A DNA stretch of 64,000 nucleotides. Origin: Microglena sp. YARC. Its lineage: Eukaryota > Chlorophyta > Chlorophyceae > Chlamydomonadales > Chlamydomonadaceae. The translations under genes were made by a program, and so were the position numbers. The stretch is taken from contig CM039463.1 of NCBI GenBank assembly GCA_022414725.1, forward strand, positions 27,428,003 to 27,492,002. Direction: 5' to 3'. Below, piece by piece: positions 1-64,000 of this stretch (the first letter of the stretch is position 1; every line of letters starts with the position of its first letter). The notes under the pieces were generated by a model. It saw nothing but the letters and a program-made list of their open reading frames with translations, had not been told where the DNA came from and made no database searches.

Positions 1-562
1 NNNNNNNNNNNNNNNNNNNNNNNNNNNNNNNNNNNNNNNNNNNNNNNNNNNNNNNNNNNNNNNNNNNNNNNNNNNNNNNNNNNNNNNNNNNNNNNNNNNN
101 NNNNNNNNNNNNNNNNNNNNNNNNNNNNNNNNNNNNNNNNNNNNNNNNNNNNNNNNNNNNNNNNNNNNNNNNNNNNNNNNNNNNNNNNNNNNNNNNNNNN
201 NNNNNNNNNNNNNNNNNNNNNNNNNNNNNNNNNNNNNNNNNNNNNNNNNNNNNNNNNNNNNNNNNNNNNNNNNNNNNNNNNNNNNNNNNNNNNNNNNNNN
301 NNNNNNNNNNNNNNNNNNNNNNNNNNNNNNNNNNNNNNNNNNNNNNNNNNNNNNNNNNNNNNNNNNNNNNNNNNNNNNNNNNNNNNNNNNNNNNNNNNNN
401 NNNNNNNNNNNNNNNNNNNNNNNNNNNNNNNNNNNNNNNNNNNNNNNNNNNNNNNNNNNNNNNNNNNNNNNNNNNNNNNNNNNNNNNNNNNNNNNNNNNN
501 NNNNNNNNNNNNNNNNNNNNNNNNNNNNNNNNNNNNNNNNNNNNNNNNNNNNNNNNNNNNNN
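1..562. other. assembly gap
   Basis: All 562 bases are N. Nothing can be said about this stretch. Confidence 0.99.
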
Positions 563-3049
563 AAGAGTCTGTGAGAAACTGTCCTGTGGGACTGTAGCTG
601 TGACCTGGACGGTGAGGCTGGGCCCCCTTCTGTGTGGCGGCTACGTTGGGGTGGGCCATGACGAGCGCTGCACTGGCCAACTCTTGTGGAGTCGGTAGTT
701 TGCCACAAGTGCCACATGCACTTGCGAGCTAACTAGTGGGACCGACTCCAAGCTTTGGCGCCTTCTGGGTCTAGGCGCTCGTTGGGTGTGCCATGAGAGC
801 TAAACCCTTAATACCCTAAACCCTAAACTGCACTGGTCAACTCTTTGTGGAGTTGTGTGCTTGCACAATGCTCATGACTGACGGAGCAACTGTGGGGCCG
901 ACTCCAAGCTTCTTTTCGGCGCCTAAAATGGGTTTGGCATATATGTTCAGAGCGCTGCATGTGTCACCTCTTGTGGAAAGAGGTAGCTTGCACAAATGCA
1001 CATGCACTGCGGAGATTCACTAGTGGCTCGACTACAGCTTTGTTTCGGCCTACGTGGGTGTGGACATGATCTCCTGTTCATTCTGAAAACAAAAGGCCCA
1101 CAAGTGCCAAGTGCACTCGGCCATCCAACTCAAGAGTCTTTACAAGATCTATCGCTGAAGCAAGGTGCCACAGTCGAGTGCCACTCTGCCAACTGCACCA
1201 CCATGTGCCACTGCAGTTACAACTCGAGAGTCTTCTCTACAAGCTCTGCGCCAAAGCATTGGTGTACAACTTCAACTAAGAGTCCAATGCCACTGACCAC
1301 CCACGCAAGCTGATTGTCGTACACAATAGACCAAAACGCACTGCTAAAGTAGCACTTGCAATGCCCACATAAACTGCACACCAACGCACCTGAATCTAGA
1401 TCGTAGAAGTGTCTACATATACCCTCTGTCAGGTGCCATCGCACTGCACCAAGTGCCACTTGGCACTGCAACCTACACAAGTGATTGAGTCACCGTCAAT
1501 AGTACAAATACACAGTTGCATGAATCAATGCATGCAACACAATCAAGATTTGATTGCGTAATGCAATGTACACAATCACCGCATGGACACATATATGATT
1601 GACTACAGCAGTGTACAAATACACACTGCAGTGTCCATAACTCACGCACTGCAACAAAGGTGCACTTGCATTGCACCCCCATACACACTGCCCAAGCACC
1701 ATACATACATCGATGTTTGGACCGTACGCAGTGGTCACAAACCAACCAAATACAACTCCGCGGTGTCATCACCGCACTGCACCAGAGTGCTCCTAACTTG
1801 TGCGCACCCAGATAGAGATCACATGAGGAGATGAATAGATTATATCACTACTACCCAGCTATCGAATCGATGGATTGTTTATAGCGTGTGTTAACCACAT
1901 ACACACAGACCAAGTGCACTTGACAAACTGGGGCACATCTACACACTTGGCAAGTACATCAATATGATTGACTTTTACGCAGTGTTACATTTGAGCGACA
2001 TCGCACTACAGCAACGTGTGTCAGTGGTTCCCAGGGGAGAGAGAGATTTGGGGGTCACTAATGCACTGCACACACCATACACACTGCTTTTTTACTATCT
2101 TGAGTTGTATTGCTGACCCACCACTCATATGATTGACTTACGCAGTGTACACATCTTTAGGTGCACACTGGCATCCAAGTGCCATTGCACTGGCACCACC
2201 ATACACACTGCACCATCACTCAATATGATTGACTTACGCAGTGTATTAGGGCCACATACGCACTGCAGGTGCCATACGCAACAATGCACCACCATACGAC
2301 GCATTACAGAAGATAGTGCAATATGCACTGCAACAACCACTCAAGCTTATTGCGTATTGCTGCCATGCAAATCTTGCAAATGCCAAAACCTGACATGCAC
2401 TGGGGCACCACCCCCATCAAAGCTGATTGACTTATGCTGCCATACCGCAAACCTGCAACACCTGTATTACAGGTTCATTGACAGATCAACAATATTGCGC
2501 GCGTGAGAGTTTCCAAACATGACAGCCTCTCATTTGAATTTAAATTGTTTTTTCTCTCTACATTTTGCGTCCGAGAAGACTGATTATGTCATGGATCCTC
2601 TTGAACTGTGGTACGTATATATAAAGGCTGGGATGCCTTCTACCGTGCAGGGGGAAACAGTTGTCTGCATTCTGCTACATTACTGTCTTACTGCCTTACT
2701 GTTAGGGTGCAAAACTATGGCACTATAGGCATCAGTTTGTTATCGCACTTGGACAACCTCACAATCTGCAAGTGCACAAATTAGATTGCACTTTGGTTAT
2801 TGCATAATGCATCATGCTTGACTTCGTAACATGTGTCCAAATGTCATTGTTATTAACTGGTGATAGTGAGCTATACAAACAGTAAAGAACACGCACACCC
2901 GCGTTGTTTTACGACATTGGAAAACAGGCGCCCACAAATATTTGTTTTCCCCGACTCAGGGATATGTCAGCATTCTGCTACATTACAGTCTTATGTCCTT
3001 GTCTTATCTTGAACCGTTTACATGTGATATAACTATGAGAACTATAAAT
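563..3049. other. intergenic DNA with degenerate short repeats
   Basis: No coding exon is supported. The stretch is built of scattered, diverged copies of short motifs such as GTGCCACTTGCAC and TATGATTGACTTACGCAGTG (for example near 1590, 1963, 2129 and 2225), which look like an eroded tandem or dispersed repeat. Small ORFs here have no recognisable family. A short CCCTAAA run lies at about 806-829. Confidence 0.6.
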
Positions 3050-3830
3050 ATGAGAGAAGGGTTGGCTTTAAACGCCTCCGATACCAAAAATGGTTAGCAG
3101 CCAACAGCAATGATGAGAATGGCTTTTGATTCCCTTAACATCCGCTTACATAAAGCAGGATCAGATTCGTTCTATAGCACAGTTTTGAATGGGTTCCCAT
3201 TGGCTGAACACAGAAAGAATGAGGGTGGTGGATAGAGCACACATCCCTCGCTCAATGAGACACTGTCAAATGTGTGGGTTCCAAAAACTGAGGATGAAAT
3301 GCATATTTTGGGAGTGCCGTTTTTATAATGATATCGCCTCCGCTACCAGAATCTGTTTACAGATATTTTATAGGCAATGTCCATGAGGATAGCCGACTTA
3401 ACGTATGGAATGTGGAATTCTGCGATTCCCACATTCAGAAACCTTTATGAATGAAATGGCACTATAGTCTTTTTTGGAGCAACCTAGCCGACTATCTTTC
3501 TACTTGTAGAAGAGCAAGACAGGAAGCCCTGGACTGCTTAGTGGCACCGTAATTTATTATCCCTTTTTTTTCTTCTTGAGACTTCTCATTTGTTAGCTTC
3601 TTACCTCCGCCACTGTAAGAGTGGTTGAGATCTGGGCCTGCTCTAAGGGGTTTAATACCTACGCCACCAAAACGGTGGTTGGGAGTTTGGTTTGTTTGTC
3701 CTCGACACATCCCTGATGTAATGGGGTTTTTTGCTTCGTGGGTGCTTTTTCTTTTTGTTTAAAGCACAGAGTCTCATACACCCTCGCGGTGTCAAGTAGA
3801 CTTTAACATGTAATGTAATGTAATGTAATA
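3050..3830 (+). pseudogene. LINE (non-LTR retrotransposon) 3' end, decayed
   Basis: Around 3189-3345 the translation carries the residues that end many LINE ORF2 proteins: SHWLNTERMR, then IPRSMRHCQMCG, then, after a frame slip near 3285, TEDEMHI and ECRFYNDI. This is the zinc-knuckle pattern C-x2-C followed by ED-E-H and a later C after the reverse transcriptase. The fragment has frameshifts and stops and no reverse transcriptase core was found. A presumed 3' UTR follows and ends in repeated TGTAA units at 3808-3830; short tandem 3' tails are common in LINEs. The 5' border is approximate. Confidence 0.6.
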
Positions 3831-4119
3831 ACATCACGTAGAACATACAAGTGTCTACACATGAAGACGTGTAGACATGACTGTATCTTTAGGTCTTATG
3901 TTTTCCCTTCTAAGACCTGGGATCGGTCATATTAATGACCGACCCAACCGTGTAACATTGTCTCTTCTAAAACTAGATCCTCTACCAGTCGTCATCTCCA
4001 GTGCCCCACACAGTCTCATATCTCCCGGCAACAACAGTTGCGCAGCCAATGTTCACGCACGTGCTCATTGTGGAGCCATGGTTGTAGGGGTCGGCTATGT
4101 TATATAATATTATATAGTT

Positions 4120-5212
4120 TTACATAATATTAGTCGGACCAGCCGTTTCACCAGAATTCCAAATTTATTTGAAAAACTAATATTATTGTTTGTCCTGGGT
4201 CGCCGGGTATTACCGGTAATACCCCAAAATTGATTAGGGAAAAGTGGAATAAAAGGTTCATATCTATCTCAGATTGTATGGGGATTTTTACAGCGTCAAC
4301 TTAAAGATTAGTAAAACACATATATATCGCCCAATAAGCTACAGTGGTACATCCACATGTTTGAATTTGAATTTGAAAATGGTATGTTTTCCGAAGAATC
4401 AAATTCAAAATTAAAACGTCTGTAGAATTCTTGAGACCCCAGCTATAAGCCTCAAACTCTCAGAATCCCTTGGGGACATGGTTAAGAAGTTGTCCCCACA
4501 ATCTGGTCAAGTTCTGACTACTGCCTCCTCCTATTCGAAGGAGAGAGTTCAAAGATCTCTTCCGCGCGCACGGACAGGGTGTCTTTGCAGAAACAGACTA
4601 TCCCACTGTTTGGGGAGCAGATAGCCTCCCCACAATTATAATACACCCACCTGCACGGACACCCACCCTACATGCATGCGCGCATACGTGCTTGTGGGTG
4701 GTTGATGTGTATGTGTGGGAAGGTAATGGTGTCAATGTATCAAACATCCACATGCATGGACACCCACCTACATGTATGTGGGTGTTTGTGGGTGGGTGGT
4801 GTGTGAGTGAGGGAAGTTGGTGTTTTCAATGTGTCATACACACACGCATGGACACGCACGTACATGCATGTGTGCATATGTATGTGCCCTTGCACGTGCA
4901 TGTGTCTATGCTTGTGTGTGTGTCCATGCATGTGGGTGCGTTTGCATGTGTGATAAAGCACATGTGTATGTGTGTGTGAATGTGTTAGGACCTAGGATGC
5001 ATGGTGTCCATGCATGCAAGTGTGTGTGTTCGTGTGCTTGTGTGTGTGCGCGTGTACTCGTGCACATGTGTAGAAGTCTCCCAATTCCATGCTCCATGTA
5101 GGGCGGTGCATCTGCTTCCCCCTTTGTGACATTGTAATAATAAAAGTCCGATATAAGTTAATATTAGTTATCCAAGCACTAATATTAGTTGCGGTTCCCT
5201 ACATGGTTGTGC
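4120..5212. repeat. dispersed repeat with ATATTAGT ends and a TG/CA-rich core
   Basis: The left part (4128-4195: CACCAGAATT, AAATTTATTTGAAAAACTAA) and the right part (about 5150-5212: CTAATATTAGTTGCGGTTCC) both recur, close together, at 58165-58300. The copy here holds about 900 extra bases between the two parts, including TGTGTG/CATGCA-rich DNA at 4640-5080. It may be an element with an internal insertion, or two fragments. Confidence 0.45.
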
Positions 5213-6962
5213 TAGAATCTATCCCTTGACTGTCAGCAATTCAAAAAGTCAGTAAATAGCAGTTCCAAGTTGGCGGAGGAGGAAGCTGCCACCCTGTCAA
5301 CATTCCCACGAGCTAGGGTCTAAATCTTGTGGCTGAGTCGTGACATCGGAGTTGAAAGGGAGCCAGCCATCTCAAAACCGCAGGGTCCGATCAGCCCAAT
5401 TCCATGGCAGCTTTTGAGGGGGCTCCTAACGGACTAACGGAGGTATCCAAGACTTAAAAAAGCAGTCCCGGCCTACATCTTATAGTTTTATCTTAAAGGT
5501 CAAAATGGGTGTCTAAACGCATTAAATCAGTGCACTGCGCGCCCCATTTGTAATACACGGCCCCAATAGGTATAACATGGTGTTGTACATGGCTTTGGTC
5601 TGGCATGTGGCCGAGGAGCTGGTTGCAAAAAATGCGGTTTATAGCTGTTGAGGTGTTTTTGAGGGCATACAGACAACCGCTATTTCTTGAAACGCAGGGG
5701 GTATCGTATGATTGTCCACAAATCTACCTTATTGAGTCATTGGAGCCATATTTCAGTTATATGCAGTAAGTACCGGGTTTGTCCTAGGTCGTATGGTGAC
5801 TTTCCCCAGCTGCAGCGCACGGGAGGGTCCTCTAAACACCACGTCCCTGCTGGCGTTATCTGTTTCCTAGCCGTTATGCAGGCCAAATACTACATTTTAG
5901 GTACTTGGGGGGCATTTAGGGCCCAAAACTTCATCGGCCCCCCAAACCATATTGAGACTGAATAGGGACACTCTGGTAAAACCTCATTCGTTGGGGACAT
6001 ATATCAGTTTTATGGAATTACAACTGTTATGTCCAAGACACTTCGGAGGCCACGAAAAGCATTTGAAGCCCATTTGGGGGCATTTTCCAGGCTGTTTGGG
6101 ACTTTACCCCCACTCCCACCCCACCCCCACCCCCAAAGTTGGGAGACTGCTTTTCTCCATTTATAATTCTAAGTCGGATTCTCGCCCGCATTGTTAATAC
6201 GAAGTCGAAACATTTCCCCTGCAAAAAATGCCATTCCATCAATGTCTGGGTACCGAATGACTCTCCAAATTTTTAATCATAGCCAGAGCTTGACACACAT
6301 ATATGGCAAACAGGTGCAAATACCCCACGCATAATTTTGAGAATAATACTAATTTTAAGAAACTGAAAATTGAACCTGAATTGGTTGATAAAGACTCCAG
6401 CATGAAGCTGGTCACAAGCATTTATGCAATTTTTGTTTGTATATATGTTACTGTACATACTCGTGTAACAAATATTACACTTATGGCCAACTATACAAAT
6501 GGAAGCAGGGGAACTGCCACCCCCTCTCTAATCTCCCTCATGTCTGTCCTGTTCGAAATCTTCATAATCTGCTTCAGAAACCTAGAGAAGAGCATGTCAA
6601 ATTCGCGTCATAGTTTCGAGCTGTCAGCTGTGCCCCCATATTTCACACCTATAAAATATGGGAGCGATGAGGCTATCGAACAGTCTACGCAATATCGTCC
6701 CCTGAGATTTCCCACCTACATTCCTACCGACAAGGAGATTTCCCACCTACCTACACCGTGCACTACAAGATGGTACACCTGGTCTTACACCTCATCTAAT
6801 ACCTCGTAAGCAGCGCCGGAGCCATATCATCGTGGCTTTGGCCCAGTTCGCACATTAATTCAGATCGGAAGTGCTCCCTCGTTCGAATTTCCAACTCTGC
6901 GTCCCATTTGCGCGCAGAATGATTTCACTTTCGAATTAATTTCTTGAAGTCATACTCCTCGA
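5213..6962. other. intergenic DNA upstream of gene 1
   Basis: No exon is supported. Part of 6340-6420 (CCTGAATTGGTTGATAAAG and AGCATGAAGCTGGTCA) resembles 33385-33435, so it is probably a dispersed repeat. This also explains the 168-residue ORF starting at 6303. No convincing TATA box was seen just before the gene 1 start. Confidence 0.5.
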
Positions 6963-9471
6963 ATGGAAAATAACAGTGTGTTCGAGGCTTCGGACTCGGG
7001 CGTTGAGTTTGGATCGGCAGTTGACGCATCGCTTATCAAGTTAGCGGAGACCTTGCAGACCAAGACCAAGCAAGCCCCCGACAAGAACTTCGTGCAGTCT
7101 CTGTTAGTGGCTGGTGCAGGTGCTGAATCGAATGGGGGGATTACCCCACTCAGCCTTGGAGATTGGCCGGGAATCTCTGTCCAAACCTTGCCTTGTTACC
7201 CATTGTCAATGTAGCCTCTGACTAGATTAATGGTGCCCAGAACTAATTAAGCTGAACCAATACTTCCATGCTAGATGTGCTTGCATCTCCAGACAAGGGT
7301 GTGTACTAGGTGGGGGTAACTGGAAGGAGCATGCCAGTGCGACCATTTTCAACTTTCAGATGGTCTTTGCTGCATGTCACATGCCCAGTCAAAACACATA
7401 ATCAGTATGTCACAGCCTTGCATGGGCTCGTCAGACCTCCAGCCTGCGCTCTACTACTGTTTGTTTGGGGTTTGTTGCACAATATTTCATCTTCACTGCA
7501 GATTATTCATCACTCCCAGCAGCTGACATGGCTATAGAGGCCCTGGCTCTGATACTAAACTTGCTTGCTAGATGGCTCACCTTTTTTGCATAGCTATCCT
7601 TTTCAGCTACGAGCAGCAGCTTCTAGGCAGTCCCCCTGACTGGCTATTCAGCCAAAACCGATACAATCTAGTGCACTTTGAAGCTGACACAACTAGCTTT
7701 CCTGTACTGTTGACATCTTGGGGCTTGGCCCCGTGGTGGAATCTATAAAAAAAATCAGACGGCCATGAAGACTCCTAGAAGTTGTGGAGCGGGCTTGTCT
7801 TGGGTCATCTATGGCCTGTCTATGACAATAATGTAATGTTATGTAATTTAATTTTGTCATCTGATTCACAGCCCTGGGGTAGTGTAAAGCTTATAGCCAT
7901 TCAGCGGATGATTTGGATTTGGGTTGTCAACACTTCGAACGTCGTAGTTTGTACCTCGAATTTCAGAATTTGGCCTGAGAATTCTGACATATTGGCCTTA
8001 GAATGAAGAATTCTGAGAATTTCAGAGAATTCTGAGAATCGTCGGAAACTTGGCCTGACAAAGTGGAGGGACAAACTTCTCACCTACGAGTATAAATTTA
8101 TGCGATTGAGCTGGTAAGTATACTTGCCATACCCAAATCCAAGTCATCCGCTGATTTGCCATACAGCTTAATGGTTCAGACCATGGATATTAAAAAAAAA
8201 AAACATCTTCCAATTACAGCCTGTTACATGTTTTTCAGCCAATTGTTGGCTGCTCACCGTCTTCCAAGTCCAATTCCCCCTGTGCGATACCCACAGAAAC
8301 CAGGGAGCATACAAATGCCTTCCAATTCCAACTTGTTATATGTTTTTTCAGCCAACTTTTGGGCTGTCACCAGGGTACTACAAAGCGCGCGCGGCAGCGC
8401 GATTTCGCGCTCGCTTTCTGAGCCCCTCTGCGCGTTTCGCGCAGTTTTTTCAACCCTCTGTGGGCGCAGCGCGCAGTTTTTGCGCTTTTAACACTACTAA
8501 GCGCTGACACATTTGACGTTTGTGCGCTTTAAGTGCTGGCCAATTTGACAAAATGTAGTGCCCTGGCTGTCACCCATCCCAGTGGCTGGCTTAGAAAGCT
8601 GTAACTTAGTAACACTGTGCCAAGATAGATTACCCTGGAATGATGGCAAGGTTGAGAAGTATATGTTTCTGGTTACCGTCTTCCAATTCCAATTCCTTCT
8701 GTGCGATACCCACATATATCCTCAGATATCCGCAGATATCCTTAGATACCCATATATATCCTCAGATATCCTCAGATACCCATATATATCCTCAGATATC
8801 CGGAGAAAACAGGGAGCACACAAAGTGGCCGAGATAGTTGAAAGACCTGTCCAGGTCCCCAACTGCATCATCTTGTCCATATGTTTTCTTTCCCGCTGCA
8901 AGCCTGTTGCTATAACTTTGGCCGGGTAGCAAGCCAGGGGAGCTGTCGAGAAGCTGCTGTTGGTAGCTGAAAAGAAAAAACAGATGTTGTCATGTTCCAC
9001 CACCACCACACCACCACCACCACTACCATCACCACCACCAGCACTACCACTACCACCACCACCACCACCACTACCACCACCACCACCACCACCACCACCA
9101 CCACCACCACCACCACCACCACCGCCATCAAATGTCCAGATGTCCAAGCCCGGGATGAGAATGGCTGCACCCCCCTGCACACTGCTGCCTACTGGGGCCA
9201 AGAAGAGGTGTGTACCATGCTGCTTTCGCATGGGGCTGATCCAAACGCTCGCAACAAACACCAAGAGACTCCCCTGCACCTGGCTTCAAAGTGGCCCTAC
9301 GACAAGGTGGTGGATGTGCTGTGCGCGTCCGGCGCAGATTTGGACGCTAGAAACAAGAAAGGCAGGACAGCACTACATACAGCAGCCCTGTTCTGCAGGA
9401 GGACTGTGATTGAGAGACTCATTAAAGCTGGTGCGTACCTAGGACTCCCCTCTCTCCATCTGAACTACCCC

Positions 9472-9503
<32 letters not shown>

Positions 9504-12500
9504 GTTCTGCAGGAGGACTGTGAATTAGAGACTAATTAAAGCTGGTGAGTGCCTAGGTCTACCCTATCTCCATATCTCCTACCCCCCCACCCCCCCCCCC
9601 GCCCCCCCCCCCACACACCATCACACACACACACGTCCCCTGCTCCCCATCTCTCCCTCCTGCACCTAACAGAACACAAGGCGTTATTTCTTAATGAAAA
9701 TTGCAAGCATCTCTTGTCCGACCTCCTCCATTGACCTTGGGGTGTAGGGGGTGGAGCTGGTGCTCGCTTAGGTAAATCCTAACATAACAGAGGGCGTTAT
9801 TTCTGAATGAGAGTTAAAAGCATCCCTTGCCCCACCTTTTGCTGCTGACCTTGGGGTGTAGGGGGCAAAGCTGCTGCTTGCCTAGGTTAGGCCTAACAGA
9901 AAACAAGGCGTTAGGCGGAAGTTGCCCCCCCACCTAAGTTTAGGGTGTTAAGGGTTAAGCGGTTCAGGTTTTGATGCAAAGGTTTAGGGTTTCTATTGTT
10001 TTAGGGTTTAGGGATGAGGTAAGTGGGGGCTAACTTAGGTGGCGACTATCTTCTCCCTACCACCCCCATCCCCACCCACACTCCCACCCTCACCCTCACC
10101 CTCACCCTCATCTTCACCCCCACCCCACAGGCTCTGCTCTCAGTGCTGTTGACACTAGCCTGTCCACTTCGCTCCATCTCCATCTTCGCCCTCCCCCCCC
10201 CCCCCCTTCCCCCCCCCCTCACCCCCCCTCACCCTCACCCTCACCCCCCCCCAGGCTCTGCTCTCAATGCTGTCAACACTGGCCTGTCCACTCTGCTCAC
10301 CCCCCCCCCCCCCTCCCCAATCTCACCCTGACCCCCACCCCACCCTCACCCCCACCCTACAGGCTCTGCTCTCAATGCTGTTGACACTGACCAGTCCATT
10401 CCGCTCTATCTTCATCTTCGCCCTCCTCCCCCCCCCCCACCACACCCCCTCACCCTCCCCACCCTCCAGGCTCCTCTATCAATTCTGTTGACACAGGCCT
10501 GTCCACTCCGCTCCATCTTCAACTTCGCCCTACCCCACCCCCACCCTCACCTTCACCCCTCACCCTCACCCCCACCTCCACCCCACCCCAAAGGCTCTGC
10601 TCTCAATGCTGTCGACGCTGGCCTGTCCACTCCGCTCCATCTCCATCTTCGCCTACCTCCCCCACCCACCCCCACCCCACCCTCACCCCCCACACACAGG
10701 CTCTGCTCTCAATGCTGTCGACACTGGCCTGTCCACTCCGCTCTATCTCCATCTCCGCCCTACCACCCCCACCCCACCCCCACCCTCACTCTCACCGCCA
10801 CCCTCACCCCCACCCCACAGGCTCTGCTCTCAATGCTGTCGACACTGGCCTGTCCACTCCGCTCCATCTCCATCTTCGCCCTGGCAATACCGCTGACAAG
10901 GACGTCATACAACTGTTGGTGGGCTTTGGTGCGGCGCTGGATTCCGAAGACGCCGCTGGCCAGACGCCCTTCAACCTGGTCCCCAACCCACAGACTCTAA
11001 CACTTTACGTGGTACAGGAGGGGCTGATCGGTGCGATGTCGCAGATGATCAAGTGTGGTATCAACCTAGACAAAATGGACGCTGATGGGTTGACGCCTTT
11101 GCACCTGGCAACGTATGTCAACAACGCAGAAATGGTACGTTGCGCCTGGCCGAGCTGCTTTATTAGGGCGAGAGAGTAGTCCAGGAGGGGCTGATTGGTG
11201 TGATGTTGCAGATTATCAAGTATTCATGTGTGGCATCAACCTAGACAAAATGGATGCTGATGGGTTGACACCTCTGCACCTGACAGCGTATGTCAACAAC
11301 ACGGAAATGGTACGTCGCGCCTGGTTGCGCTGTTTTATTAGGGCGACAGAGTAGTCCAGGAGGGGCTGATTGGTGTGATGTTGCAGATTATCAAGTATTC
11401 ATGTGTGGCATCAACCTTGACAAGATGGACGCAGATGGGTCGATGCCTCTGCACCTGGCAGTGTATGTCAACAACGCAGAAATGGCACGTTGCGCCTGGT
11501 AGCGCTGTTTTATTAGGGCGAGAGGGTAGTCCAGGAGGGGCTGATTAGAGCAATGATGCCGATGGTCAAGTATTCATGTGTGGCCTCTGCGCCTGGCAGT
11601 GTATGTCAACAACGCAGAAATGGTAAGGTGCGTTATTTTAATTTAATTTAATTTAACTAGTACGGTAGCCCGTGTGGCCGACACACATCACCCCCACCCC
11701 AATCATAATAGGGTGCCCATGGGGCTGGGTTACATAATGGGCTACACATATGCCCTCACCTCCACCCCTCTCATAAACACTGTCACCATGTTTCCCCCAC
11801 TTCAAATGCTGACGCATCTCCCCCCCCCCCCCCCACCCACCCACCCACACAAACAGTCCCACACTGCCCTAACATCGACCCAGGCCCAATCTCAATTTTG
11901 CCTCACCCCTGTACCCGCCAACACACACGTACTTCCCTGCTTCTCCGTTCCCATTAATCTGATCTTCCCTCGGCCACTTTAGCAGATGGGCTTAACAGAA
12001 GCGATTATGATGTTTCCAGCTGAGTTCGAAATCGCGCAGACGTTTGGACGTTTCGTCAGACGACGGGGAAATGCGAGGACTCATGGAAATTTCAAACGAA
12101 CTTCTGCCCAGTTTCAGACGCAGCTTAAAACACCGGAATTGCGCAAAAGCAAAGCTGCTTACCTTCTCTTCGCGCATAGATAACTGGTTGAGCGTGCAAG
12201 CTGTTTCCCGAAAGGGCCTTCGTTCGGTCAACTCTGTCACGCACTCGCTACAGCTCAGCGCGAAAATAACCGTATCGTTGCAGGGTTGCAGGGAGTGGTG
12301 TGGTGTGTGTGGGGGAAGATCTTGAAGAGGTATTGCACGCGGTGCAAGGAGCACGCAGCAAGAAGGAAGTCGGAAGTCGGAAGAACGTCACAGGGTTGCA
12401 GGAACTTAGATCGTGCAGAGATACCATGAGCCGTGCGAGTGTCTTAGCTCGCAGCAAGATGAATGTATCAATAGAGCCTGCAGAAAGGCTGGCTAATGGA

Positions 12501-15500
12501 AGTCAACTACCTCCAATCACGAATCAGGCGATGTGATAGCGAATCAGGCGATGTGAAAGCATAGTGAGATGACGAATGTAATGTTGAGATGAAGAATCAA
12601 GTGCGCATGCGTGAGCCAAGTGAAAGTCAAGGGCCAGCCGAATCATGAGCCGAAGTGAAAGTTCTGGAGCATGAGCCGCAGGTCGCTCCGTGAAGAAGCA
12701 ATACACTGAAAACTATTATTCCGAGCGCCATGCAAAGCGATATGAGGGTCAGCAAATGACCTCCGAGGAGAGGATCTCACTCATTTCATCGCAATTCACT
12801 GCAGTCACAGTATGGGAGGCAGTTGTGGACATGGAAAGAGCGCGCGTGGATAGCTTAGCGCATCTGCCGTTTCGGTAATTGAAAATTTTGCTGGGCGAAG
12901 ACTTGGGTGTACAATCGGTTGCAAGTCGGTTGCAAGTCGGTTACACTTCGCACGCCCATGGCACGTGGGTACGCGATGATGACACCACCACGACCGCGAC
13001 CACGACCATGATTTCTTTATACGTATAGATTTCTGTTTTATTAGGGCGAGAAGAGCTTTTGAGCTACAAGTGGAGACAAACAAGTACATGTTCTAGTAAA
13101 TTGCCTGTGTGGCCGTTGGCCACAGCTGTCAGGATGTACCCAGCAAAAACGATGTTGTTAGCCACACCTGTCAGAATGTACCCACACCCACACCCACCCT
13201 TCCTCCTCAGTCCATCCCCCCCATCCCTCCTTCTTCCCTTTCCTCCCCCCCCCCCCCCCCCCCCCTCTCCTTCCCCCAGCACCAATCACACCACCATCGT
13301 TGCCAATTACCCCCCCCCCCCCCCCCCCGCCACCACTGCTCTGCCTCTCCAGACTCGTTGCCTGTTCACAGCTGGAGCCCGGGCCAACGTGCTGACCCCC
13401 AACAACCTATCCGCTGAGCTCAGCTTGAGTGGCTACGACAGCCTCAAAATGAGTTCTAAAGTCCTTGATGGGGAGCGCTCCACCAACAACAACCACACCA
13501 CCACCACCACCACAACCCCCCTCACCACACCACAACCACCAATCCCCCCCCCACCCACCCACCCCACACAGACCCCACCCCCACCAATCATCCCCCTTCC
13601 CCCCCGCCACCACCGCCCTGCCCCTCTTCCAGACTCGTTGCCTGTTGAAGGCTGGAGCCCGGGTCAACATACTCACCCCAAAATCCCACCACCACCACCC
13701 ACCACCACCACCAACCACACCAACAACAACCACACCAACAACAACCACACCACCACAAACCACACCAACTCCACCAATCATCCCCCCATGCCCCCCCTCC
13801 CCCCCCCCCGCCGCCCCTGCCCTCCTCCAGACTCGTTGCCTGTTGAAAGCTGGAGCCCTGGTCAACGTGCTGACCGCCAAAAAACTATCTGCCGACCTCA
13901 GCTTGAGTGGCTACGACAGCCTCAAAACGAGTTCCAAAGTCGTCGATGGGGAGCGCTCCACCACCACCACCACCACCACCAACCACACCACCACCAACCA
14001 CACCACCACCAACCACACCACCACCACCAACAACCTCTACTCACCCTCCACCCCGCCTCCACCGCCCTGCCTATCTTCCAGACTCGTTGCCTGTTGAAAG
14101 CTGGAGCCCGGGTCAACGTGCTGACCCCAAAAAACCTATCCGCTGACCTCAGCTTGAGCGGTTACGACAGCCTCAAAATGAGCTCAAAAGTTCTCGACGG
14201 GGAGCGCTCCGCTCTTCACTTTGCAGCCGAGTGCGCCTCCACAGAGGTGCTTGAGGCGCTCATCCAGTCAGGCGCCCGCGTGAACCAAGCAAGTGAGTGT
14301 GGCATGACACCACTCCATGTTGCGGCGTGGCACAGGAAGCTTGAGGCCGTCAAAGCGCTGTTAAAGGCCAAGGTGAGCACTAGGGTATTTCCAAGTGCTG
14401 CCTTTTTGAGCCTCACTGCGCGTTTCACGCAGTTTTTTGCAACCCCCTGTGGGCGCAGCAAGCAATTTGTGCGCTTTTTGCACTACAAAGCGCAGATTAG
14501 TTTTTCCTCAGGTCACTTGGCTCAGGTCACTTGGCTCAGGTCACTTGGCTCAGGTCACTTGGCTCAGGTCACTTGGCTCAGGTCACTTGGCTCAGGTCTC
14601 TTGGCTCAGGTCACTTGGCTCACGTCACTTGGCTCAGGTCACTTGGCTCAGGTCACTTGGCTCAGGTCACTTGGCTCAGGTCACTTGGCTCAGGTCACTT
14701 GGCTCAGGTCACATGGCTCAGGTCACTTGGCTCAGGTCACTTGGCTCAGGTCACATGGCTCAGGTCACTTGGCTCAGGTCACTTGGCTCAGGTCACATGG
14801 CTCAGGTCACTTGGCTCAGGTCACATGGCTCGGGTCACTTGGCTCAGGTCACTTTGCTCAGGTCACATGGCTCAGGTCACTTGGCTCAGGTCACATGGCT
14901 CAGGTCACTTGGCTCAGGTCACTTGGCTCAGGTCACTTGGCTCAGGTCACATGGCTCAGGTCACTTGGCTCAGGTCACTTGGCTCAGGTCACATGGCTCA
15001 GGTCACTTGGCTCAGGTCACTTGGCTCAGGTCACATGGCTCAGGTCACTTGGCTCAGGTCACTTGGCTCAGGTCACATGGCTCAGGGCACTTGGCTCAGG
15101 TCACTTGGCTCAGGTCACTTGGGTCAGGTCACTTGGCTCAGGTCACTTGGGTATTTGAAAAAAAAGATGAAAATAATTTCACCCCAGGAGGTGGGTCTCC
15201 CTAAACAGACCAGCGACACCGAGGATAAAGTTTGACTGGCGTTGCCACTCCTACGAAAGAGTACGCGCACTTAGGTATAGGGTATGGCTAAGGTGGGAAC
15301 TTGGGTCAGGTCCTGTCATGCATGGGTGTAATACCTCCCGTGCACTCCCGCACAACACCGCAACCCACCCAACCCTCCGCCAGGCTGCCTGTACCAATGA
15401 GGTCCTGGCATGCAAAGACATACCCATAGTACGGCCCAGTACCATGCAATACATTGTATGTGCAACCCCTGCAAGACACTGTGTGCCCCTTTCACGTAGA

Positions 15501-18500
15501 CTCCCTCTTCATACTGCACAGGCTGACATCCATTTAAAGGTGAAGGTCAATGGCATGACCCCACTGCATTACGCAGCCCTAACACAAACGGGCTCCCTCA
15601 CACAAAGACATACCCATAGTACAGCCCAGAACCATACAAGACAGTGTTTGTGCAACCCCTGCAAGACATTGTTGGCCCCTTTCATGTAGACCCCCTCTCT
15701 CCCTCCTCCCTCTCCCCCTCCTCCCTTTCCCCCCCTCCCCCTCCCCCCCCCCCCCCCCCTTCCCTCCGCCCAAGACACTGTATGCCCCTTTCATGTAGAC
15801 CCCTCTCTCCCTCCTCCCTCTCCCCCTCCTCCCTTTCCCCCCCCCTCCCCTTCTCCTCCGCCCCAAGACACTGTATGCCCCTTTCATGTAGACCCCCTCT
15901 TCTTACTGCACAGACGGACATCCATTTAAAGGTGAAGGTCAATGGCATGACCCCACTGAATAGGCAGCCTTTACACAAGCGGGCTCCCTCACGCAAAGAC
16001 ATACCCATAGTACGGCCCAGTACCATACAACAATACATTGCTTGCGCAACCCCTGCAAGACGCAGTATACCCCTTTCATGTAGGATAGCACTCTATACAG
16101 CCTTTGCTCCTTCGAGCTGGCAGTTCCACGTGGTACGCCACGCCGATGTACTGATGTAAGCATTAGACTTACGGTATTGAGTGCTATGCTTTCATGTAGA
16201 CCCCCTCTTCATACTGCGCAGGCGGACATCCATTTGAAGGTGAAGGTCAATGGCATGACCCCACTGCACTAAGCAGCGCGCAACACACAGTACTGTACTG
16301 TCCTTCATGTAGACCCCCTCTCTCCCTCCCCCCGCCCCCCCCCCCTTCCCTCCTCCCAAGACCTGTACGTCCCGTCCATGTAGACCCCCTCTTCATACTG
16401 CACAGGCTGACATCCATTTTTAAAGGTGAAGGTCATGGCATGACCCCACTGCATTACGCAGCCCTAACACAAACGGGCTCCTCACGCAAAAGACATACCC
16501 ATAGTACGGCCAGTACCATACAAAACAATACATTGCTTGCGCAACCCCTGCAAGTCACTGTCCGCCCCCTTCATGTAGACCCCCCTCTCTCCCTCCTCCC
16601 TCTCCCCCTCCTCCCTTTCCCCCCCTCCCCCCCTCCTCCCTCTCCCCCCCCCCCCCCTCCTCCTCCCTCTCCCCCGCCCCCCCCCCTCCTCCTCCTCATC
16701 CTTCTCCCCCCCCCCCCCCCTCCTCCCTCTCCCCCCCTCCCCTCCTCCTCCTTCTCCCCGCCCTCCTCCCTCTCCCCCCCCTCCTCCTCCTCTCCCCCCC
16801 CCCCTCCTCCTTCTCACCCCCCTCCCCCCCCCCCCCCCCCCCCAAGACACTGTATGCCCCTTTCATGTATACCCCCTTCTTCATACTGCGCAGGCGGACA
16901 TCCATATGAAGGTGAAGGTCAATGGCATGACCCCACTGCACTATGCAGCGTTCAACACAAGCGGGCTACCCTCCATCGTGGCCCTTCTGATTAGCCATGG
17001 TGCCAAGATAGAGGAAAGAACGCGGGAAGGATGGACTACCTTGCAATTAGCAGCCAAGGTGGGCTGCGTTCATTACAGGTGGTGTGTGGTGTGGTGTGTG
17101 GTGTGGTGTGGTGTGGTGTGGTATGATGTGGCATGGTGTGGTGTATAAACTACCTTCCAGTTAGCAGCCAAGGTGGGATGCGTTCATTGCAGGTGGTGTG
17201 TGGTATGATGTGGCATGGTGTGGTGTATGGAATACCTTCCAGTTAGCAGCCAAGGTGGGCTGCGTTCATTGCAGGTGGTGTGTGGTGTGGTGTGGTATGA
17301 TGTGGCATGGTGTGGTGTATGGACTACCTTCCAGTTAGCAGCCAAGGTGGGCTGCATTCATTGCAGGTGGTGTGTGGTGTGGTGTGGTATGATGTGGCAT
17401 GGTGTGGTGTATGGACTACCTTCCAGTTAGCAGCCAAGGTGGGCTGCATTCATTGCAGGTGGTGTGTGGTGTGGTGTGGTATGATGTGGCATGGTGTGGT
17501 GTATGGACTACCTTCCAGTTAGCAGCCAAGGTGGGCTGCATTCGTTGCAGGTGGTGTGGGGTGTGGTGTGGTATGATGTGGCATGGTGTGGTGTATGGAC
17601 TACCTTCCAGTTAGCAGCCAAGGTGGGCTGCGTTCATTGCAGGTGGTGTGTGGTGTGGTGTGGTATGATGTGGCATGGTGTGGTGTATGGACTACCTTAC
17701 AATTAGCATCACCACCCCACCATACCACCACACCACACCACGCCATGAGTGTATGTGGTGAGGCTAATGGTCTGGTAGTCCAGGTGGGCTACCTTCACTG
17801 CAGGTGGTGTGTGGTTTAGTTTGGTTTGGTTTAGTTTTGGTTTGGTGTGGTGTGGTGTGGTGAGGAGAGAACACGAAAAGGATGGACAACTTGCAATTAG
17901 CTACCAAGGTGGGCTACGTCTTCAGAATTTGTTTTGGCGGGGGCCCCCTTCCACTCCGTTGTCCGTTTGTGCGTCCGACCGACCGACCTATGACCGAGAA
18001 CGAAGCCTGACACGTCAGCCAACTGTCTTAAAGCTAACTGGCTTCGGTCAGCTCCATCGTTGCCACCTGTCGTTCCGTTGCCAACGCACTCCGCCGATTT
18101 TCCGCGTGTCTTGCAACGCTGCATAGGACTTGTCCTTTACAGAAAGGGGGTCTTCTGGTAGCGATCAGGGATTTGGTGCCTTTCAAGGTTGGGCTCCTGG
18201 TAGTGATTTGGCGGGGGGGTTGGGTGTTGGGGCCGAGGTTCGAGTCTCATGGTAGCAGAAGGTTTGGCCAAAACAGTTTCTCGTGTAGCAGTCGCTAATG
18301 TAATTTAGTGGAAATCAAATTTTAATGGAATTTTAATGGAAATCAAAGCCAAGGTGTGCTTCGTTTATGCACCCTGTATGTGCTCACTATTTGTTTTTGC
18401 GACGCTTCGCAAATTGAGTGATCCAGTGCAACCCCAGTGCAACGCGCTGCCCCCCGAACACCGCAGAGCTCGAAGCACGGAGCCTGGGGGATTCGGGGGG

Positions 18501-21500
18501 TTCATTTTTGACTAGACTAGCCGGACCAACGCATCGCCAGGCAGCGACAGAATGGCGACACGTTGCACACGAAAAAACAGTGCATTTGCTGTGTTTGCTG
18601 TGTTCATGCTGCCAGCATGTGTGGTGTCGCTGTGTTGCTGGGTATGTTTGCAGATCTTCATGATCCACTGCCCCAACCCGCCCTTGACCCTGACCTCGCC
18701 CCCTGACCCAACCCGCCCCTGCCCCAACCCATCCCTGACCCCGCCCCTGCCCCAACCCCGCCCCCTGACCCTGTCCCTGCCCCAACCCCGTCCCTGTCAC
18801 TGCCACTGCCCCAACCCGCCCCTGACCCTGACCCTGACTCTGACTCTGCCCCAACCCGTCCCTGACCCTGCCTCTGCCACTGCCCCAACCCATCCCTGCC
18901 ACTACCTCTGCCACTGCCCCCAACCCGCCCCTGACCCTTACTCTGCCCCAACCCATCCCTGCCCCTGTCTCTGCTCCTGCCCCAACCCATCCCTGCCCCT
19001 GCCCCAACCCGCCCCTGACCCTGACTCTGCCCCAACCCATCCCTGCCCCTGACCCTGCCCCAAACCCATCCCTGCCCCTGACCCAACCCGCCCCTGCCAC
19101 TGCCCCAACCCGCCCCTGACCCTGCCTCTGCCATTGCCCATACCCGCCTCTGCCCCTACCTCTTCCCCCCACCCGCCCTTGCGCCTGCCCCTGACCCCGC
19201 CCCTGACTCTGCCCCTGACCCCCCCCCCTGCCACTGCCCCAACCCGCCCCTGACCCCGCCCCCTCCGTCAGGTTGCACCACCTGAGGTGGTGGCAGAACT
19301 ACTGAAGCATGGGGCAAGAGTGAACGCTAAGGGCAAACAGGGTAAAACAGCTTTGGACTGTGCCAAGAAACGCCCTGAGATCCTAGCCGTCCTCACTGGC
19401 TCCCCCCCTCTAACCAACTCTGCAAAGTTGATAGGACGTTCGTCCTCCCAGACCAGGTAAGTCTCTTTCTCTCCTCTCCTTTTCCTCCTGATTTCTCTTC
19501 TCGAAAAGTTTATCTTAGATCTCCAGTACTCACTGCCCGTAACGAAGCTTTTATTTGTACCTACCCCCACCCACCCACCCACCCACCCCACACCACTCCA
19601 ACATCACCCCACACCACGACCGCCACTTCAACCCCCCACCCCACTACAACCCCACCACCCCACCCCACCACCCCACCACCACCCCAAAGCAGGTTGGCCT
19701 CGGGCAGCTCCTCTAGAGCTGTGGTTAGATCAGAGACCACCACAATACCCCCACCCCAACCCCCCACACCACCCCACCATCCCAATCCCAAAGCAGGTTG
19801 GCCTCGGGCAGCTCCTCTGGAGCTGTGGTTAGATCAGAGACCACGCCACGACCCCCACCCCAACCCCCGACACCGCCCCACCACCCCAACCCCAAAGCAG
19901 GTTGGCCTCGAGCAGCTCCTCTGGAGCTGTGGTTAGATCAGAGACCACCCCAATACCCCCACCCCAAAGCAGGTTGGCCTTGGGCAGCTCCTCTAGAGCT
20001 GTGGTTAGATCAGAGACCACCCCAATACCCCCACCCCAACCCCCCTACACCACCCCACCACCCCAACCCAAAGCAGGTTGGCCTCGGGCAGCTTCTCTAG
20101 AGCTGTGGTAAGATCAGAGACCACCCCACAACCCCCACCCCAACCCCCCCACACCACCCCACCACCCCAACCCCAAAGCAGGTTGGCCTCGGGCAGCTCC
20201 TCTAAAGCTGTGGTTCGATCAGAGAACAACAGTAGCGCAGCTTCTTCCAGAGAGCCAGCAGCTTTACTGAAAGAGGCGTCAGCTCCTCCCAGAAAGGCAG
20301 CAACTTCACTAAAAGAGCCAGCAGCTTCTCCCAAAGAGCCGGCAGCTTCACTGAAAGAGGCGGCAGCTTCTCCCAGAGATGCGGCAGCTTCTTCCAAAGA
20401 GGCGGCAGCTTCTTCCAGAGAGGCGGCAGCTTCACTGAAAGAGGCGGCAGCTTCTTCCAAAGAGGCAGATCCTAGTGCATCTAGTGCAACTGGAACTGCA
20501 GTGTCTAGTAAATCTGGGAAGAGGCTTCTCAGTGACGCCCCGCCATGCGATGCGCCGCACTGCGAAGCTCCCCCCTGCGATGCACCAGACTGCAACGCGC
20601 CCGCGTACAACTCGTCACCCTCCGGCTCGCCCCCCTCCTTCCCATGTAACACCCCTCCAGTAGCGCAGGCCCCCCACGCTGGTGATGAGAGCAGAAGCAC
20701 GCAGGATGCAGGGGAGGGTGATTCCAAGGGCAGTGGTGGTGGCAGTGGTGGTGGCAACGGCACTGGCTCTGGCTGTGGCAGTGGCAACGTCACTTGCTCT
20801 GGCAATGGCAGTGGCAACGTCACTGGCTCTGGCGGTGGTGGTGGCGGCGGCAACATCACTGACTCGGGTGGTGGCATTGGTGGTGGCAACGGCAGTGGTG
20901 GTGCGCAGGTGAAGGAGGCCCAGGGCCTGGAAGCCAACGAGGCAGAAGCTCCCTTGCAGGATGAGCGAGCGCCTTCCCACACACAGCCATCCCCCTCCGT
21001 GGATTCCAAGGCACAGGATAGCAGTGCCCACCTTGCTGACCGGTGTGATCTGTCCCTCAAGGAAACTCTGAAGGCCGCCGCACAACCCTCCCCTTCAGCT
21101 CTCAACAGCTTGATGAGCTCCATGCACTCCACCTCCGGGGACTTCAAGCATCCCCCCTCCAGCGAACTCTGCAAGTGCAGCTTGCTCGGGGACAAGCTGT
21201 GCAAGGATACCCAGTGTGATCAGCCAGAGGGCTTGTTCTTGAGCAACAAAACACGGCTGCTGATCCACTGTACCTACAATTGCAAGTTTGCGTTTCACCC
21301 GGGCTGCTGGAAGGTGCGGGATGGAGTGGAGGGAGTGGTAGGGAAGGGGGTGGGGGGAGTGGAGTGGAGGGGTAGGTAGGTAGGTAGAGGGGGGGGGGGG
21401 GGGGGGGGGAGTGAAGGGATTGAGTGGATGGGGGGTAGGGAGGGATGGGAAGAGAAGGGGAGGGAGGGAGCGAGCTCTGCAAGTGCAGCCTGCATGGGAT

Positions 21501-24500
21501 AATTTTGCGTTTGAATTTGAATTGGTACACAGTAAGTATAGCCTGCACGGGAACAAATTGTGCAAGGACACTCAATGTGATCATCATTGAGCTTGCAACC
21601 ACCACTACCATCACCCCTCCCCCCCCCCCCCCCCCCCCCCCCCAACACAACACAACACAACACAACACCCTCCCCCCCCCCCCCCCCCCCCCCCCCAGAT
21701 AACTCGCGATAAACTAAAAGCCTGGCGCACTAACTTCACCGGCACCTTCAGCGTCAGCGCCACAATTCCAGAGGGATGTGTCGACGACCACTGCCCTGGC
21801 TTCATCTACCAGGTTCTCGCCTGCTCTGGTGGGGATGGATCTGAAGAAAAACCCGCACAGGAGCCATTAGTAAGGTTCTTTTTGTGTGTGTATGTGTTTG
21901 TGTGTGTATGTGTGTTCTGAAAGGAAAACAAGTAATGATAACGCCTGGCGGGGTGTGGGGCTAAGGGAGCCCCGTCTTATGGCGGTAGATAACGGGCTGC
22001 TACTCAACCTGGACAAAGCTACCATGGCGGTTGACAGCGACTGCCAACAGTGATATGAGAGGGACGTAGGAAGAATGTGGATATCTGACAGTCGCACGTT
22101 GTGCCTTTCCATGATAAAGGTTACATGGTTATATGGTCTGAGGGAGGGAACTGAGAATTTGATTCACGAGCAAAGGAGAAAGGGCAAGTAGGGCAAGATG
22201 TGACCCAGTTAAATGAGAGGGGTGTCGAAAGGATGGGGATGTCTGACGGTTGCAAGTTGTGCCTTTCCATGATAAAGGTCAAGTGACTATATGGTTTGAG
22301 AGAGGAGAAAGGGAATTTGATTGGGTAGAAAGAGAGAACAGGTAGGGCAAGATGTAACCCAGTGATATGAGAGGAATGGCGGAGGGGTGGGGATGCCTGA
22401 CGGACGCAAGTTGTGCCTTTCCATAATCAAGGTTACATGGTTTAGAATGTAGAAAGGATGGGGATATGTGAACGGTGCATTGTTTAAGAACTTGACTTAG
22501 GTATCTACCAAAAAAACGGCAGCTCCCCTGGCTTACTATCCAGCTAAACCTACAGCAACATAGTGCATCATGAGGCTGACTGAATCACCTTTCCCGTGCT
22601 GTTCAATTTTGGGGGCTTCGTCCAGTGGCTAGCACATGGAGCTGCCTAGAAGCAGCTGATCGTAGTGGAAAAGAAAGCTGTGTATGAGAGGGATGGAGAG
22701 AGGATGGAGATGTCTGGCGGTTGCAAGTTGTGACTTGCCATGATGAAGGTTGCATGATTGTAGGGTTTGAGGGAGGAGAATGGGAATGTGATTCACAAGA
22801 AAGGGAAAAAGGGCAACTAGGGCAAGGTGGAACCCGGTGATATGAGAGGGACGTATAAAGGATGTCTGGCGGGAGTAAGTTGTGGCTTGCCATGATAAAG
22901 GTTACATGATTCTGCATGATTATAGATGGTTTGAGGGAGGGAACTGGGGGTCTGATCCGGTAGAAAGAGAGAACAAGTTGGGCAAGATGGAACCTAGTGG
23001 TATGCGAGGAATGGAGGAGGGGTGGGGATGTCTAAAGGTTGCAAGATCTGGCTTGCCATGACAAAGCCTGCATGATTGTGTGGTGTGCTAGCTTCATAGT
23101 ACCACCTTAGACAGCAGTACCATAGGGTACCCCCCAGATGTCAAAGGTTATGCTAACGCCTGGTGGGGCGTGGTGTTAAGGGAACCCGTCGGACGCGGGT
23201 AGGGAGCGGTCTTCTACCTGAACTGGACAAGCTACCATCGCAGTCGACAACGACCTGCAACGCCAAGAGCGACCGAAGGGGGAATCAAACCCCCGACTCT
23301 TCATCCTCAGAGTGATTTGGTCTACCACTAGACCAATGTATATCACTGAAAGGGGCTTGGGTACCCCTCAGATGTCATACCACTGCATGTATATGTGTGT
23401 ATGCATGATTATGTGTGTGCATGTATATGTGTGTATATGTATGTATATGCGTGTATATGGATGCATATGCGTGTATATGTGTGTATATGTGTATACGTAT
23501 ATGTGTATATGTATGTGCATGCGTAGATATGTATGTATATGTATGTATATCGATGTATATGGATGTATATGTGTCTATATGGATGTATATGCATGTAAAT
23601 GTAGGTGTATGCGTGTATTTGCATGTATATACATGCATATGCGTGTACTTGTATGCATGTTTGTACATGCATATGCATGTAAATGTAGGTGTATGCGTGT
23701 ATATGTATGTATATGCGTGCATATGTATGTATTTATATGCGTGTATATGGATGTGTATGCGTGCACATTTACTTCCCATGTAGGTGCAGAGCGAGCTGTA
23801 CTCAATGCCCATGGAGATGTTTCCCCCATGGTTCGTTTATTCATTTATTTATTCGTCCATTTACTTCCCATGTAGGTGCAGAACGGGCTGTACACAATGT
23901 CCATGGAGATGTTTCCCCCATGGTTTGCTTATTCATTTATTTATTCGTTCATTCCTTCCCATGTAGGTGCAGAACGAGCTGTACACAATGTCCATGGAGA
24001 TGTTTCCCCCAGGGTTTGTTTATTATTTTATTTATTTATTTATTCATTTATTTATTTATTTCATTCCATGTAGGTGCAGAACGAACTGTTTACGATGCCC
24101 TTGGAGATGTTTCTCCCAAGGTTTGTTGATTCATTTATTTATTCGTTCATTCCATCCCATGTAGGTGCAGAACGAGCTATACACGATGCCCATGGAGATG
24201 TTCACAATGCTTCCAGCCTCTGCTAGGATGGACGGCAGAACCGGCTTTCCATGGGCGGTTACTGACAATGACAATAGCAAGCCCAGGGCAGAGGCAGAGG
24301 TTGGGGGTCCCGCAAGTGCACACCAAGCCAAGCCAAGAGCAGAGGTTGGTGGTCCTGCAAGTGCACACCAAGCCAAGCCAAGAGCAGAGTTTGGTGGTCC
24401 AGCAAGTGAACACCAAGCCAAGCCAAGAGCAGAGGTTGGTGGTCCCGCAAATGGAAACCAAGCCAAGCCAAGAGAAGAGGTTGGTGGTCCCGCAATTGGA

Positions 24501-27500
24501 AACCAAGCCAAGCCAAGAGAAGCGGTTGGTGGTCCAGCAAGTGAACACCAAGCCAAGCCAAGAGGAGGGCAGGATGGTGAGGACAGGTCCAGGCTTACCT
24601 CTAAGGGCATGGAAGACAATGAGGGTGGTGCTGGCAGAGGTGGTGCGGAAAGTGGAAAGGCAGAGCCACCTGCTTTGCCCAACGGTGGCGGCGCACATGT
24701 GAGCAAGGAGGGCTCTCAAGAGAGTGCTAAGGAGAGTGACATGGAGAGTGCCAAGGTTGGCAAGGAGGGTGACAAGGTTAGCAAGGAGGGTAGCAATGGC
24801 TTGGCGCAGGTTGCCAAGGTTGCCAAGGAGGGTGACAAGGTTAGCAAGGAGGGTAGCAAAGGCTTGGCGCAGGGTGCCAAGGTTGCCAAGGAGAGTGCGA
24901 AGGAGAGTGCCAAGGAGGGTGACAAGGTTGGCAAGGAGGTTGGCAAAGGCTCAGCGCAGGGTGCGGGCAAGGTCAGGGAGATGAGCAAAGATGGGCTGAA
25001 AGGCCAGCTGCAGCCAGACTTCTTGGAAGAGCTCCTGGCAGACGACGGGAAGTCCACGCTGGGCAAGCAAGGAGGTAAGCAAAAAGTTTTGACTTATTTA
25101 GCAGGACACATGCGTCCCCATGCAGCAATGGAATGGCAACGTGTCGACGGAATAAAAGACTGTAGCCAAATAGGCGTAATGTAGGTGCCTGACCTTAAAA
25201 GTAATGATGGGGTGGGGTATTAAGGGAGCCCTGTCTTTTTGCGGTACGGAACGGGCTGCTACTTTGCCTGGACAAAGCTACCATGGCGGTTGACAGCGAC
25301 CGCGAACACTAAAGCGCACCCGTGGAGATTTGAACCCGGCACCTTGGTCGTTCAAGGCGCTCTGCCATTGAGCCATTCGTTGAACGGGGATAGCTTGATT
25401 AATATTAATTAGGAGGTGAGCAGATTACTGCCGCCTGATGACATCTATTGGACGAAACCCTAGCTGGCGTGACTCTGCAACCATGTCTTCATAGTCAAGA
25501 GGAATAGTCGAACTGTATTACTGCCGCCTGATGATGTCTATTTGACGAAAGTAGTCGCTACTTCTTGTAATCATGCGTCCCCATCTCTCGTCTCTTGTTA
25601 CTGTTGATTTCTCTTTTCAGAAAATTCAACTTAGATCCCTAGTACTCACCGCCCGGAAAGAAGCTTTTATATGTTACCCACCCACCTACACATCTACCTG
25701 CCAACCTGCCTGCCTACCTACCTACCTACCTACCTACCTACCTACCTGCACACCTACCTACCTACCTACCTGCACACCTACCTACCTACCTACCTGCACA
25801 CCTACCTACCTACACACCTACCTACACGCCTACACAACAACCCCCCCCCCCACCCACCCACCCACACAGCAGGAGGTAAGCAGAAGGCGTCCAAGACAAA
25901 GAAGGGGAAGAAGAAGAAGGAGAAGACAAAGGCGGCCACCCATGCGCCCTCACCGCAGCAGACCGAGGCTAAAGAGGCTAAGGACGGCAAGCAGCAGTGG
26001 CCGCCGGCAGGTGCACCCGCGTCTGCTTCGGAGACTGAAGAGTCAGAAGAGGAGGATGAGTGCGTGCCAACTATCCCAAGCAGCTCGTCCTTTGCAGGTA
26101 GGGTGTGTGTGGGTAGGGTGGGCTGTGTGGGTGGGGTGGGGGGGTGGACTAGAGCACCGGGCTGACAGGCACATTATTATTATTATTATTTTTATTATTA
26201 TTATTATTATTATCATTACGATTATTGCTACTACTGAAGAGTCAGAGGAGGATGAGTGCGTACGAACAATCCCAAGCAGCTCTTCCATTGCAGCTAGGTG
26301 GGTGGGGTGGGTGGGGTAGGTGGGTGGACCACAGCATCAGGCTGGCAGGCACATTATTAATATTATTATAAGTATTATATTATTACTGAAGAGTCAGAGG
26401 AGGAGGAGTGTGTACCAACAATCCCAAGCAGCTCTTTCTTTGCAGCTAGGGTGGGGTGTTTGTGTGGGTGGTGGGTGTGGTGGTGGGTGGTGGTGGTGGG
26501 GGGGGGGGGGGGGGGGAGGGGGAGGAAAAAACAATTTGTTCGCATTTACATTTTCCTGGTAAATTTATTTTTACTGCGGAAGACGGCGAGCAGCCAAATT
26601 GCTTGCTGGAGCTATCAGCTATGTAACCAAGTTCAAGTAGGGAGAAGCTGGTCAGCACCTGGGGGATGCCTCTTCATTGATCTCTTCATGTATGAGCCCC
26701 ATTTGATGCGTCTAGTCATAGTTTACAAATGATATCATATTTCCGTTCCCTAAATAGTTGGTGGCCACCATTTGTAAACTATCCCAACTCGTACCTCCTT
26801 CGCAGTCTTAAGCACACCTGAGGCAGCCACCTAAACCCAAGTGCTGACCAGCCAAGTGCTGACCAGCTTATGTAAGGTAGCTACCATTTGTAAACTATGA
26901 CCAGAAGCTTCAAATGCGGCTCATCAATGAAGAGCCCAAAGAAGAGGCACCCCCCCTAACTGTGGTGCTTTCCGGGTTAGGAGGGTTAGGTCTAGGTGGC
27001 TTAGGTGGTTCAGGTAGCCAGCATTTGTTAATTATCCCAACTCCTACCTCCTTTGCAGTCTTCAGCACACCTGAGGCTGACATGCTGCTACAGCAGGAGC
27101 AGCAGCAGGAGGCCCCCCCGCCAGCTACCTCCTCCATGAGCTCGAAGGCTGCAGCGCCGTCCCAAAAGAAACAATCGCCTCCGGCCCCCCAAGCTGTTGC
27201 ATCCAACGACAAAGCCACCACAGTTGGCGCGGCACAAGAGCCACAGCGCAAGAAACAACAGTCTGCGCTCCAGAGGGCGCTGCCTCCCCCTCCCCCTCCC
27301 CCTCCTCCTCCAACCCCCCCACCAAGTGCCGGTGCGCGCTCACCAGGAAAGAAAGGCGTGGCCTTCCAAATGCCTCCTCCCCCTCCCCCCCCGCCCCCTC
27401 CTAAGAAGCCTGTTTCACAGCCGCCACCCCAGCCTCCTCCCCCTCCCCCCTCTCAGAACCCACTGCAGAGAACCCAGCCGCCCTCCCTGCCGCCCCCACC

Positions 27501-30500
27501 CCCCCCGCAGAGCTCCCCACTGGCGCTCCCAGCAGAGCAGGCAGGTGGCGTGGCTCCGTGGCAGAAGGACTGCTCCACTGGAGGACTTCCCGTCAGGGGC
27601 GGCAAGGTGGCCTGGGGAGGAGCTGGTATGATCAGAGCGAGGTCCTTGCAGCTTGAGACAGCTGGTAATGAAACAAAGACAGGTCCCAAAGCCCCAATCA
27701 GCCGCAACGGCCCTAGTGGACCTGGCACTTGGACCCTCATGGGTTCTGGAGTAGCTCACCCACCTCCACCCCACGGTGTACTTTTCCCTGCACCCAACAG
27801 CACACCCGCCCCTCCTGAGCCCTCCCAGACTGTTCCTCCTGCTCGCCGTGCCCCTGTGCAGCCCCCCACTGCACACACCCTGGCTACCAACCAACGCATG
27901 CACCCCCACGCGCAGCCTCCCATCCCCCCCCACATGGATCCCAAGGCCCCCCCCAGCCCCGCTCAGAATGCCCACCCCTCATCACCACCCCTATCCCCCA
28001 CCAACCCTGCACAACTCAACTTCAGCACCGTCCTAGCCTCGTCAGGAAACAACAACAGCCAGGGCTCCGCCGGTGCACCTGCGGGTCCACCCCCCACAGG
28101 ATCCCAGGGTTGGGGAAGTCTCCCTTCCGTCTCCTTAGGACTTGACCCCCTCGCCTCTTCCTTCATCCACATCGACCCTCAGGTTGCTCTAGACCACCCC
28201 CCCAATCTCTTGGACCAGCAGCACCTCCACCTCAACCCGCAAGTCACTATAGACCCCCCCCCTACCCCCTTAGACCAGCAGTGCCTCCACCTCAACCCGC
28301 AGGCCGCTCTAAACCATGCGCATAACCTCCTAGACCAGCAGCACATCCACGACCAGCTAGAGCAGCTGCTGGATGACACGGAATCCCGAGACGCTGAAAA
28401 AGCCGCCTTCCCTCGTATCTCCATGTTCTCCCAATCTGGGGTCTGGGGTGCCCAGTCACCAGGCCGCTCCAACTCAGCCACCTCATCCATGGACCAAGCA
28501 GCCAGCTGGCACCAACAGCAGCAACCTCCTCCCAAGCCGCTCTGGAGGTCCCCCAGCCAGAACCAAGGCTTCGAGGCCAGGCCAGACCCGTGGACAGCCT
28601 GCGCCGGCCCAACTGGGGGTCCCCTGTACGACGGAGAAGGCTGGGGGCAGAATCCCGGACACAGCATGGGTCCTGCATGGGGTGATCCCCCACACCAAGC
28701 TGCGCATGCGCCCCATCACGTGCCCCCGCCACCACATGGCGTCCCATCCCATGACGGCTCTTTCTCCAACCACCACCGGTGCAACAAATCGCCGATTCCC
28801 ATGTACCCCGCGCCCCCCATGCATGCTGGTGGTGGTGCTGGTGGCCCCATGCATGCTGGTGGTGGCGCTGGTGGTGCCATGTATCCGGGGGGCGGCGGCG
28901 GGGGCGGAGGCTATCAACATCAACACCTTCATCCCCAGCATTCACAGTGGCCACATCATGCCGTACCTGACTGGGGTCAGGGACCTCACAGGGTCAACCG
29001 CATCCCCATGGGCCATGATATATTCCCGGTTCCAGCACCGCACGCACCTGTGCCTGACAGAGCCCATCCCTCCCAGGACGTCATCCAGGGAGTCATTCAG
29101 GTTAGTAAATAAAGTAAATAAATAGTATATAAAAGGAAAGAAAATAAATAAATAGTGAGATGAATAAAATAAAATAAAATAAACAAATAGTCAACAATAT
29201 CAAATAAAGTAAATAAATAGTAAATAAAGGCGAGTAAAATAAAGAAATAGTCATTAAAATCAAATAAGTAAATAGTAAATGAAATCAAATAAAAGCAAAT
29301 ACATAGTAAATAAAAGCAAATAAAAGCAATAAATAGTAATAAAAGCAAATAAAGCAAATATAGCAAATAAATAGTCAATAAAATCAAATAAATAAATAAA
29401 TAGTATGCCTTATTATTAGCGTGAGGTAGAAGGAGCCAGCCCGTTTGCTTGCCCTGGTGCCAACCACCAATGCGTTGTACTATTCGCTGTGCTGTGCCTG
29501 TGAATGTTGTTTTGGCCCGGGTCCAGTCCAGTCGGGTTGTGTCTGGCCGCTCTAGGTCAGGTCAAGTCGGGTTGGGTTGGGTGGGTATGGCTGGGCTGGG
29601 GAGCATAATGACTGGGGATGTCAATATCGTACTGGTTACAAAGATTTTTAACCGAACAAGGAAGAGCAACTAGAACGAAACCAAACCAAACCCACAAATT
29701 CAACACAAATTCAACACAAATTCTACACAAATCAAACCAATACAAGTGAGAGGTATATATAATACGATCTCGTACAAATTATGAACCAATAGATTTACAT
29801 ATCACATGATATTGTGCAATATACTGTACGATATCGTCGATGTGTCATACAATATGTCCAGACAATATCGTACTTGACAACCCTAACCACGACTAACTCA
29901 ATTTCCATCTTACATCCTCTCAGTCGCTGAAGTTGCAACCTGGATGCAATCATACCCAACATCTGTTGCTGGAATGCAACGACATTGGCTTTCTGGCGGC
30001 AAATACAGGTAAGCATCACTTGTAAGGAAGAAAAACAAATCATTTCTTTCTTTTTATTTTTATTATTTCCCTTATTGTTCACATTTACTTTTTTCCTTGT
30101 AAATTTATTTTACTGCCGAAGACGGCGAGCAGCCAAATTGCTGGCTGGAGCTATGTAACCAAGTTCAAGTTGAAGCATGTAGGCATTGCTGAATCTGCTT
30201 AACGCCGCATTTCCCACACAGTAGTGGGTGAAATGGAGTATCCGGACGCGCGACGTAAAATTCCGCAGGACGCCTTCATATTTCAAATACCCGTAAACCC
30301 CCGGGCAAAACCAGGAGTAACCACCGCCAGTGTTTTCCCAGCAGTACTGTCCTGCCCGGTATTTAATCAAGTGCACAGTCACTAGGGGCACTAAAATCTT
30401 GGTGCCCCAAGTTGCTAAGCCTTGATCTTAACCAACTTTTCGAGTTCCCACCACCATCCCTCTGTCCCACAAGGAGTTATATCTTCCAGAAGCTACCAGA

Positions 30501-32195
30501 GCCTCCCAGGGGAAGTGACTCAGTTATTATTTGACAGTAGCGACTCTATTGGTAGTAGCACAAAGACAGACCTGAACAGTCTGGACTTACAAGCTAGATA
30601 GTGCAGTTGATTTTATTTAATGGTAAAAGCTGATAAGACCAGTAAAGCCAGCCAGTGTCGTGATATACCCCCTAATTAAGGGAAATATCACACACAAAGC
30701 TAAATCTTTACAAGGCCCAGCATACACCTTAAATATGTCTACTAGCACTTGTACCAATGGGGGCCCCATCTGAAAGATCGCTGGACCTCTCAGGCAGTGA
30801 CTCAATGTCCAGCAAGCAGGCCCCCAACTTTTGCAAATATAAGTACTGACAATGATGAAGCCTGCATGTGTGCTTATTTCCTCAACCCTTGAGGGTAAAT
30901 TATATGTATTGGAAATATGAAAAGCAACTGTAAGGAATCTGAGTCAACCGTCTGAATTGTTCATTTTTTTGCGTAGACCCCCCGCCACCCCGTTGTCCGT
31001 TTGTTTGTTTGTTCTGTGCGACCGATCTGCGACCAAGACGAAGCCTGACACGACAGCCAAAGGTCTCGTAACTAACTGACTTTGGTCGCCAGCACGATCG
31101 CCAACACTCTCCGTCAATTTTCTGCGTCGCTTGCGACGCTGCCTAGGACTTGTTTGAGCTACTTCAACTCTTCCTCCCAACCCCAACCCCAACCTCAACT
31201 CTACCCCCAAACCTCAATCTTAGCCCCACCACCCAACATCAACTCTACCCATTTTCAGGCATGGCCCAGGCGTGGATGCAGAAGCATATCAGCAGCTACG
31301 GCTATGTTATATTATGGCATGGCGCCTGTTGGGCCAACCTCGATTCTACCCCAAATCTCAATCTTAGCCCCACTACCCAACTTCAACTCTACCTCCCCCC
31401 CCCCCCCCCCCCCAACCCCCCCAACCCCGACCTCAACTCTACCCCATTTTCAGGCATGGCCCAGTTGTGGATGCAGCAGAACATCAGCAGCTACGGAGAT
31501 GTCATGGCGTGGCGCCTGCTGGGCCAGTACGGAGCTCTGGCGGTGACCATTAAGGGCACCAACTCAGCCGCCAACGCAGCTGCTAGCTTGCATGGGGCAA
31601 CGATGGTCATGAACCCCATGTCTGCCTCGCTGCTTACCGAGTTTCCAACTGACCAAGCCATTGTCACCCAAGCGCAGCAGGTAACAATATGTATGCATGT
31701 ATGTTGATTCACTCGTTTTTTTATTAGGCTCACTTTTCACTGCTCGCCGTGTTTTGTACTGCCCATTCAAATGTATGTCGTACTAAAAGGACCTCGTCGG
31801 AGTTTATTCTCCCATACCTGCTTTGTTATGAACGTGGCTTTGTCATATCCTGCTCACAACGTGTCATCTAATTGTACGTTGCACTGCCCACCATGTTTGT
31901 CCAGTCTATTCAAATGTATTTTGCACTCAATAGGTTCACCTCGGGCGCATACCTGCTTTGTTATGAACGCGGCTTTGCCTTATCCTTATTTTTTCGGTAA
32001 AGCCCTTCCTGTCGTGGCGAATGTGTTCCGACAGTACTAACATTTGTATGTTTTGTGTGTATTTCACAGATGGCTGTTCGAAATAGTGTTGGCAATGATT
32101 GGATGGATACCATGGCAGAAATATGGAAGAAGTTGAAGGTGTTGCCGCCTTCACACATTGAGCCAGCAGCTGTTCTCCCTGATGAGCTGCACTAG
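6963..32195 (+). CDS. gene 1: large ankyrin-repeat protein with TTC3/DZIP3-like Cys-rich region and disordered Pro-rich part
   Basis: Fourteen exons are inferred: 6963-7119, 9140-9430, 10821-11134, 14082-14372, 16894-17058, 19272-19456, 20182-21313, 21699-21869, 24165-25074, 25873-26097, 27059-29100, 29924-30008, 31454-31680 and 32070-32195. Their sum is 6,321 nt, giving 2,106 aa and a TAG stop. Every junction is GT/AG and the phases agree; several join split ankyrin repeats exactly (NNAEM with TRCLLKAGARVN, KALLKAK with ADIH). Order: short leader (1-52), about ten ankyrin repeats (53-450), Ser/Ala/Lys- and Gly-rich linker, Cys/His-rich region (about 820-890), charged Lys repeats (903-1280), Pro-rich disordered part (1281-1961) and a conserved-looking C-terminal segment (1962-2106). 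No RING finger, transmembrane segment or signal peptide was seen. The role is probably protein binding; ubiquitin-ligase activity is not shown. The start is the first ATG of the leader exon; a further upstream exon cannot be excluded. Confidence 0.75.
7600..7745. mobile_element. MITE family B, partial copy
   Basis: It starts with TTTTCAGCTACGAGCAGCAG and the following CTTCTAGGCAG, the terminal repeat of the family defined at 53698-53901, and continues with the family interior (TTCAGCCAAAACC, GAAGCTGACACAAC). The right end is missing. It lies in intron 1 of gene 1. Confidence 0.6.
8371..8565. mobile_element. hAT-type MITE, family A (195 bp)
   Basis: The ends are inverted: CAGGGTACTAC on the left, GTAGTGCCCTG on the right. 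It is flanked by a perfect 8-bp direct repeat, GCTGTCAC, at 8363-8370 and 8566-8573. The interior is GC-palindromic (GCGCGCGCGGCAGCGCG, GGGCGCAGCGCGCAG). An 8-bp target duplication and CAGGG ends are typical of hAT elements. No transposase is encoded. Other copies: 37097-37241, 60700-60893 and a fragment at about 14381-14497. Confidence 0.88.
8706..8802. repeat. short tandem repeat (ATATCCTCAGATA-type)
   Basis: About seven imperfect copies of a 12-16 bp unit (ATATCCTCAGAT / ACCCATATAT) lie in intron 1 of gene 1. Confidence 0.7.
8880..8990. mobile_element. MITE family B, internally deleted copy
   Basis: The right end (GAGCTGTCGAGAAGCTGCTG, then GGTAGCTGAAAAGAAAAAAC) matches the family B terminal repeat; a weak left end (GTTTTCTTTCCCGCTGCAAG) lies near 8882. 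Most of the interior is missing. Confidence 0.5.
8996..9124. repeat. (CCA)n microsatellite before exon 2 of gene 1
   Basis: About 43 CCA/CCAC units lie just upstream of the exon 2 acceptor (CAG at 9137-9139) and act as, or next to, its pyrimidine tract. The Gly-, Val- and Thr-rich ORFs read here on either strand are artefacts of the repeat. Confidence 0.9.
9391..9620 (+). repeat. copy of the gene 1 exon 2 3' edge
   Basis: The last 40-odd bases of exon 2 with its donor (CTGTTCTGCAGGAGGACTGT ... AAAGCTGGTGCG) recur at about 9503-9553, with one or two base losses that break the frame. A C-rich, ACACAC-containing spacer separates them and a similar C-rich tract follows the copy. This is a two-unit exon-edge array. 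Confidence 0.8.
9945..10020 (+). repeat. interstitial TTTAGGG-like sequence
   Basis: It holds several GTTTAGGG, GTTAAGGG and TTTTAGGGTTTAGGG stretches mixed with other bases, of plant/green-alga telomere type. A short reverse-orientation CCCTAAACCCTAAAC lies at about 814-828. Both are too short and degenerate to be functional telomeres. Confidence 0.6.
10120..10820 (+). repeat. tandem copies of the gene 1 exon 3 5' edge
   Basis: Six upstream copies of the exon 3 start (GGCTCTGCTCTCAATGCTGT... CCACTCCGCTCCATCTC) with its acceptor lie at about 10130, 10253, 10361, 10469, 10592 and 10699; the real exon starts at 10821. Units are 105-125 bp, with CCCCACCCTCACC spacers. Most copies keep the AG acceptor; the fifth has AAAG. 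They give long spurious ORFs. Confidence 0.9.
11030..11640 (+). repeat. tandem copies of the gene 1 exon 3 3' edge
   Basis: After the real donor at 11134/11135, three further copies of the exon 3 end (ATCAACCTAGACAAAATGGA ... GTCAACAACGCAGAAATG) follow with a period of about 176 bp, near 11230-11310, 11405-11485 and 11580-11625. The second copy has GGCACG in place of a GT donor. The coding parts diverge slightly from one another. Confidence 0.9.
11641..13340. other. intron 3 of gene 1, part without recognised elements
   Basis: It holds a C-rich stretch (11820-11850), short direct repeats (CGAATCAGGCGATGTGA twice near 12520-12556; AATCGGTTGCAAGTCGGTTG near 12912) and no exon I can support. 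TTTTATTAGGGCGAGA at 13038 also occurs at 11159, 11333 and 11508, showing that pieces of the neighbouring exon-edge repeat have spread. Confidence 0.5.
13345..14081 (+). repeat. tandem copies of the gene 1 exon 4 5' edge
   Basis: Three copies of the exon 4 start (CCAGACTCGTTGCCTGTT ... GGAGCCCGGGTCAACGTG) begin near 13350, 13632 and 13829; the intact exon starts at 14082. Copies 1 and 3 extend about 140 nt into the exon (to GATGGGGAGCGCTCC). Copy 2 stops after about 55 nt. CCACCACCAACCAC spacers separate them. Confidence 0.9.
14381..14497. mobile_element. MITE family A fragment
   Basis: It shares TTTTTGAGCC, CACTGCGCGTTTCACGCAG, CCCCCTGTGGGCGCAGC and GCGCTTTTTGCACTAC with the copies at 8371 and 60700. 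Its ends are degraded and no target duplication is visible. It sits directly after the exon 4 donor of gene 1. Confidence 0.7.
14506..15153. repeat. 14-bp minisatellite, about 46 copies
   Basis: The unit is CTCAGGTCACTTGG, nearly perfect, with an ACATGG variant in roughly every second to third unit in the right half. Since 14 is not a multiple of 3 and the unit lacks stops, all three + frames stay open across the array. This produces ORFs of 234-699 codons that are not genes. It lies in intron 4 of gene 1. Confidence 0.95.
15500..16893 (+). repeat. tandem copies of the gene 1 exon 5 5' edge
   Basis: Four diverged copies of the exon 5 start (GACATCCATTTAAAGGTGAA ... GGCATGACCCCACTGCATTA) begin near 15525, 15913, 16224 and 16409; the intact exon starts at 16894. 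Between them are repeated tracts of CCCTCCTCCCTCTCCCCC and poly-C. A shared downstream piece, AAAGACATACCCATAGTAC, recurs at about 15414, 15605, 15996 and 16490. Confidence 0.88.
17025..17725 (+). repeat. 92-bp tandem array of the gene 1 exon 5 3' edge
   Basis: The exon 5 end and donor (TGGACTACCTTGCAATTAGC, then AGCCAAG and GTGGGCTGCG) are followed by further copies with an exact 92-bp period through most of the array (ATGGACTACCTTCCAGTTAG at about 17320, 17412, 17504, 17596) and (GTGTG)-rich spacers. Each keeps AAGGTGGGC, so each is a decoy donor. A diverged copy is near 17780 and another near 17880-17915. Confidence 0.92.
17935..18130. repeat. dispersed repeat, 190 bp (copy 1)
   Basis: It is similar over about 190 bp to 30970-31155: CCGTTGTCCGTTTGT, GAAGCCTGACACG, CAGCCAA, CGACGCTGCCTAGGACTTGT (here GCAACGCTGCATAGGACTTG). 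Both copies are in introns of gene 1. The element type was not recognised. Confidence 0.65.
18385..18582. mobile_element. MITE-like element, family C (198 bp)
   Basis: The ends are CACTATTTGTTTTTGCG and, inverted, CACTGTTTTTTCGTGTG. A weak 8-bp flanking repeat is present (TATGTGCT / CATTTGCT, 6 of 8). The interior GCGCTGCCCCCCGAAC ... GGAGCCTGGGGG ... CAGAATGGCGACACGTTG is shared with 39590-39745, 61180-61345 and 58522-58733. Confidence 0.6.
18662..19262. repeat. C-rich minisatellite, CCCCAACCCGCCCCTGACC type
   Basis: Some 600 bp of irregular CTGCCCC/CCAACCC/CCTGACC units fill intron 5 of gene 1 up to the exon 6 acceptor (CAG at 19269-19271). The antisense Gly/Arg-rich ORFs are artefacts. 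Confidence 0.9.
19680..20181 (+). repeat. tandem copies of the gene 1 exon 7 5' edge
   Basis: Five copies of the exon 7 start with its acceptor (CCAAAGCAG then GTTGGCCTCGGGCAGCTCCT ... GATCAGAGACCACC) begin near 19693, 19797, 19901, 19973 and 20077; the real exon starts at 20182. Units are 72-105 bp with CCCCACCCCAACCCCC spacers. All five keep the acceptor. Confidence 0.92.
21153..21869 (+). other. gene 1 exons 7-8: Cys/His-rich, probably zinc-binding region
   Basis: The end of exon 7 reads LCKCSLLGDKLCKDTQC, then after a loop IHCTYNCKFAFHPGCWK. Exon 8 continues with ITRDKLKAWR and EGCVDDHCPGFIYQVLACSG. The spacing of C-x-C, CxxxC, FHPxCWK and a later C-x4-C resembles the region before the RING in TTC3/DZIP3-type E3 ligases. 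That comparison is from memory of the family and should be checked by profile search. The first half also occurs as two broken copies in the intron at about 21471-21595. Confidence 0.5.
21375..21698. repeat. intron 7 of gene 1: poly-G, copies of the Cys-rich exon part, poly-C tracts
   Basis: A G tract (about 21391-21409) is followed by two broken copies of the exon 7 piece GAGCTCTGCAAGTGCAGC / GACAAGCTGTGCAAGG (near 21471 and 21530-21590). Two long C runs follow. The second, about 25 C at 21672-21696, directly precedes the AG acceptor of exon 8. Confidence 0.8.
21925..22045 (-). mobile_element. SINE fragment (tail and body, no head)
   Basis: On the - strand the end is GGCGTTATCATTAC, and the + strand reads TAACGCCTGGCGGGGTG ... 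CTACCATGGCGGTTGACAGC. It matches the tail shared by the SINEs at 23130, 25195, 32475, 57525 and 58442. The tRNA-like head is absent. Confidence 0.7.
22046..23095. repeat. tandem repeat of about 120-170 bp units in intron 8 of gene 1
   Basis: About six diverged units contain GTTGCAAGTTGTGCCTTTCCA, ATGATAAAGGTTACATG, GTTTGAGGGAGG and GGGCAAGATG. One unit is interrupted by a family B MITE at about 22505-22690 (GGCAGCTCCCCTGGC ... GCCTAGAAGCAGCTGATCG). Confidence 0.75.
22505..22690. mobile_element. MITE family B, degraded copy
   Basis: It has the family interior (CCAGCTAAACC, GAGGCTGACTGAATCACC, GTCCAGTGGCTAGC) and the right end GAGCTGCCTAGAAGCAGCTG ... GAAAAGAAAGCTGTG. The left end is short. 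Confidence 0.65.
23130..23345 (-). mobile_element. tRNA-derived SINE, head type 1
   Basis: Read on the - strand it starts with a tRNA-like head: TTGGTCTAGTGGTAGACC (box A region) and GGGGGTTTGATTCCCCC (T arm, box B). The body (GCAGGTCGTTGTCGACTGC, GGTAGCTTGTCCAGTT) and tail (CCCCACCAGGCGTTAGCATA) follow. The acceptor stem does not pair, so this is not a tRNA gene. A second copy is at 57525-57737. Confidence 0.82.
23380..23775. repeat. TATATGTGTG/TATGCGTG microsatellite
   Basis: Imperfect 6- and 8-bp units (GTATATG, GCGTGTATATG) run for about 400 bp in intron 8 of gene 1. The Tyr/Cys/Met-rich ORFs on both strands are artefacts. Confidence 0.92.
23776..24164 (+). repeat. tandem copies of the gene 1 exon 9 5' edge
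   Basis: Four copies of the exon 9 start with its acceptor (CCCATGTAG then GTGCAGAACGAGCTGTACAC, AATGTCCATGGAGATGTT) begin near 23784, 23876, 23967 and 24075; the real exon starts at 24165. The period is 91-108 bp. Spacers are TTTATTTATTCGTTCATT. All copies keep TAG|GTG. Confidence 0.93.
25076..25190. mobile_element. fragment of MITE family C
   Basis: CACATGCGTCCCCATGCAGC then AATGGAATGGCAACGTGTCG matches the right part of the family C copy at 61300-61340. It abuts the exon 9 donor of gene 1. Confidence 0.5.
25195..25390 (-). mobile_element. tRNA-derived SINE, head type 2
   Basis: Read on the - strand: CGAATGGCTCAATGGCAGAG (box A) and GGTGCCGGGTTCAAATCTCC (box B), then a body with GCTGTCAACCGCCATGGTAG and the shared tail (CTTAATACCCCACCCC). 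The head differs from type 1 but the tail is the same. The same head and tail are at 58442-58860. Confidence 0.78.
25680..25872. repeat. (CTAC)n microsatellite before exon 10 of gene 1
   Basis: CTACCTAC/CTGCACAC units are followed by a C/ACCC tract reaching the acceptor (CAG at 25870-25872). Confidence 0.9.
26035..26450 (+). repeat. tandem copies of the gene 1 exon 10 3' edge
   Basis: The exon 10 end (GAAGAGTCAGAAGAGGAGGA ... CCAAGCAGCTCGTCCTTTGC) recurs near 26236-26295 and 26387-26445, each preceded by ATTATTATT tracts. In both copies the donor is changed from GCAGGTAGGG to GCAGCTAGG, so it is lost. Confidence 0.9.
26535..26640. repeat. dispersed repeat, about 105 bp (copy 1)
   Basis: GTAAATTTATTTTTACTGCG then GAAGACGGCGAGCAGCCAAA and ATGTAACCAAGTTCAAGT recur at 30085-30172 in intron 12. 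The element type was not recognised. Confidence 0.7.
26757..27058 (+). repeat. partial upstream copy of the gene 1 exon 11 5' edge
   Basis: At 26768-26830 the sequence CCATTTGTAAACTATCCCAA then TCGCAGTCTTAAGCACACCT GAGGC matches the real acceptor region at 27022-27078 (CTTTGCAG then TCTTCAGCACACCTGAGGC). The copy keeps CGCAG but changes TTC to TTA. Confidence 0.8.
27059..29100 (+). other. gene 1 exon 11: 680-codon Pro-rich disordered exon
   Basis: It carries runs of 8-11 prolines (for example near 27285-27330 and 27376-27400), spaced PPPPPP blocks of the kind that bind SH3, WW or profilin, and repeats around 28180-28330 of the form LDQQxLHLNPQ. A Gly/His-rich stretch (MHAGGGAGG, twice) lies near 28820-28900. 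No folded domain was recognised. The frame stays open for over 2 kb in GC-rich sequence and joins its neighbours in phase. Confidence 0.7.
29101..29402. repeat. AAATAAATAGT-type A/T-rich repeat
   Basis: Irregular AATAAATAGTAAATAAAG units start right at the exon 11 donor of gene 1. Confidence 0.9.
30085..30172. repeat. dispersed repeat, about 105 bp (copy 2)
   Basis: It matches 26535-26640: TGTAAATTTATTTTACTGCC, GAAGACGGCGAGCAGCCAAA, GCTGGAGCTATGTAACCAAG. Confidence 0.7.
30970..31155. repeat. dispersed repeat, 190 bp (copy 2)
   Basis: It matches 17935-18130 (CCGTTGTCCGTTTGT, GACGAAGCCTGACACG, CGACGCTGCCTAGGACTTGT) and lies in intron 12 of gene 1. Confidence 0.65.
31195..31453 (+). repeat. 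upstream copy of the gene 1 exon 13 5' edge
   Basis: A copy at 31258-31340 has the acceptor TTTTCAG, GCATGGCCCAGGCGTGGATG and AGCAGCTACGGCTATGTTAT; it decays after about 80 nt. CCCCAACCTCAACTCTACCC spacers flank both copies. The intact exon starts at 31454. Confidence 0.88.
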
Positions 32196-32410
32196 CTCCC
32201 ATGCTTGGTTGGCAGACAGCTGGGGACTGGAGAAGTCCCTGTAGCCTACTCGGCTAACTGTAACAGGCCACTAGACCGTCAGACAGCTGGGGACTGGATA
32301 AGTCCCTGTAGCCTACTCGGCTAACTGTAACAGGCCACTAGACCGTCAGACAGCTGGGGACTGGAGAAGTCCCTGTAGCCTACTTGGCTAACTAGAAGAG
32401 GCCACCAGAT
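32196..32410 (+). repeat. 66-bp tandem repeat after the gene 1 stop codon
   Basis: Three units of AGACAGCTGGGGACTGGA ... GTCCCTGTAGCCTACTCGGC TAACTGTAACAGGCCACTAGAC. Each of the first two contains TGTAA, the polyadenylation signal usual in chlorophyte algae. Related sequence follows at 38776-38910 and 45677-45860. Confidence 0.85.
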
Positions 32411-32474
32411 TGTGCGGCATGATATCAGATAAGGTGATCGGAGATAGATGTCTAATCGCTCCTCATCCTGGGAT

Positions 32475-32640
32475 ATATACATCCCAAGCTCGGGGGTTCG
32501 ATTCCCCCTACTGTCGCCCTGAGCGTTGCAGGTCGTTGTCAACCGCGATGGTAGCTTGTCCAGTTAGAAGACCGCTTTCTACCCGCGTACGACGGGTTCC
32601 CTTAATACCACGCCCCACCAGGCGTTATCATTATCATTAC
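32475..32640 (+). mobile_element. tRNA-derived SINE, 5'-truncated
   Basis: It starts within the head (GCTCGGGGGTTCGATTCCCC, box B) and continues with TGCAGGTCGTTGTCAACCGC, GGTAGCTTGTCCAGTT and the tail CCACCAGGCGTTATCATTAT. It is in + orientation, between genes 1 and 2. Confidence 0.8.
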
Positions 32641-32689
32641 ATCCCAAGCATGCAGGGAGCCAGAACCTGCCCCGGCGCTGTACGGTATC

Positions 32690-32860
32690 GGCATTGTTTT
32701 GCTGAGCATGTAACAAGCAGAGTACTTCAGGAGGACCCCCCAGAAGGACCCCCTGGCATGTAACAATCAGGGTACTTCAGAAGGACCCCCCAGCTCTGCT
32801 ACCTGAGACACAAGCAATTGTATAGCCTGCGTCCTGCGGGGGAAAACGGAAACACTTCCT
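32690..32860. repeat. dispersed repeat downstream of gene 1 (copy 1)
   Basis: AGTACTTCAGGAGGACCCCC, GCTACCTGAGACACAAGCAA and TTGTATAGCCTGCGTCCTGC recur at 46388-46465, downstream of gene 2. Here CAGAGTACTTCAGGAGG and CAGGGTACTTCAGAAGG form a short direct repeat. Confidence 0.7.
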
Positions 32861-33859
32861 TCTGGTCAACGGACCCTCCCTAGGTTGTGTCCTGAGACGC
32901 AACGGACTCTTTGACGTTGTGTCTGCGACGGAGGACGCAGCTTCCTGAACAACCTTGGACTGTATGATATAGGTAATAGGTAAAATCTTGATTGGATCAA
33001 GTTATCACCTATGTTAATATTTCCCAACGCATAACATGGATCAAATTGATCCACGCTATGAGAAGGGAAATTAGATTGCGCATGGTTGTGTATCCATCCT
33101 TCTGATTTACCGTGTAAGAAAAAGGAAATAATACAGATGAGAACTGTTTGTATCTTGAAAGGCGAATGGAGTGAGCAAGATATGGATCAGCCTTACAGTT
33201 CTGGTCGAAGTGATGGGTACGCCACAACTTGCTAAACTTCACGATTTCACATATTTCACGCGTTTCCAAACACCTACTTAGATCATTTGATCAAATATCT
33301 CGCGGTACACTTCGGATCCGGCGCCCTTAATATTAGAATGTCCGTTATACGCTGAGGAGAGAACAATTATTTTGTGAGAAAATGAGAATTAAACCTGAAT
33401 TGGTAGTTCAAAACTTCAGGATGGACCTGGTCATACATCCTGATTCCTTTGAAGGACGAAAATGCGTAATACCGTACTTACACATACCCCCCGAGTCATA
33501 GTTAAAACTCTTAAGGAAGAAAGATGCTAAATTGCCGGCATCTTCCTTCAATCGTACCTGCCAAGGCGTTGAAGGAAAGGCTGATAAAGTGGGACGGTCC
33601 ATCTGCCCACCGGGCGACTTACGGACTAATGCATGCATGAATGACTGTGTGCAGGGGTGGGCATCCTAGATTTGTGGACCTATGGAGCTGGGAGCTGGGC
33701 TGCTAGGGGCTGTTGCCCTACCGGGCAATTGGGGGGCGCGAAAGGGCCGACTTGGGACAAGAAGCGACAAGAAGCTAGATCGCATCTGAGCCCGAGGCTG
33801 AGCATGCACAAAATACCCAGGCCCGGTCAAATTAGGTGCTGCCCCTGCGATAGTGAAAG
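32861..33859. other. intergenic DNA between genes 1 and 2
   Basis: No exon is supported. A piece at 33385-33435 resembles 6350-6420. No TATA box was recognised near the gene 2 start. Confidence 0.5.
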
Positions 33860-36800
33860 ATGGTCATCAGCCAAGAGGCGAAGCTGAAAGCTTTGCACAA
33901 GCAGGTTGGATGAACATTGGTTCGTTCAGTTGCAACTAGCGATCTTCCAACTATATCTGAACGGTTTTCGATTTCCTCCATCGGCAGAATTTTCGCTGCT
34001 TCAATTGCGATCAAATTGGAAGCAGCTACATCGTGCCCGGGATATGGATCTTCGTATGCTCGGACTGCTCTGGGAAGCAGTAAGTGAAGCTAACTTGCCC
34101 TAGTTAATTATGCCAGAGCTTGCCGTTGGTTGACAATCAACGCTGCTGCACGATCCAAGCTCGTGCTAAGAACCAGCAGACGCCATGTCGCTTGGAAATT
34201 GATGTCCGACTTTCGGAATTCAGGAAGACAGTGAACTAGGGTTGATTCCTCATGTGCATACACCAGAGGTGGGGAGACTGGGTCATATGTGACCACATGG
34301 AATGCTGGTCCTATCATGCATGACCGTTCTCTGAAACCTAAGGAGTGGCTGGAATGACAGGGGTTGCACCCTTGATGCTGCTGCATCAGGTGGGACTCCG
34401 GTATCTCTGAGAAAGCCTGCTGTGCTTGAGCATATTGCTTGAGCATATACACACACACAGAGCATAGTGCTTGATCATGTACACACACACACAAACAGAG
34501 AGCATATTGCTTGAGCATATACACACACATAGAGCATAGAGCTTGAGCATATACACACACATACACAGACACACACACACACACACAAACATAGTGCTTG
34601 AGCATGTTGCTTGAGCATATACACACACATAGAGCATAGTGCTTGAGCATACACACACACACACACACACAAACAGATAGCGTAGTGCTTGAGCACATAC
34701 ACACACATAGAACATAGTGCTTGAGCATATACACACACACACTCACACACACACAAACAGAGAGCATAGTGCTTGAGCATATTGCTTGAGCATATATACA
34801 CACACACACACACAAACAGAGAGCATAGTGCTCGAGCATATTACTTGAGCATATACACACACATAGAGCAAAGTGCTTGAGCATATACACACACATAGAG
34901 CATAGTGCTTGAGCATATACACACAAATAGAGCATAGTGCTTGAGCATATACACACACATAGAGCATAGTGCTTGAGCATATACACACACATAGAGCATA
35001 GTGCTTGAGCATATACACACACAGAGAGCATAGTGCTTGAGCATATACACACACAGAGATCATAGTGCTTGAGCATATACACACACATAGATCATAGTGC
35101 TTGAGCATGTACACACACATAGAGCATAGTGCTTGAGCATATACACACACATAGAGCATAGTGCTTGAGCATATACACAAACATAGCGCATAGTGCTTGA
35201 GCATATACACACACATAGAGCATAGTGCTTGAGCATATACACACACATAGAGCATAGTGCTTGAGCATGTACACACACATAGAGCATAGTGCTTGAGCAT
35301 ATACACAAACATAGAGCATAGTGCTTGAGCATATTACTTGAGCATATACACACACATAGAGCATAGTGCTTGAGCATATTACTTGAGCATATACACACAC
35401 ATAGAGCATAGTGCTTGAGCATATTACTTGAGCATATACACACACATAGAGCATAGTGCTTGAGCATATTACTTGAGCATATACACACACATAGATCATA
35501 GTGCTTGAGCATATTACTTGAGCATATTACTTGAGCATATACACACACATGGAGCATAGTGCTTGAGCATATTACTTGAGCATATATACGCACACACACA
35601 CACACATAGATCATAGTGCTTGAGCATATTACTTGAGCATATACACACACATAGAGCATAGTGCTTGAGCATATGAACACACACACACAAACAGAGAGCA
35701 TATTGCTGGAGCATACACACACACATAGAGCATAGAGCTTGAGCATATACACACACACACAGCATAGTGCTTGAGCTTATTGCGTGAGCAGCCTTTCTCG
35801 AGCAGCAAGAGAGAATCTACAATAGCAGGGACAGAAAGATGCAGATCACTCTGAAGAGGATGATGCTATCGAGGTCATACTCACTCCTGTCTTCCATGTT
35901 CGAGCACGGGGTATGAATCGCGAGAGAAATCGTTGTGGGCAAGCAAGTCCACCTTTCAGACCTGAAATGATTATCCAGGTAAACCTAACTGATCTCATTT
36001 TTTTACATCGTGTCTGCAGCATGGGGAATGGTCAGAGGGTGAGGTCTGTGACCATGGGCAAGTCCACATGTCAAAACTGAAGTGATTATCCAGATAAACC
36101 CAACTTTTTTTTATTCACATCGAGCTTGCAGTACGGGGAATGGTCAGAGGGTGAAGACTGCGACCATGGGAAAGTCCTTCTGTCAGAACTGAAATGATAA
36201 TCCAGATAAACCTAACTGATCTCATTTTTTTCATCCTGCCTGCAGCATGGGGAATGGTCAGAGGGTGAAGTCTGTGACCATGGGCAAGTTCACCGCTGAG
36301 GAAGTCGCTACCCTCGAAGCTGCAGGGAACAAGGTAGGCTGATCAATTCAAGACACGATCCTTATTTTATCAGCTTACTCTGTTGGGCAGTTTAAATCTA
36401 TAGGACAATGCAAGTTGTTTATTCAGCCAAGTGTAAGTAGGGCCAGCTCGTTTGAGCAGGAAGAGTCACTTGCCCATGCCCATACTCATGCCCATGCCCG
36501 TGCTCATGCCCATACTCATGCACATGCCCATGTCCATACCCACGCCCACCCCCGTGTCCATACTCATGCACATACTCATGCACATGCCCATGTCCATACC
36601 CACGCCCACGCCCGTGTCCATACTCATGCACATACTCATGCACATGCCCATGTCCATACCCACGCCCACGCCCGTGTCCATACTCATGCACATACTCATG
36701 CACAGACCCATGTCCATACTCATGCCCATGCTCATACCTACGCCCATGCACAAACCCAGGCCCAGGACCAGGACCAGGCTCGATACACAGCTGTGTGTGT

Positions 36801-39800
36801 GTTACCACAGTATAGCTGGTTAAAACGTAGCCAAGTAGGCTATGTAGACTTGCCCAACCTCAATATTTAGAGGGGATGTACTCAGAACAAACACTGGTGA
36901 ACTGACCCCCAGCAAAGCATAAACAACTGGGGCCGGAGTTCGTGCTAAGCAGGTGATTTGAACTGTGCAATTCTGACCCACATGGCGAATCAGTGCTTGC
37001 ATGAACCAAGACTTATGAGAGGTTTATATAGTGCCGACTACAGCTGTGTCCGAACTCATGAATGTGTGCATTATGCGCAAGCTGATGGACCATGTCCAGG
37101 GTACTAGTAAGGGCGCGCGGCAGCGCGATTTCTCGCAAGCTTTTTGAGCCCCACTGCGCGTTTCATGCAGGTTTTTCGACCCCCTGTGGGCGCTTTTTGC
37201 ACTACCAAGGGCTGACCAATTTGACAACATGTAGTACCCTGACCATGTTGTCAATTCAATTTCAATTCAATTCAATTTAATTCCATGAAGCGAACCTGCC
37301 AATCCTTGCTTGTGTGTTCAACAACTTAAAGGGGTGCTTATATAACTTGACATAAATATATAACATTAATATATCACAGAAATAAATACTACTGCTGTTC
37401 CATTATGTGCCTACTACAGCTGTGTCCGAACTCATGAATGTGTGCATTATACGCGAGCTGATGGACCATGTCGTCAATATAATCCAATTCAATTCAATTT
37501 TATGATGCAAACCTGCCAATCCTTGCAATATTGCGTGTGTGTTCAACAACTTAAAGGGGGTGCTTATATTACTTAACATACATATATTTCAAAATCTATA
37601 GCTTAGCTATGCAAAGCAACAGTGCACTTTTGCTACAGCAACAGTGATACAGCAACAGTAGCAGTGCTACCGCAACGGTGCACTTACGCAACAGCAACAG
37701 CAATAGTGGTACTGTAACAGTGCTACAGCAACGGTGTCACAGTGTCAGTGCACTTTAGCTACAGCAACAGCAACAGTTGTACTGTAACAGTGCCACAGCA
37801 ACGGTGTCACAGTGTCAGTGCACTTTAGCTACAGCAACAGCAACAGTTGTACTGTAACAGTGCTACAGCAACGGTGTCACAGTAACAGTGCACTTTAGCT
37901 ACAGCAACAGCAACAGTTGTACTGTAACAGTGCTACAGCAACGGTGTCACAGTAACAGTGCACTTTAGCTACAGCAACAGCAACAGTTGTACTGTAACAG
38001 TGCTACAGCAACGGTGTCACAGTAACAGTGCACTTTAGCTACAGCAACAGCAACAGTTGTACTGTAACAGTGCACTTTAGCTGCAGCAACAGCAACAGCA
38101 GCAACATCAACAGTTGTGCAGTAACAGGGCTACAGCAGGAGTGCACTTTAGCTACAGCAACAGCAACAGTACTACAGCAACAGTGCACTTTAAATTTGCG
38201 CAGAAAGCTGAGCTCACCTACTTGGCCAACAACAACAGTGCTACAGCAACAGTGCACCTGATGTACAGCAACAGTACTGCAGCAGCAGTGCACTTTAAAT
38301 TTGCGCAGAAAGCTGATCTCACCTACTTGGCCAAGTAGGATGGCCATGGTGACACATACTTATGAACGTGCACATGATAGCTATTATTCTGCTTTCTGCG
38401 GTACCTGTAAACTTGTTTTTTGAACTACCTTTCCTGTTTAAAGGTTGGGCAAGTCAAGTTAGTTGAGTTTGTTGGGATCCAGTTCACCAGTACTGGTTTT
38501 TTGAACTACCTTTCCTGTTTTAAGGTTGGGCAAGTCAAGTTAGTTGAGTTTGTTGGGATCCAGTTCACCAGTACTGGTTTTTTGAACTACCTTTCCTGTT
38601 TTAAGGTTGGGCAAGTCAAGTTAGTTAAGTTTGTTGGGATCCAGTTAGCAGTCCTTGTTTTTTGAACTATCTTTCCTGTTTTAAGGTTGGGCAAGTCAAG
38701 TTAGTTAAGTTTGTTGGGATTCAGTTCACCAGTACTGGTTTTTTGAACTACCTTTCCTGTTTTAAGGTTGGGCCAGTCCCTTTAGCCTACTTGGCTACTC
38801 CTGGACTGTAACACTAAATACGAAATAAATACTTGTGTGTGTAATGTGTCCCTGTTTTAAGGTTGAATAAGTTCTTTTAGCCTATTTGGTTTACCCCTGG
38901 ACTGTAACATACATACATACATACATACATACATACATACATACATACATACATACATACTTACATATGCGCAGAAAGCTGAGCTCACCTATTTGGCCAA
39001 GTGGGATGGCCATGGTGACACGGAGCGCCCAACGGATCGCAACCCGAGGAAGGTCGATGCTTGGATTAAGGTATGGGAGGGGGGGGGGGGGGGGGGGAGG
39101 TAGGGTTTAGGGTTATATCACCCATGCATGCCAAGACCTCATCGGTACAGGCAGCCTGGCGGAGGGTTGCGTGGGTTGAGTGTTTGGGCGTTGTGCGTGA
39201 GTGCAGGCGGGTGGGTGGGTGGGTGTGGTGGTGGTGTGTGTGTGTGTGTGGGGGGGTATTACACCCATGCATTTCAGGACCTCATTTGTACAGGCAGCCT
39301 GGCGGAGGGTTGCGTGGGTGGGTTGAGTGGGTTGGGGTGTTGTGCGTGATGATCGTAACCCAATGAAGGTTGATGCTTGGATTAAGGTATGGATTCAACA
39401 AATTTTTCCTAGTGATTTAGAGTTGTTATGGATTTCTGTCCTCCTTATATCAACCTGAGCAAGGCAGTGCTTTATTTTCAGCTACGAGCAGCAGCTTCTA
39501 GGCAGCTCCCCTGACAGGCTATTCAGCCAAACCTGACGAAACCTAGAGCACCTTGAAGCTGACATAATCAGCTGTCCATATCTCCTGAACTGCCAAAATA
39601 GTCTGGCGTAACCCAGTGCAACACGCTATCACCCGAACCCCGGAGAGTGCAAAGCTCGTAGCCCGGGGGATCGGGGGGGCGTTTTTTATTAGTTTAGCTG
39701 GACCCATGCATCGCCATGCAATCACGGAATGGCAAAGCTTCAAAAATAAATGTAGCCACTGCTTACAACACATGTAAATATATATCATACCAAACATATA

Positions 39801-42800
39801 TTTCATATCAACCATATACATAGATATCAGATCAACCATGCATATATCATATCAACCATATATACATCATATCAACCATATTTATATCATATCAACCATA
39901 TATACATTATATCAACCATACACACATCATATCAACCATATATACATCATATCAACCATATGTACATCATATCAACCATATTTATATCAGATCAACCATA
40001 TATATATATATATATATATATATATCATATCATATCATATCAACCATGTATACATCATATCAACCACATTTATATCATATCAACCATGCATACATCATAT
40101 CAACCATATATACATAATATCAACCATATTTATATCAGATCAACCATATATACATCATATCAACCATATATACATCATATCAACCATATATACATCACAT
40201 CAACTATATATACATCATATCAACCATATATACATCATATCAACCATATATATAACAATAAACATCAAAATATAGCCAACACAAAATCATCATAATATCA
40301 CCTGAAATCACCAACAAAAAGACATCATAATATCAATGACAAAAAAACATCATTATATCAATGACAAAACAAACATCATAATATCACCGGGAATAAATGA
40401 ACATAGTAATATCATTAACTAAAAAACATCATAATATCATCGGCCAAAAACATCATCATATCACCAACAAAAAAACATCATAATATCAATGACACAAAAA
40501 TGAACATCATAATATCACCAACAAAAAACATCATAATATCACCTGATGTCACAAAAAAAGCGTCATAACATCACCGACCAAAACCATGCTCCGCCAAGCC
40601 TAATTTTAGTCCTTCTATATCTTCCAGACCGTCTTCCTCGACAAATATTACTATTCGGAGCTCCCAGTGAAGAGCATTGACACAACAGCCATCCCTGTTC
40701 GAAAGGTTTCGGAGGTCCTGGGAGAGGAAATCAAGATCCAGGTGGGTTGCGCAACTTGTTTGGCTTGGGTACTGTTTGTATATGTCCTGTTTACAACAGC
40801 CACCTCTATTCGAAAGGTCTCAGAGGTCCTGGGAGAGGAAATCAATATCCAGTTGGGTTTGGCTTGGGTACTGTGTCTTGATGTCCTGTTTGGATTGGAA
40901 ACTGTGCCTCGATGTCCTGTTTGGCTTGGGTAGTGTGTCTCGATGTCCTGTTTACCACAGCCATCCCTGTTCGAAAGGTCCCGGAGGTCCTTGGAGAGGA
41001 AATTACGGTCCGATGGGTTGTGCACCTTGTTTGGCTTGGGTAGTGTGTCTCGATGTCCTGTTTACCACAGCCATCCCTGTTCGAAAGGTCCCGGAGGTCC
41101 TTGGAGAGGAAATTACGGTCCGATGGGTTGTGCACCTTGTTTGGCTTGGGTAGTGTGTCTCGATGTCCTGTTTACCACAGGCATCCCTGTTCGAAAGGTC
41201 CTGGAGGTCCTTGGAGAGGAAATTACGATCCGATGGGTTGTGCACCTTGTTTGGCTTGGGCACTGTGTCTCGATGTCCTGTTTACAACAGCCATCCCTGT
41301 TTGAAGGGTCTCAGAGGTCCTTGGTCTAATTTTGAGCTCTAAAGCGACCTTCATATTCCTGCAATCAAATTTCTTTATATTTCTGACAGACTTGACCCCC
41401 ACCCCTCGAGGGCATCTCCACCAGATATCCCCTTAGTTAAAATAAATCATTTCCAGGGAACCGAACCTGCAGAAATATATTTTTGAGCTCTGAAGCGACC
41501 TTTCTATTTCTGTGGTGGCGCGTGGGTCTGGCTAAACTAGTCAGAAATGCCCCCCCCACCACCCCCACCACCCCGCGCTCCGAGGGGTTTGGCAGGGTTA
41601 TTTTTAAGGAATGAAAATCCTTTAAAACTAGAATCACGTGGTGCTATTGTTGGCCAAATCTTGTTACAAAACTAGAGATTGTGGTGCTATTGTTGGTCAG
41701 GCTTCAACCTCTTACAATAGCACCAGCTCAAAAAGAGTGGCCTAGCGAACACAAAGTGTAACAGACCAGAACTTTCAATTTGGACCCTGGTAGTTCTTTG
41801 GTTAGACCAACAAAAACCAGTTTGTCATTTAGAACCCCCATATAACACATACCCCCAGAAAACCAGTCAGCTAACCGGCCCCAAAAGTAACCAGTCAGTC
41901 TGCCAAACAGGCAAACACATGTCAGCCTACCAATAACCCACCCAGCCAGCTTGTCAGTTAGGGCTCCCTACATCTTAGTACCGGCCCTGATACCCCTGCG
42001 CTTCGAGGCAGCCAGCCAGTGGAGAATTCCTTTAGCGTGTAATCCCACTTAGAGTAGTACACTCGCAAGCACACATTGAGCAACAGAACCGTGGAAGCAA
42101 GCAAAGACAAGGCGAAGCGATCAAGGTCGAAGGTCGCTACGGAAGAAAAGCAGGCAAATTCGTAGCGAAGCTATGGAAGCGAGCAAATTGAAGCAAACTG
42201 TGAGAGCAAAGCAATCTTAGTCCACGCGAAGCTGTGGAAGCAAGTAAGGGAAGTCGAAGGGAACTGTCAACTGTGGGAGCAGAGCAATCGAAGTCGAAGC
42301 GAGATTTCTCTCACATATTCCCCCTATTCGCGCTTCTTCTTTCCATCAACGACGACATCCTTAATACTTAGCTCGTCGTCCACATCGTCGTCCGGGCAGG
42401 GCTTGGCAAGGGGGCAGGGCCAGGGCGAGCTCCCCCAATGACGATCCCCCTTTTGCTGAGCCAAACAGGCTGGCGATGGTCTTATACTTTCTGACAGGAA
42501 GCGTCTTCTGGCGTTTGTGGCTCGTGCTCATGGCGTCAAAAAAGGGCGCATCGGGGAACTTCCGGGGCTATTATAGACTTTTTTTTTTTACTATTATAGA
42601 CTTCTAGAAGGCTCTTCCAGAAGACTCCTTCCTTTCCCTAACTTGCAGTTACTTGCTAGCCTTAACTGACTTTGGTACTGATGGAGGTGCGATGACTAAG
42701 GGGAGGCAGACGCAAAACTAGAGATGCATAGTGCGATTTCACCCAGGGCCTTGTCATCAAACTAGAGATCTGGGGTGCGATGAGCAAGGCCCAAATACGA

Positions 42801-45524
42801 CCTGAAATCGCACCAGGCCAAAACGGAAAAGTCTAAAAATCGCACTTTCCGCTGAATCGCACCCTAAAAATAACCCTGGGGTTTGGGAGGCAGCGCGTCG
42901 CACTTGGGACGTACCGTGTTGCTCAGTTTATTTGACTGTAAGTAAATGAATGGGTGAGGGAGTTCTTAGAGGGGGGGGGGGGGGTCTTTTAAGTGAGAAA
43001 AAAACAGTGTCTGAAGCAACCTTCCTATTTCTGTGACCTGGGTATCACCTTACTTAAAACACTATGCATTTCCGGGGAAATAAATCTGCAGAAATATAAG
43101 TTTGTGCTGAACTTGAAGAAATTGAATTTTGAGCTCTGAAGTAACCTTCCTATTCTAATGACCCAGGTTTCGCCCAAAGGCAGTGATGCTGACCAGCTCA
43201 CATTCTTGCCAAGCTTTGCAGCTGCGTCTGCTAATGTATCTCCCCCAGCAAGCATGGCATTGTCTCCACCTGCCCGGCCTGGCAGGAGCATACCCACCCC
43301 CTCCCCTGCTGCTGATCCTTTTGACCCATTTTCGGCAAGCTCTTTCCAAACTCCGGCGGTTGTCCGCGTGCCGCCTCCTTCAAGTTCCAATGGAGGGGTG
43401 GGGAGTCCGTTTGCCGCCTTCCCTGGCCCACCTCGCGCACAAGCAGGACTGAATGGCACTGCTCCCAGCTCGCAGGCCATTTCCTCTCCGCAAGTCCCTG
43501 TCCAAGCAGCTGCTGCCAGCCTATCAGCCCCCGGCACTCACAATTCAAATTTCAAATTCCAAAATTCATCGGACTTCGGATTTGATGGCTTCCAGCAGCT
43601 GAGCGTCGCACATGCCAATACTTCTGCCACGATGGCCCAAGCACAGATGCCCGCTCCTGCTCCAACACCCAGACCTGCTGCAGCAGCCACACCAGCTTCA
43701 ACATCAACTACATCAACTGACTTGTTCAGCTGCTCAACGTCAGTACCACTCGCAGCCCCAGCCTCCAACTTCAGTGCCCTAGCAGCGCATAGAGCACCCA
43801 CTGACATGACTAATGCTGCGAGTTCCGATTGGACCGACTTCACAGATGCTCCCACCACCACTGCTGCTGTAACTGGTGGCTCACCACCACCACACCCGCT
43901 GCAAAACTTGTTATTTGCTTCTGCAGCTGAGCAGTCCTTCCCAGCCTTCCCATCACCAGCAGCCGCAGCACCCACTACTACTTCTACGCAGCTATCTGCA
44001 GCCTCTTCCAGCATGGATTCCTTCTCCTCTTTTGCTGGGGCGCCACTCGCTTTTGAGCGTGGAGCATCACAGGCAGGCCCTTCCAGGCTGTCAAGCCAGA
44101 GCGCGGAGTGGGCTGCCTTTGGGGATGACTCCACCTTCACATCCGATGCAAGGCCTGGTATCACTAACCATGCTGCCCCCACGGCCTCGTTATCAACCCA
44201 CCCAGGTGCAGCCAACCCAGGTGCTGCCAACCCAGGTGCACCCAACCCACTTGCTCCTTCTGCATATTCAGCTAGAGCCTCAGCACCTGCTGCGGCACCA
44301 ACACCTGCCACTGCACAAGCATCCACACCTCTAGTTGTTTCCTCCACATCTGCGCCAGGCACGGCTGCCCCAGCAGCTTATAAGACCCGGGGTGCCCTCC
44401 CTGCAGACTTGTTCAGTGATCCTTCCCCACCACCGCCGCAACCTGCCGCACACCGACCGCAACATGTCCCACGGCCATCAGAAAACTTCCAAGCCCAGCC
44501 AGTGAAGCAGGTCTCGGCTCAGCTGCTCTACTCAGAATCGCGTGGTCAGCGAGAAGCTCAGGTACAACCACATCAAATGGAGCAGAATCTGCATGTGCAG
44601 AACCCCACGCAACAACAAGCGCAAATGCAGCCACAACAACAACAACCACAATCTTCCCCTTGGCAACAGCAGCAACCAATGCAGCCCCAGGAGCAGCAGG
44701 TGCAGCAACAACGACTGCAGAAGATGCAGCAACAGCAGCAGCAGATGCAGCAACAACAACAGCAGCAGCAGATGCAGCAGATGCAGCCCCAGCAGCAGCA
44801 GATGCAGCAGCAACAACAGCAGAAGATGCAGCAGCAGCAGCAGATGCAGATGCAGCCCCAGCAGCAGCAGATGCAGCAACAACAACACCAGCAAATGCAG
44901 CAGCAGCAGTGGCCATCTCAACCAGGGAATCTGCAGCCCACAGCCCAGCCTCATCCACCTGTCTACAACTTGAATGCCGATGCCAGCTCTGCAGGTCATA
45001 TGCGGCAACAAACCAATACTTCTTCATACCAGCGTCCGAGCAGCGTTGCAACTTCCAACTTTGGAGCGCCGACCAACTCGTCCTTTGGCCAGAGCCAAAT
45101 GCCTGCCCAGCAGCAGCATGTACAGCCGCCGCTGCAGCACCAGCACCAGCAGCAACATTTCCAGCAGATGCAGCACCAGCACCAGCAGCAGCCCCAGAAG
45201 CAGCAGATGCAAAAGCAGCACGAACAACAACATTTCCAGCAGACGCAGCACCAGCACCAGCAGCAGCCCCAGAAGCAGCAGATGCAGCAGCAGCACCAAC
45301 AGCAACATTTCCAGCAGCAGCACCAACAGTATCAGCAGCAACAGCATTTGAAGTTTCATGAAGAGGAACATTCTGCTCTTGATGTCAATCCTTTTGAGGA
45401 CTTCTCTGGTCTCCACAGTGCTCTGCCCAAAGGACCTGCCTTGAAGAGCACATATCAGCCATCTCAATCGGATCGTACAGCCGAAGTGGAAGCTCCTAAT
45501 CCGTTTTTGAACCCTTTTTTGTGA
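33860..45524 (+). CDS. gene 2: AGFG/AGD14-like ArfGAP protein with Gln-rich, NPF-containing tail
   Basis: Six exons: 33860-33904, 33988-34079, 36246-36333, 38975-39070, 40628-40741, 43167-45524; 2,793 nt, 930 aa, TGA stop. All phases agree. The ArfGAP domain (about residues 8-120) has the full C-x2-C-x16-C-x2-C finger and matches the AGFG1/AGD14 type: CFNCDQIGSSYIV, VCSDCSGKHM, QRVKSVTMGKFT, then RKVDAWIKTVFLDKYY. The rest is disordered: DPFDPF near the start of exon 6 (AP-2 appendage type), DLF motifs, a tract of about 330 residues rich in Gln/Met/His, and a C-terminus with VNPFEDF and NPFLNPFL (EH-domain ligands). Known relatives act on Arf GTPases in clathrin-linked traffic. Oddity: the catalytic arginine (C-x4-R after the last finger Cys) is Met. 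The 45-nt first exon with a weak GTTGGA donor is the least certain part. Confidence 0.82.
34430..35795. repeat. 32-bp tandem array in intron 2 of gene 2, about 40 units
   Basis: The unit is GAGCATATACACACACATAG plus AGCATAGTGCTT, with variants in the ACACAC length and a secondary unit GAGCATATTACTTGAGCATA in the right third. Cys/Met/Tyr-rich ORFs on the - strand (for example 34108-35088, 35060-35758) are artefacts of the array. Confidence 0.95.
35895..36245 (+). repeat. tandem copies of the gene 2 exon 3 5' edge
   Basis: Copies with acceptor and first exon bases (TCTGCAG then CATGGGGAATGGTCAGAGGG) begin near 36016 and 36133, and a more diverged one near 35906 (GAGCACGGGGTATGAA); the intact exon starts at 36246. 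The period is about 115 bp. Copies decay after AAGTCC with GTCAGAACTGAAATGATTAT and TATCCAGATAAACC as spacer. Confidence 0.9.
36470..36770. repeat. CCCATGTCCATACCCACGCC-type 60-bp minisatellite
   Basis: Three nearly perfect 60-bp units plus 6- and 12-bp subunits (CATGCC, CATACT) lie in intron 3 of gene 2. The His/Ala- and Met/Gly-rich ORFs are artefacts. Confidence 0.92.
37030..37590. repeat. tandem duplication, one copy carrying a MITE
   Basis: CTACAGCTGTGTCCGAACTC ATGAATGTGTGCATTAT ... GCTGATGGACCATGTC occurs at 37037-37096 and 37414-37471. The following piece (AACCTGCCAATCCTTGC ... CAACTTAAAGGG) is repeated too. The first copy is split by the family A MITE at 37097-37241; the second is intact and shows the empty site. 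Confidence 0.88.
37097..37241. mobile_element. hAT-type MITE, family A (145 bp)
   Basis: The ends are CAGGGTACTAG and GTAGTACCCTG. Flanking 8-bp repeat: ACCATGTC at 37089-37096 and ACCATGTT at 37242-37249 (7 of 8). The unfilled target ACCATGTC is visible in the neighbouring duplicate at about 37464-37471. It is shorter than its relatives by an internal deletion. Confidence 0.88.
37640..38330. repeat. CAACAG-rich array followed by copies of the gene 2 exon 4 5' edge
   Basis: About six units of roughly 90 bp (GCACTTTAGCTACAGCAACA ... GTACTGTAACAGTGCTACAG) lead into two copies of the exon 4 start with acceptor (TTTGCGCAG then AAAGCTGAGCTCACCTACTT GGCCAA) at about 38204 and 38309. The intact exon is at 38975. 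Confidence 0.88.
38405..38770. repeat. 83-bp tandem repeat in intron 3 of gene 2
   Basis: Four to five units: TTTTTTGAACTACCTTTCCT, GTTTTAAGGTTGGGCAAGTC, TTGTTGGGATCCAGTTCACC, AGTACTGG. Confidence 0.92.
38771..38962. repeat. TGTAA-containing motif (two copies) and (ACAT)n
   Basis: The motif AAGTCCCTTTAGCCTACTTG ... GGACTGTAAC occurs at about 38773-38814 and 38867-38910. An (ACAT)n microsatellite follows to 38961. It is the same motif as after genes 1 and 2. Confidence 0.8.
39073..39395 (+). repeat. poly-G, direct repeat and copy of the gene 2 exon 4 3' edge
   Basis: After the exon 4 donor (39071) comes a G run of about 24. Then a repeated piece (CACCCATGCAT ... CAGGCAGCCTGGCGGAGGGT) occurs at 39118-39175 and 39261-39315. 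A copy of the exon 4 end with donor (GATCGTAACCCAATGAAGGT TGATGCTTGGATTAAG, GTATGG) lies at about 39351-39390. The CAGGCAGCCTGGCGGAGGGT piece also occurs inverted near 15375. Confidence 0.82.
39478..39750. mobile_element. compound of MITE family B (left) and family C (right)
   Basis: 39478-39565 has the family B end and interior (TTTTCAGCTACGAGCAGCAG, CAGCCAAACCTGAC, GAAGCTGACATAATCAGC). 39590-39750 has the family C core (CACCCGAACCCCGGAG, GGGGATCGGGGGGGC, CACGGAATGGCAA). The junction suggests a nested insertion or a recombined element. Confidence 0.6.
39795..40595. repeat. two adjoining A/T-rich arrays in intron 4 of gene 2
   Basis: 39830-40255 holds about 22 units of CATATCAACCATATATACAT. 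40260-40590 holds irregular AACATCATAATATCACCAAC units. They end about 35 bp before the exon 5 acceptor. Confidence 0.92.
40683..41335 (+). repeat. tandem copies of the gene 2 exon 5 3' edge
   Basis: After the true exon end (40741), five copies of ACAGCCATCCCTGTTCGAAA GGTC ... GAGGTCCTTGGAGAGGAAAT begin near 40798, 40957, 41067, 41178 and 41289, with period 108-160 bp. In all of them the donor is lost (for example CCAGTTGGG, CCGATGGG). Spacers read TTGTTTGGCTTGGGTA and CTCGATGTCCTGTTTACC. Confidence 0.92.
41336..43166 (+). repeat. intron 5 of gene 2: split copies of the exon 6 upstream flank
   Basis: The intron end before exon 6 (TTTTGAGCTCTGAAGTAACC, TTCCTATT, 43125-43160) has relatives at 41330-41362, 41482-41515 and 43010-43032. 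The stretch 41520-43005 separates two of these near-identical pieces (GACCTTTCTATTTCTGTG / AACCTTCCTATTTCTGTG) and could be an insertion; it holds a C/G-rich MITE C-like piece (41505-41600) and purine-rich GAAGCGA repeats (42060-42310). No exon is supported in it. Confidence 0.5.
44620..44920 (+). repeat. CAG/CAA repeat encoding the gene 2 Gln-rich tract
   Basis: Codons CAG and CAA in runs of up to eight, broken by ATG (Met), CCC and AAG, in the coding frame. A second cluster with CAC (His) lies at 45110-45350, including a 90-bp duplication (CATTTCCAGCAGATGCAGCA / CATTTCCAGCAGACGCAGCA). Confidence 0.92.
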
Positions 45525-45660
45525 CCGCAATTTATGGGGGTTCAGTTTACCAGTGATTGTTTTGTATACAGCCCTTCCTAATCCATTTTTGAACCCCTTT
45601 TCGTGATTGCAACTTCTTGGGGTTCAGTTTATCAGTGATTGTTTTGTATACAGCCCTTCC
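45480..45660 (+). repeat. tandem copy of the gene 2 coding end
   Basis: The last coding bases (CCTAATCCGTTTTTGAACCC, CTTTTTTGTGA) and the first bases after the stop recur at 45575-45660 (CCTAATCCATTTTTGAACCC, CTTTTCGTGA), followed by GGGGTTCAGTTTATCAGTGA in both. The period is about 85 bp. Confidence 0.9.
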
Positions 45661-46465
45661 CAATATTGAGGTAGGGCGAGTCTATTTAGCTTATTTGGCT
45701 ACGCCTTAACCCGCTAGACTGTAAAAACACATACAGGTCATCAGAACTTGTGATTTTTGGCTTGCATTAGAGCTTAAATCTTTTTTTAGCCCCCTCCCCC
45801 CTGATATCATGGTCGGGCAAGTCTCTGAAGCCTATTTGGCTACCTCTGGACTATAATAACAAAAGCAGGGTGGCTTTCATTCAGCTAAACAATGAGATGT
45901 TTGCGCGCGCGTGAGGGGGGGGGGGGGGGGCAGATAGGGTGAAGTACAGTTACGGTACGAACGTGGCACAAGTGGCTTGCTAAACAGTGAGATGTTTGCG
46001 TGCAGTGCAGTTTTGTTTTTTGAAGCCCACCCTTTCCATAGCTATACTGGTTCTGGAGCCATCTGGCCAGTCTCCGTTTGCCGCTATTTATAGCTATTTT
46101 CTAATTGGCTTCTTTCAACTTTATAACTTCTAATTAACTAAGGTGTAGATGATTTATACTGATGCAGTGCACTTTCTCTGATGGGCCGCTCGTAAGCAGC
46201 TCATGTTGCTAGTGTAAGGAGATACATGATATTAGTAGCATTCATCGGTGTCATGTGATGCATTTATAAGACAAGTTGACAAGATATTTAAATTAAATTA
46301 TCACTCTACCACTAACTGAGGGCCCCCTTCGGCAAAACGATTGTTTGGGTTTCAGTTCATCAGTGTTTTTTCGTTTTAGCACCTCCTGGTCAGGGTACTT
46401 CAGGAGGACCCCAGCTCAGCTGCCTGAGACACAACCAATTGTATAGCCTGCGTCCTGCAATTAAC
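45661..46465. other. intergenic DNA after gene 2, with dispersed repeats
   Basis: Two relatives of the TGTAA-containing motif lie at 45672-45725 (GGTAGGGCGAGTCTATTTAG, CGCTAGACTGTAAAA) and 45808-45860. A G run is at 45917-45930. The repeat shared with 32690-32860 is at 46388-46465. Confidence 0.65.
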
Positions 46466-48003
46466 GGTATCAATAAAGCTTAGCTCGTAGCGCTATTGCC
46501 CAGCCATCCATGGCAATTACGGTGGCCGAGGCTGGAGCTTTGTTGCTTCATTCATTCGGCCTTCTCTTCCTCCACACCAATTGTAGTACTGAGAATGACG
46601 GGGAATCCGGTAAAATAGGGGGGCTGTTGCTGTTGAGCTTTTACTACCACCTTCTAGCTTGATGCTCGCTTCTCGATAAGTCACACATTCTGCCACAAAA
46701 AAGTAAGCTCGTGCTAGGATTACTATGTGGAAAGCTTCCTAGATATTTTATGCAATACGCAGTTGATTTTGTATCGCAGAGCTGGACATCAATCTGGGTC
46801 TCGATCTCATGTCCTTCGGACCAACCGTTTATTTCAGGGGGCCCTGGTTTATTTCGCCGTTCGCGAACGCGTTCGTCAATCATGGCGACTGGAAGATCGA
46901 CATGTTAAAGTCCAAGGTAGCAAGGTTACATCCCAACCGAGGCAGGTACACAGGATACCATCGAAAGTAGCAAGGTTACATCCCAACCGAGACAGGTACA
47001 CAGGATACCATCGAATAATTGTGTTCCTTCTTACGTACAAAACAACAACCAAATCAGATCAAATCGATGATATAATCATCGACCGCGGCCACTTACCCAC
47101 AACCCGATGCAGAGATAATGCGTACGGACGAAAAGGCGTAAGAAATGTGCAGATTCGTGGATGATAGCATGGTATCATATCCTGACGTCCCTGGTCAGGA
47201 GTCAAGCCAAGGGAGAGGGAATTTGACAGAAGTGAGTTTTGTAGTTCGTGGTTGTACTTCTGGCTGTGGTCGCACTAACCTTGAATCGACAACTCGGTTT
47301 CATATCGAGCTGCATTTCTCGCAGCCGGATTCCCTTACAGCAGATTGATGCCCTTTGATACTGGAAGACGGGCCTAAAGCGACGTCAGTGGGTTCTAGGC
47401 TGCTAGCTCGACTGTTGCCTTCAGGTGTGTGGTCTGACGCAGTGCTCATGGAATTTTTTATTCTATGACATGACTAGTGCATAGGATGCCGGAATAAGCT
47501 CCCGCACGTTTGTTGCATCCTGCATTAGCGTCAAGAGACAGTGGTGGTGGTGCGAATATGCGCAAACAAGGTAAGGTTAGGCCGAGACATGGACGTAGAA
47601 TGCGAGACGTTTGTCGAGTGACGTTGGCACAGCCAACGCCACATAAGCAGGTGGTTTCGCCAGATGCGACCCCCCCCCCCAAGTGAAACGGAGAGCATTC
47701 ATTTTTTAGGCATACTAGGACTTCTCCCATCGCTGGATGAGGGCCGAGGGTGGGGACCCGGGGGATTTCGCATGTCGCGTATTGGAGCATTAGCAAGTAC
47801 TAGTATCAATGCGTAGTATGGCTGTCGCAGGGTCACTGGATAGTCTAGCGCCCGCGAGAGGCGCAGGGATGAATATTGTCGCTAATAGTGTCGAGTCAGC
47901 ACGAGCCACTTAAAACGGATAATTTTAGTATCCGTCTCGCAAGTTTGCATGTCGTGGATGACCGGTTCATGACGCGCAACTTTTCGGCCTATTTAAATGC
48001 GTG
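46466..48003. other. intergenic DNA before gene 3
   Basis: A 50-bp tandem duplication (AGTAGCAAGGTTACATCCCA, ACCGAGGCAGGTACACAGGA) lies at 46910-47015. Otherwise nothing coding was recognised; short ORFs on both strands have no family resemblance. Confidence 0.5.
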
Positions 48004-48009
48004 TATAAA
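48004..48009 (+). promoter_or_regulatory. possible TATA box of gene 3
   Basis: TATAAA in the context GCGTGTATAAAGCTC lies about 375 bp before the chosen ATG. The distance allows a 5' UTR of about 350 nt. This is position and motif only; there is no transcript evidence. Confidence 0.3.
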
Positions 48010-48384
48010 GCTCTTGGGCTCTTTAGCAAGTGCGTAGGTTAGACATGCACTGGTATTTGTTGTTCGTCTTTCCTTGTCGCCCTATCATGTACAGCGAGTT
48101 GCCTCCTGAAACATATAATTATCATAAAGCACTCATTCGCCCTAGTAGCCAAGTTACTATGTTTTTGATATCTAAGCTGCTTTTGTCACCGATGGTCATT
48201 GGGCTGGTCGCTCCTCGAGCAAACTGTGTCTTGTGCTTACGGATTTATGGCTCGGCTAAAAGCTAGGGTTGTGCTCCCGCAGATAAAACCCCAGATGCGC
48301 GTCTCTACTTCTGACTTGGATTTGGACGTTTACCTATTTGTAGACCCAGTTACTACTCCGACGAAGGATATTTCGTTCTCCGAT

Positions 48385-51300
48385 ATGGAGGCAGATAAAG
48401 CAGACAGCATAGATGACCCCTTCAGCGATTATGGAGATATCGTTGATGATGGGGAGCCCCTCGGGGATGACGAGATAGATGACTGGGCAGCGCTGGATCC
48501 ATCAGACGAAGACGAGGACAAAGACGAGGACAAAGACGATAAATTCTCCCAGGTTGAAAAGAGCCCAGAAGAGAACTCCCCTAGTTCCTCCAAGACATCG
48601 ACAGACACAGAAATTGTTTACGTGCCTTCCTCGGAAGCTGCTGCTCCTCCTTCCCCTTCGCCAACAGCACCCATTGCACAGGCGAATGATACGAACGCGA
48701 TTGCGCCTTCTGTCAATACTGCCCAGCCCCCACCCCTTGCTGAAGCCAGCGTTTGTGCTCCCACGACTGCTGCAGCCGAGCCAGCTGCCATGCCAAATAA
48801 GTCTGATACCAAAGCCTCGCCTGCGAAAAATACCCTTCCCGATACTGCAGCTGGTGCGAAGTCGACAGGCAGATCTGACGAAAATTCGAATCTTGTGCCT
48901 GCTGTCACTCCCGAGGGCGAAAAAGATGTGCCTGGGGGGGATACTGAGGACGATGAAGATCTAGCTGTTGCCACTGAGAATGCTCCAGAGTCACCCACCT
49001 GCTCAGATAGGAGTGTGCAGGAAGATGCAGCCTCAGATGAGCCTGATGCAGGGAATGTTGTGAGTCCTTTGAAGGTGCAAAGTCCGGAGGAACTGAAGTC
49101 AAAAAGAGTGGAGGAGCCTGTGGAGGAAACAGTAGCCCCCAGCACCCCTAGTTCTGATGCAGAGGTTGAAGAGGAGCATAGCGAAGATTTTGCAGAACTG
49201 GTTGAAGAGGAGGGACATTATGACCAGGAGGAACCCATACCAGTGCCTGCAGCACCAAGTCCTGGTGTGAAAGGGCTGCATAATAATGAAATACAGCCCA
49301 AAGACTCTACTGCGAGTGAATCTCGACTGGTGGAGGATCACGCTGGACCGTCCGAAGTCGTTGCTCCTGCAGAGGCTTGGGGTTGGGGAGGGAGCTGGGG
49401 TCTTGGAGCTATCAGCAGGTTGAAACAAGTTGCTCAAGGTAGGCTGTTTATTGCATTGATATCAAGGGCGTGCTGTTTGATGGCAGGTCCCACGTCACCA
49501 TTTGCATCATATCCTCTGTCTCACGGGTACCCATGCTGTATGCGGTCTTATCCACTGTTTTCTTTCGGCTTCTAGCAGCAGCTTCTATGCAGCTCCCTGA
49601 GCTAGCCACCGGGCTAAGCCTCGCTAGGAAGCTGATTACGTCAGCTTCAAGGTCTACTAGGTTGCTTTATGTTTGGCTGATTATCCAGCCAGGGGAGGTG
49701 CCTAGAAGCTGCTGCTCTTAGCCCAAAAGAAAAACTGTGTTCTTATCATTCTGCCAGATCTATGCTGTGGGCTTGACTATGTCCTGGGATCAGAAGGCTA
49801 CGATTTGTGTGTTTCCTGAATATCAGTTTCTACCGAACTACATTTGCACTTCCATATTCATATAGCTGAGGGGCAGGTGCCTCTGACTCTCATACCCCCA
49901 GGGTGGAGAAGACAAAAGTCACTAAGTTGCTTCAGGCGTGCATGGCTATGGGAGTTATTTTCCCCCTGCAGCTAGAACCCAAGTTTTATTGGTGTGTGTT
50001 ACATTTTGACATTTTATTTCCTTGGACAATGCAGGTGCTGTCAGTGATATCTGTGAGCTGACTGTTAGCAGATCTCAATTGTTTCTTGGTTTACATGGGT
50101 GTACGTCACATTTTGACACTTTATTTGCTTGGCCATTCCAGGTGCTGCCAGCAATTTCCGTCACCTGACTGGTAGCAGATCTCAAGTGTTTCTTGGTTTA
50201 CATATGTGTATGTCACATTTTGACAGTTTATTTGTTTGGCCATTTCGACAGTTTATTTACTTGGTAATTCCAGGTGCTGTCAGTGATTTTCGTCACCTGA
50301 CTGGTAGATCTCAAGTGTTTCTTGGTTTACATATGTGTATGTCACATTTTGACAGTTTGTTTGCTTGGCCATTCCGACAGTTTACTTGCTTTGTCATTGC
50401 AGGTGCAGTCAGCGATTTCCGTGACCTGACTGGTTGCAGATCTCAAGTGTTTCTTGGTTTACATATGTGTATGTTACATTTTGACAGTTTATTTGCTTGG
50501 CCATTCCGACAGTTTACTTGCTTTGTCATTGCAGGTGCAGTCAGCGATTTCCGTGACCTGACTGGCAGTCTGCAGCAAGCCCTTGCTGAGGTTGAAGATG
50601 GCTCAGACGCTGAGGAAGCAGACCGCCTCTTGGCAAAGGAGCCACCAGCCGATGGTCTTCTGGTTGCTGGTGATGGGAGCACATATATGACTGCGCCTCA
50701 GCAAGCCCCTCGTGTCCAATCAGTATCAGGTATGAAATGTTTACATTTTCCTCCAGGGTGATGACAGACCCCCCCTCCCCCCCCCCTCCCCCCACACACC
50801 CCTATTGCTGCTTGGCCCCAGTGCAAGCAAACAGGCTTGCCCCCTCAGCCTCACACCTCGTTATAAGGCGTACTATTTAATTATTTATTTAAATTTTGCG
50901 GACGCTCCAACAACATGTAAAAACCCACACTCGACCCGCACTTGATCCACCCTCGACCCACACTTGACCCGCACTTGACCTGCACCTGACCCGCACTCGA
51001 ACCACACTCGACCCGCACTTGATCCACCCTCGACCCACACTTGACCCGCACTTGACCTGCACCTGACCCGCACTCGAACCACACTCGACCCGCACTTGAT
51101 CCACCCTCGACCCACACTTGACCCGCACTCGACCTGCACCTGATCCGCACTCGAACCACACTCGACCCACGCTCTAACCACAATCAACCCACACTAGATA
51201 AACACTCAACCCGCACTTGAACCACACTTGACCTGAACTTGTCTCACACTTGACCCACACTTGCAGATCGTGAGGATATCTCAATAGGTGATGGAAGTTC

Positions 51301-54300
51301 TGAAGGCTTGCTGTCGGAGGATGATGACCAGGTGTGCTGCTGTTGTGATTCTTAATGATAGTGGTAATGATGATGACGATGATGATGATGATGATGATGT
51401 GTGCTGCTGTTGTGATTCATAATGGTAGTGGTAATGATGATGACGAAGTTGATGATGATGATGATGATGATGTGTGCTGCTGTTGTGATTCATAATGATG
51501 ATAGTGATGATGATGGCAAGGACGATGATGGTGGTTCTGTGTCGGGGTAATGATGGTGATGATGTGTTGAACTGACATGCTCTCAATCAACTTGACTTTG
51601 GGCTTTTTTATAATTATAACTGGTCGTTGGTGAGGATGCCCCATAAGCTTTCACGGGCAAAAGTGCAATCGTATGCTATGCACTGGTGGCATCCACAAAC
51701 AGCTCTTATACATTCTACCAACCTCTCTTTTTGGGGCTACGTGTAGCAGCTTCTAGGCTGCTCTGTTTCCGTGTCCTCGGGTGAAACCTGAAGACAGCTA
51801 GAGTCTCTGATAGCTGACATGACGAGCATTCCAATGTAGCTGAACGCTTTGAGCTTGCCCCAGTGGCTGGCTAGTGGAGCTGCCTAGATGCAGGTACACG
51901 TAGCCCCCCCCCCTCCCCCCCCCCCCCCCCCCCCCCCTCTTCCCCCGCCCCCCATCTCTCCCCACAGCCCCGCCCCCAAGGTATCCTGTCCAACTTTAAA
52001 TAACTCAATAATGCACCTTGTGACGAGGCGCGAGGTTGAGGGGGCCAGCCTGTTTGCTTGCACTGGGTCCAACCACCAATCCTGCTCAACTACCTCACCT
52101 TGCTTGCTCACTTCCAGGGGCTGGATACCCAGATCGGGCACCTTGTCAATAGCGCACTGACCCGGCTTGGCGGCGTGCTGAGCAATGTGGCAAGAATGGC
52201 TGCTGGGAAGCCCTCACGACTGCTGATGTTTTTGAATCCTGTCCAGCTACCTCACCTTGCTTGCTCACTTCCAGGGGCTGGATACCCAGGTCAGGCACTC
52301 TATCCAGAGTGCACTGACCGGGCCGGTTAAATTATTTTCAGCCGAGCCCTACTTGTACACTCTGAACAGTGATAACCTTCACCCTCATACGGATATCCTG
52401 TCCAGCTACCTCACCCTCCTTGCTTACTTCCAGGGGCTGGATACCCATGTGGGGCACCTTGCCCAGAGTGCACTGACTGGGCTTGGTGGCATGCTGAGCA
52501 ATGTGGCAAGAATGGCTGCTGGTGTACCCTCCAGCATACCTTCTGGTGTATCTGATGATGTGCATGCGCTGCAAGCAGCGGCCACAAGGTCACTGACAAA
52601 CGTTGCAGGCCTGGGGACAAGACTGGAGAGGAAATTCGAGGTAGGTGGTCCAGTTGAGGAAGGTGGTTCAGGTAGATGGTGAAAAAATCAGGGAGGTGGT
52701 TCAGAAATCAGGTAGCTGGTGTATCTGATGATGTGCATGCTCTGCAAGCAGTAGCCACAAGGTCACTGACAAACGTTGCAGACCTGGGGACAAGACTGGA
52801 GAGGAAATTCGAGGTAGGTGGTCCAGTTGAGTAAGGTGGTTCAGGTAGATTGTCAAAAAATCAAGAAATCAGATGGCTGGTGTATCTGATGATGTGCATG
52901 CTCTGCAAGCAGTAGCCACAAGATCACTGACAAACGTTGCAGACCTGGGGACAAGACTGGAGAGGAAATGTTAAGGTAGGTTGTCCAGTTGAGGAAGATA
53001 GTTGAGGAAGGTGGTCAAAACATCAGGTAGGTGGTGTATCGGATGGTGTGCACGCTTGTAAAGCGGCAGCCACAAGATCACTGACAAACAATGCAGATAT
53101 GTGAACAAAACTGGAGAGGAATTTTTGACATTTTTCCAATTTATTTTTCCAGATAAATTAATTTTGTTGGTAGGTGGTTGGCCCAAGACAAGCCCTAAGA
53201 CATTGTAATGAAAACGTCCCTTGTCTGAAAGCTGACATGACAGGCACTCCAATGCAGCTTCAAGTTTTGTGTTTTACCCAGTGCCTGGCTATTTGAGCTG
53301 GTGGGAAGCTACCATGAGTTGCCCCAAAATGGAACACTGAAGGTCTGAGTCCCTCAACAGCGCCTGCTTGAAAATTGCACCTTGAAAATTGCATGCCTGC
53401 TTGAAAATTGCACCTGCAGATGCCGCCGAGCATCAATAACACTAATATATGGCCCAGATATATATCATCTCTACAGGGACTCAGTCCTTTAGTGTTTCTT
53501 TTTTAGGCTACGTCTGGCAGCTTCCAGCCAGCTCCACCAGCCAGCCACCTGGCCAATCCCAAATATTTCAGCTGCATTCAAATGCCCTTTATTTCAGATT
53601 TCAGACGCACTAGCCAGCTTCCAGTTTGGCCCAATGAAAGGGTTCAGGAGCTGCCTAGAAGCTGCTATGCGTAGCCCAAAAAAGACTGTCCTTGCATCAG
53701 TGTTTTTCTTTTCAGCTATAAGCAGCAGGTTCTAGGCAGATCCCCTAACTGGCTATTCAGCCAAAGCTGACGCAACCTAGTGTGTCTAGAGGCTGACAGA
53801 ATACACTGTAGAAAACTGTCGAAATCTCGGGAGTTGTCCTAGTGGCTGGCTCAGGGAGCTGTCTAGAAGCTGCTGCTCGTAGCTGAAAAGGAAAAACGAT
53901 GCCTTGCATGTGCCCATCTTCAACTTCTAGTTAACAATATCCCAATCACTATACTTGTTTTCAGTTTGATTCTTGGAATTTCTCAGGGTGATGCTTTCAG
54001 ATCTGGAAAATCCTGATTATGTCGAGTTTGTAACAAGCGTCGCATTTGATGTCGAATTTCGGCGTTGATCCATCCACCGATCAGTCAGACACAGCGTCTG
54101 CTGAAAAGAAAACTATGACTTGCATGTGCCTAACTCTGCCTCCTGGTTGAAAGTATCCCTGGGGGGGGGGGGGGGGGGGGATTGTGTGTGTATGGTGGTG
54201 GTGGCGGTGGTAGTGCTGATGCAGTTTCTGTCCTTGCATGTGCCCATCTTGGCCTTCTGGTTGCAAATATCCCCAGTGTGTGTGTGCGTATAGTGGTGGT

Positions 54301-57300
54301 GGTGGTGGTGGTGGTGACACAGTGTATTTACTTGCCTGTGCCCATTTTGGCCTTCTGATTGGAAATATCCCTGTGTGTGTGTGGTGGTGGTGGCGGTGGT
54401 GGTGGTGGTGACTCAGTGTCTGTCCCTGCATGTGCCCATCTTGGCCTCCTGGTTGTAAATATCCTGGGGGGGGGGGGGGGGGGGGGGGGGATGTTTGTGT
54501 GTGTATGATGGTGGTGGTGACACAGTGTCTGTCCTTGCATGTGCCCATCTTGGCCTTCTGGCTGACAATATCCCAACCACCATACTTGCTTGCAGTCTGC
54601 CAGCCTGGCTGCTTTCGGATTGCTTGGTGGCATGGCTAATCAGTTCACCGGGACACTTTCTTTGCAAGATAGAGAGAAGCCAGACCCAGCAACTTTTGAA
54701 GACTTCTTTTACCTCTACGAAGGTAGGCTGCAATGGGTCACCCTCTTCTTTTACCCGTCTGACTCATCCGATTGGTGGTGGTTGTGATGGTGGTGGGTGG
54801 TAGTTGTGGTGGTTGGGGTTTGCCTGCCGGAAGTTCACCGGGACACTTTCATTGCAAGATGGAGAGAAGCCTGATCCAGCAACTTGTGAAGACTTCTTTT
54901 ACCTCTACGAAGGTAGGCTGCAATGGGTCACCCTGTTATTTTGCCCGCCTGGCTCATCCAATTGGTGGTGGTTGTGATGGTGGTGGGTGGTAGTTGTGGT
55001 GGTTGGGGTTTGCCTGCCGGAAGTTCACCGGGACACTTTCTTTGCAAGATGGAGAGAAGCCTGATCCAGCAACTTGTGAAGACTTCTTTTACCTCTACGA
55101 AGGTAGGCTGCAATGGGTCACCCTGTTATTTTGCCCGCCTGGCTCATCCGATTGGTGGTGGTTGTGATGGTGGTGGGTGGTAGTTGTGGTGGTTGGGGTT
55201 TGCCTGCCGGAAGTTCACCGGGACACTTTCTTTGCAAGATAGAGAGAAGCCTGATCCAGCAACTTTTAAAGACTTTAAAACGTGAGCAGAAATATATTTC
55301 AAACCGAAATAAAAGAAGACAAAGATAATTTACAAAAAGAACAAGAATAATTGGTTCTTTTGGATTTTGTAACAAATACAGGGTCCAAGCCCTGCGACCA
55401 TCTTTTACTTCAACAAAGGTAGGCTGCAATGGGCCACCCAGTTCTTTTACCCGCCCGAATCATCCGCTTGGTGTGTTGCTAGTGTCTGCTTTCTACACTG
55501 GGTTGGGCACTTCGATGTCAATAGTCACACGTTCTGCTGGTGTGCTGCTTGTGTCTGCTTTCTACACTGGGTTGGACTCTCCAATGTCAATGGTCACACA
55601 ATCCTTTTGAAGACTTCTTTTACCTCTACGAAGGTAGGCTGCAATGTGTTCTTTTACCTGCCCGACCTTCTTTTACCTGCCCGGCCGCCATCCTTGTCTG
55701 CCCGACCGCCATCTTTCTTTTGGGTGCCCGACCTTCTCTTGCCTGCCCGACCCTCTTTTACCTGCCCGACCTTCTTTTACCTGCCCGACCGCCATCCTTG
55801 TCTGCCCGACCGCCATCTTTCTTTTGGATGCCCGACCTTCTCTTGCCTACCCAACCTTATTTTACCTGCCCGACCTTCTCTTGCCTGCCCCACCTTCTTT
55901 TACCTGCCCGACCGCCATCCTTGTCTGCCCGACTGTCATCCTTCTTTTGCCTGCCCGGCCTCCTTTTGCCTGCCAGACTGCCATCCTTCTTTTGCCTGCC
56001 CGACCATCCGCTTGGTGGTGGTTATGGTGGTGGGTGGTAGTGGTGGTGGTAGTGGTTTGCCTGCCCGACTCATCCGCTTCGTGGTACTTGTCATGGTGGT
56101 GGTGGTTGGGTAGTAGTCGTGATGGTGGGTAGTAGTGGTGGTGGTTTGCCTGCCCAACTCATCCGCTTGATGGTGGGGGTGATGGTGGTGGGTGGTGGTG
56201 GGGGTGGGGGTGGTTTGCCTAACCAACAACAACAACAACCAACAACAACCACCAGCAACGACAACCAGCAACCAACGACAACAACAATCACCACCATCAC
56301 CACCACCACCACCACGGTCTGTAGGGCATGCTTTGTGCGAGGAGTTGGAGGGACTGTCTAATGAGAGTGCTCGCTCATGCAACAAAGCACGCTCAATGAT
56401 GGAAGGTAGGGAGGGATTGACAAAACTATGAGGAGGGATTGAGGGAGGGATTCTAAAAGTTGCAGGAGAGATTGACAAAAGTTGAAGGCGGGATTGACAA
56501 AACTATCGGGAGGGATTGAGGGAGGGATTATAAAATTTGCAGGAGAGATTGACAAAACTATCAGGAGGGATTGATAGAGGGATTATAAAAGTTGCAGGAG
56601 AGGTTGACAAAACTATCAAGAAGGATTGAGGGAGGGATTTACAAAAGTTGCAGGAGGGATCGACTAAACTATCAGGAGGGATTGAGGGAGGGATTCTAAA
56701 GGTTGCAGGAGGGATTGAGAAAACTATCAAGAGGGATTGAGGGGGGGGGATTCTAAAAGTTGCAGGAGAGATTGACAAAACAATCAGGAGGGATTGAGAG
56801 AGGGATTGACAAAACTTTCAGGAGGGATTGAGGGAGGGATTGTCAAAAGTTGCAGGAGGGATTGAGGGAGGGATTATAAAAGTTGCAGGAGAGATTGACA
56901 AAACTGTCAGGAGGGATTGAGGGAGGGATTTACAAAAGCTGCTGGAGGGATTGAGAAAACTATCAGGAGGGATTGAGAGAGGGACTGACACAACTTTCAG
57001 GAGAGATTGGGGAAGGGATTGACACAATGTTTAGGAGAGATTCAGGGAGGGATTGGCACAGCTTCTTCTCTTTCAAACTTCTGGCCATCCTGGACATCGT
57101 ATGATACAGTGTCTGCTCATCTTGCCCGAATCACTGACCTACACTGCCACTGCCTTGCAACGCTATGTACTGCACTACACTGCCTTGCAACACCTTAAGC
57201 TGACTTGCAATGCTGGTCACTGCCCTACACTAAAACGTCTTCTCTTTTAAACTTTTGGCCATCGTCGACATTGTATGATACAGTGTCTGATCATCTTGCC

Positions 57301-60300
57301 CAAATCACCGCCCAACACTGCCACTGCCTTGCAATGCTACATACTGCACTACGCTGCCTTGCAACACCTTAAGATGACTTGCAATGCTTCTCACTGCTCT
57401 ACGCTAGAACTTCTTTGTCAAACTTCTGGCCATTGTTGACATTGTATGATACAGTGTCTGATAATCTTGGGGACCGATACGATAGACATCCCTACTCATG
57501 GGTAGGGACGGGCGTATCATAAAAAGGGTAATGATAACGCCTTGTGGGGCGTGGTATTAAGGGAGCCCGTCTAACACGGGTGGGGAGGGGTCTCCTACCA
57601 CGACTAGACAAGCTACCATCGCGGTTGACAACGACCTGCAACGCCAAGAGCGATCGAAGGGGGAGTCGAACCCCCGACTCTTCACCCTCAAGCGATCTGG
57701 TCTACCACTAGACCTTTGTATATCACTGAAAGGAGCTACGGGCATATCATACGATGTTGACCAATGGCGAGTATGATATCATATGATATCATACAAACTG
57801 CATCACGTGACATTGTCTATAAAGGGTGACTTAAACCTAGTCAGACTGCAGGCATCATATGATGACAAGATGTCATATGATATCATATTGCTGTTCCCTA
57901 CTCATCTGGCAACATGCCTGTGTTCTGTCCTCATGTGTGTGTGGTGGTGTGGTGTGAGTGTGGTGGTGGTGTGTGTGGTGGGGTGAGTGTGGTGGTGGTG
58001 TGTGTGGTGGGGTGGGGTGCACATAAACATGTGAAGGTACATACCTTGCAATTTATAGCATACAAAAAATCTGTATGATATTGTACTTGACAACCGTACT
58101 CATGAGTCGGGAAGGGCTAAGTTAGTTTAAAATAGTGAATACATAAATGAGTTAAATGTTATTTAACATTAGACGGACGAGCTCACCAGAATTTTGAATT
58201 TATTTGAAAAACTAATATTATTGTGACACAGTTGTGACACTTAATAATATTAGTTGGTATTAGTTTTTAGAACACTAATATTAGTTGCTGTTCCCTGACA
58301 CATGAGCCATCATAGCTTGAACAGCAAGCTTGTTGAGAAGAGCCGATCCATCTGCTGCTCAATTTCACGTTTTGATGATGGCCAGAAGTTTAAAAGAGAA
58401 GAAGTTCTAGTGTAGGGCAGCTTGACGAATTCAAGGAAAAAGTAATGATACCGTCTGGTAGGGCGTGCTTTTAAGGGAGCCCCGTCTTACGGGGGTAGGG
58501 AACAAGCTGCTACTTTACCTGCAGAGTTTCTTTTTCCGACGACGCGTCGCCATTCCGTCGAATGCTACACCCCCCGGACCTCCCGAAATCGGGACACGCT
58601 GCCCCCCGACCCCCCCAGGCTCCGCGCTTCGCGCTCCGCCATGCGATGGCTACGCAAATATCCTGAAATCAGGGTTGATCAGTCCAAGTAGCTACTCAAC
58701 CTGGACTACATATATCTGAAATAAAAAACACTGTTTACCTGGACTAAGCTACCAGTTTGACTGAGACCCCGAACACTTAAGCGCACCGGTAGGGATTCAA
58801 TCCCCGCACCATCATCATTTCAACAAGCTGGACCATTGAGCCATTCGTCGAAACGGGGCAGAGTCAAAGGAACTTATGGACACTAATGTTGTACCCCATA
58901 TGTCTAAATGTGAAAACAATCCTCGGTGTTGTGAGTTCTTAAATCAAATTAATGTGGATGTCCCTGACACAGTTTGATTTATTAAAAAGCATGCTCTCAC
59001 AAAACAAATGCGAGTTAGAGACTTGTGTATGAGGTTCGATTTTTAATTTTGTAGAGACTTAAATGAGGTATGATTTTGTATTTATTGAGACTTGTATTAA
59101 ATATATATTTGTATTTGAGGGGAAATGGCTGAATTCAGATTTAAAAATCCAGATTTGTGTTTGAGCCATCTGATGTTCAAAATCAAATCTGGATTTCAAA
59201 ATCTCAATTCAGCTTTTTCCCTTCAAATATTAATAAATATTAAAAACAGGTCTCTATAAATACGCAAATTATATCTCACTCACTCGAACATCAAATCTTC
59301 AAGCATGTCCTCCATAGCTGTTCCAGTGCAAGGTGGTATCTGCCGGTGCCATTCCCCCTTCACTTGGTGGCATTGTTATCCACCAGCACTCCACTTTGTG
59401 CGTCCTGCACACTTGCTGCATGCTCCAGCAAGCATGCAGGAGCACGCAGCACTGGCTCTTGCTCTTCCATCAAAGCATAACCCTAAAAACAAGCAGCAGG
59501 TGGCATCTGCCGGTGCCATTCCCCCCTTGGTGATATTGTTATCCACCAGCACTCCAGCAAGCATGCAGGAGCACGCAGCACTGGCTCTTGCTCTTCCGTC
59601 AAAGCATAACCCTAAAACACAGCAACTGGTGGCATCTGCCGGTGCCATTCCCCCCTTGGTGATATTGTTATCCACCAGCACTCCAGCAAGCATGCAGGAG
59701 CACGCAGCACTGGCTCTTGCTCTTCCGTCAAAGCATAACCCTAAAACACAGCAACTGGTGGCATCTGCCGGTGCCATTCCCCCCTTGGTGGCATTGTATC
59801 CACCAGCACTCCAGCAAGTGTGCAGGAGCACGCAGCACTGGCTCTTGCTCTTCCGTCAAAGCATAACCCTAAAACACAGCAACTGGTGGCATCTGCCGGT
59901 GCCATTCCCCCCTTGGTGGCATTGTATCCACCAGCACTCCAGCAAGTGTGCAGGAGCACGCAGCACTGGCTCTTGCTCTTCCGTCAAAGCATAACCCTAA
60001 AACACAGCAACTGGTGGCATCTGCCGGTGCCATTCCCCCCTTGGTGGCATTGTATCCACCAGCACTCCAGCAAGTGTGCAGGAGCACGCAGCACTGGCTC
60101 TCGCTCTTCTGTCTAAGTGTAATCCTAAAAACAGTACCTGGTGGCATCTGCTGGTGCCATCCCCCCCTTCACTTGGTGGCATTGTTATCCACCAGCACTA
60201 CACTGCATGCGTTCTGCACACTTGCTGCGAGCTCCAGCAAGCACTGGCTCTTGCTCTTCCGTCAAAGTGTAACCCTAAAAAACAGTAACTGGTGGCATCT

Positions 60301-63208
60301 GCCGGTGCCATTCCCCCCTTGGCGGCATTGTAGTCTGCCTACACTCTACTGGATTCCAGTGGAGTGCAGGCCGACTACAATGCCACCAAGGTGAGAACGG
60401 TACCGGCAGATGCCTGCCGGTCTCCCCATTCGCTTTTTCCCTTTAAGCGAGAGATCTAATTGATCTGTATACATCATCACCGAGTCTTCCTTTTTTTCTC
60501 GTTTTTAAACTTCTTCCTTGATTTTAAGTTTTTCCGCCCCCCCCCCCCCCCCCTCGTTCTCTGGGCGCTGCAAGTGCTAGGCTCATTGAGCTATTTCCCA
60601 GATGAATTGCGCAAAATGGTGTTTGTCATTTGAACTAATTAAGTTTGTTATTTTATACCGACACTTCATCCTTCTCTCGGTGTTGCATGTGGTAGGCAGC
60701 AGGGTACTACACAGCGCGAGCGGCAGCGCGTTAACAGGCATTCTTCTTGAGCCCCACTGCGCGTTTTGCGCAGTGTTTTCAACCCCCTGTGGGCGCAGCG
60801 CGCAGTTTTGCGCTTTTTGCACTAGAAAGCGCCGACCAATTTGACGTTTGTGCGCTTTAAGCGCTGACCAATTTGACAAAAAGTAGAACCCTGGTAGGCA
60901 GAAGGAGCTGGATGGTGTTGTGCTCTGTTTTTTTCCGTGCGACGCTGGAGGTCCAAAAGTTCTGTGCCAAAAGTTTATTCAAGCTGATCCTGAGCTGATC
61001 AATTAATTCCGTTTATATGGAGTATATGACTGAGTATAGGCAGTATATGAGGATATTTGTTTAGCATTTTTCTGATTTTTCTGAGCACCTCATTTAGGGG
61101 GGGGGGGGGGGGGGGGGGGGGCCTCCTCAGGTTTTTGAGGCTTGGCGTTTGCAGCTTTTTTTTTACTTGTGTGCAACGTGTCTCAAATTGAACGTCTCTG
61201 TGTGACCCCAGTGCAATGCGCTGCCCCCGAACCCCGTGGAGCATGAAGCGTAGAGTCCGGGGGGCATTTCTGGCTATTTTGTTCAGACCCATGTGTCACC
61301 ATGCAGCAATGGAATGGTAACGTGTTGTACACAAAGAGACAGTATTGTCTTGGCGTCGTAACTAATGGAGCCCGTCATGTGGAAAACCTCAAACCAGTCA
61401 AGGGGGGTTGCATCCATTTGGTGGTTTTAGTCCAACGCACGCACACACTACCACTACCACCACCACCACCACCCACAACACCCTCCCAATACCACCAACA
61501 ACACCAACACCAACACCCACCAACAACACCCACCAACAACACCCACCAATAACACCCCACCACCCCCCCCCCCCCCCCCCCCCCCCGGGACCCCCCACCC
61601 CACCCCACCCACCCCCACACACACACACGCACACATGGACCCCGAACACGCCCCTTACCTGTCCTCCTACCGCAGGAGCTAGGCAGAAGGAGCTGGATGA
61701 TGCCTGTGCATCCTTAGCAGCAGTTTTTTTTTTTTGCACATCCTCCACACAACCCGCACACCCCAAAACCCCAAACCTTCCACACACTCTACAAACCCCA
61801 CTCCCTGCAATCACCTCCCACATCTCCCACGCACACCAGACCCACACACACCCAACACACCACACCATGCATCCCCCCCCACACACCGCATACCACACAT
61901 CCCCCCACACACCACATACCACATACCACACATCCCCCACCACGCACCACAAATCACCCCCCCACACACACACATACCCCCCTCACCCTCCACCCCCCTC
62001 AAATCACCCCCACCACCACCACACACACACCTCCAACACCCCACACAGGAGCTAGGCAGAAGGAGTTGGATGATGTCCTGGCGTCCTTAGCAGCAGTGTT
62101 CAATGCCCAGATCAAAGCTGGTGAGCTGCAAAACCCAAATGAAAGTGCTGGTAGCACTAGCAGCAGTAGTATGTCAACTTCTGGGGATGCAGTTGGCTCT
62201 GGGGACTCAGTTAGCCCATTGGTAACGCAACGTTACGCACCCATCTCCTATCTCTGCGAGGATAGCATATCTCGATCTGAAAATATGAAGGCCATGCTCC
62301 AGCGGGCTATGCAGCGCGTCGTAGTTGCTTACTTGGAGTCTCAGAAAGATGCTGGTCAGTCTCAGAAAGATGCTATGGAGGATGGCAAAGAAATTGTAGA
62401 AGCTCCTCCTCATGGAGAAAGTGTGACATCTGACAAGGCATCTGACATGACATCCGACAAGACTGATGCCCCACAGGCTAAGACTGGTGACACTGATGAG
62501 CCTGTTGCGGGGGGCAAAGAGGACAGGCCAGGGCCTGCACCCTCTGAGGACCGCAAGGCAGCTGGCGCTGCTCTTGCCACAAACACATCTGGCGCTGGTA
62601 TGGATGGGGATGAGTTTGAGATGGTGGATGCGGATGAGGGCGGAGATGACTTGGCCTCTCCCGTTTTGTCGGCTCTCAGCCAGGTGCGGAAGCAGAGCTC
62701 GAAGCGGTTGGCGGAGATTTGTGCGGCCCAGATAGAGCTCTTGCTAGACCTGGGCTTGAGCCTTGTCGCCCCGTCTGCCAAGCTGACGCGCTCAGATCTA
62801 GGGGTCACCTGGCCTGACAAGGCGGAGGCCCAGGCTATTATGCTGAAGAAGCAGGCCCATCGCATGGCGACAGATGTCGAGGCTGTAGCCGCTGCCTTCA
62901 AGGCGACAGTTGACTCCCTTCTCACGGAGCCCTCGGAAGCAGACAGGCCAGACGATGATGTAGAGGGCGAGGGAAGTGAAGATCACGAGAAAAAAACAAG
63001 CCCCTTCATGCTGCTGCCGGAATCGGAGCTTGGACCCCTGTCGGTCCTGGTATCCTCCATGTCCCGTGAAATCGAGGCTGTGGGAAGCAATGCCAGTATG
63101 AAGGTGATGGAGGGCTATCGTGGGCTTCTGTACGCCATTTTATTGCGATCAATAGCGTCAGAAGGACCAGAGGCTCCTGGAGCAGTGCAGCCGGTTACGT
63201 CAGCTTAA
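48385..63208 (+). CDS. gene 3: FAM114 (DUF719) family protein, probable Golgi/Rab2-linked
   Basis: Seven exons: 48385-49438, 50535-50729, 51267-51331, 52434-52640, 54596-54722, 56325-56405, 62049-63208; 2,889 nt, 962 aa, TAA stop. All phases agree. Residues 1-330 are acidic and disordered (DDEIDDWAALDPSDEDEDK). AWGWGGSWGLGAISRLKQVA (about 330-350) is the hallmark WGW segment of FAM114A1/A2. Then GLDTHVGHLAQSAL, FGLLGGMANQF, TFEDFFYLYEGHALCEELEG and LSNESARS match the conserved middle, and KELDDVLASLAAVFN, VRKQSSKRLAEICAAQIELL and the helical C-terminus match the end. Animal relatives bind Rab2 and localise to the Golgi. The frame is open upstream to 48199, with earlier in-frame ATGs at 48199, 48247 and 48295; I chose the ATG that opens the acidic segment. 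The protein is longer than the roughly 500-600 aa animal proteins because of the disordered N-terminus and an inserted acidic segment in exon 7. Confidence 0.82.
49553..49739. mobile_element. MITE family B, intact (187 bp)
   Basis: Ends are CACTGTTTTCTTTCGGCT and, inverted, CACAGTTTTTCTTTTGGGCT. The subterminal GCAGCAGCTTCTATGCAGCT pairs with GCCTAGAAGCTGCTGCTC. An 8-bp flank, GTCTTATC at 49545-49552 and TTCTTATC at 49740-49747, matches at 7 of 8 positions. It lies in intron 1 of gene 3. Confidence 0.82.
50025..50534 (+). repeat. tandem copies of the gene 3 exon 2 5' edge
   Basis: Four copies with acceptor (GCAG or CCAG then GTGCTGTCAGTGATTTCCGT, CACCTGACTGG) begin near 50033, 50142, 50274 and 50403; the intact exon starts at 50535. 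Spacers read CTCAAGTGTTTCTTGGTTTA and TGACAGTTTATTTGCTTGGC. The copies keep the AG acceptor and 30-45 nt of exon. Confidence 0.93.
50900..51262. repeat. GACCCGCACTTGATCCACCC-type minisatellite
   Basis: 11-12 bp subunits (CACTCGACCCG, CACTTGACCTG) are arranged in 66-bp higher-order units in intron 2 of gene 3, up to the exon 3 acceptor (CAG at 51264-51266). Confidence 0.9.
51325..51565 (+). repeat. GATGATGA array after gene 3 exon 3
   Basis: (GATGAT)n alternates with GTGTGCTGCTGTTGTGATTC (three copies). The first copy of that piece begins at the exon 3 donor, so the array includes the exon's outer flank. Confidence 0.85.
51725..51900. mobile_element. MITE family B, degraded copy
   Basis: The left end is GGGGCTACGTGTAGCAGCTT, the interior is GATAGCTGACATGACGAGCA and GCCCCAGTGGCTGGC, and the right end is GAGCTGCCTAGATGCAGGTA plus CACGTAGCCCC, which runs into a poly-C tract. 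Confidence 0.7.
52065..52433 (+). repeat. tandem copies of the gene 3 exon 4 5' edge
   Basis: Two upstream copies with acceptor (CACTTCCAG then GGGCTGGATACCCAG) begin at about 52118 and 52275; the intact exon starts at 52434. Copy 1 reaches about 90 nt into the exon, codes for a near-perfect version (SALTRLGGVLSNVARMAAG) and then stops matching. It has no donor. Confidence 0.92.
52545..53115 (+). repeat. tandem copies of the gene 3 exon 4 3' edge
   Basis: The exon end (GTATCTGATGATGTGCATGC ... GACTGGAGAGGAAATTCGAG, donor GTAGGT) is followed by three copies ending near 52817, 52974 and 53115. The first copy keeps the donor, the second has AAATGTTAAGGTAGG, and the third is eroded. The period is about 150-175 bp. 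Confidence 0.92.
53490..53689. mobile_element. MITE family B, copy next to another
   Basis: Left: AGTGTTTCTTTTTTAGGCTA, CGTCTGGCAGCTTCCAG. Right: GGAGCTGCCTAGAAGCTGCT, then GCGTAGCCCAAAAAAGACTG. It lies immediately before the copy at 53698. A third, truncated copy is at about 53205-53330. Confidence 0.72.
53698..53901. mobile_element. MITE family B, intact (204 bp), hAT-like
   Basis: Ends CAGTGTTTTTCTTTTCAGCT and, inverted, CATCGTTTTTCCTTTTCAGC. Perfect 8-bp flank CCTTGCAT at 53690-53697 and 53902-53909. Subterminal inverted repeats are AAGCAGCAGGTTCTAGGCAG and TGTCTAGAAGCTGCTGCTCG. No coding capacity. The 8-bp duplication and CA.TG ends suggest mobilisation by a hAT-type transposase. Confidence 0.85.
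54120..54595. repeat. tandem copies of the flank upstream of gene 3 exon 5
   Basis: CTTGCATGTGCCCATCTTGG then CCTTCTGGTTG...AATATCC recurs about five times (near 53906, 54119, 54234, 54430 and 54535) with GTGTGTATGGTGGTGGTGG and poly-G spacers; the last copy runs into the exon 5 acceptor (CAG at 54593-54595). Confidence 0.85.
54640..55290 (+). repeat. 190-bp tandem array of the gene 3 exon 5 3' edge
   Basis: The exon end with donor (TTCACCGGGACACTTTCTTT ... TACCTCTACGAAG, GTAGGCTG) has copies ending at about 54912 and 55102 with an exact 190-bp step, and a fourth, decayed copy near 55215-55280. Two broken relatives are at 55400-55430 and 55604-55650. Copies keep the GT donor; spacer is GGTGGTGGTTGTGATGGTGG. 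Confidence 0.93.
55655..56324. repeat. CTGCCCGACC-type repeat and GTGGTGG/CAACAA tracts
   Basis: Units CTTTTACCTGCCCGACC and GCCATCCTTGTCTGCCCGAC fill 55655-56010, then GGTGGTGG and AACAACAACC tracts run to the exon 6 acceptor (TAG at 56322-56324) of gene 3. Confidence 0.88.
56400..57060. repeat. GGAGGGATTGAGGGAGGGAT-type array starting at the gene 3 exon 6 donor
   Basis: About 20 irregular units combine AGGAGGGATTGA, GGGAGGGATTATAAAAGTTG and CAGGAGAGATTGACAAAACT. The array begins with the donor sequence itself (GAAGGTAGGGAGGGATTGAC). Confidence 0.88.
57061..57470. repeat. three-unit repeat of about 180 bp
   Basis: CAAACTTCTGGCCATCCTGG ... GTATGATACAGTGTCTGCTC then TTGCAACACCTTAAGCTGAC recurs near 57075, 57248 and 57418. 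It lies in intron 6 of gene 3. Confidence 0.85.
57525..57737 (-). mobile_element. tRNA-derived SINE, head type 1, near intact
   Basis: On the - strand: AAAGGTCTAGTGGTAGACCA (box A, GGTC/GACC stem), AGTCGGGGGTTCGACTCCCC (box B and T arm), body GCAGGTCGTTGTCAACCGCG and ATGGTAGCTTGTC, tail ACGCCCCACAAGGCGTTATC ATTACC. The acceptor stem is not formed. Confidence 0.85.
58150..58300. repeat. short copy of the ATATTAGT dispersed repeat
   Basis: CACCAGAATTTTGAATTTAT, TTGAAAAACTAATATTATTG and CTAATATTAGTTGCTGTTCC match the two ends found at 4128-4195 and 5190-5212. Confidence 0.6.
58442..58860 (-). mobile_element. tRNA-derived SINE, head type 2, interrupted by a MITE
   Basis: Tail GTAATGATACCGTCTGGTAG at the left; head at the right read on - as ACGAATGGCTCAATGGTCCA (box A) and TGCGGGGATTGAATCCC (box B). 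The body is split at 58522-58733 by a family C element flanked by a perfect 8-bp repeat TTTACCTG. Removing the insert restores the body seen at 25195. Confidence 0.85.
58522..58733. mobile_element. MITE family C inserted in a SINE (212 bp)
   Basis: Ends CAGAGTTTCTTTTTCCG and, inverted, CAGTGTTTTTTATTTCAG. Perfect 8-bp target repeat TTTACCTG at 58514-58521 and 58734-58741. Interior, relative to other copies, is inverted: CGTCGCCATTCCGTC ... GCTGCCCCCCGACC. Confidence 0.85.
59330..60390 (+). pseudogene. decayed array of armadillo-type repeats in intron 6 of gene 3
   Basis: About eight tandem units of 128-129 bp. A 129-bp unit codes for 43 residues that read like an ARM repeat: NPKTQQLVASAGAIPPLV, ILLSTSTPASMQEHAALALA. 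The phrase GAIPPLV..L and QEHAALAL is the armadillo signature. Units of 128 bp have lost one base (ATTGTATCC against ATTGTTATCC), which breaks the frame between units. There are no splice joins to gene 3. It is probably a captured fragment of an ARM gene expanded as a minisatellite. Confidence 0.7.
60700..60893. mobile_element. hAT-type MITE, family A (194 bp)
   Basis: Ends CAGGGTACTAC and GTAGAACCCTG. Perfect 8-bp flank GTAGGCAG at 60692-60699 and 60894-60901. Interior as at 8371 (GGCAGCGCG, GTGGGCGCAGCGCGCAG, GCGCTTTAAGCGCTGACC). Confidence 0.9.
61165..61345. mobile_element. MITE family C copy
   Basis: TIR-like ends TGTGTGCAACGTGTC and, inverted, TGTGTACAACACGTT. Core GTGCAATGCGCTGCCCC, GAACCCCGTGGAGC and CAATGGAATGG. 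The target duplication is unclear. Confidence 0.6.
61440..62048 (+). repeat. CACACC/CACCAACAAC tracts with a copy of the gene 3 exon 7 5' edge
   Basis: Within CA- and C-rich DNA, 61672-61728 repeats the exon 7 start with acceptor (CGCAG, GAGCTAGGCAGAAGGAGCTG GATGATGCC ... TTAGCAGCAG) and then breaks off in a T run. The intact exon starts at 62049. Confidence 0.9.
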
Positions 63209-64000
63209 GACAGCCTTGCTGCTGCCGCAATACTGCCCCCCTACACTGGCCTTTAGTTTGGGTGTTCCAAAAGCAATGAAGGTGACGGGGTTCTAATAAG
63301 CGCTCCTGCACACCAATGTATTGTGATCAATCGCGTTAGGAGGACCAGACGCTCCTAGAGCAGTGCAGCCGGGTGCGTCGGGGTAAGACAGCCTTGCTGC
63401 TGCTGCAAGGCTACCCCCCTCCACAGGCCTTCAGTTTGGGTGTTCCAAAATTAACGGAGGTGATGGAGGGCTATCGTGGGCTCCTGCACACCATTGTATT
63501 GCGATCAATAGTGTCAGAAGGACTAGAGGCTTCTGGAGCAGTGCAGCTGGGTGCGTCGGCGTAAGACAGCCTTGCTGCTGCCGCAATACTGCCCCCCTAC
63601 ACTGGCCTTTAGTTTGGGTGCTCCAAAAGCTATGAAGGTGACGGGGGGCTAATAAGCGCTCCTGCACACCATTGTATTGCGATCAATTGCGTTAGGTGGA
63701 CCAGACGCTCCTAGAGCAGTGCAGCCGGGTCCGTCCGTCGGGGTATGACAGCCTTGCTGCTGCTGCAAGGCTACCTTCCTCCACATGCCTCTAACTTAAG
63801 TGTCCCAAAATCAAAGGTGATGGAGGGCTATCGTGGGCTCCTGCACACCATTGTATTGCGATCAATAGTGCCAGAAGGACTAGGGGCTCCTGGAGCAGTG
63901 CAGCCGGGTGAATCGGCGTAAGACAACCTTGCTGCTGCTGCAATGCTGCCCCCCTACACTGGCCTTTAGTTTGGGTGCTCAAAAAGCTATAAAGGTGACG
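63100..64000 (+). repeat. tandem copies of the gene 3 coding end and 3' flank
   Basis: After the stop (63206-63208), at least four more units of about 178 bp follow: GTGATGGAGGGCTATCGTGG ... TTGCGATCAATAGTGTCAGA ... CAGTGCAGCCGGGT, stop, GACAGCCTTGCTGCTG. Stop-context copies lie near 63385, 63562, 63745 and 63919, and the array runs off the window. It may include the true 3' UTR. Confidence 0.92.

Follow-up and report, generated by a model that had tools for sequence, protein, structure and literature searches.

Tandemly duplicated exon edges in genes of the green alga Microglena sp. YARC, probably reflecting widespread duplication filtered by purifying selection

The window analyzed here, a stretch of 64,000 nucleotides from the green alga Microglena sp. 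YARC (GCA_022414725.1, contig CM039463.1; C2:27428003-27492002 of an assembly comprising 568 Mb in 2390 contigs), contains genes in which the edges of exons recur several times in the neighboring introns. The initial annotation of this stretch held that ordinary minisatellites have no reason to be located so consistently at splice junctions, and considered a mutational process tied to splice-site or R-loop structure. The locus raises the question of whether the splice junction itself is a target of tandem duplication, or whether it is duplicated about as often as the DNA surrounding it.

Three genes were rebuilt in the window from reading frames and GT-AG sites, giving 26 exons (13, 6 and 7 in genes 1, 2 and 3, respectively), 23 introns and 46 splice sites (Table 1). 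The presence of GT or AG at all 46 internal splice sites was a requirement imposed on the models, and the starts of gene 1 and gene 3 were left unset. Each spliced gene maintained one frame with one terminal stop, corresponding to 2057, 930 and 1006 residues for genes 1, 2 and 3. In a Pfam domain search, the Ank domain was matched in single exons, the ArfGap domain extended across the spliced exons of gene 2 (2.7e-19), and DUF7798 was matched on exon 7 of gene 3 (1.1e-8). The end of exon 5 together with exon 6 of gene 3 gave a weak DUF7798 match, and gene 1 a TTC3/DZIP3 match, each below its cut-off. The last exon of gene 3, used as a protein query, had no relatives at E<=0.001 among 7996 scored candidates, a viral scan found no relative of exon 1 of gene 3, and the window contained neither an Rfam match at gathering score nor a tRNA. 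The last intron of gene 3 also harbors, at 59324-60354, about seven units of about 128 bp encoding armadillo-repeat sequence (Pfam Arm, 2.5e-19); as 128 is not divisible by three, the frame shifts between the units.

Table 1. Gene models and tandem arrays at exon edges, at coding ends and within an exon of the window
Feature	Position	Strand	Details
Gene 1	9133-32195		13 exons, N-terminus open; ankyrin repeats and weak TTC3/DZIP3 domain match
Gene 2	33860-45524		6 exons; ArfGap protein
Gene 3	48251-63208		7 exons, start not set; DUF7798
Donor array, gene 1 exon 1 (exon end 9430)	9388..9600	+	Unit 114 bp, 1 extra; TRF and copy list
Acceptor array, gene 1 exon 2 (start 10821)	10070..10882	+	6 extra, C-rich spacer
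Donor array, gene 1 exon 2 (end 11134)	11049..11632	+	Unit 175 bp, 3 extra
Acceptor array, gene 1 exon 3 (14082)	13340..14210	+	3 extra
Acceptor-edge copies, spaced, gene 1 exon 4 (16894)	15409..16940	+	4 extra
Donor array, gene 1 exon 4 (end 17058)	17022..17708	+	Unit 92 bp, 6 extra, plus 1 at 17885
Acceptor array, gene 1 exon 6 (20182)	19675..20225	+	5 extra
Acceptor array, gene 1 exon 8 (24165)	23766..24202	+	4 extra
Donor-edge copies, gene 1 exon 9 (end 26097)	26034..26504	+	2 extra, both without GT
Acceptor-edge copy, gene 1 exon 10 (27059)	26760..27077	+	1 extra
Acceptor-edge copy, gene 1 exon 12 (31454)	31188..31526	+	1 extra
Acceptor array, gene 2 exon 3 (36246)	35943..36294	+	Unit about 112 bp, 2 extra
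Acceptor-edge copies, gene 2 exon 4 (38975)	38180..39010	+	2 extra
3'-edge copies, gene 2 exon 5 (end 40741)	40682..41324	+	4 extra, all four without GT
Acceptor array, gene 3 exon 2 (50535)	50010..50565	+	4 extra; nearest identical over 50 bp
Donor array, gene 3 exon 3 (end 51331)	51320..51530	+	2 extra, exon side weak
Acceptor-edge copies, gene 3 exon 4 (52434)	52078..52522	+	2 extra
Donor array, gene 3 exon 4 (end 52640)	52543..53121	+	Unit about 173 bp, 2 extra
Donor array, gene 3 exon 5 (end 54722)	54642..55275	+	Unit 190 bp, 96% matches; more copies at 55396, 55609
Stop-codon array, gene 2 (CDS end 45524), no splice junction	45494..45664	+	
Stop-codon array, gene 3 (CDS end 63208), reaches window end, no splice junction	63101..64000	+	
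In-frame array within gene 1 exon 8	24294..24564	+	45 bp x 6

The copies of exon edges are genuine tandem duplicates. When at least 80% identity over 40 bases was demanded with gaps allowed, a copy was found near 19 of the 46 junctions, and 13 of the 46 were copied at 90% identity under otherwise equal conditions. Looser matching with at most 15 edits in 50 bases yielded 65 copies in the adjoining introns of 22 of the 46 junctions; these copies span the junctions, and the intact exon is the innermost one, as had been described from the sequence at first sight. Three weak junctions entered only at the looser threshold, namely the acceptor of exon 7 in gene 1 and, in gene 3, the donor of exon 6 and the acceptor of exon 7. 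In seven of the 65 copies, the exonic half was only 60 to 68% identical (four at the donor of gene 3 exon 6, one at the acceptor of gene 1 exon 7 and two at the donor of gene 3 exon 3). The copies also differ from each other, with an identity of about 86% over all 65. Both border types were spanned: among the 58 junctions of the inward walk described below, 8 edits in 40 bases gave 14 spanned acceptors and 10 spanned donors (of 29 each), and 6 edits gave 14 and 8. The TRF score of a junction array reached up to 1170. The innermost splice sites are presumably those in use, to judge from the continuity of frames and domains.

Those arrays on the list of the initial annotation that we examined were recovered, its exon numbers in gene 1 being higher by one than ours. 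Exon 2 of gene 1 (10821-11134) carries six extra copies at its 5' edge and three at its 3' edge, exon 4 (16894-17058) four and seven, several of the latter in a 92-bp step, exon 6 (from 20182) five, and exon 8 (from 24165) four; in gene 3, exon 4 has two extra copies on each side, and the 3' edge of exon 5 has four, two of which are in 190-bp register. The assertion that most exons are affected was borne out when counted by exon, as 16 of 26 had at least one duplicated edge on the basis of the junctions copied at 80% identity or more, although duplicated junctions are themselves a minority. Furthermore, the copies make introns longer. In the five modelled genes, 2 of 16 junctions were duplicated in introns below 900 bp and 22 of 42 in longer introns, a comparison in which cause and effect are inseparable because the arrays themselves lengthen introns.

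Do splice junctions carry more copies than the local density of arrays would produce? The answer depends on the null chosen. Against random positions in present-day introns, ungapped matching found 14 of 46 junctions duplicated with 15.8 expected (P 0.78), and gapped matching at 80% identity or more found 41% of the junctions versus 43% of random intron positions, or 39% after a complexity filter; this null is a lenient one, as intron positions are multiplied by every array. When intron positions were weighted by 1/copies, the expected share decreased to 0.18 (0.23 outside interspersed repeats, with a surely incomplete mask covering 19% of intron positions) versus 25 of 60 junctions in five modelled genes, a ratio of 1.8 to 2.3. 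Simulations of uniform duplication under the same weighting gave ratios between 0.59 and 0.94, and 1.43 when much foreign DNA was inserted. With a seed model applied to TRF arrays, 11 junction arrays were counted versus 6.0 to 7.4 expected (P 0.02 to 0.10), an undercount of junction arrays because TRF begins some of them past the junction. On the modelled genes, there was no excess over random positions and a 1.5 to 2.3-fold excess in the two other nulls.

We gave most weight to a further test because it is independent of copy number, in which we walked inward from untouched junctions to the first start of an array. Among 58 junctions, 24 were spanned, 27 were untouched with the first array beginning 10 to 440 bp inward, and 7 met none. 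The rate of first-array starts from untouched junctions was 0.0037 to 0.0046 per base, which, for units of 106 to 194 bp, predicted 19 to 34 spanned junctions of 58, and 22 to 24 were observed at two thresholds. The observed number lies within the predicted range, so that coverage of the splice site is roughly what the adjacent intron DNA implies. The view that a process at the splice site must drive the copies is not supported. The median unit was 162 bp in junction-spanning arrays versus 114 bp in the first interior arrays, as expected if longer units reach borders more often. What is left unexplained is the raised density of arrays within about 200 bp of exons, where they start at a rate of 0.005-0.010 per base versus about 0.001 beyond, that is, about 4 to 10 times more densely, the far rate being based on three events. 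Young insertions may dilute the middles of introns. In the window as a whole, 39% of intron interior positions versus 8% of intergenic positions were duplicated.

The periods of the arrays are informative about what survives. They were divisible by three in all 10 exon arrays, 14 of 48 intron arrays, 3 of 11 junction arrays and neither of the 2 stop-codon arrays. The in-frame exon arrays imply that duplications strike exons too and that only frame-keeping ones remain. Moreover, the stop-codon arrays of genes 2 and 3 repeat the coding ends into the 3' flank, which is the same edge effect without a splice site. The same kind of array thus occurs in exons and across stop codons, contrary to the notion that minisatellites would have no reason to be at junctions. 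In addition to the in-exon array in Table 1, others with a period divisible by three are located at 20237-20468, 24748-24897, 28213-28350, 44760-44909 and 45141-45340; these six of the ten sit in low-complexity protein regions.

The base composition of the arrays did not bear out the proposed R-loop drive. The R-loop model requires G-rich RNA. In a hand-drawn list of 22 junction arrays from the window and a protein-kinase gene downstream of it, eight had intron parts that were C-rich on the RNA strand and eight had G-rich ones. C-rich sequence tends to prevail in arrays on the acceptor side and G-rich sequence in those on the donor side, and the untouched junctions of the five modelled genes follow the same trend, with C-rich acceptor-proximal and G-rich donor-proximal intron sequence. 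This trend is a hint that splice signals, being of simple sequence, may act as seeds for slippage.

The pattern is common to unrelated genes, as was first noted within the window, and it was also found elsewhere in the genome. Two more genes were chosen by coding score or conservation before looking at repeats. At 80% identity, duplicated junctions numbered 5 of 8 in the downstream protein-kinase gene and 1 of 6 in a UBC gene, the latter with an additional, shorter acceptor copy seen by eye; the spliced proteins contain continuous PK_Tyr_Ser-Thr and UQ_con domains. In a six-frame search for the kinesin domain, in which 122 of the 325 candidates were scored, 128 matches were located at 118 exon places, and partial copies in tandem occurred at 8 of these. 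When the longest match was taken as the exon and two copy-copy pairs were excluded, the downstream copy shared the exon end and the upstream copy the exon start in all ten exon-copy pairs. A CCT gene (L041), picked for its overlapping matches and hence a biased sample, had one exon with its 5' edge copied upstream (76 bp, 91%) and its 3' edge copied downstream (228 bp, 91%, and 96 bp, 86 to 88%). The 64 CCT matches included three clusters with overlaps, of which this was the only one with exon-edge geometry; the other two did not share exon ends and were dropped as support. Altogether, the pattern was seen at independent places on C1, C2, C3 and C5.

Tandem-repeat cover ranged from 0 to 95% across twenty 10-kb stretches, five beside the window and 15 arbitrary ones on C1 to C5. 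Two loci contain long open frames in stretches nearly devoid of tandem arrays (L027, 3180-9067, - strand; L034, 3525-7596), which by appearance may be retroelement sequence; one frame from each gave no Pfam match, and domains were found in two of ten open frames from other loci submitted to Pfam. We also observed an intact psbA on several contigs, which marks a photosynthetic organism. Its protein matched best the D1 chain 6kac_A in the PDB, which is from Chlamydomonas, the chains ranking next being likewise of the green lineage. Further matches to the Photo_RC family, either partial or interrupted by stops, were located in L015, L016 and contigs C262, C841, C881 and C1798. The partial matches may be broken plastid copies, the intact ones being on other contigs.

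With a probability of roughly 0.74, we regard these arrays as exon-edge minisatellites of the kind termed 'mirages' in lancelets, which would originate from tandem duplication occurring widely and sieved by purifying selection. In genes of the nuclear genome, stretches of about 70 to 280 bp would often be tandemly duplicated. A duplication over a border between coding and non-coding sequence would leave the innermost exon intact, together with its splice site, and place the extra copies in the intron or the 3' flank, and selection would tolerate it because the innermost copy keeps the exon whole. A duplication wholly within an exon would survive only if the frame is kept. Junctions would then carry arrays because they are located in array-dense DNA, not as a target, and intron growth would be a by-product. 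Slippage or unequal exchange may be the mutational step, with splice signals of simple sequence perhaps providing the seed. Most likely, a splice-targeted process is not needed, since duplication and purifying selection cover most of the pattern.

It is possible, although unlikely, that exon ends themselves seed duplication within about 200 bp, through splice-signal sequence or transcription, such that introns grow from their ends with an occasional intron birth. Rather improbable, too, is a local process tied to transcription, splicing or splice-signal sequence that favors exon edges and drives intron growth. Such a process would account for the denser arrays next to exons, the excess over the deflated interior in the weighted test, the surplus of junction arrays in the seed model, the higher duplicated share of introns than of intergenic DNA and the opposite compositions of donor and acceptor arrays, and it agrees with the published finding that repeats are enriched toward the ends of introns in Chlamydomonas and Volvox. 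However, the splice site is covered no more than array starts inside untouched junctions predict, the same arrays occur in frame within exons and over stop codons, the arrays share no common G-rich RNA bias, and young insertions in intron middles, masked incompletely, can dilute the interior.

Far less probable is a reading in which the arrays record the birth of introns through tandem duplication of an exon segment with AGGT. An intron of the RdRp gene in potato was gained via a tandem duplication across an intron-exon border (PMC4974935), and such births have been argued for in the potato and lancelet papers. As in the alga, the duplicated segment in potato holds an intron end and an exon start, but there it gave rise to a new spliced intron, whereas the frames in the alga indicate that the copies stay within existing introns. 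Direct repeats flank intron 8 (25075-25869, 12 bp) and intron 9 (26098-27058, 10 bp) of gene 1 and are possible marks of recent intron gain or insertion. Yet these are the only two of the 23 introns that share at least 10 bp between donor and acceptor surroundings, the other 21 sharing at most 6 bp, and in introns with arrays at both ends, the two arrays look unlike each other by eye.

We deem it very improbable that a regulatory role, as decoy splice sites or as alternative exons, maintains the copies. GT or AG is intact in 53 of the 65 copies, and the dinucleotides are 90.8% identical versus 87.5% for the exonic and 84.1% for the intronic half, but this apparent difference is small and concerns the very point at which the match was anchored. 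Moreover, the site was lost in 12 copies, including all four of gene 2 exon 5, and stops break the frames of the copies in three-frame translations inspected by eye. An assembly error is scarcely credible: tandem repeats pose difficulties for assembly and this one is split into many contigs, but the copies have diverged from each other and similar arrays turn up at several independent loci.

Tandem duplication with purifying selection, as preferred here, has its closest known counterpart in the lancelet 'mirages', tandem duplications of intron-exon borders in Adh3, globins, troponin C and PGBD5, for which regular splicing and haplotype length differences have been reported (PMC3087553, PMC3902484). 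As described there, the lancelet units of 10 to 160 bp resemble those of the alga in spanning the 5' or 3' exon-intron border with diverged copies, many of which contain AG or GT, and in having the authentic exon edge beside the copies. In one assembly and at the level of DNA, the alga shares the sequence-based features of mirages, including spanned borders of both the 5' and 3' types, the intact innermost exon and the maintained frame. The lancelet accounts describe few genes, whereas 25 of 60 junctions in five genes are duplicated in the alga.

Among green algae, repeats in Chlamydomonas and Volvox are densest in introns, followed by coding sequence, and are more frequent near intron-exon junctions, with coding sequence favoring units of three and six bases (PMC3887541). 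The Microglena arrays are alike in their density in introns, the rise near junctions and the periods divisible by three in coding sequence. However, that genome-wide survey counted units of 1 to 50 bp, and its account, as far as we draw on it, does not describe exon-containing units. Our literature search, at the level of abstracts, found no exon-edge arrays described for any green alga among the retrieved papers. What seems to be new here is the frequency of the exon-edge arrays and their presence in a green alga.

A curiosity of a few lancelet genes is thus common among the genes studied here in a green alga, in which tens of similar, sometimes identical, decoy splice sites adjoin the real ones. 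Within a single organism, this makes it testable how the splicing machinery chooses the innermost among equal sites, and whether introns grow and arise in large part through tandem duplication.
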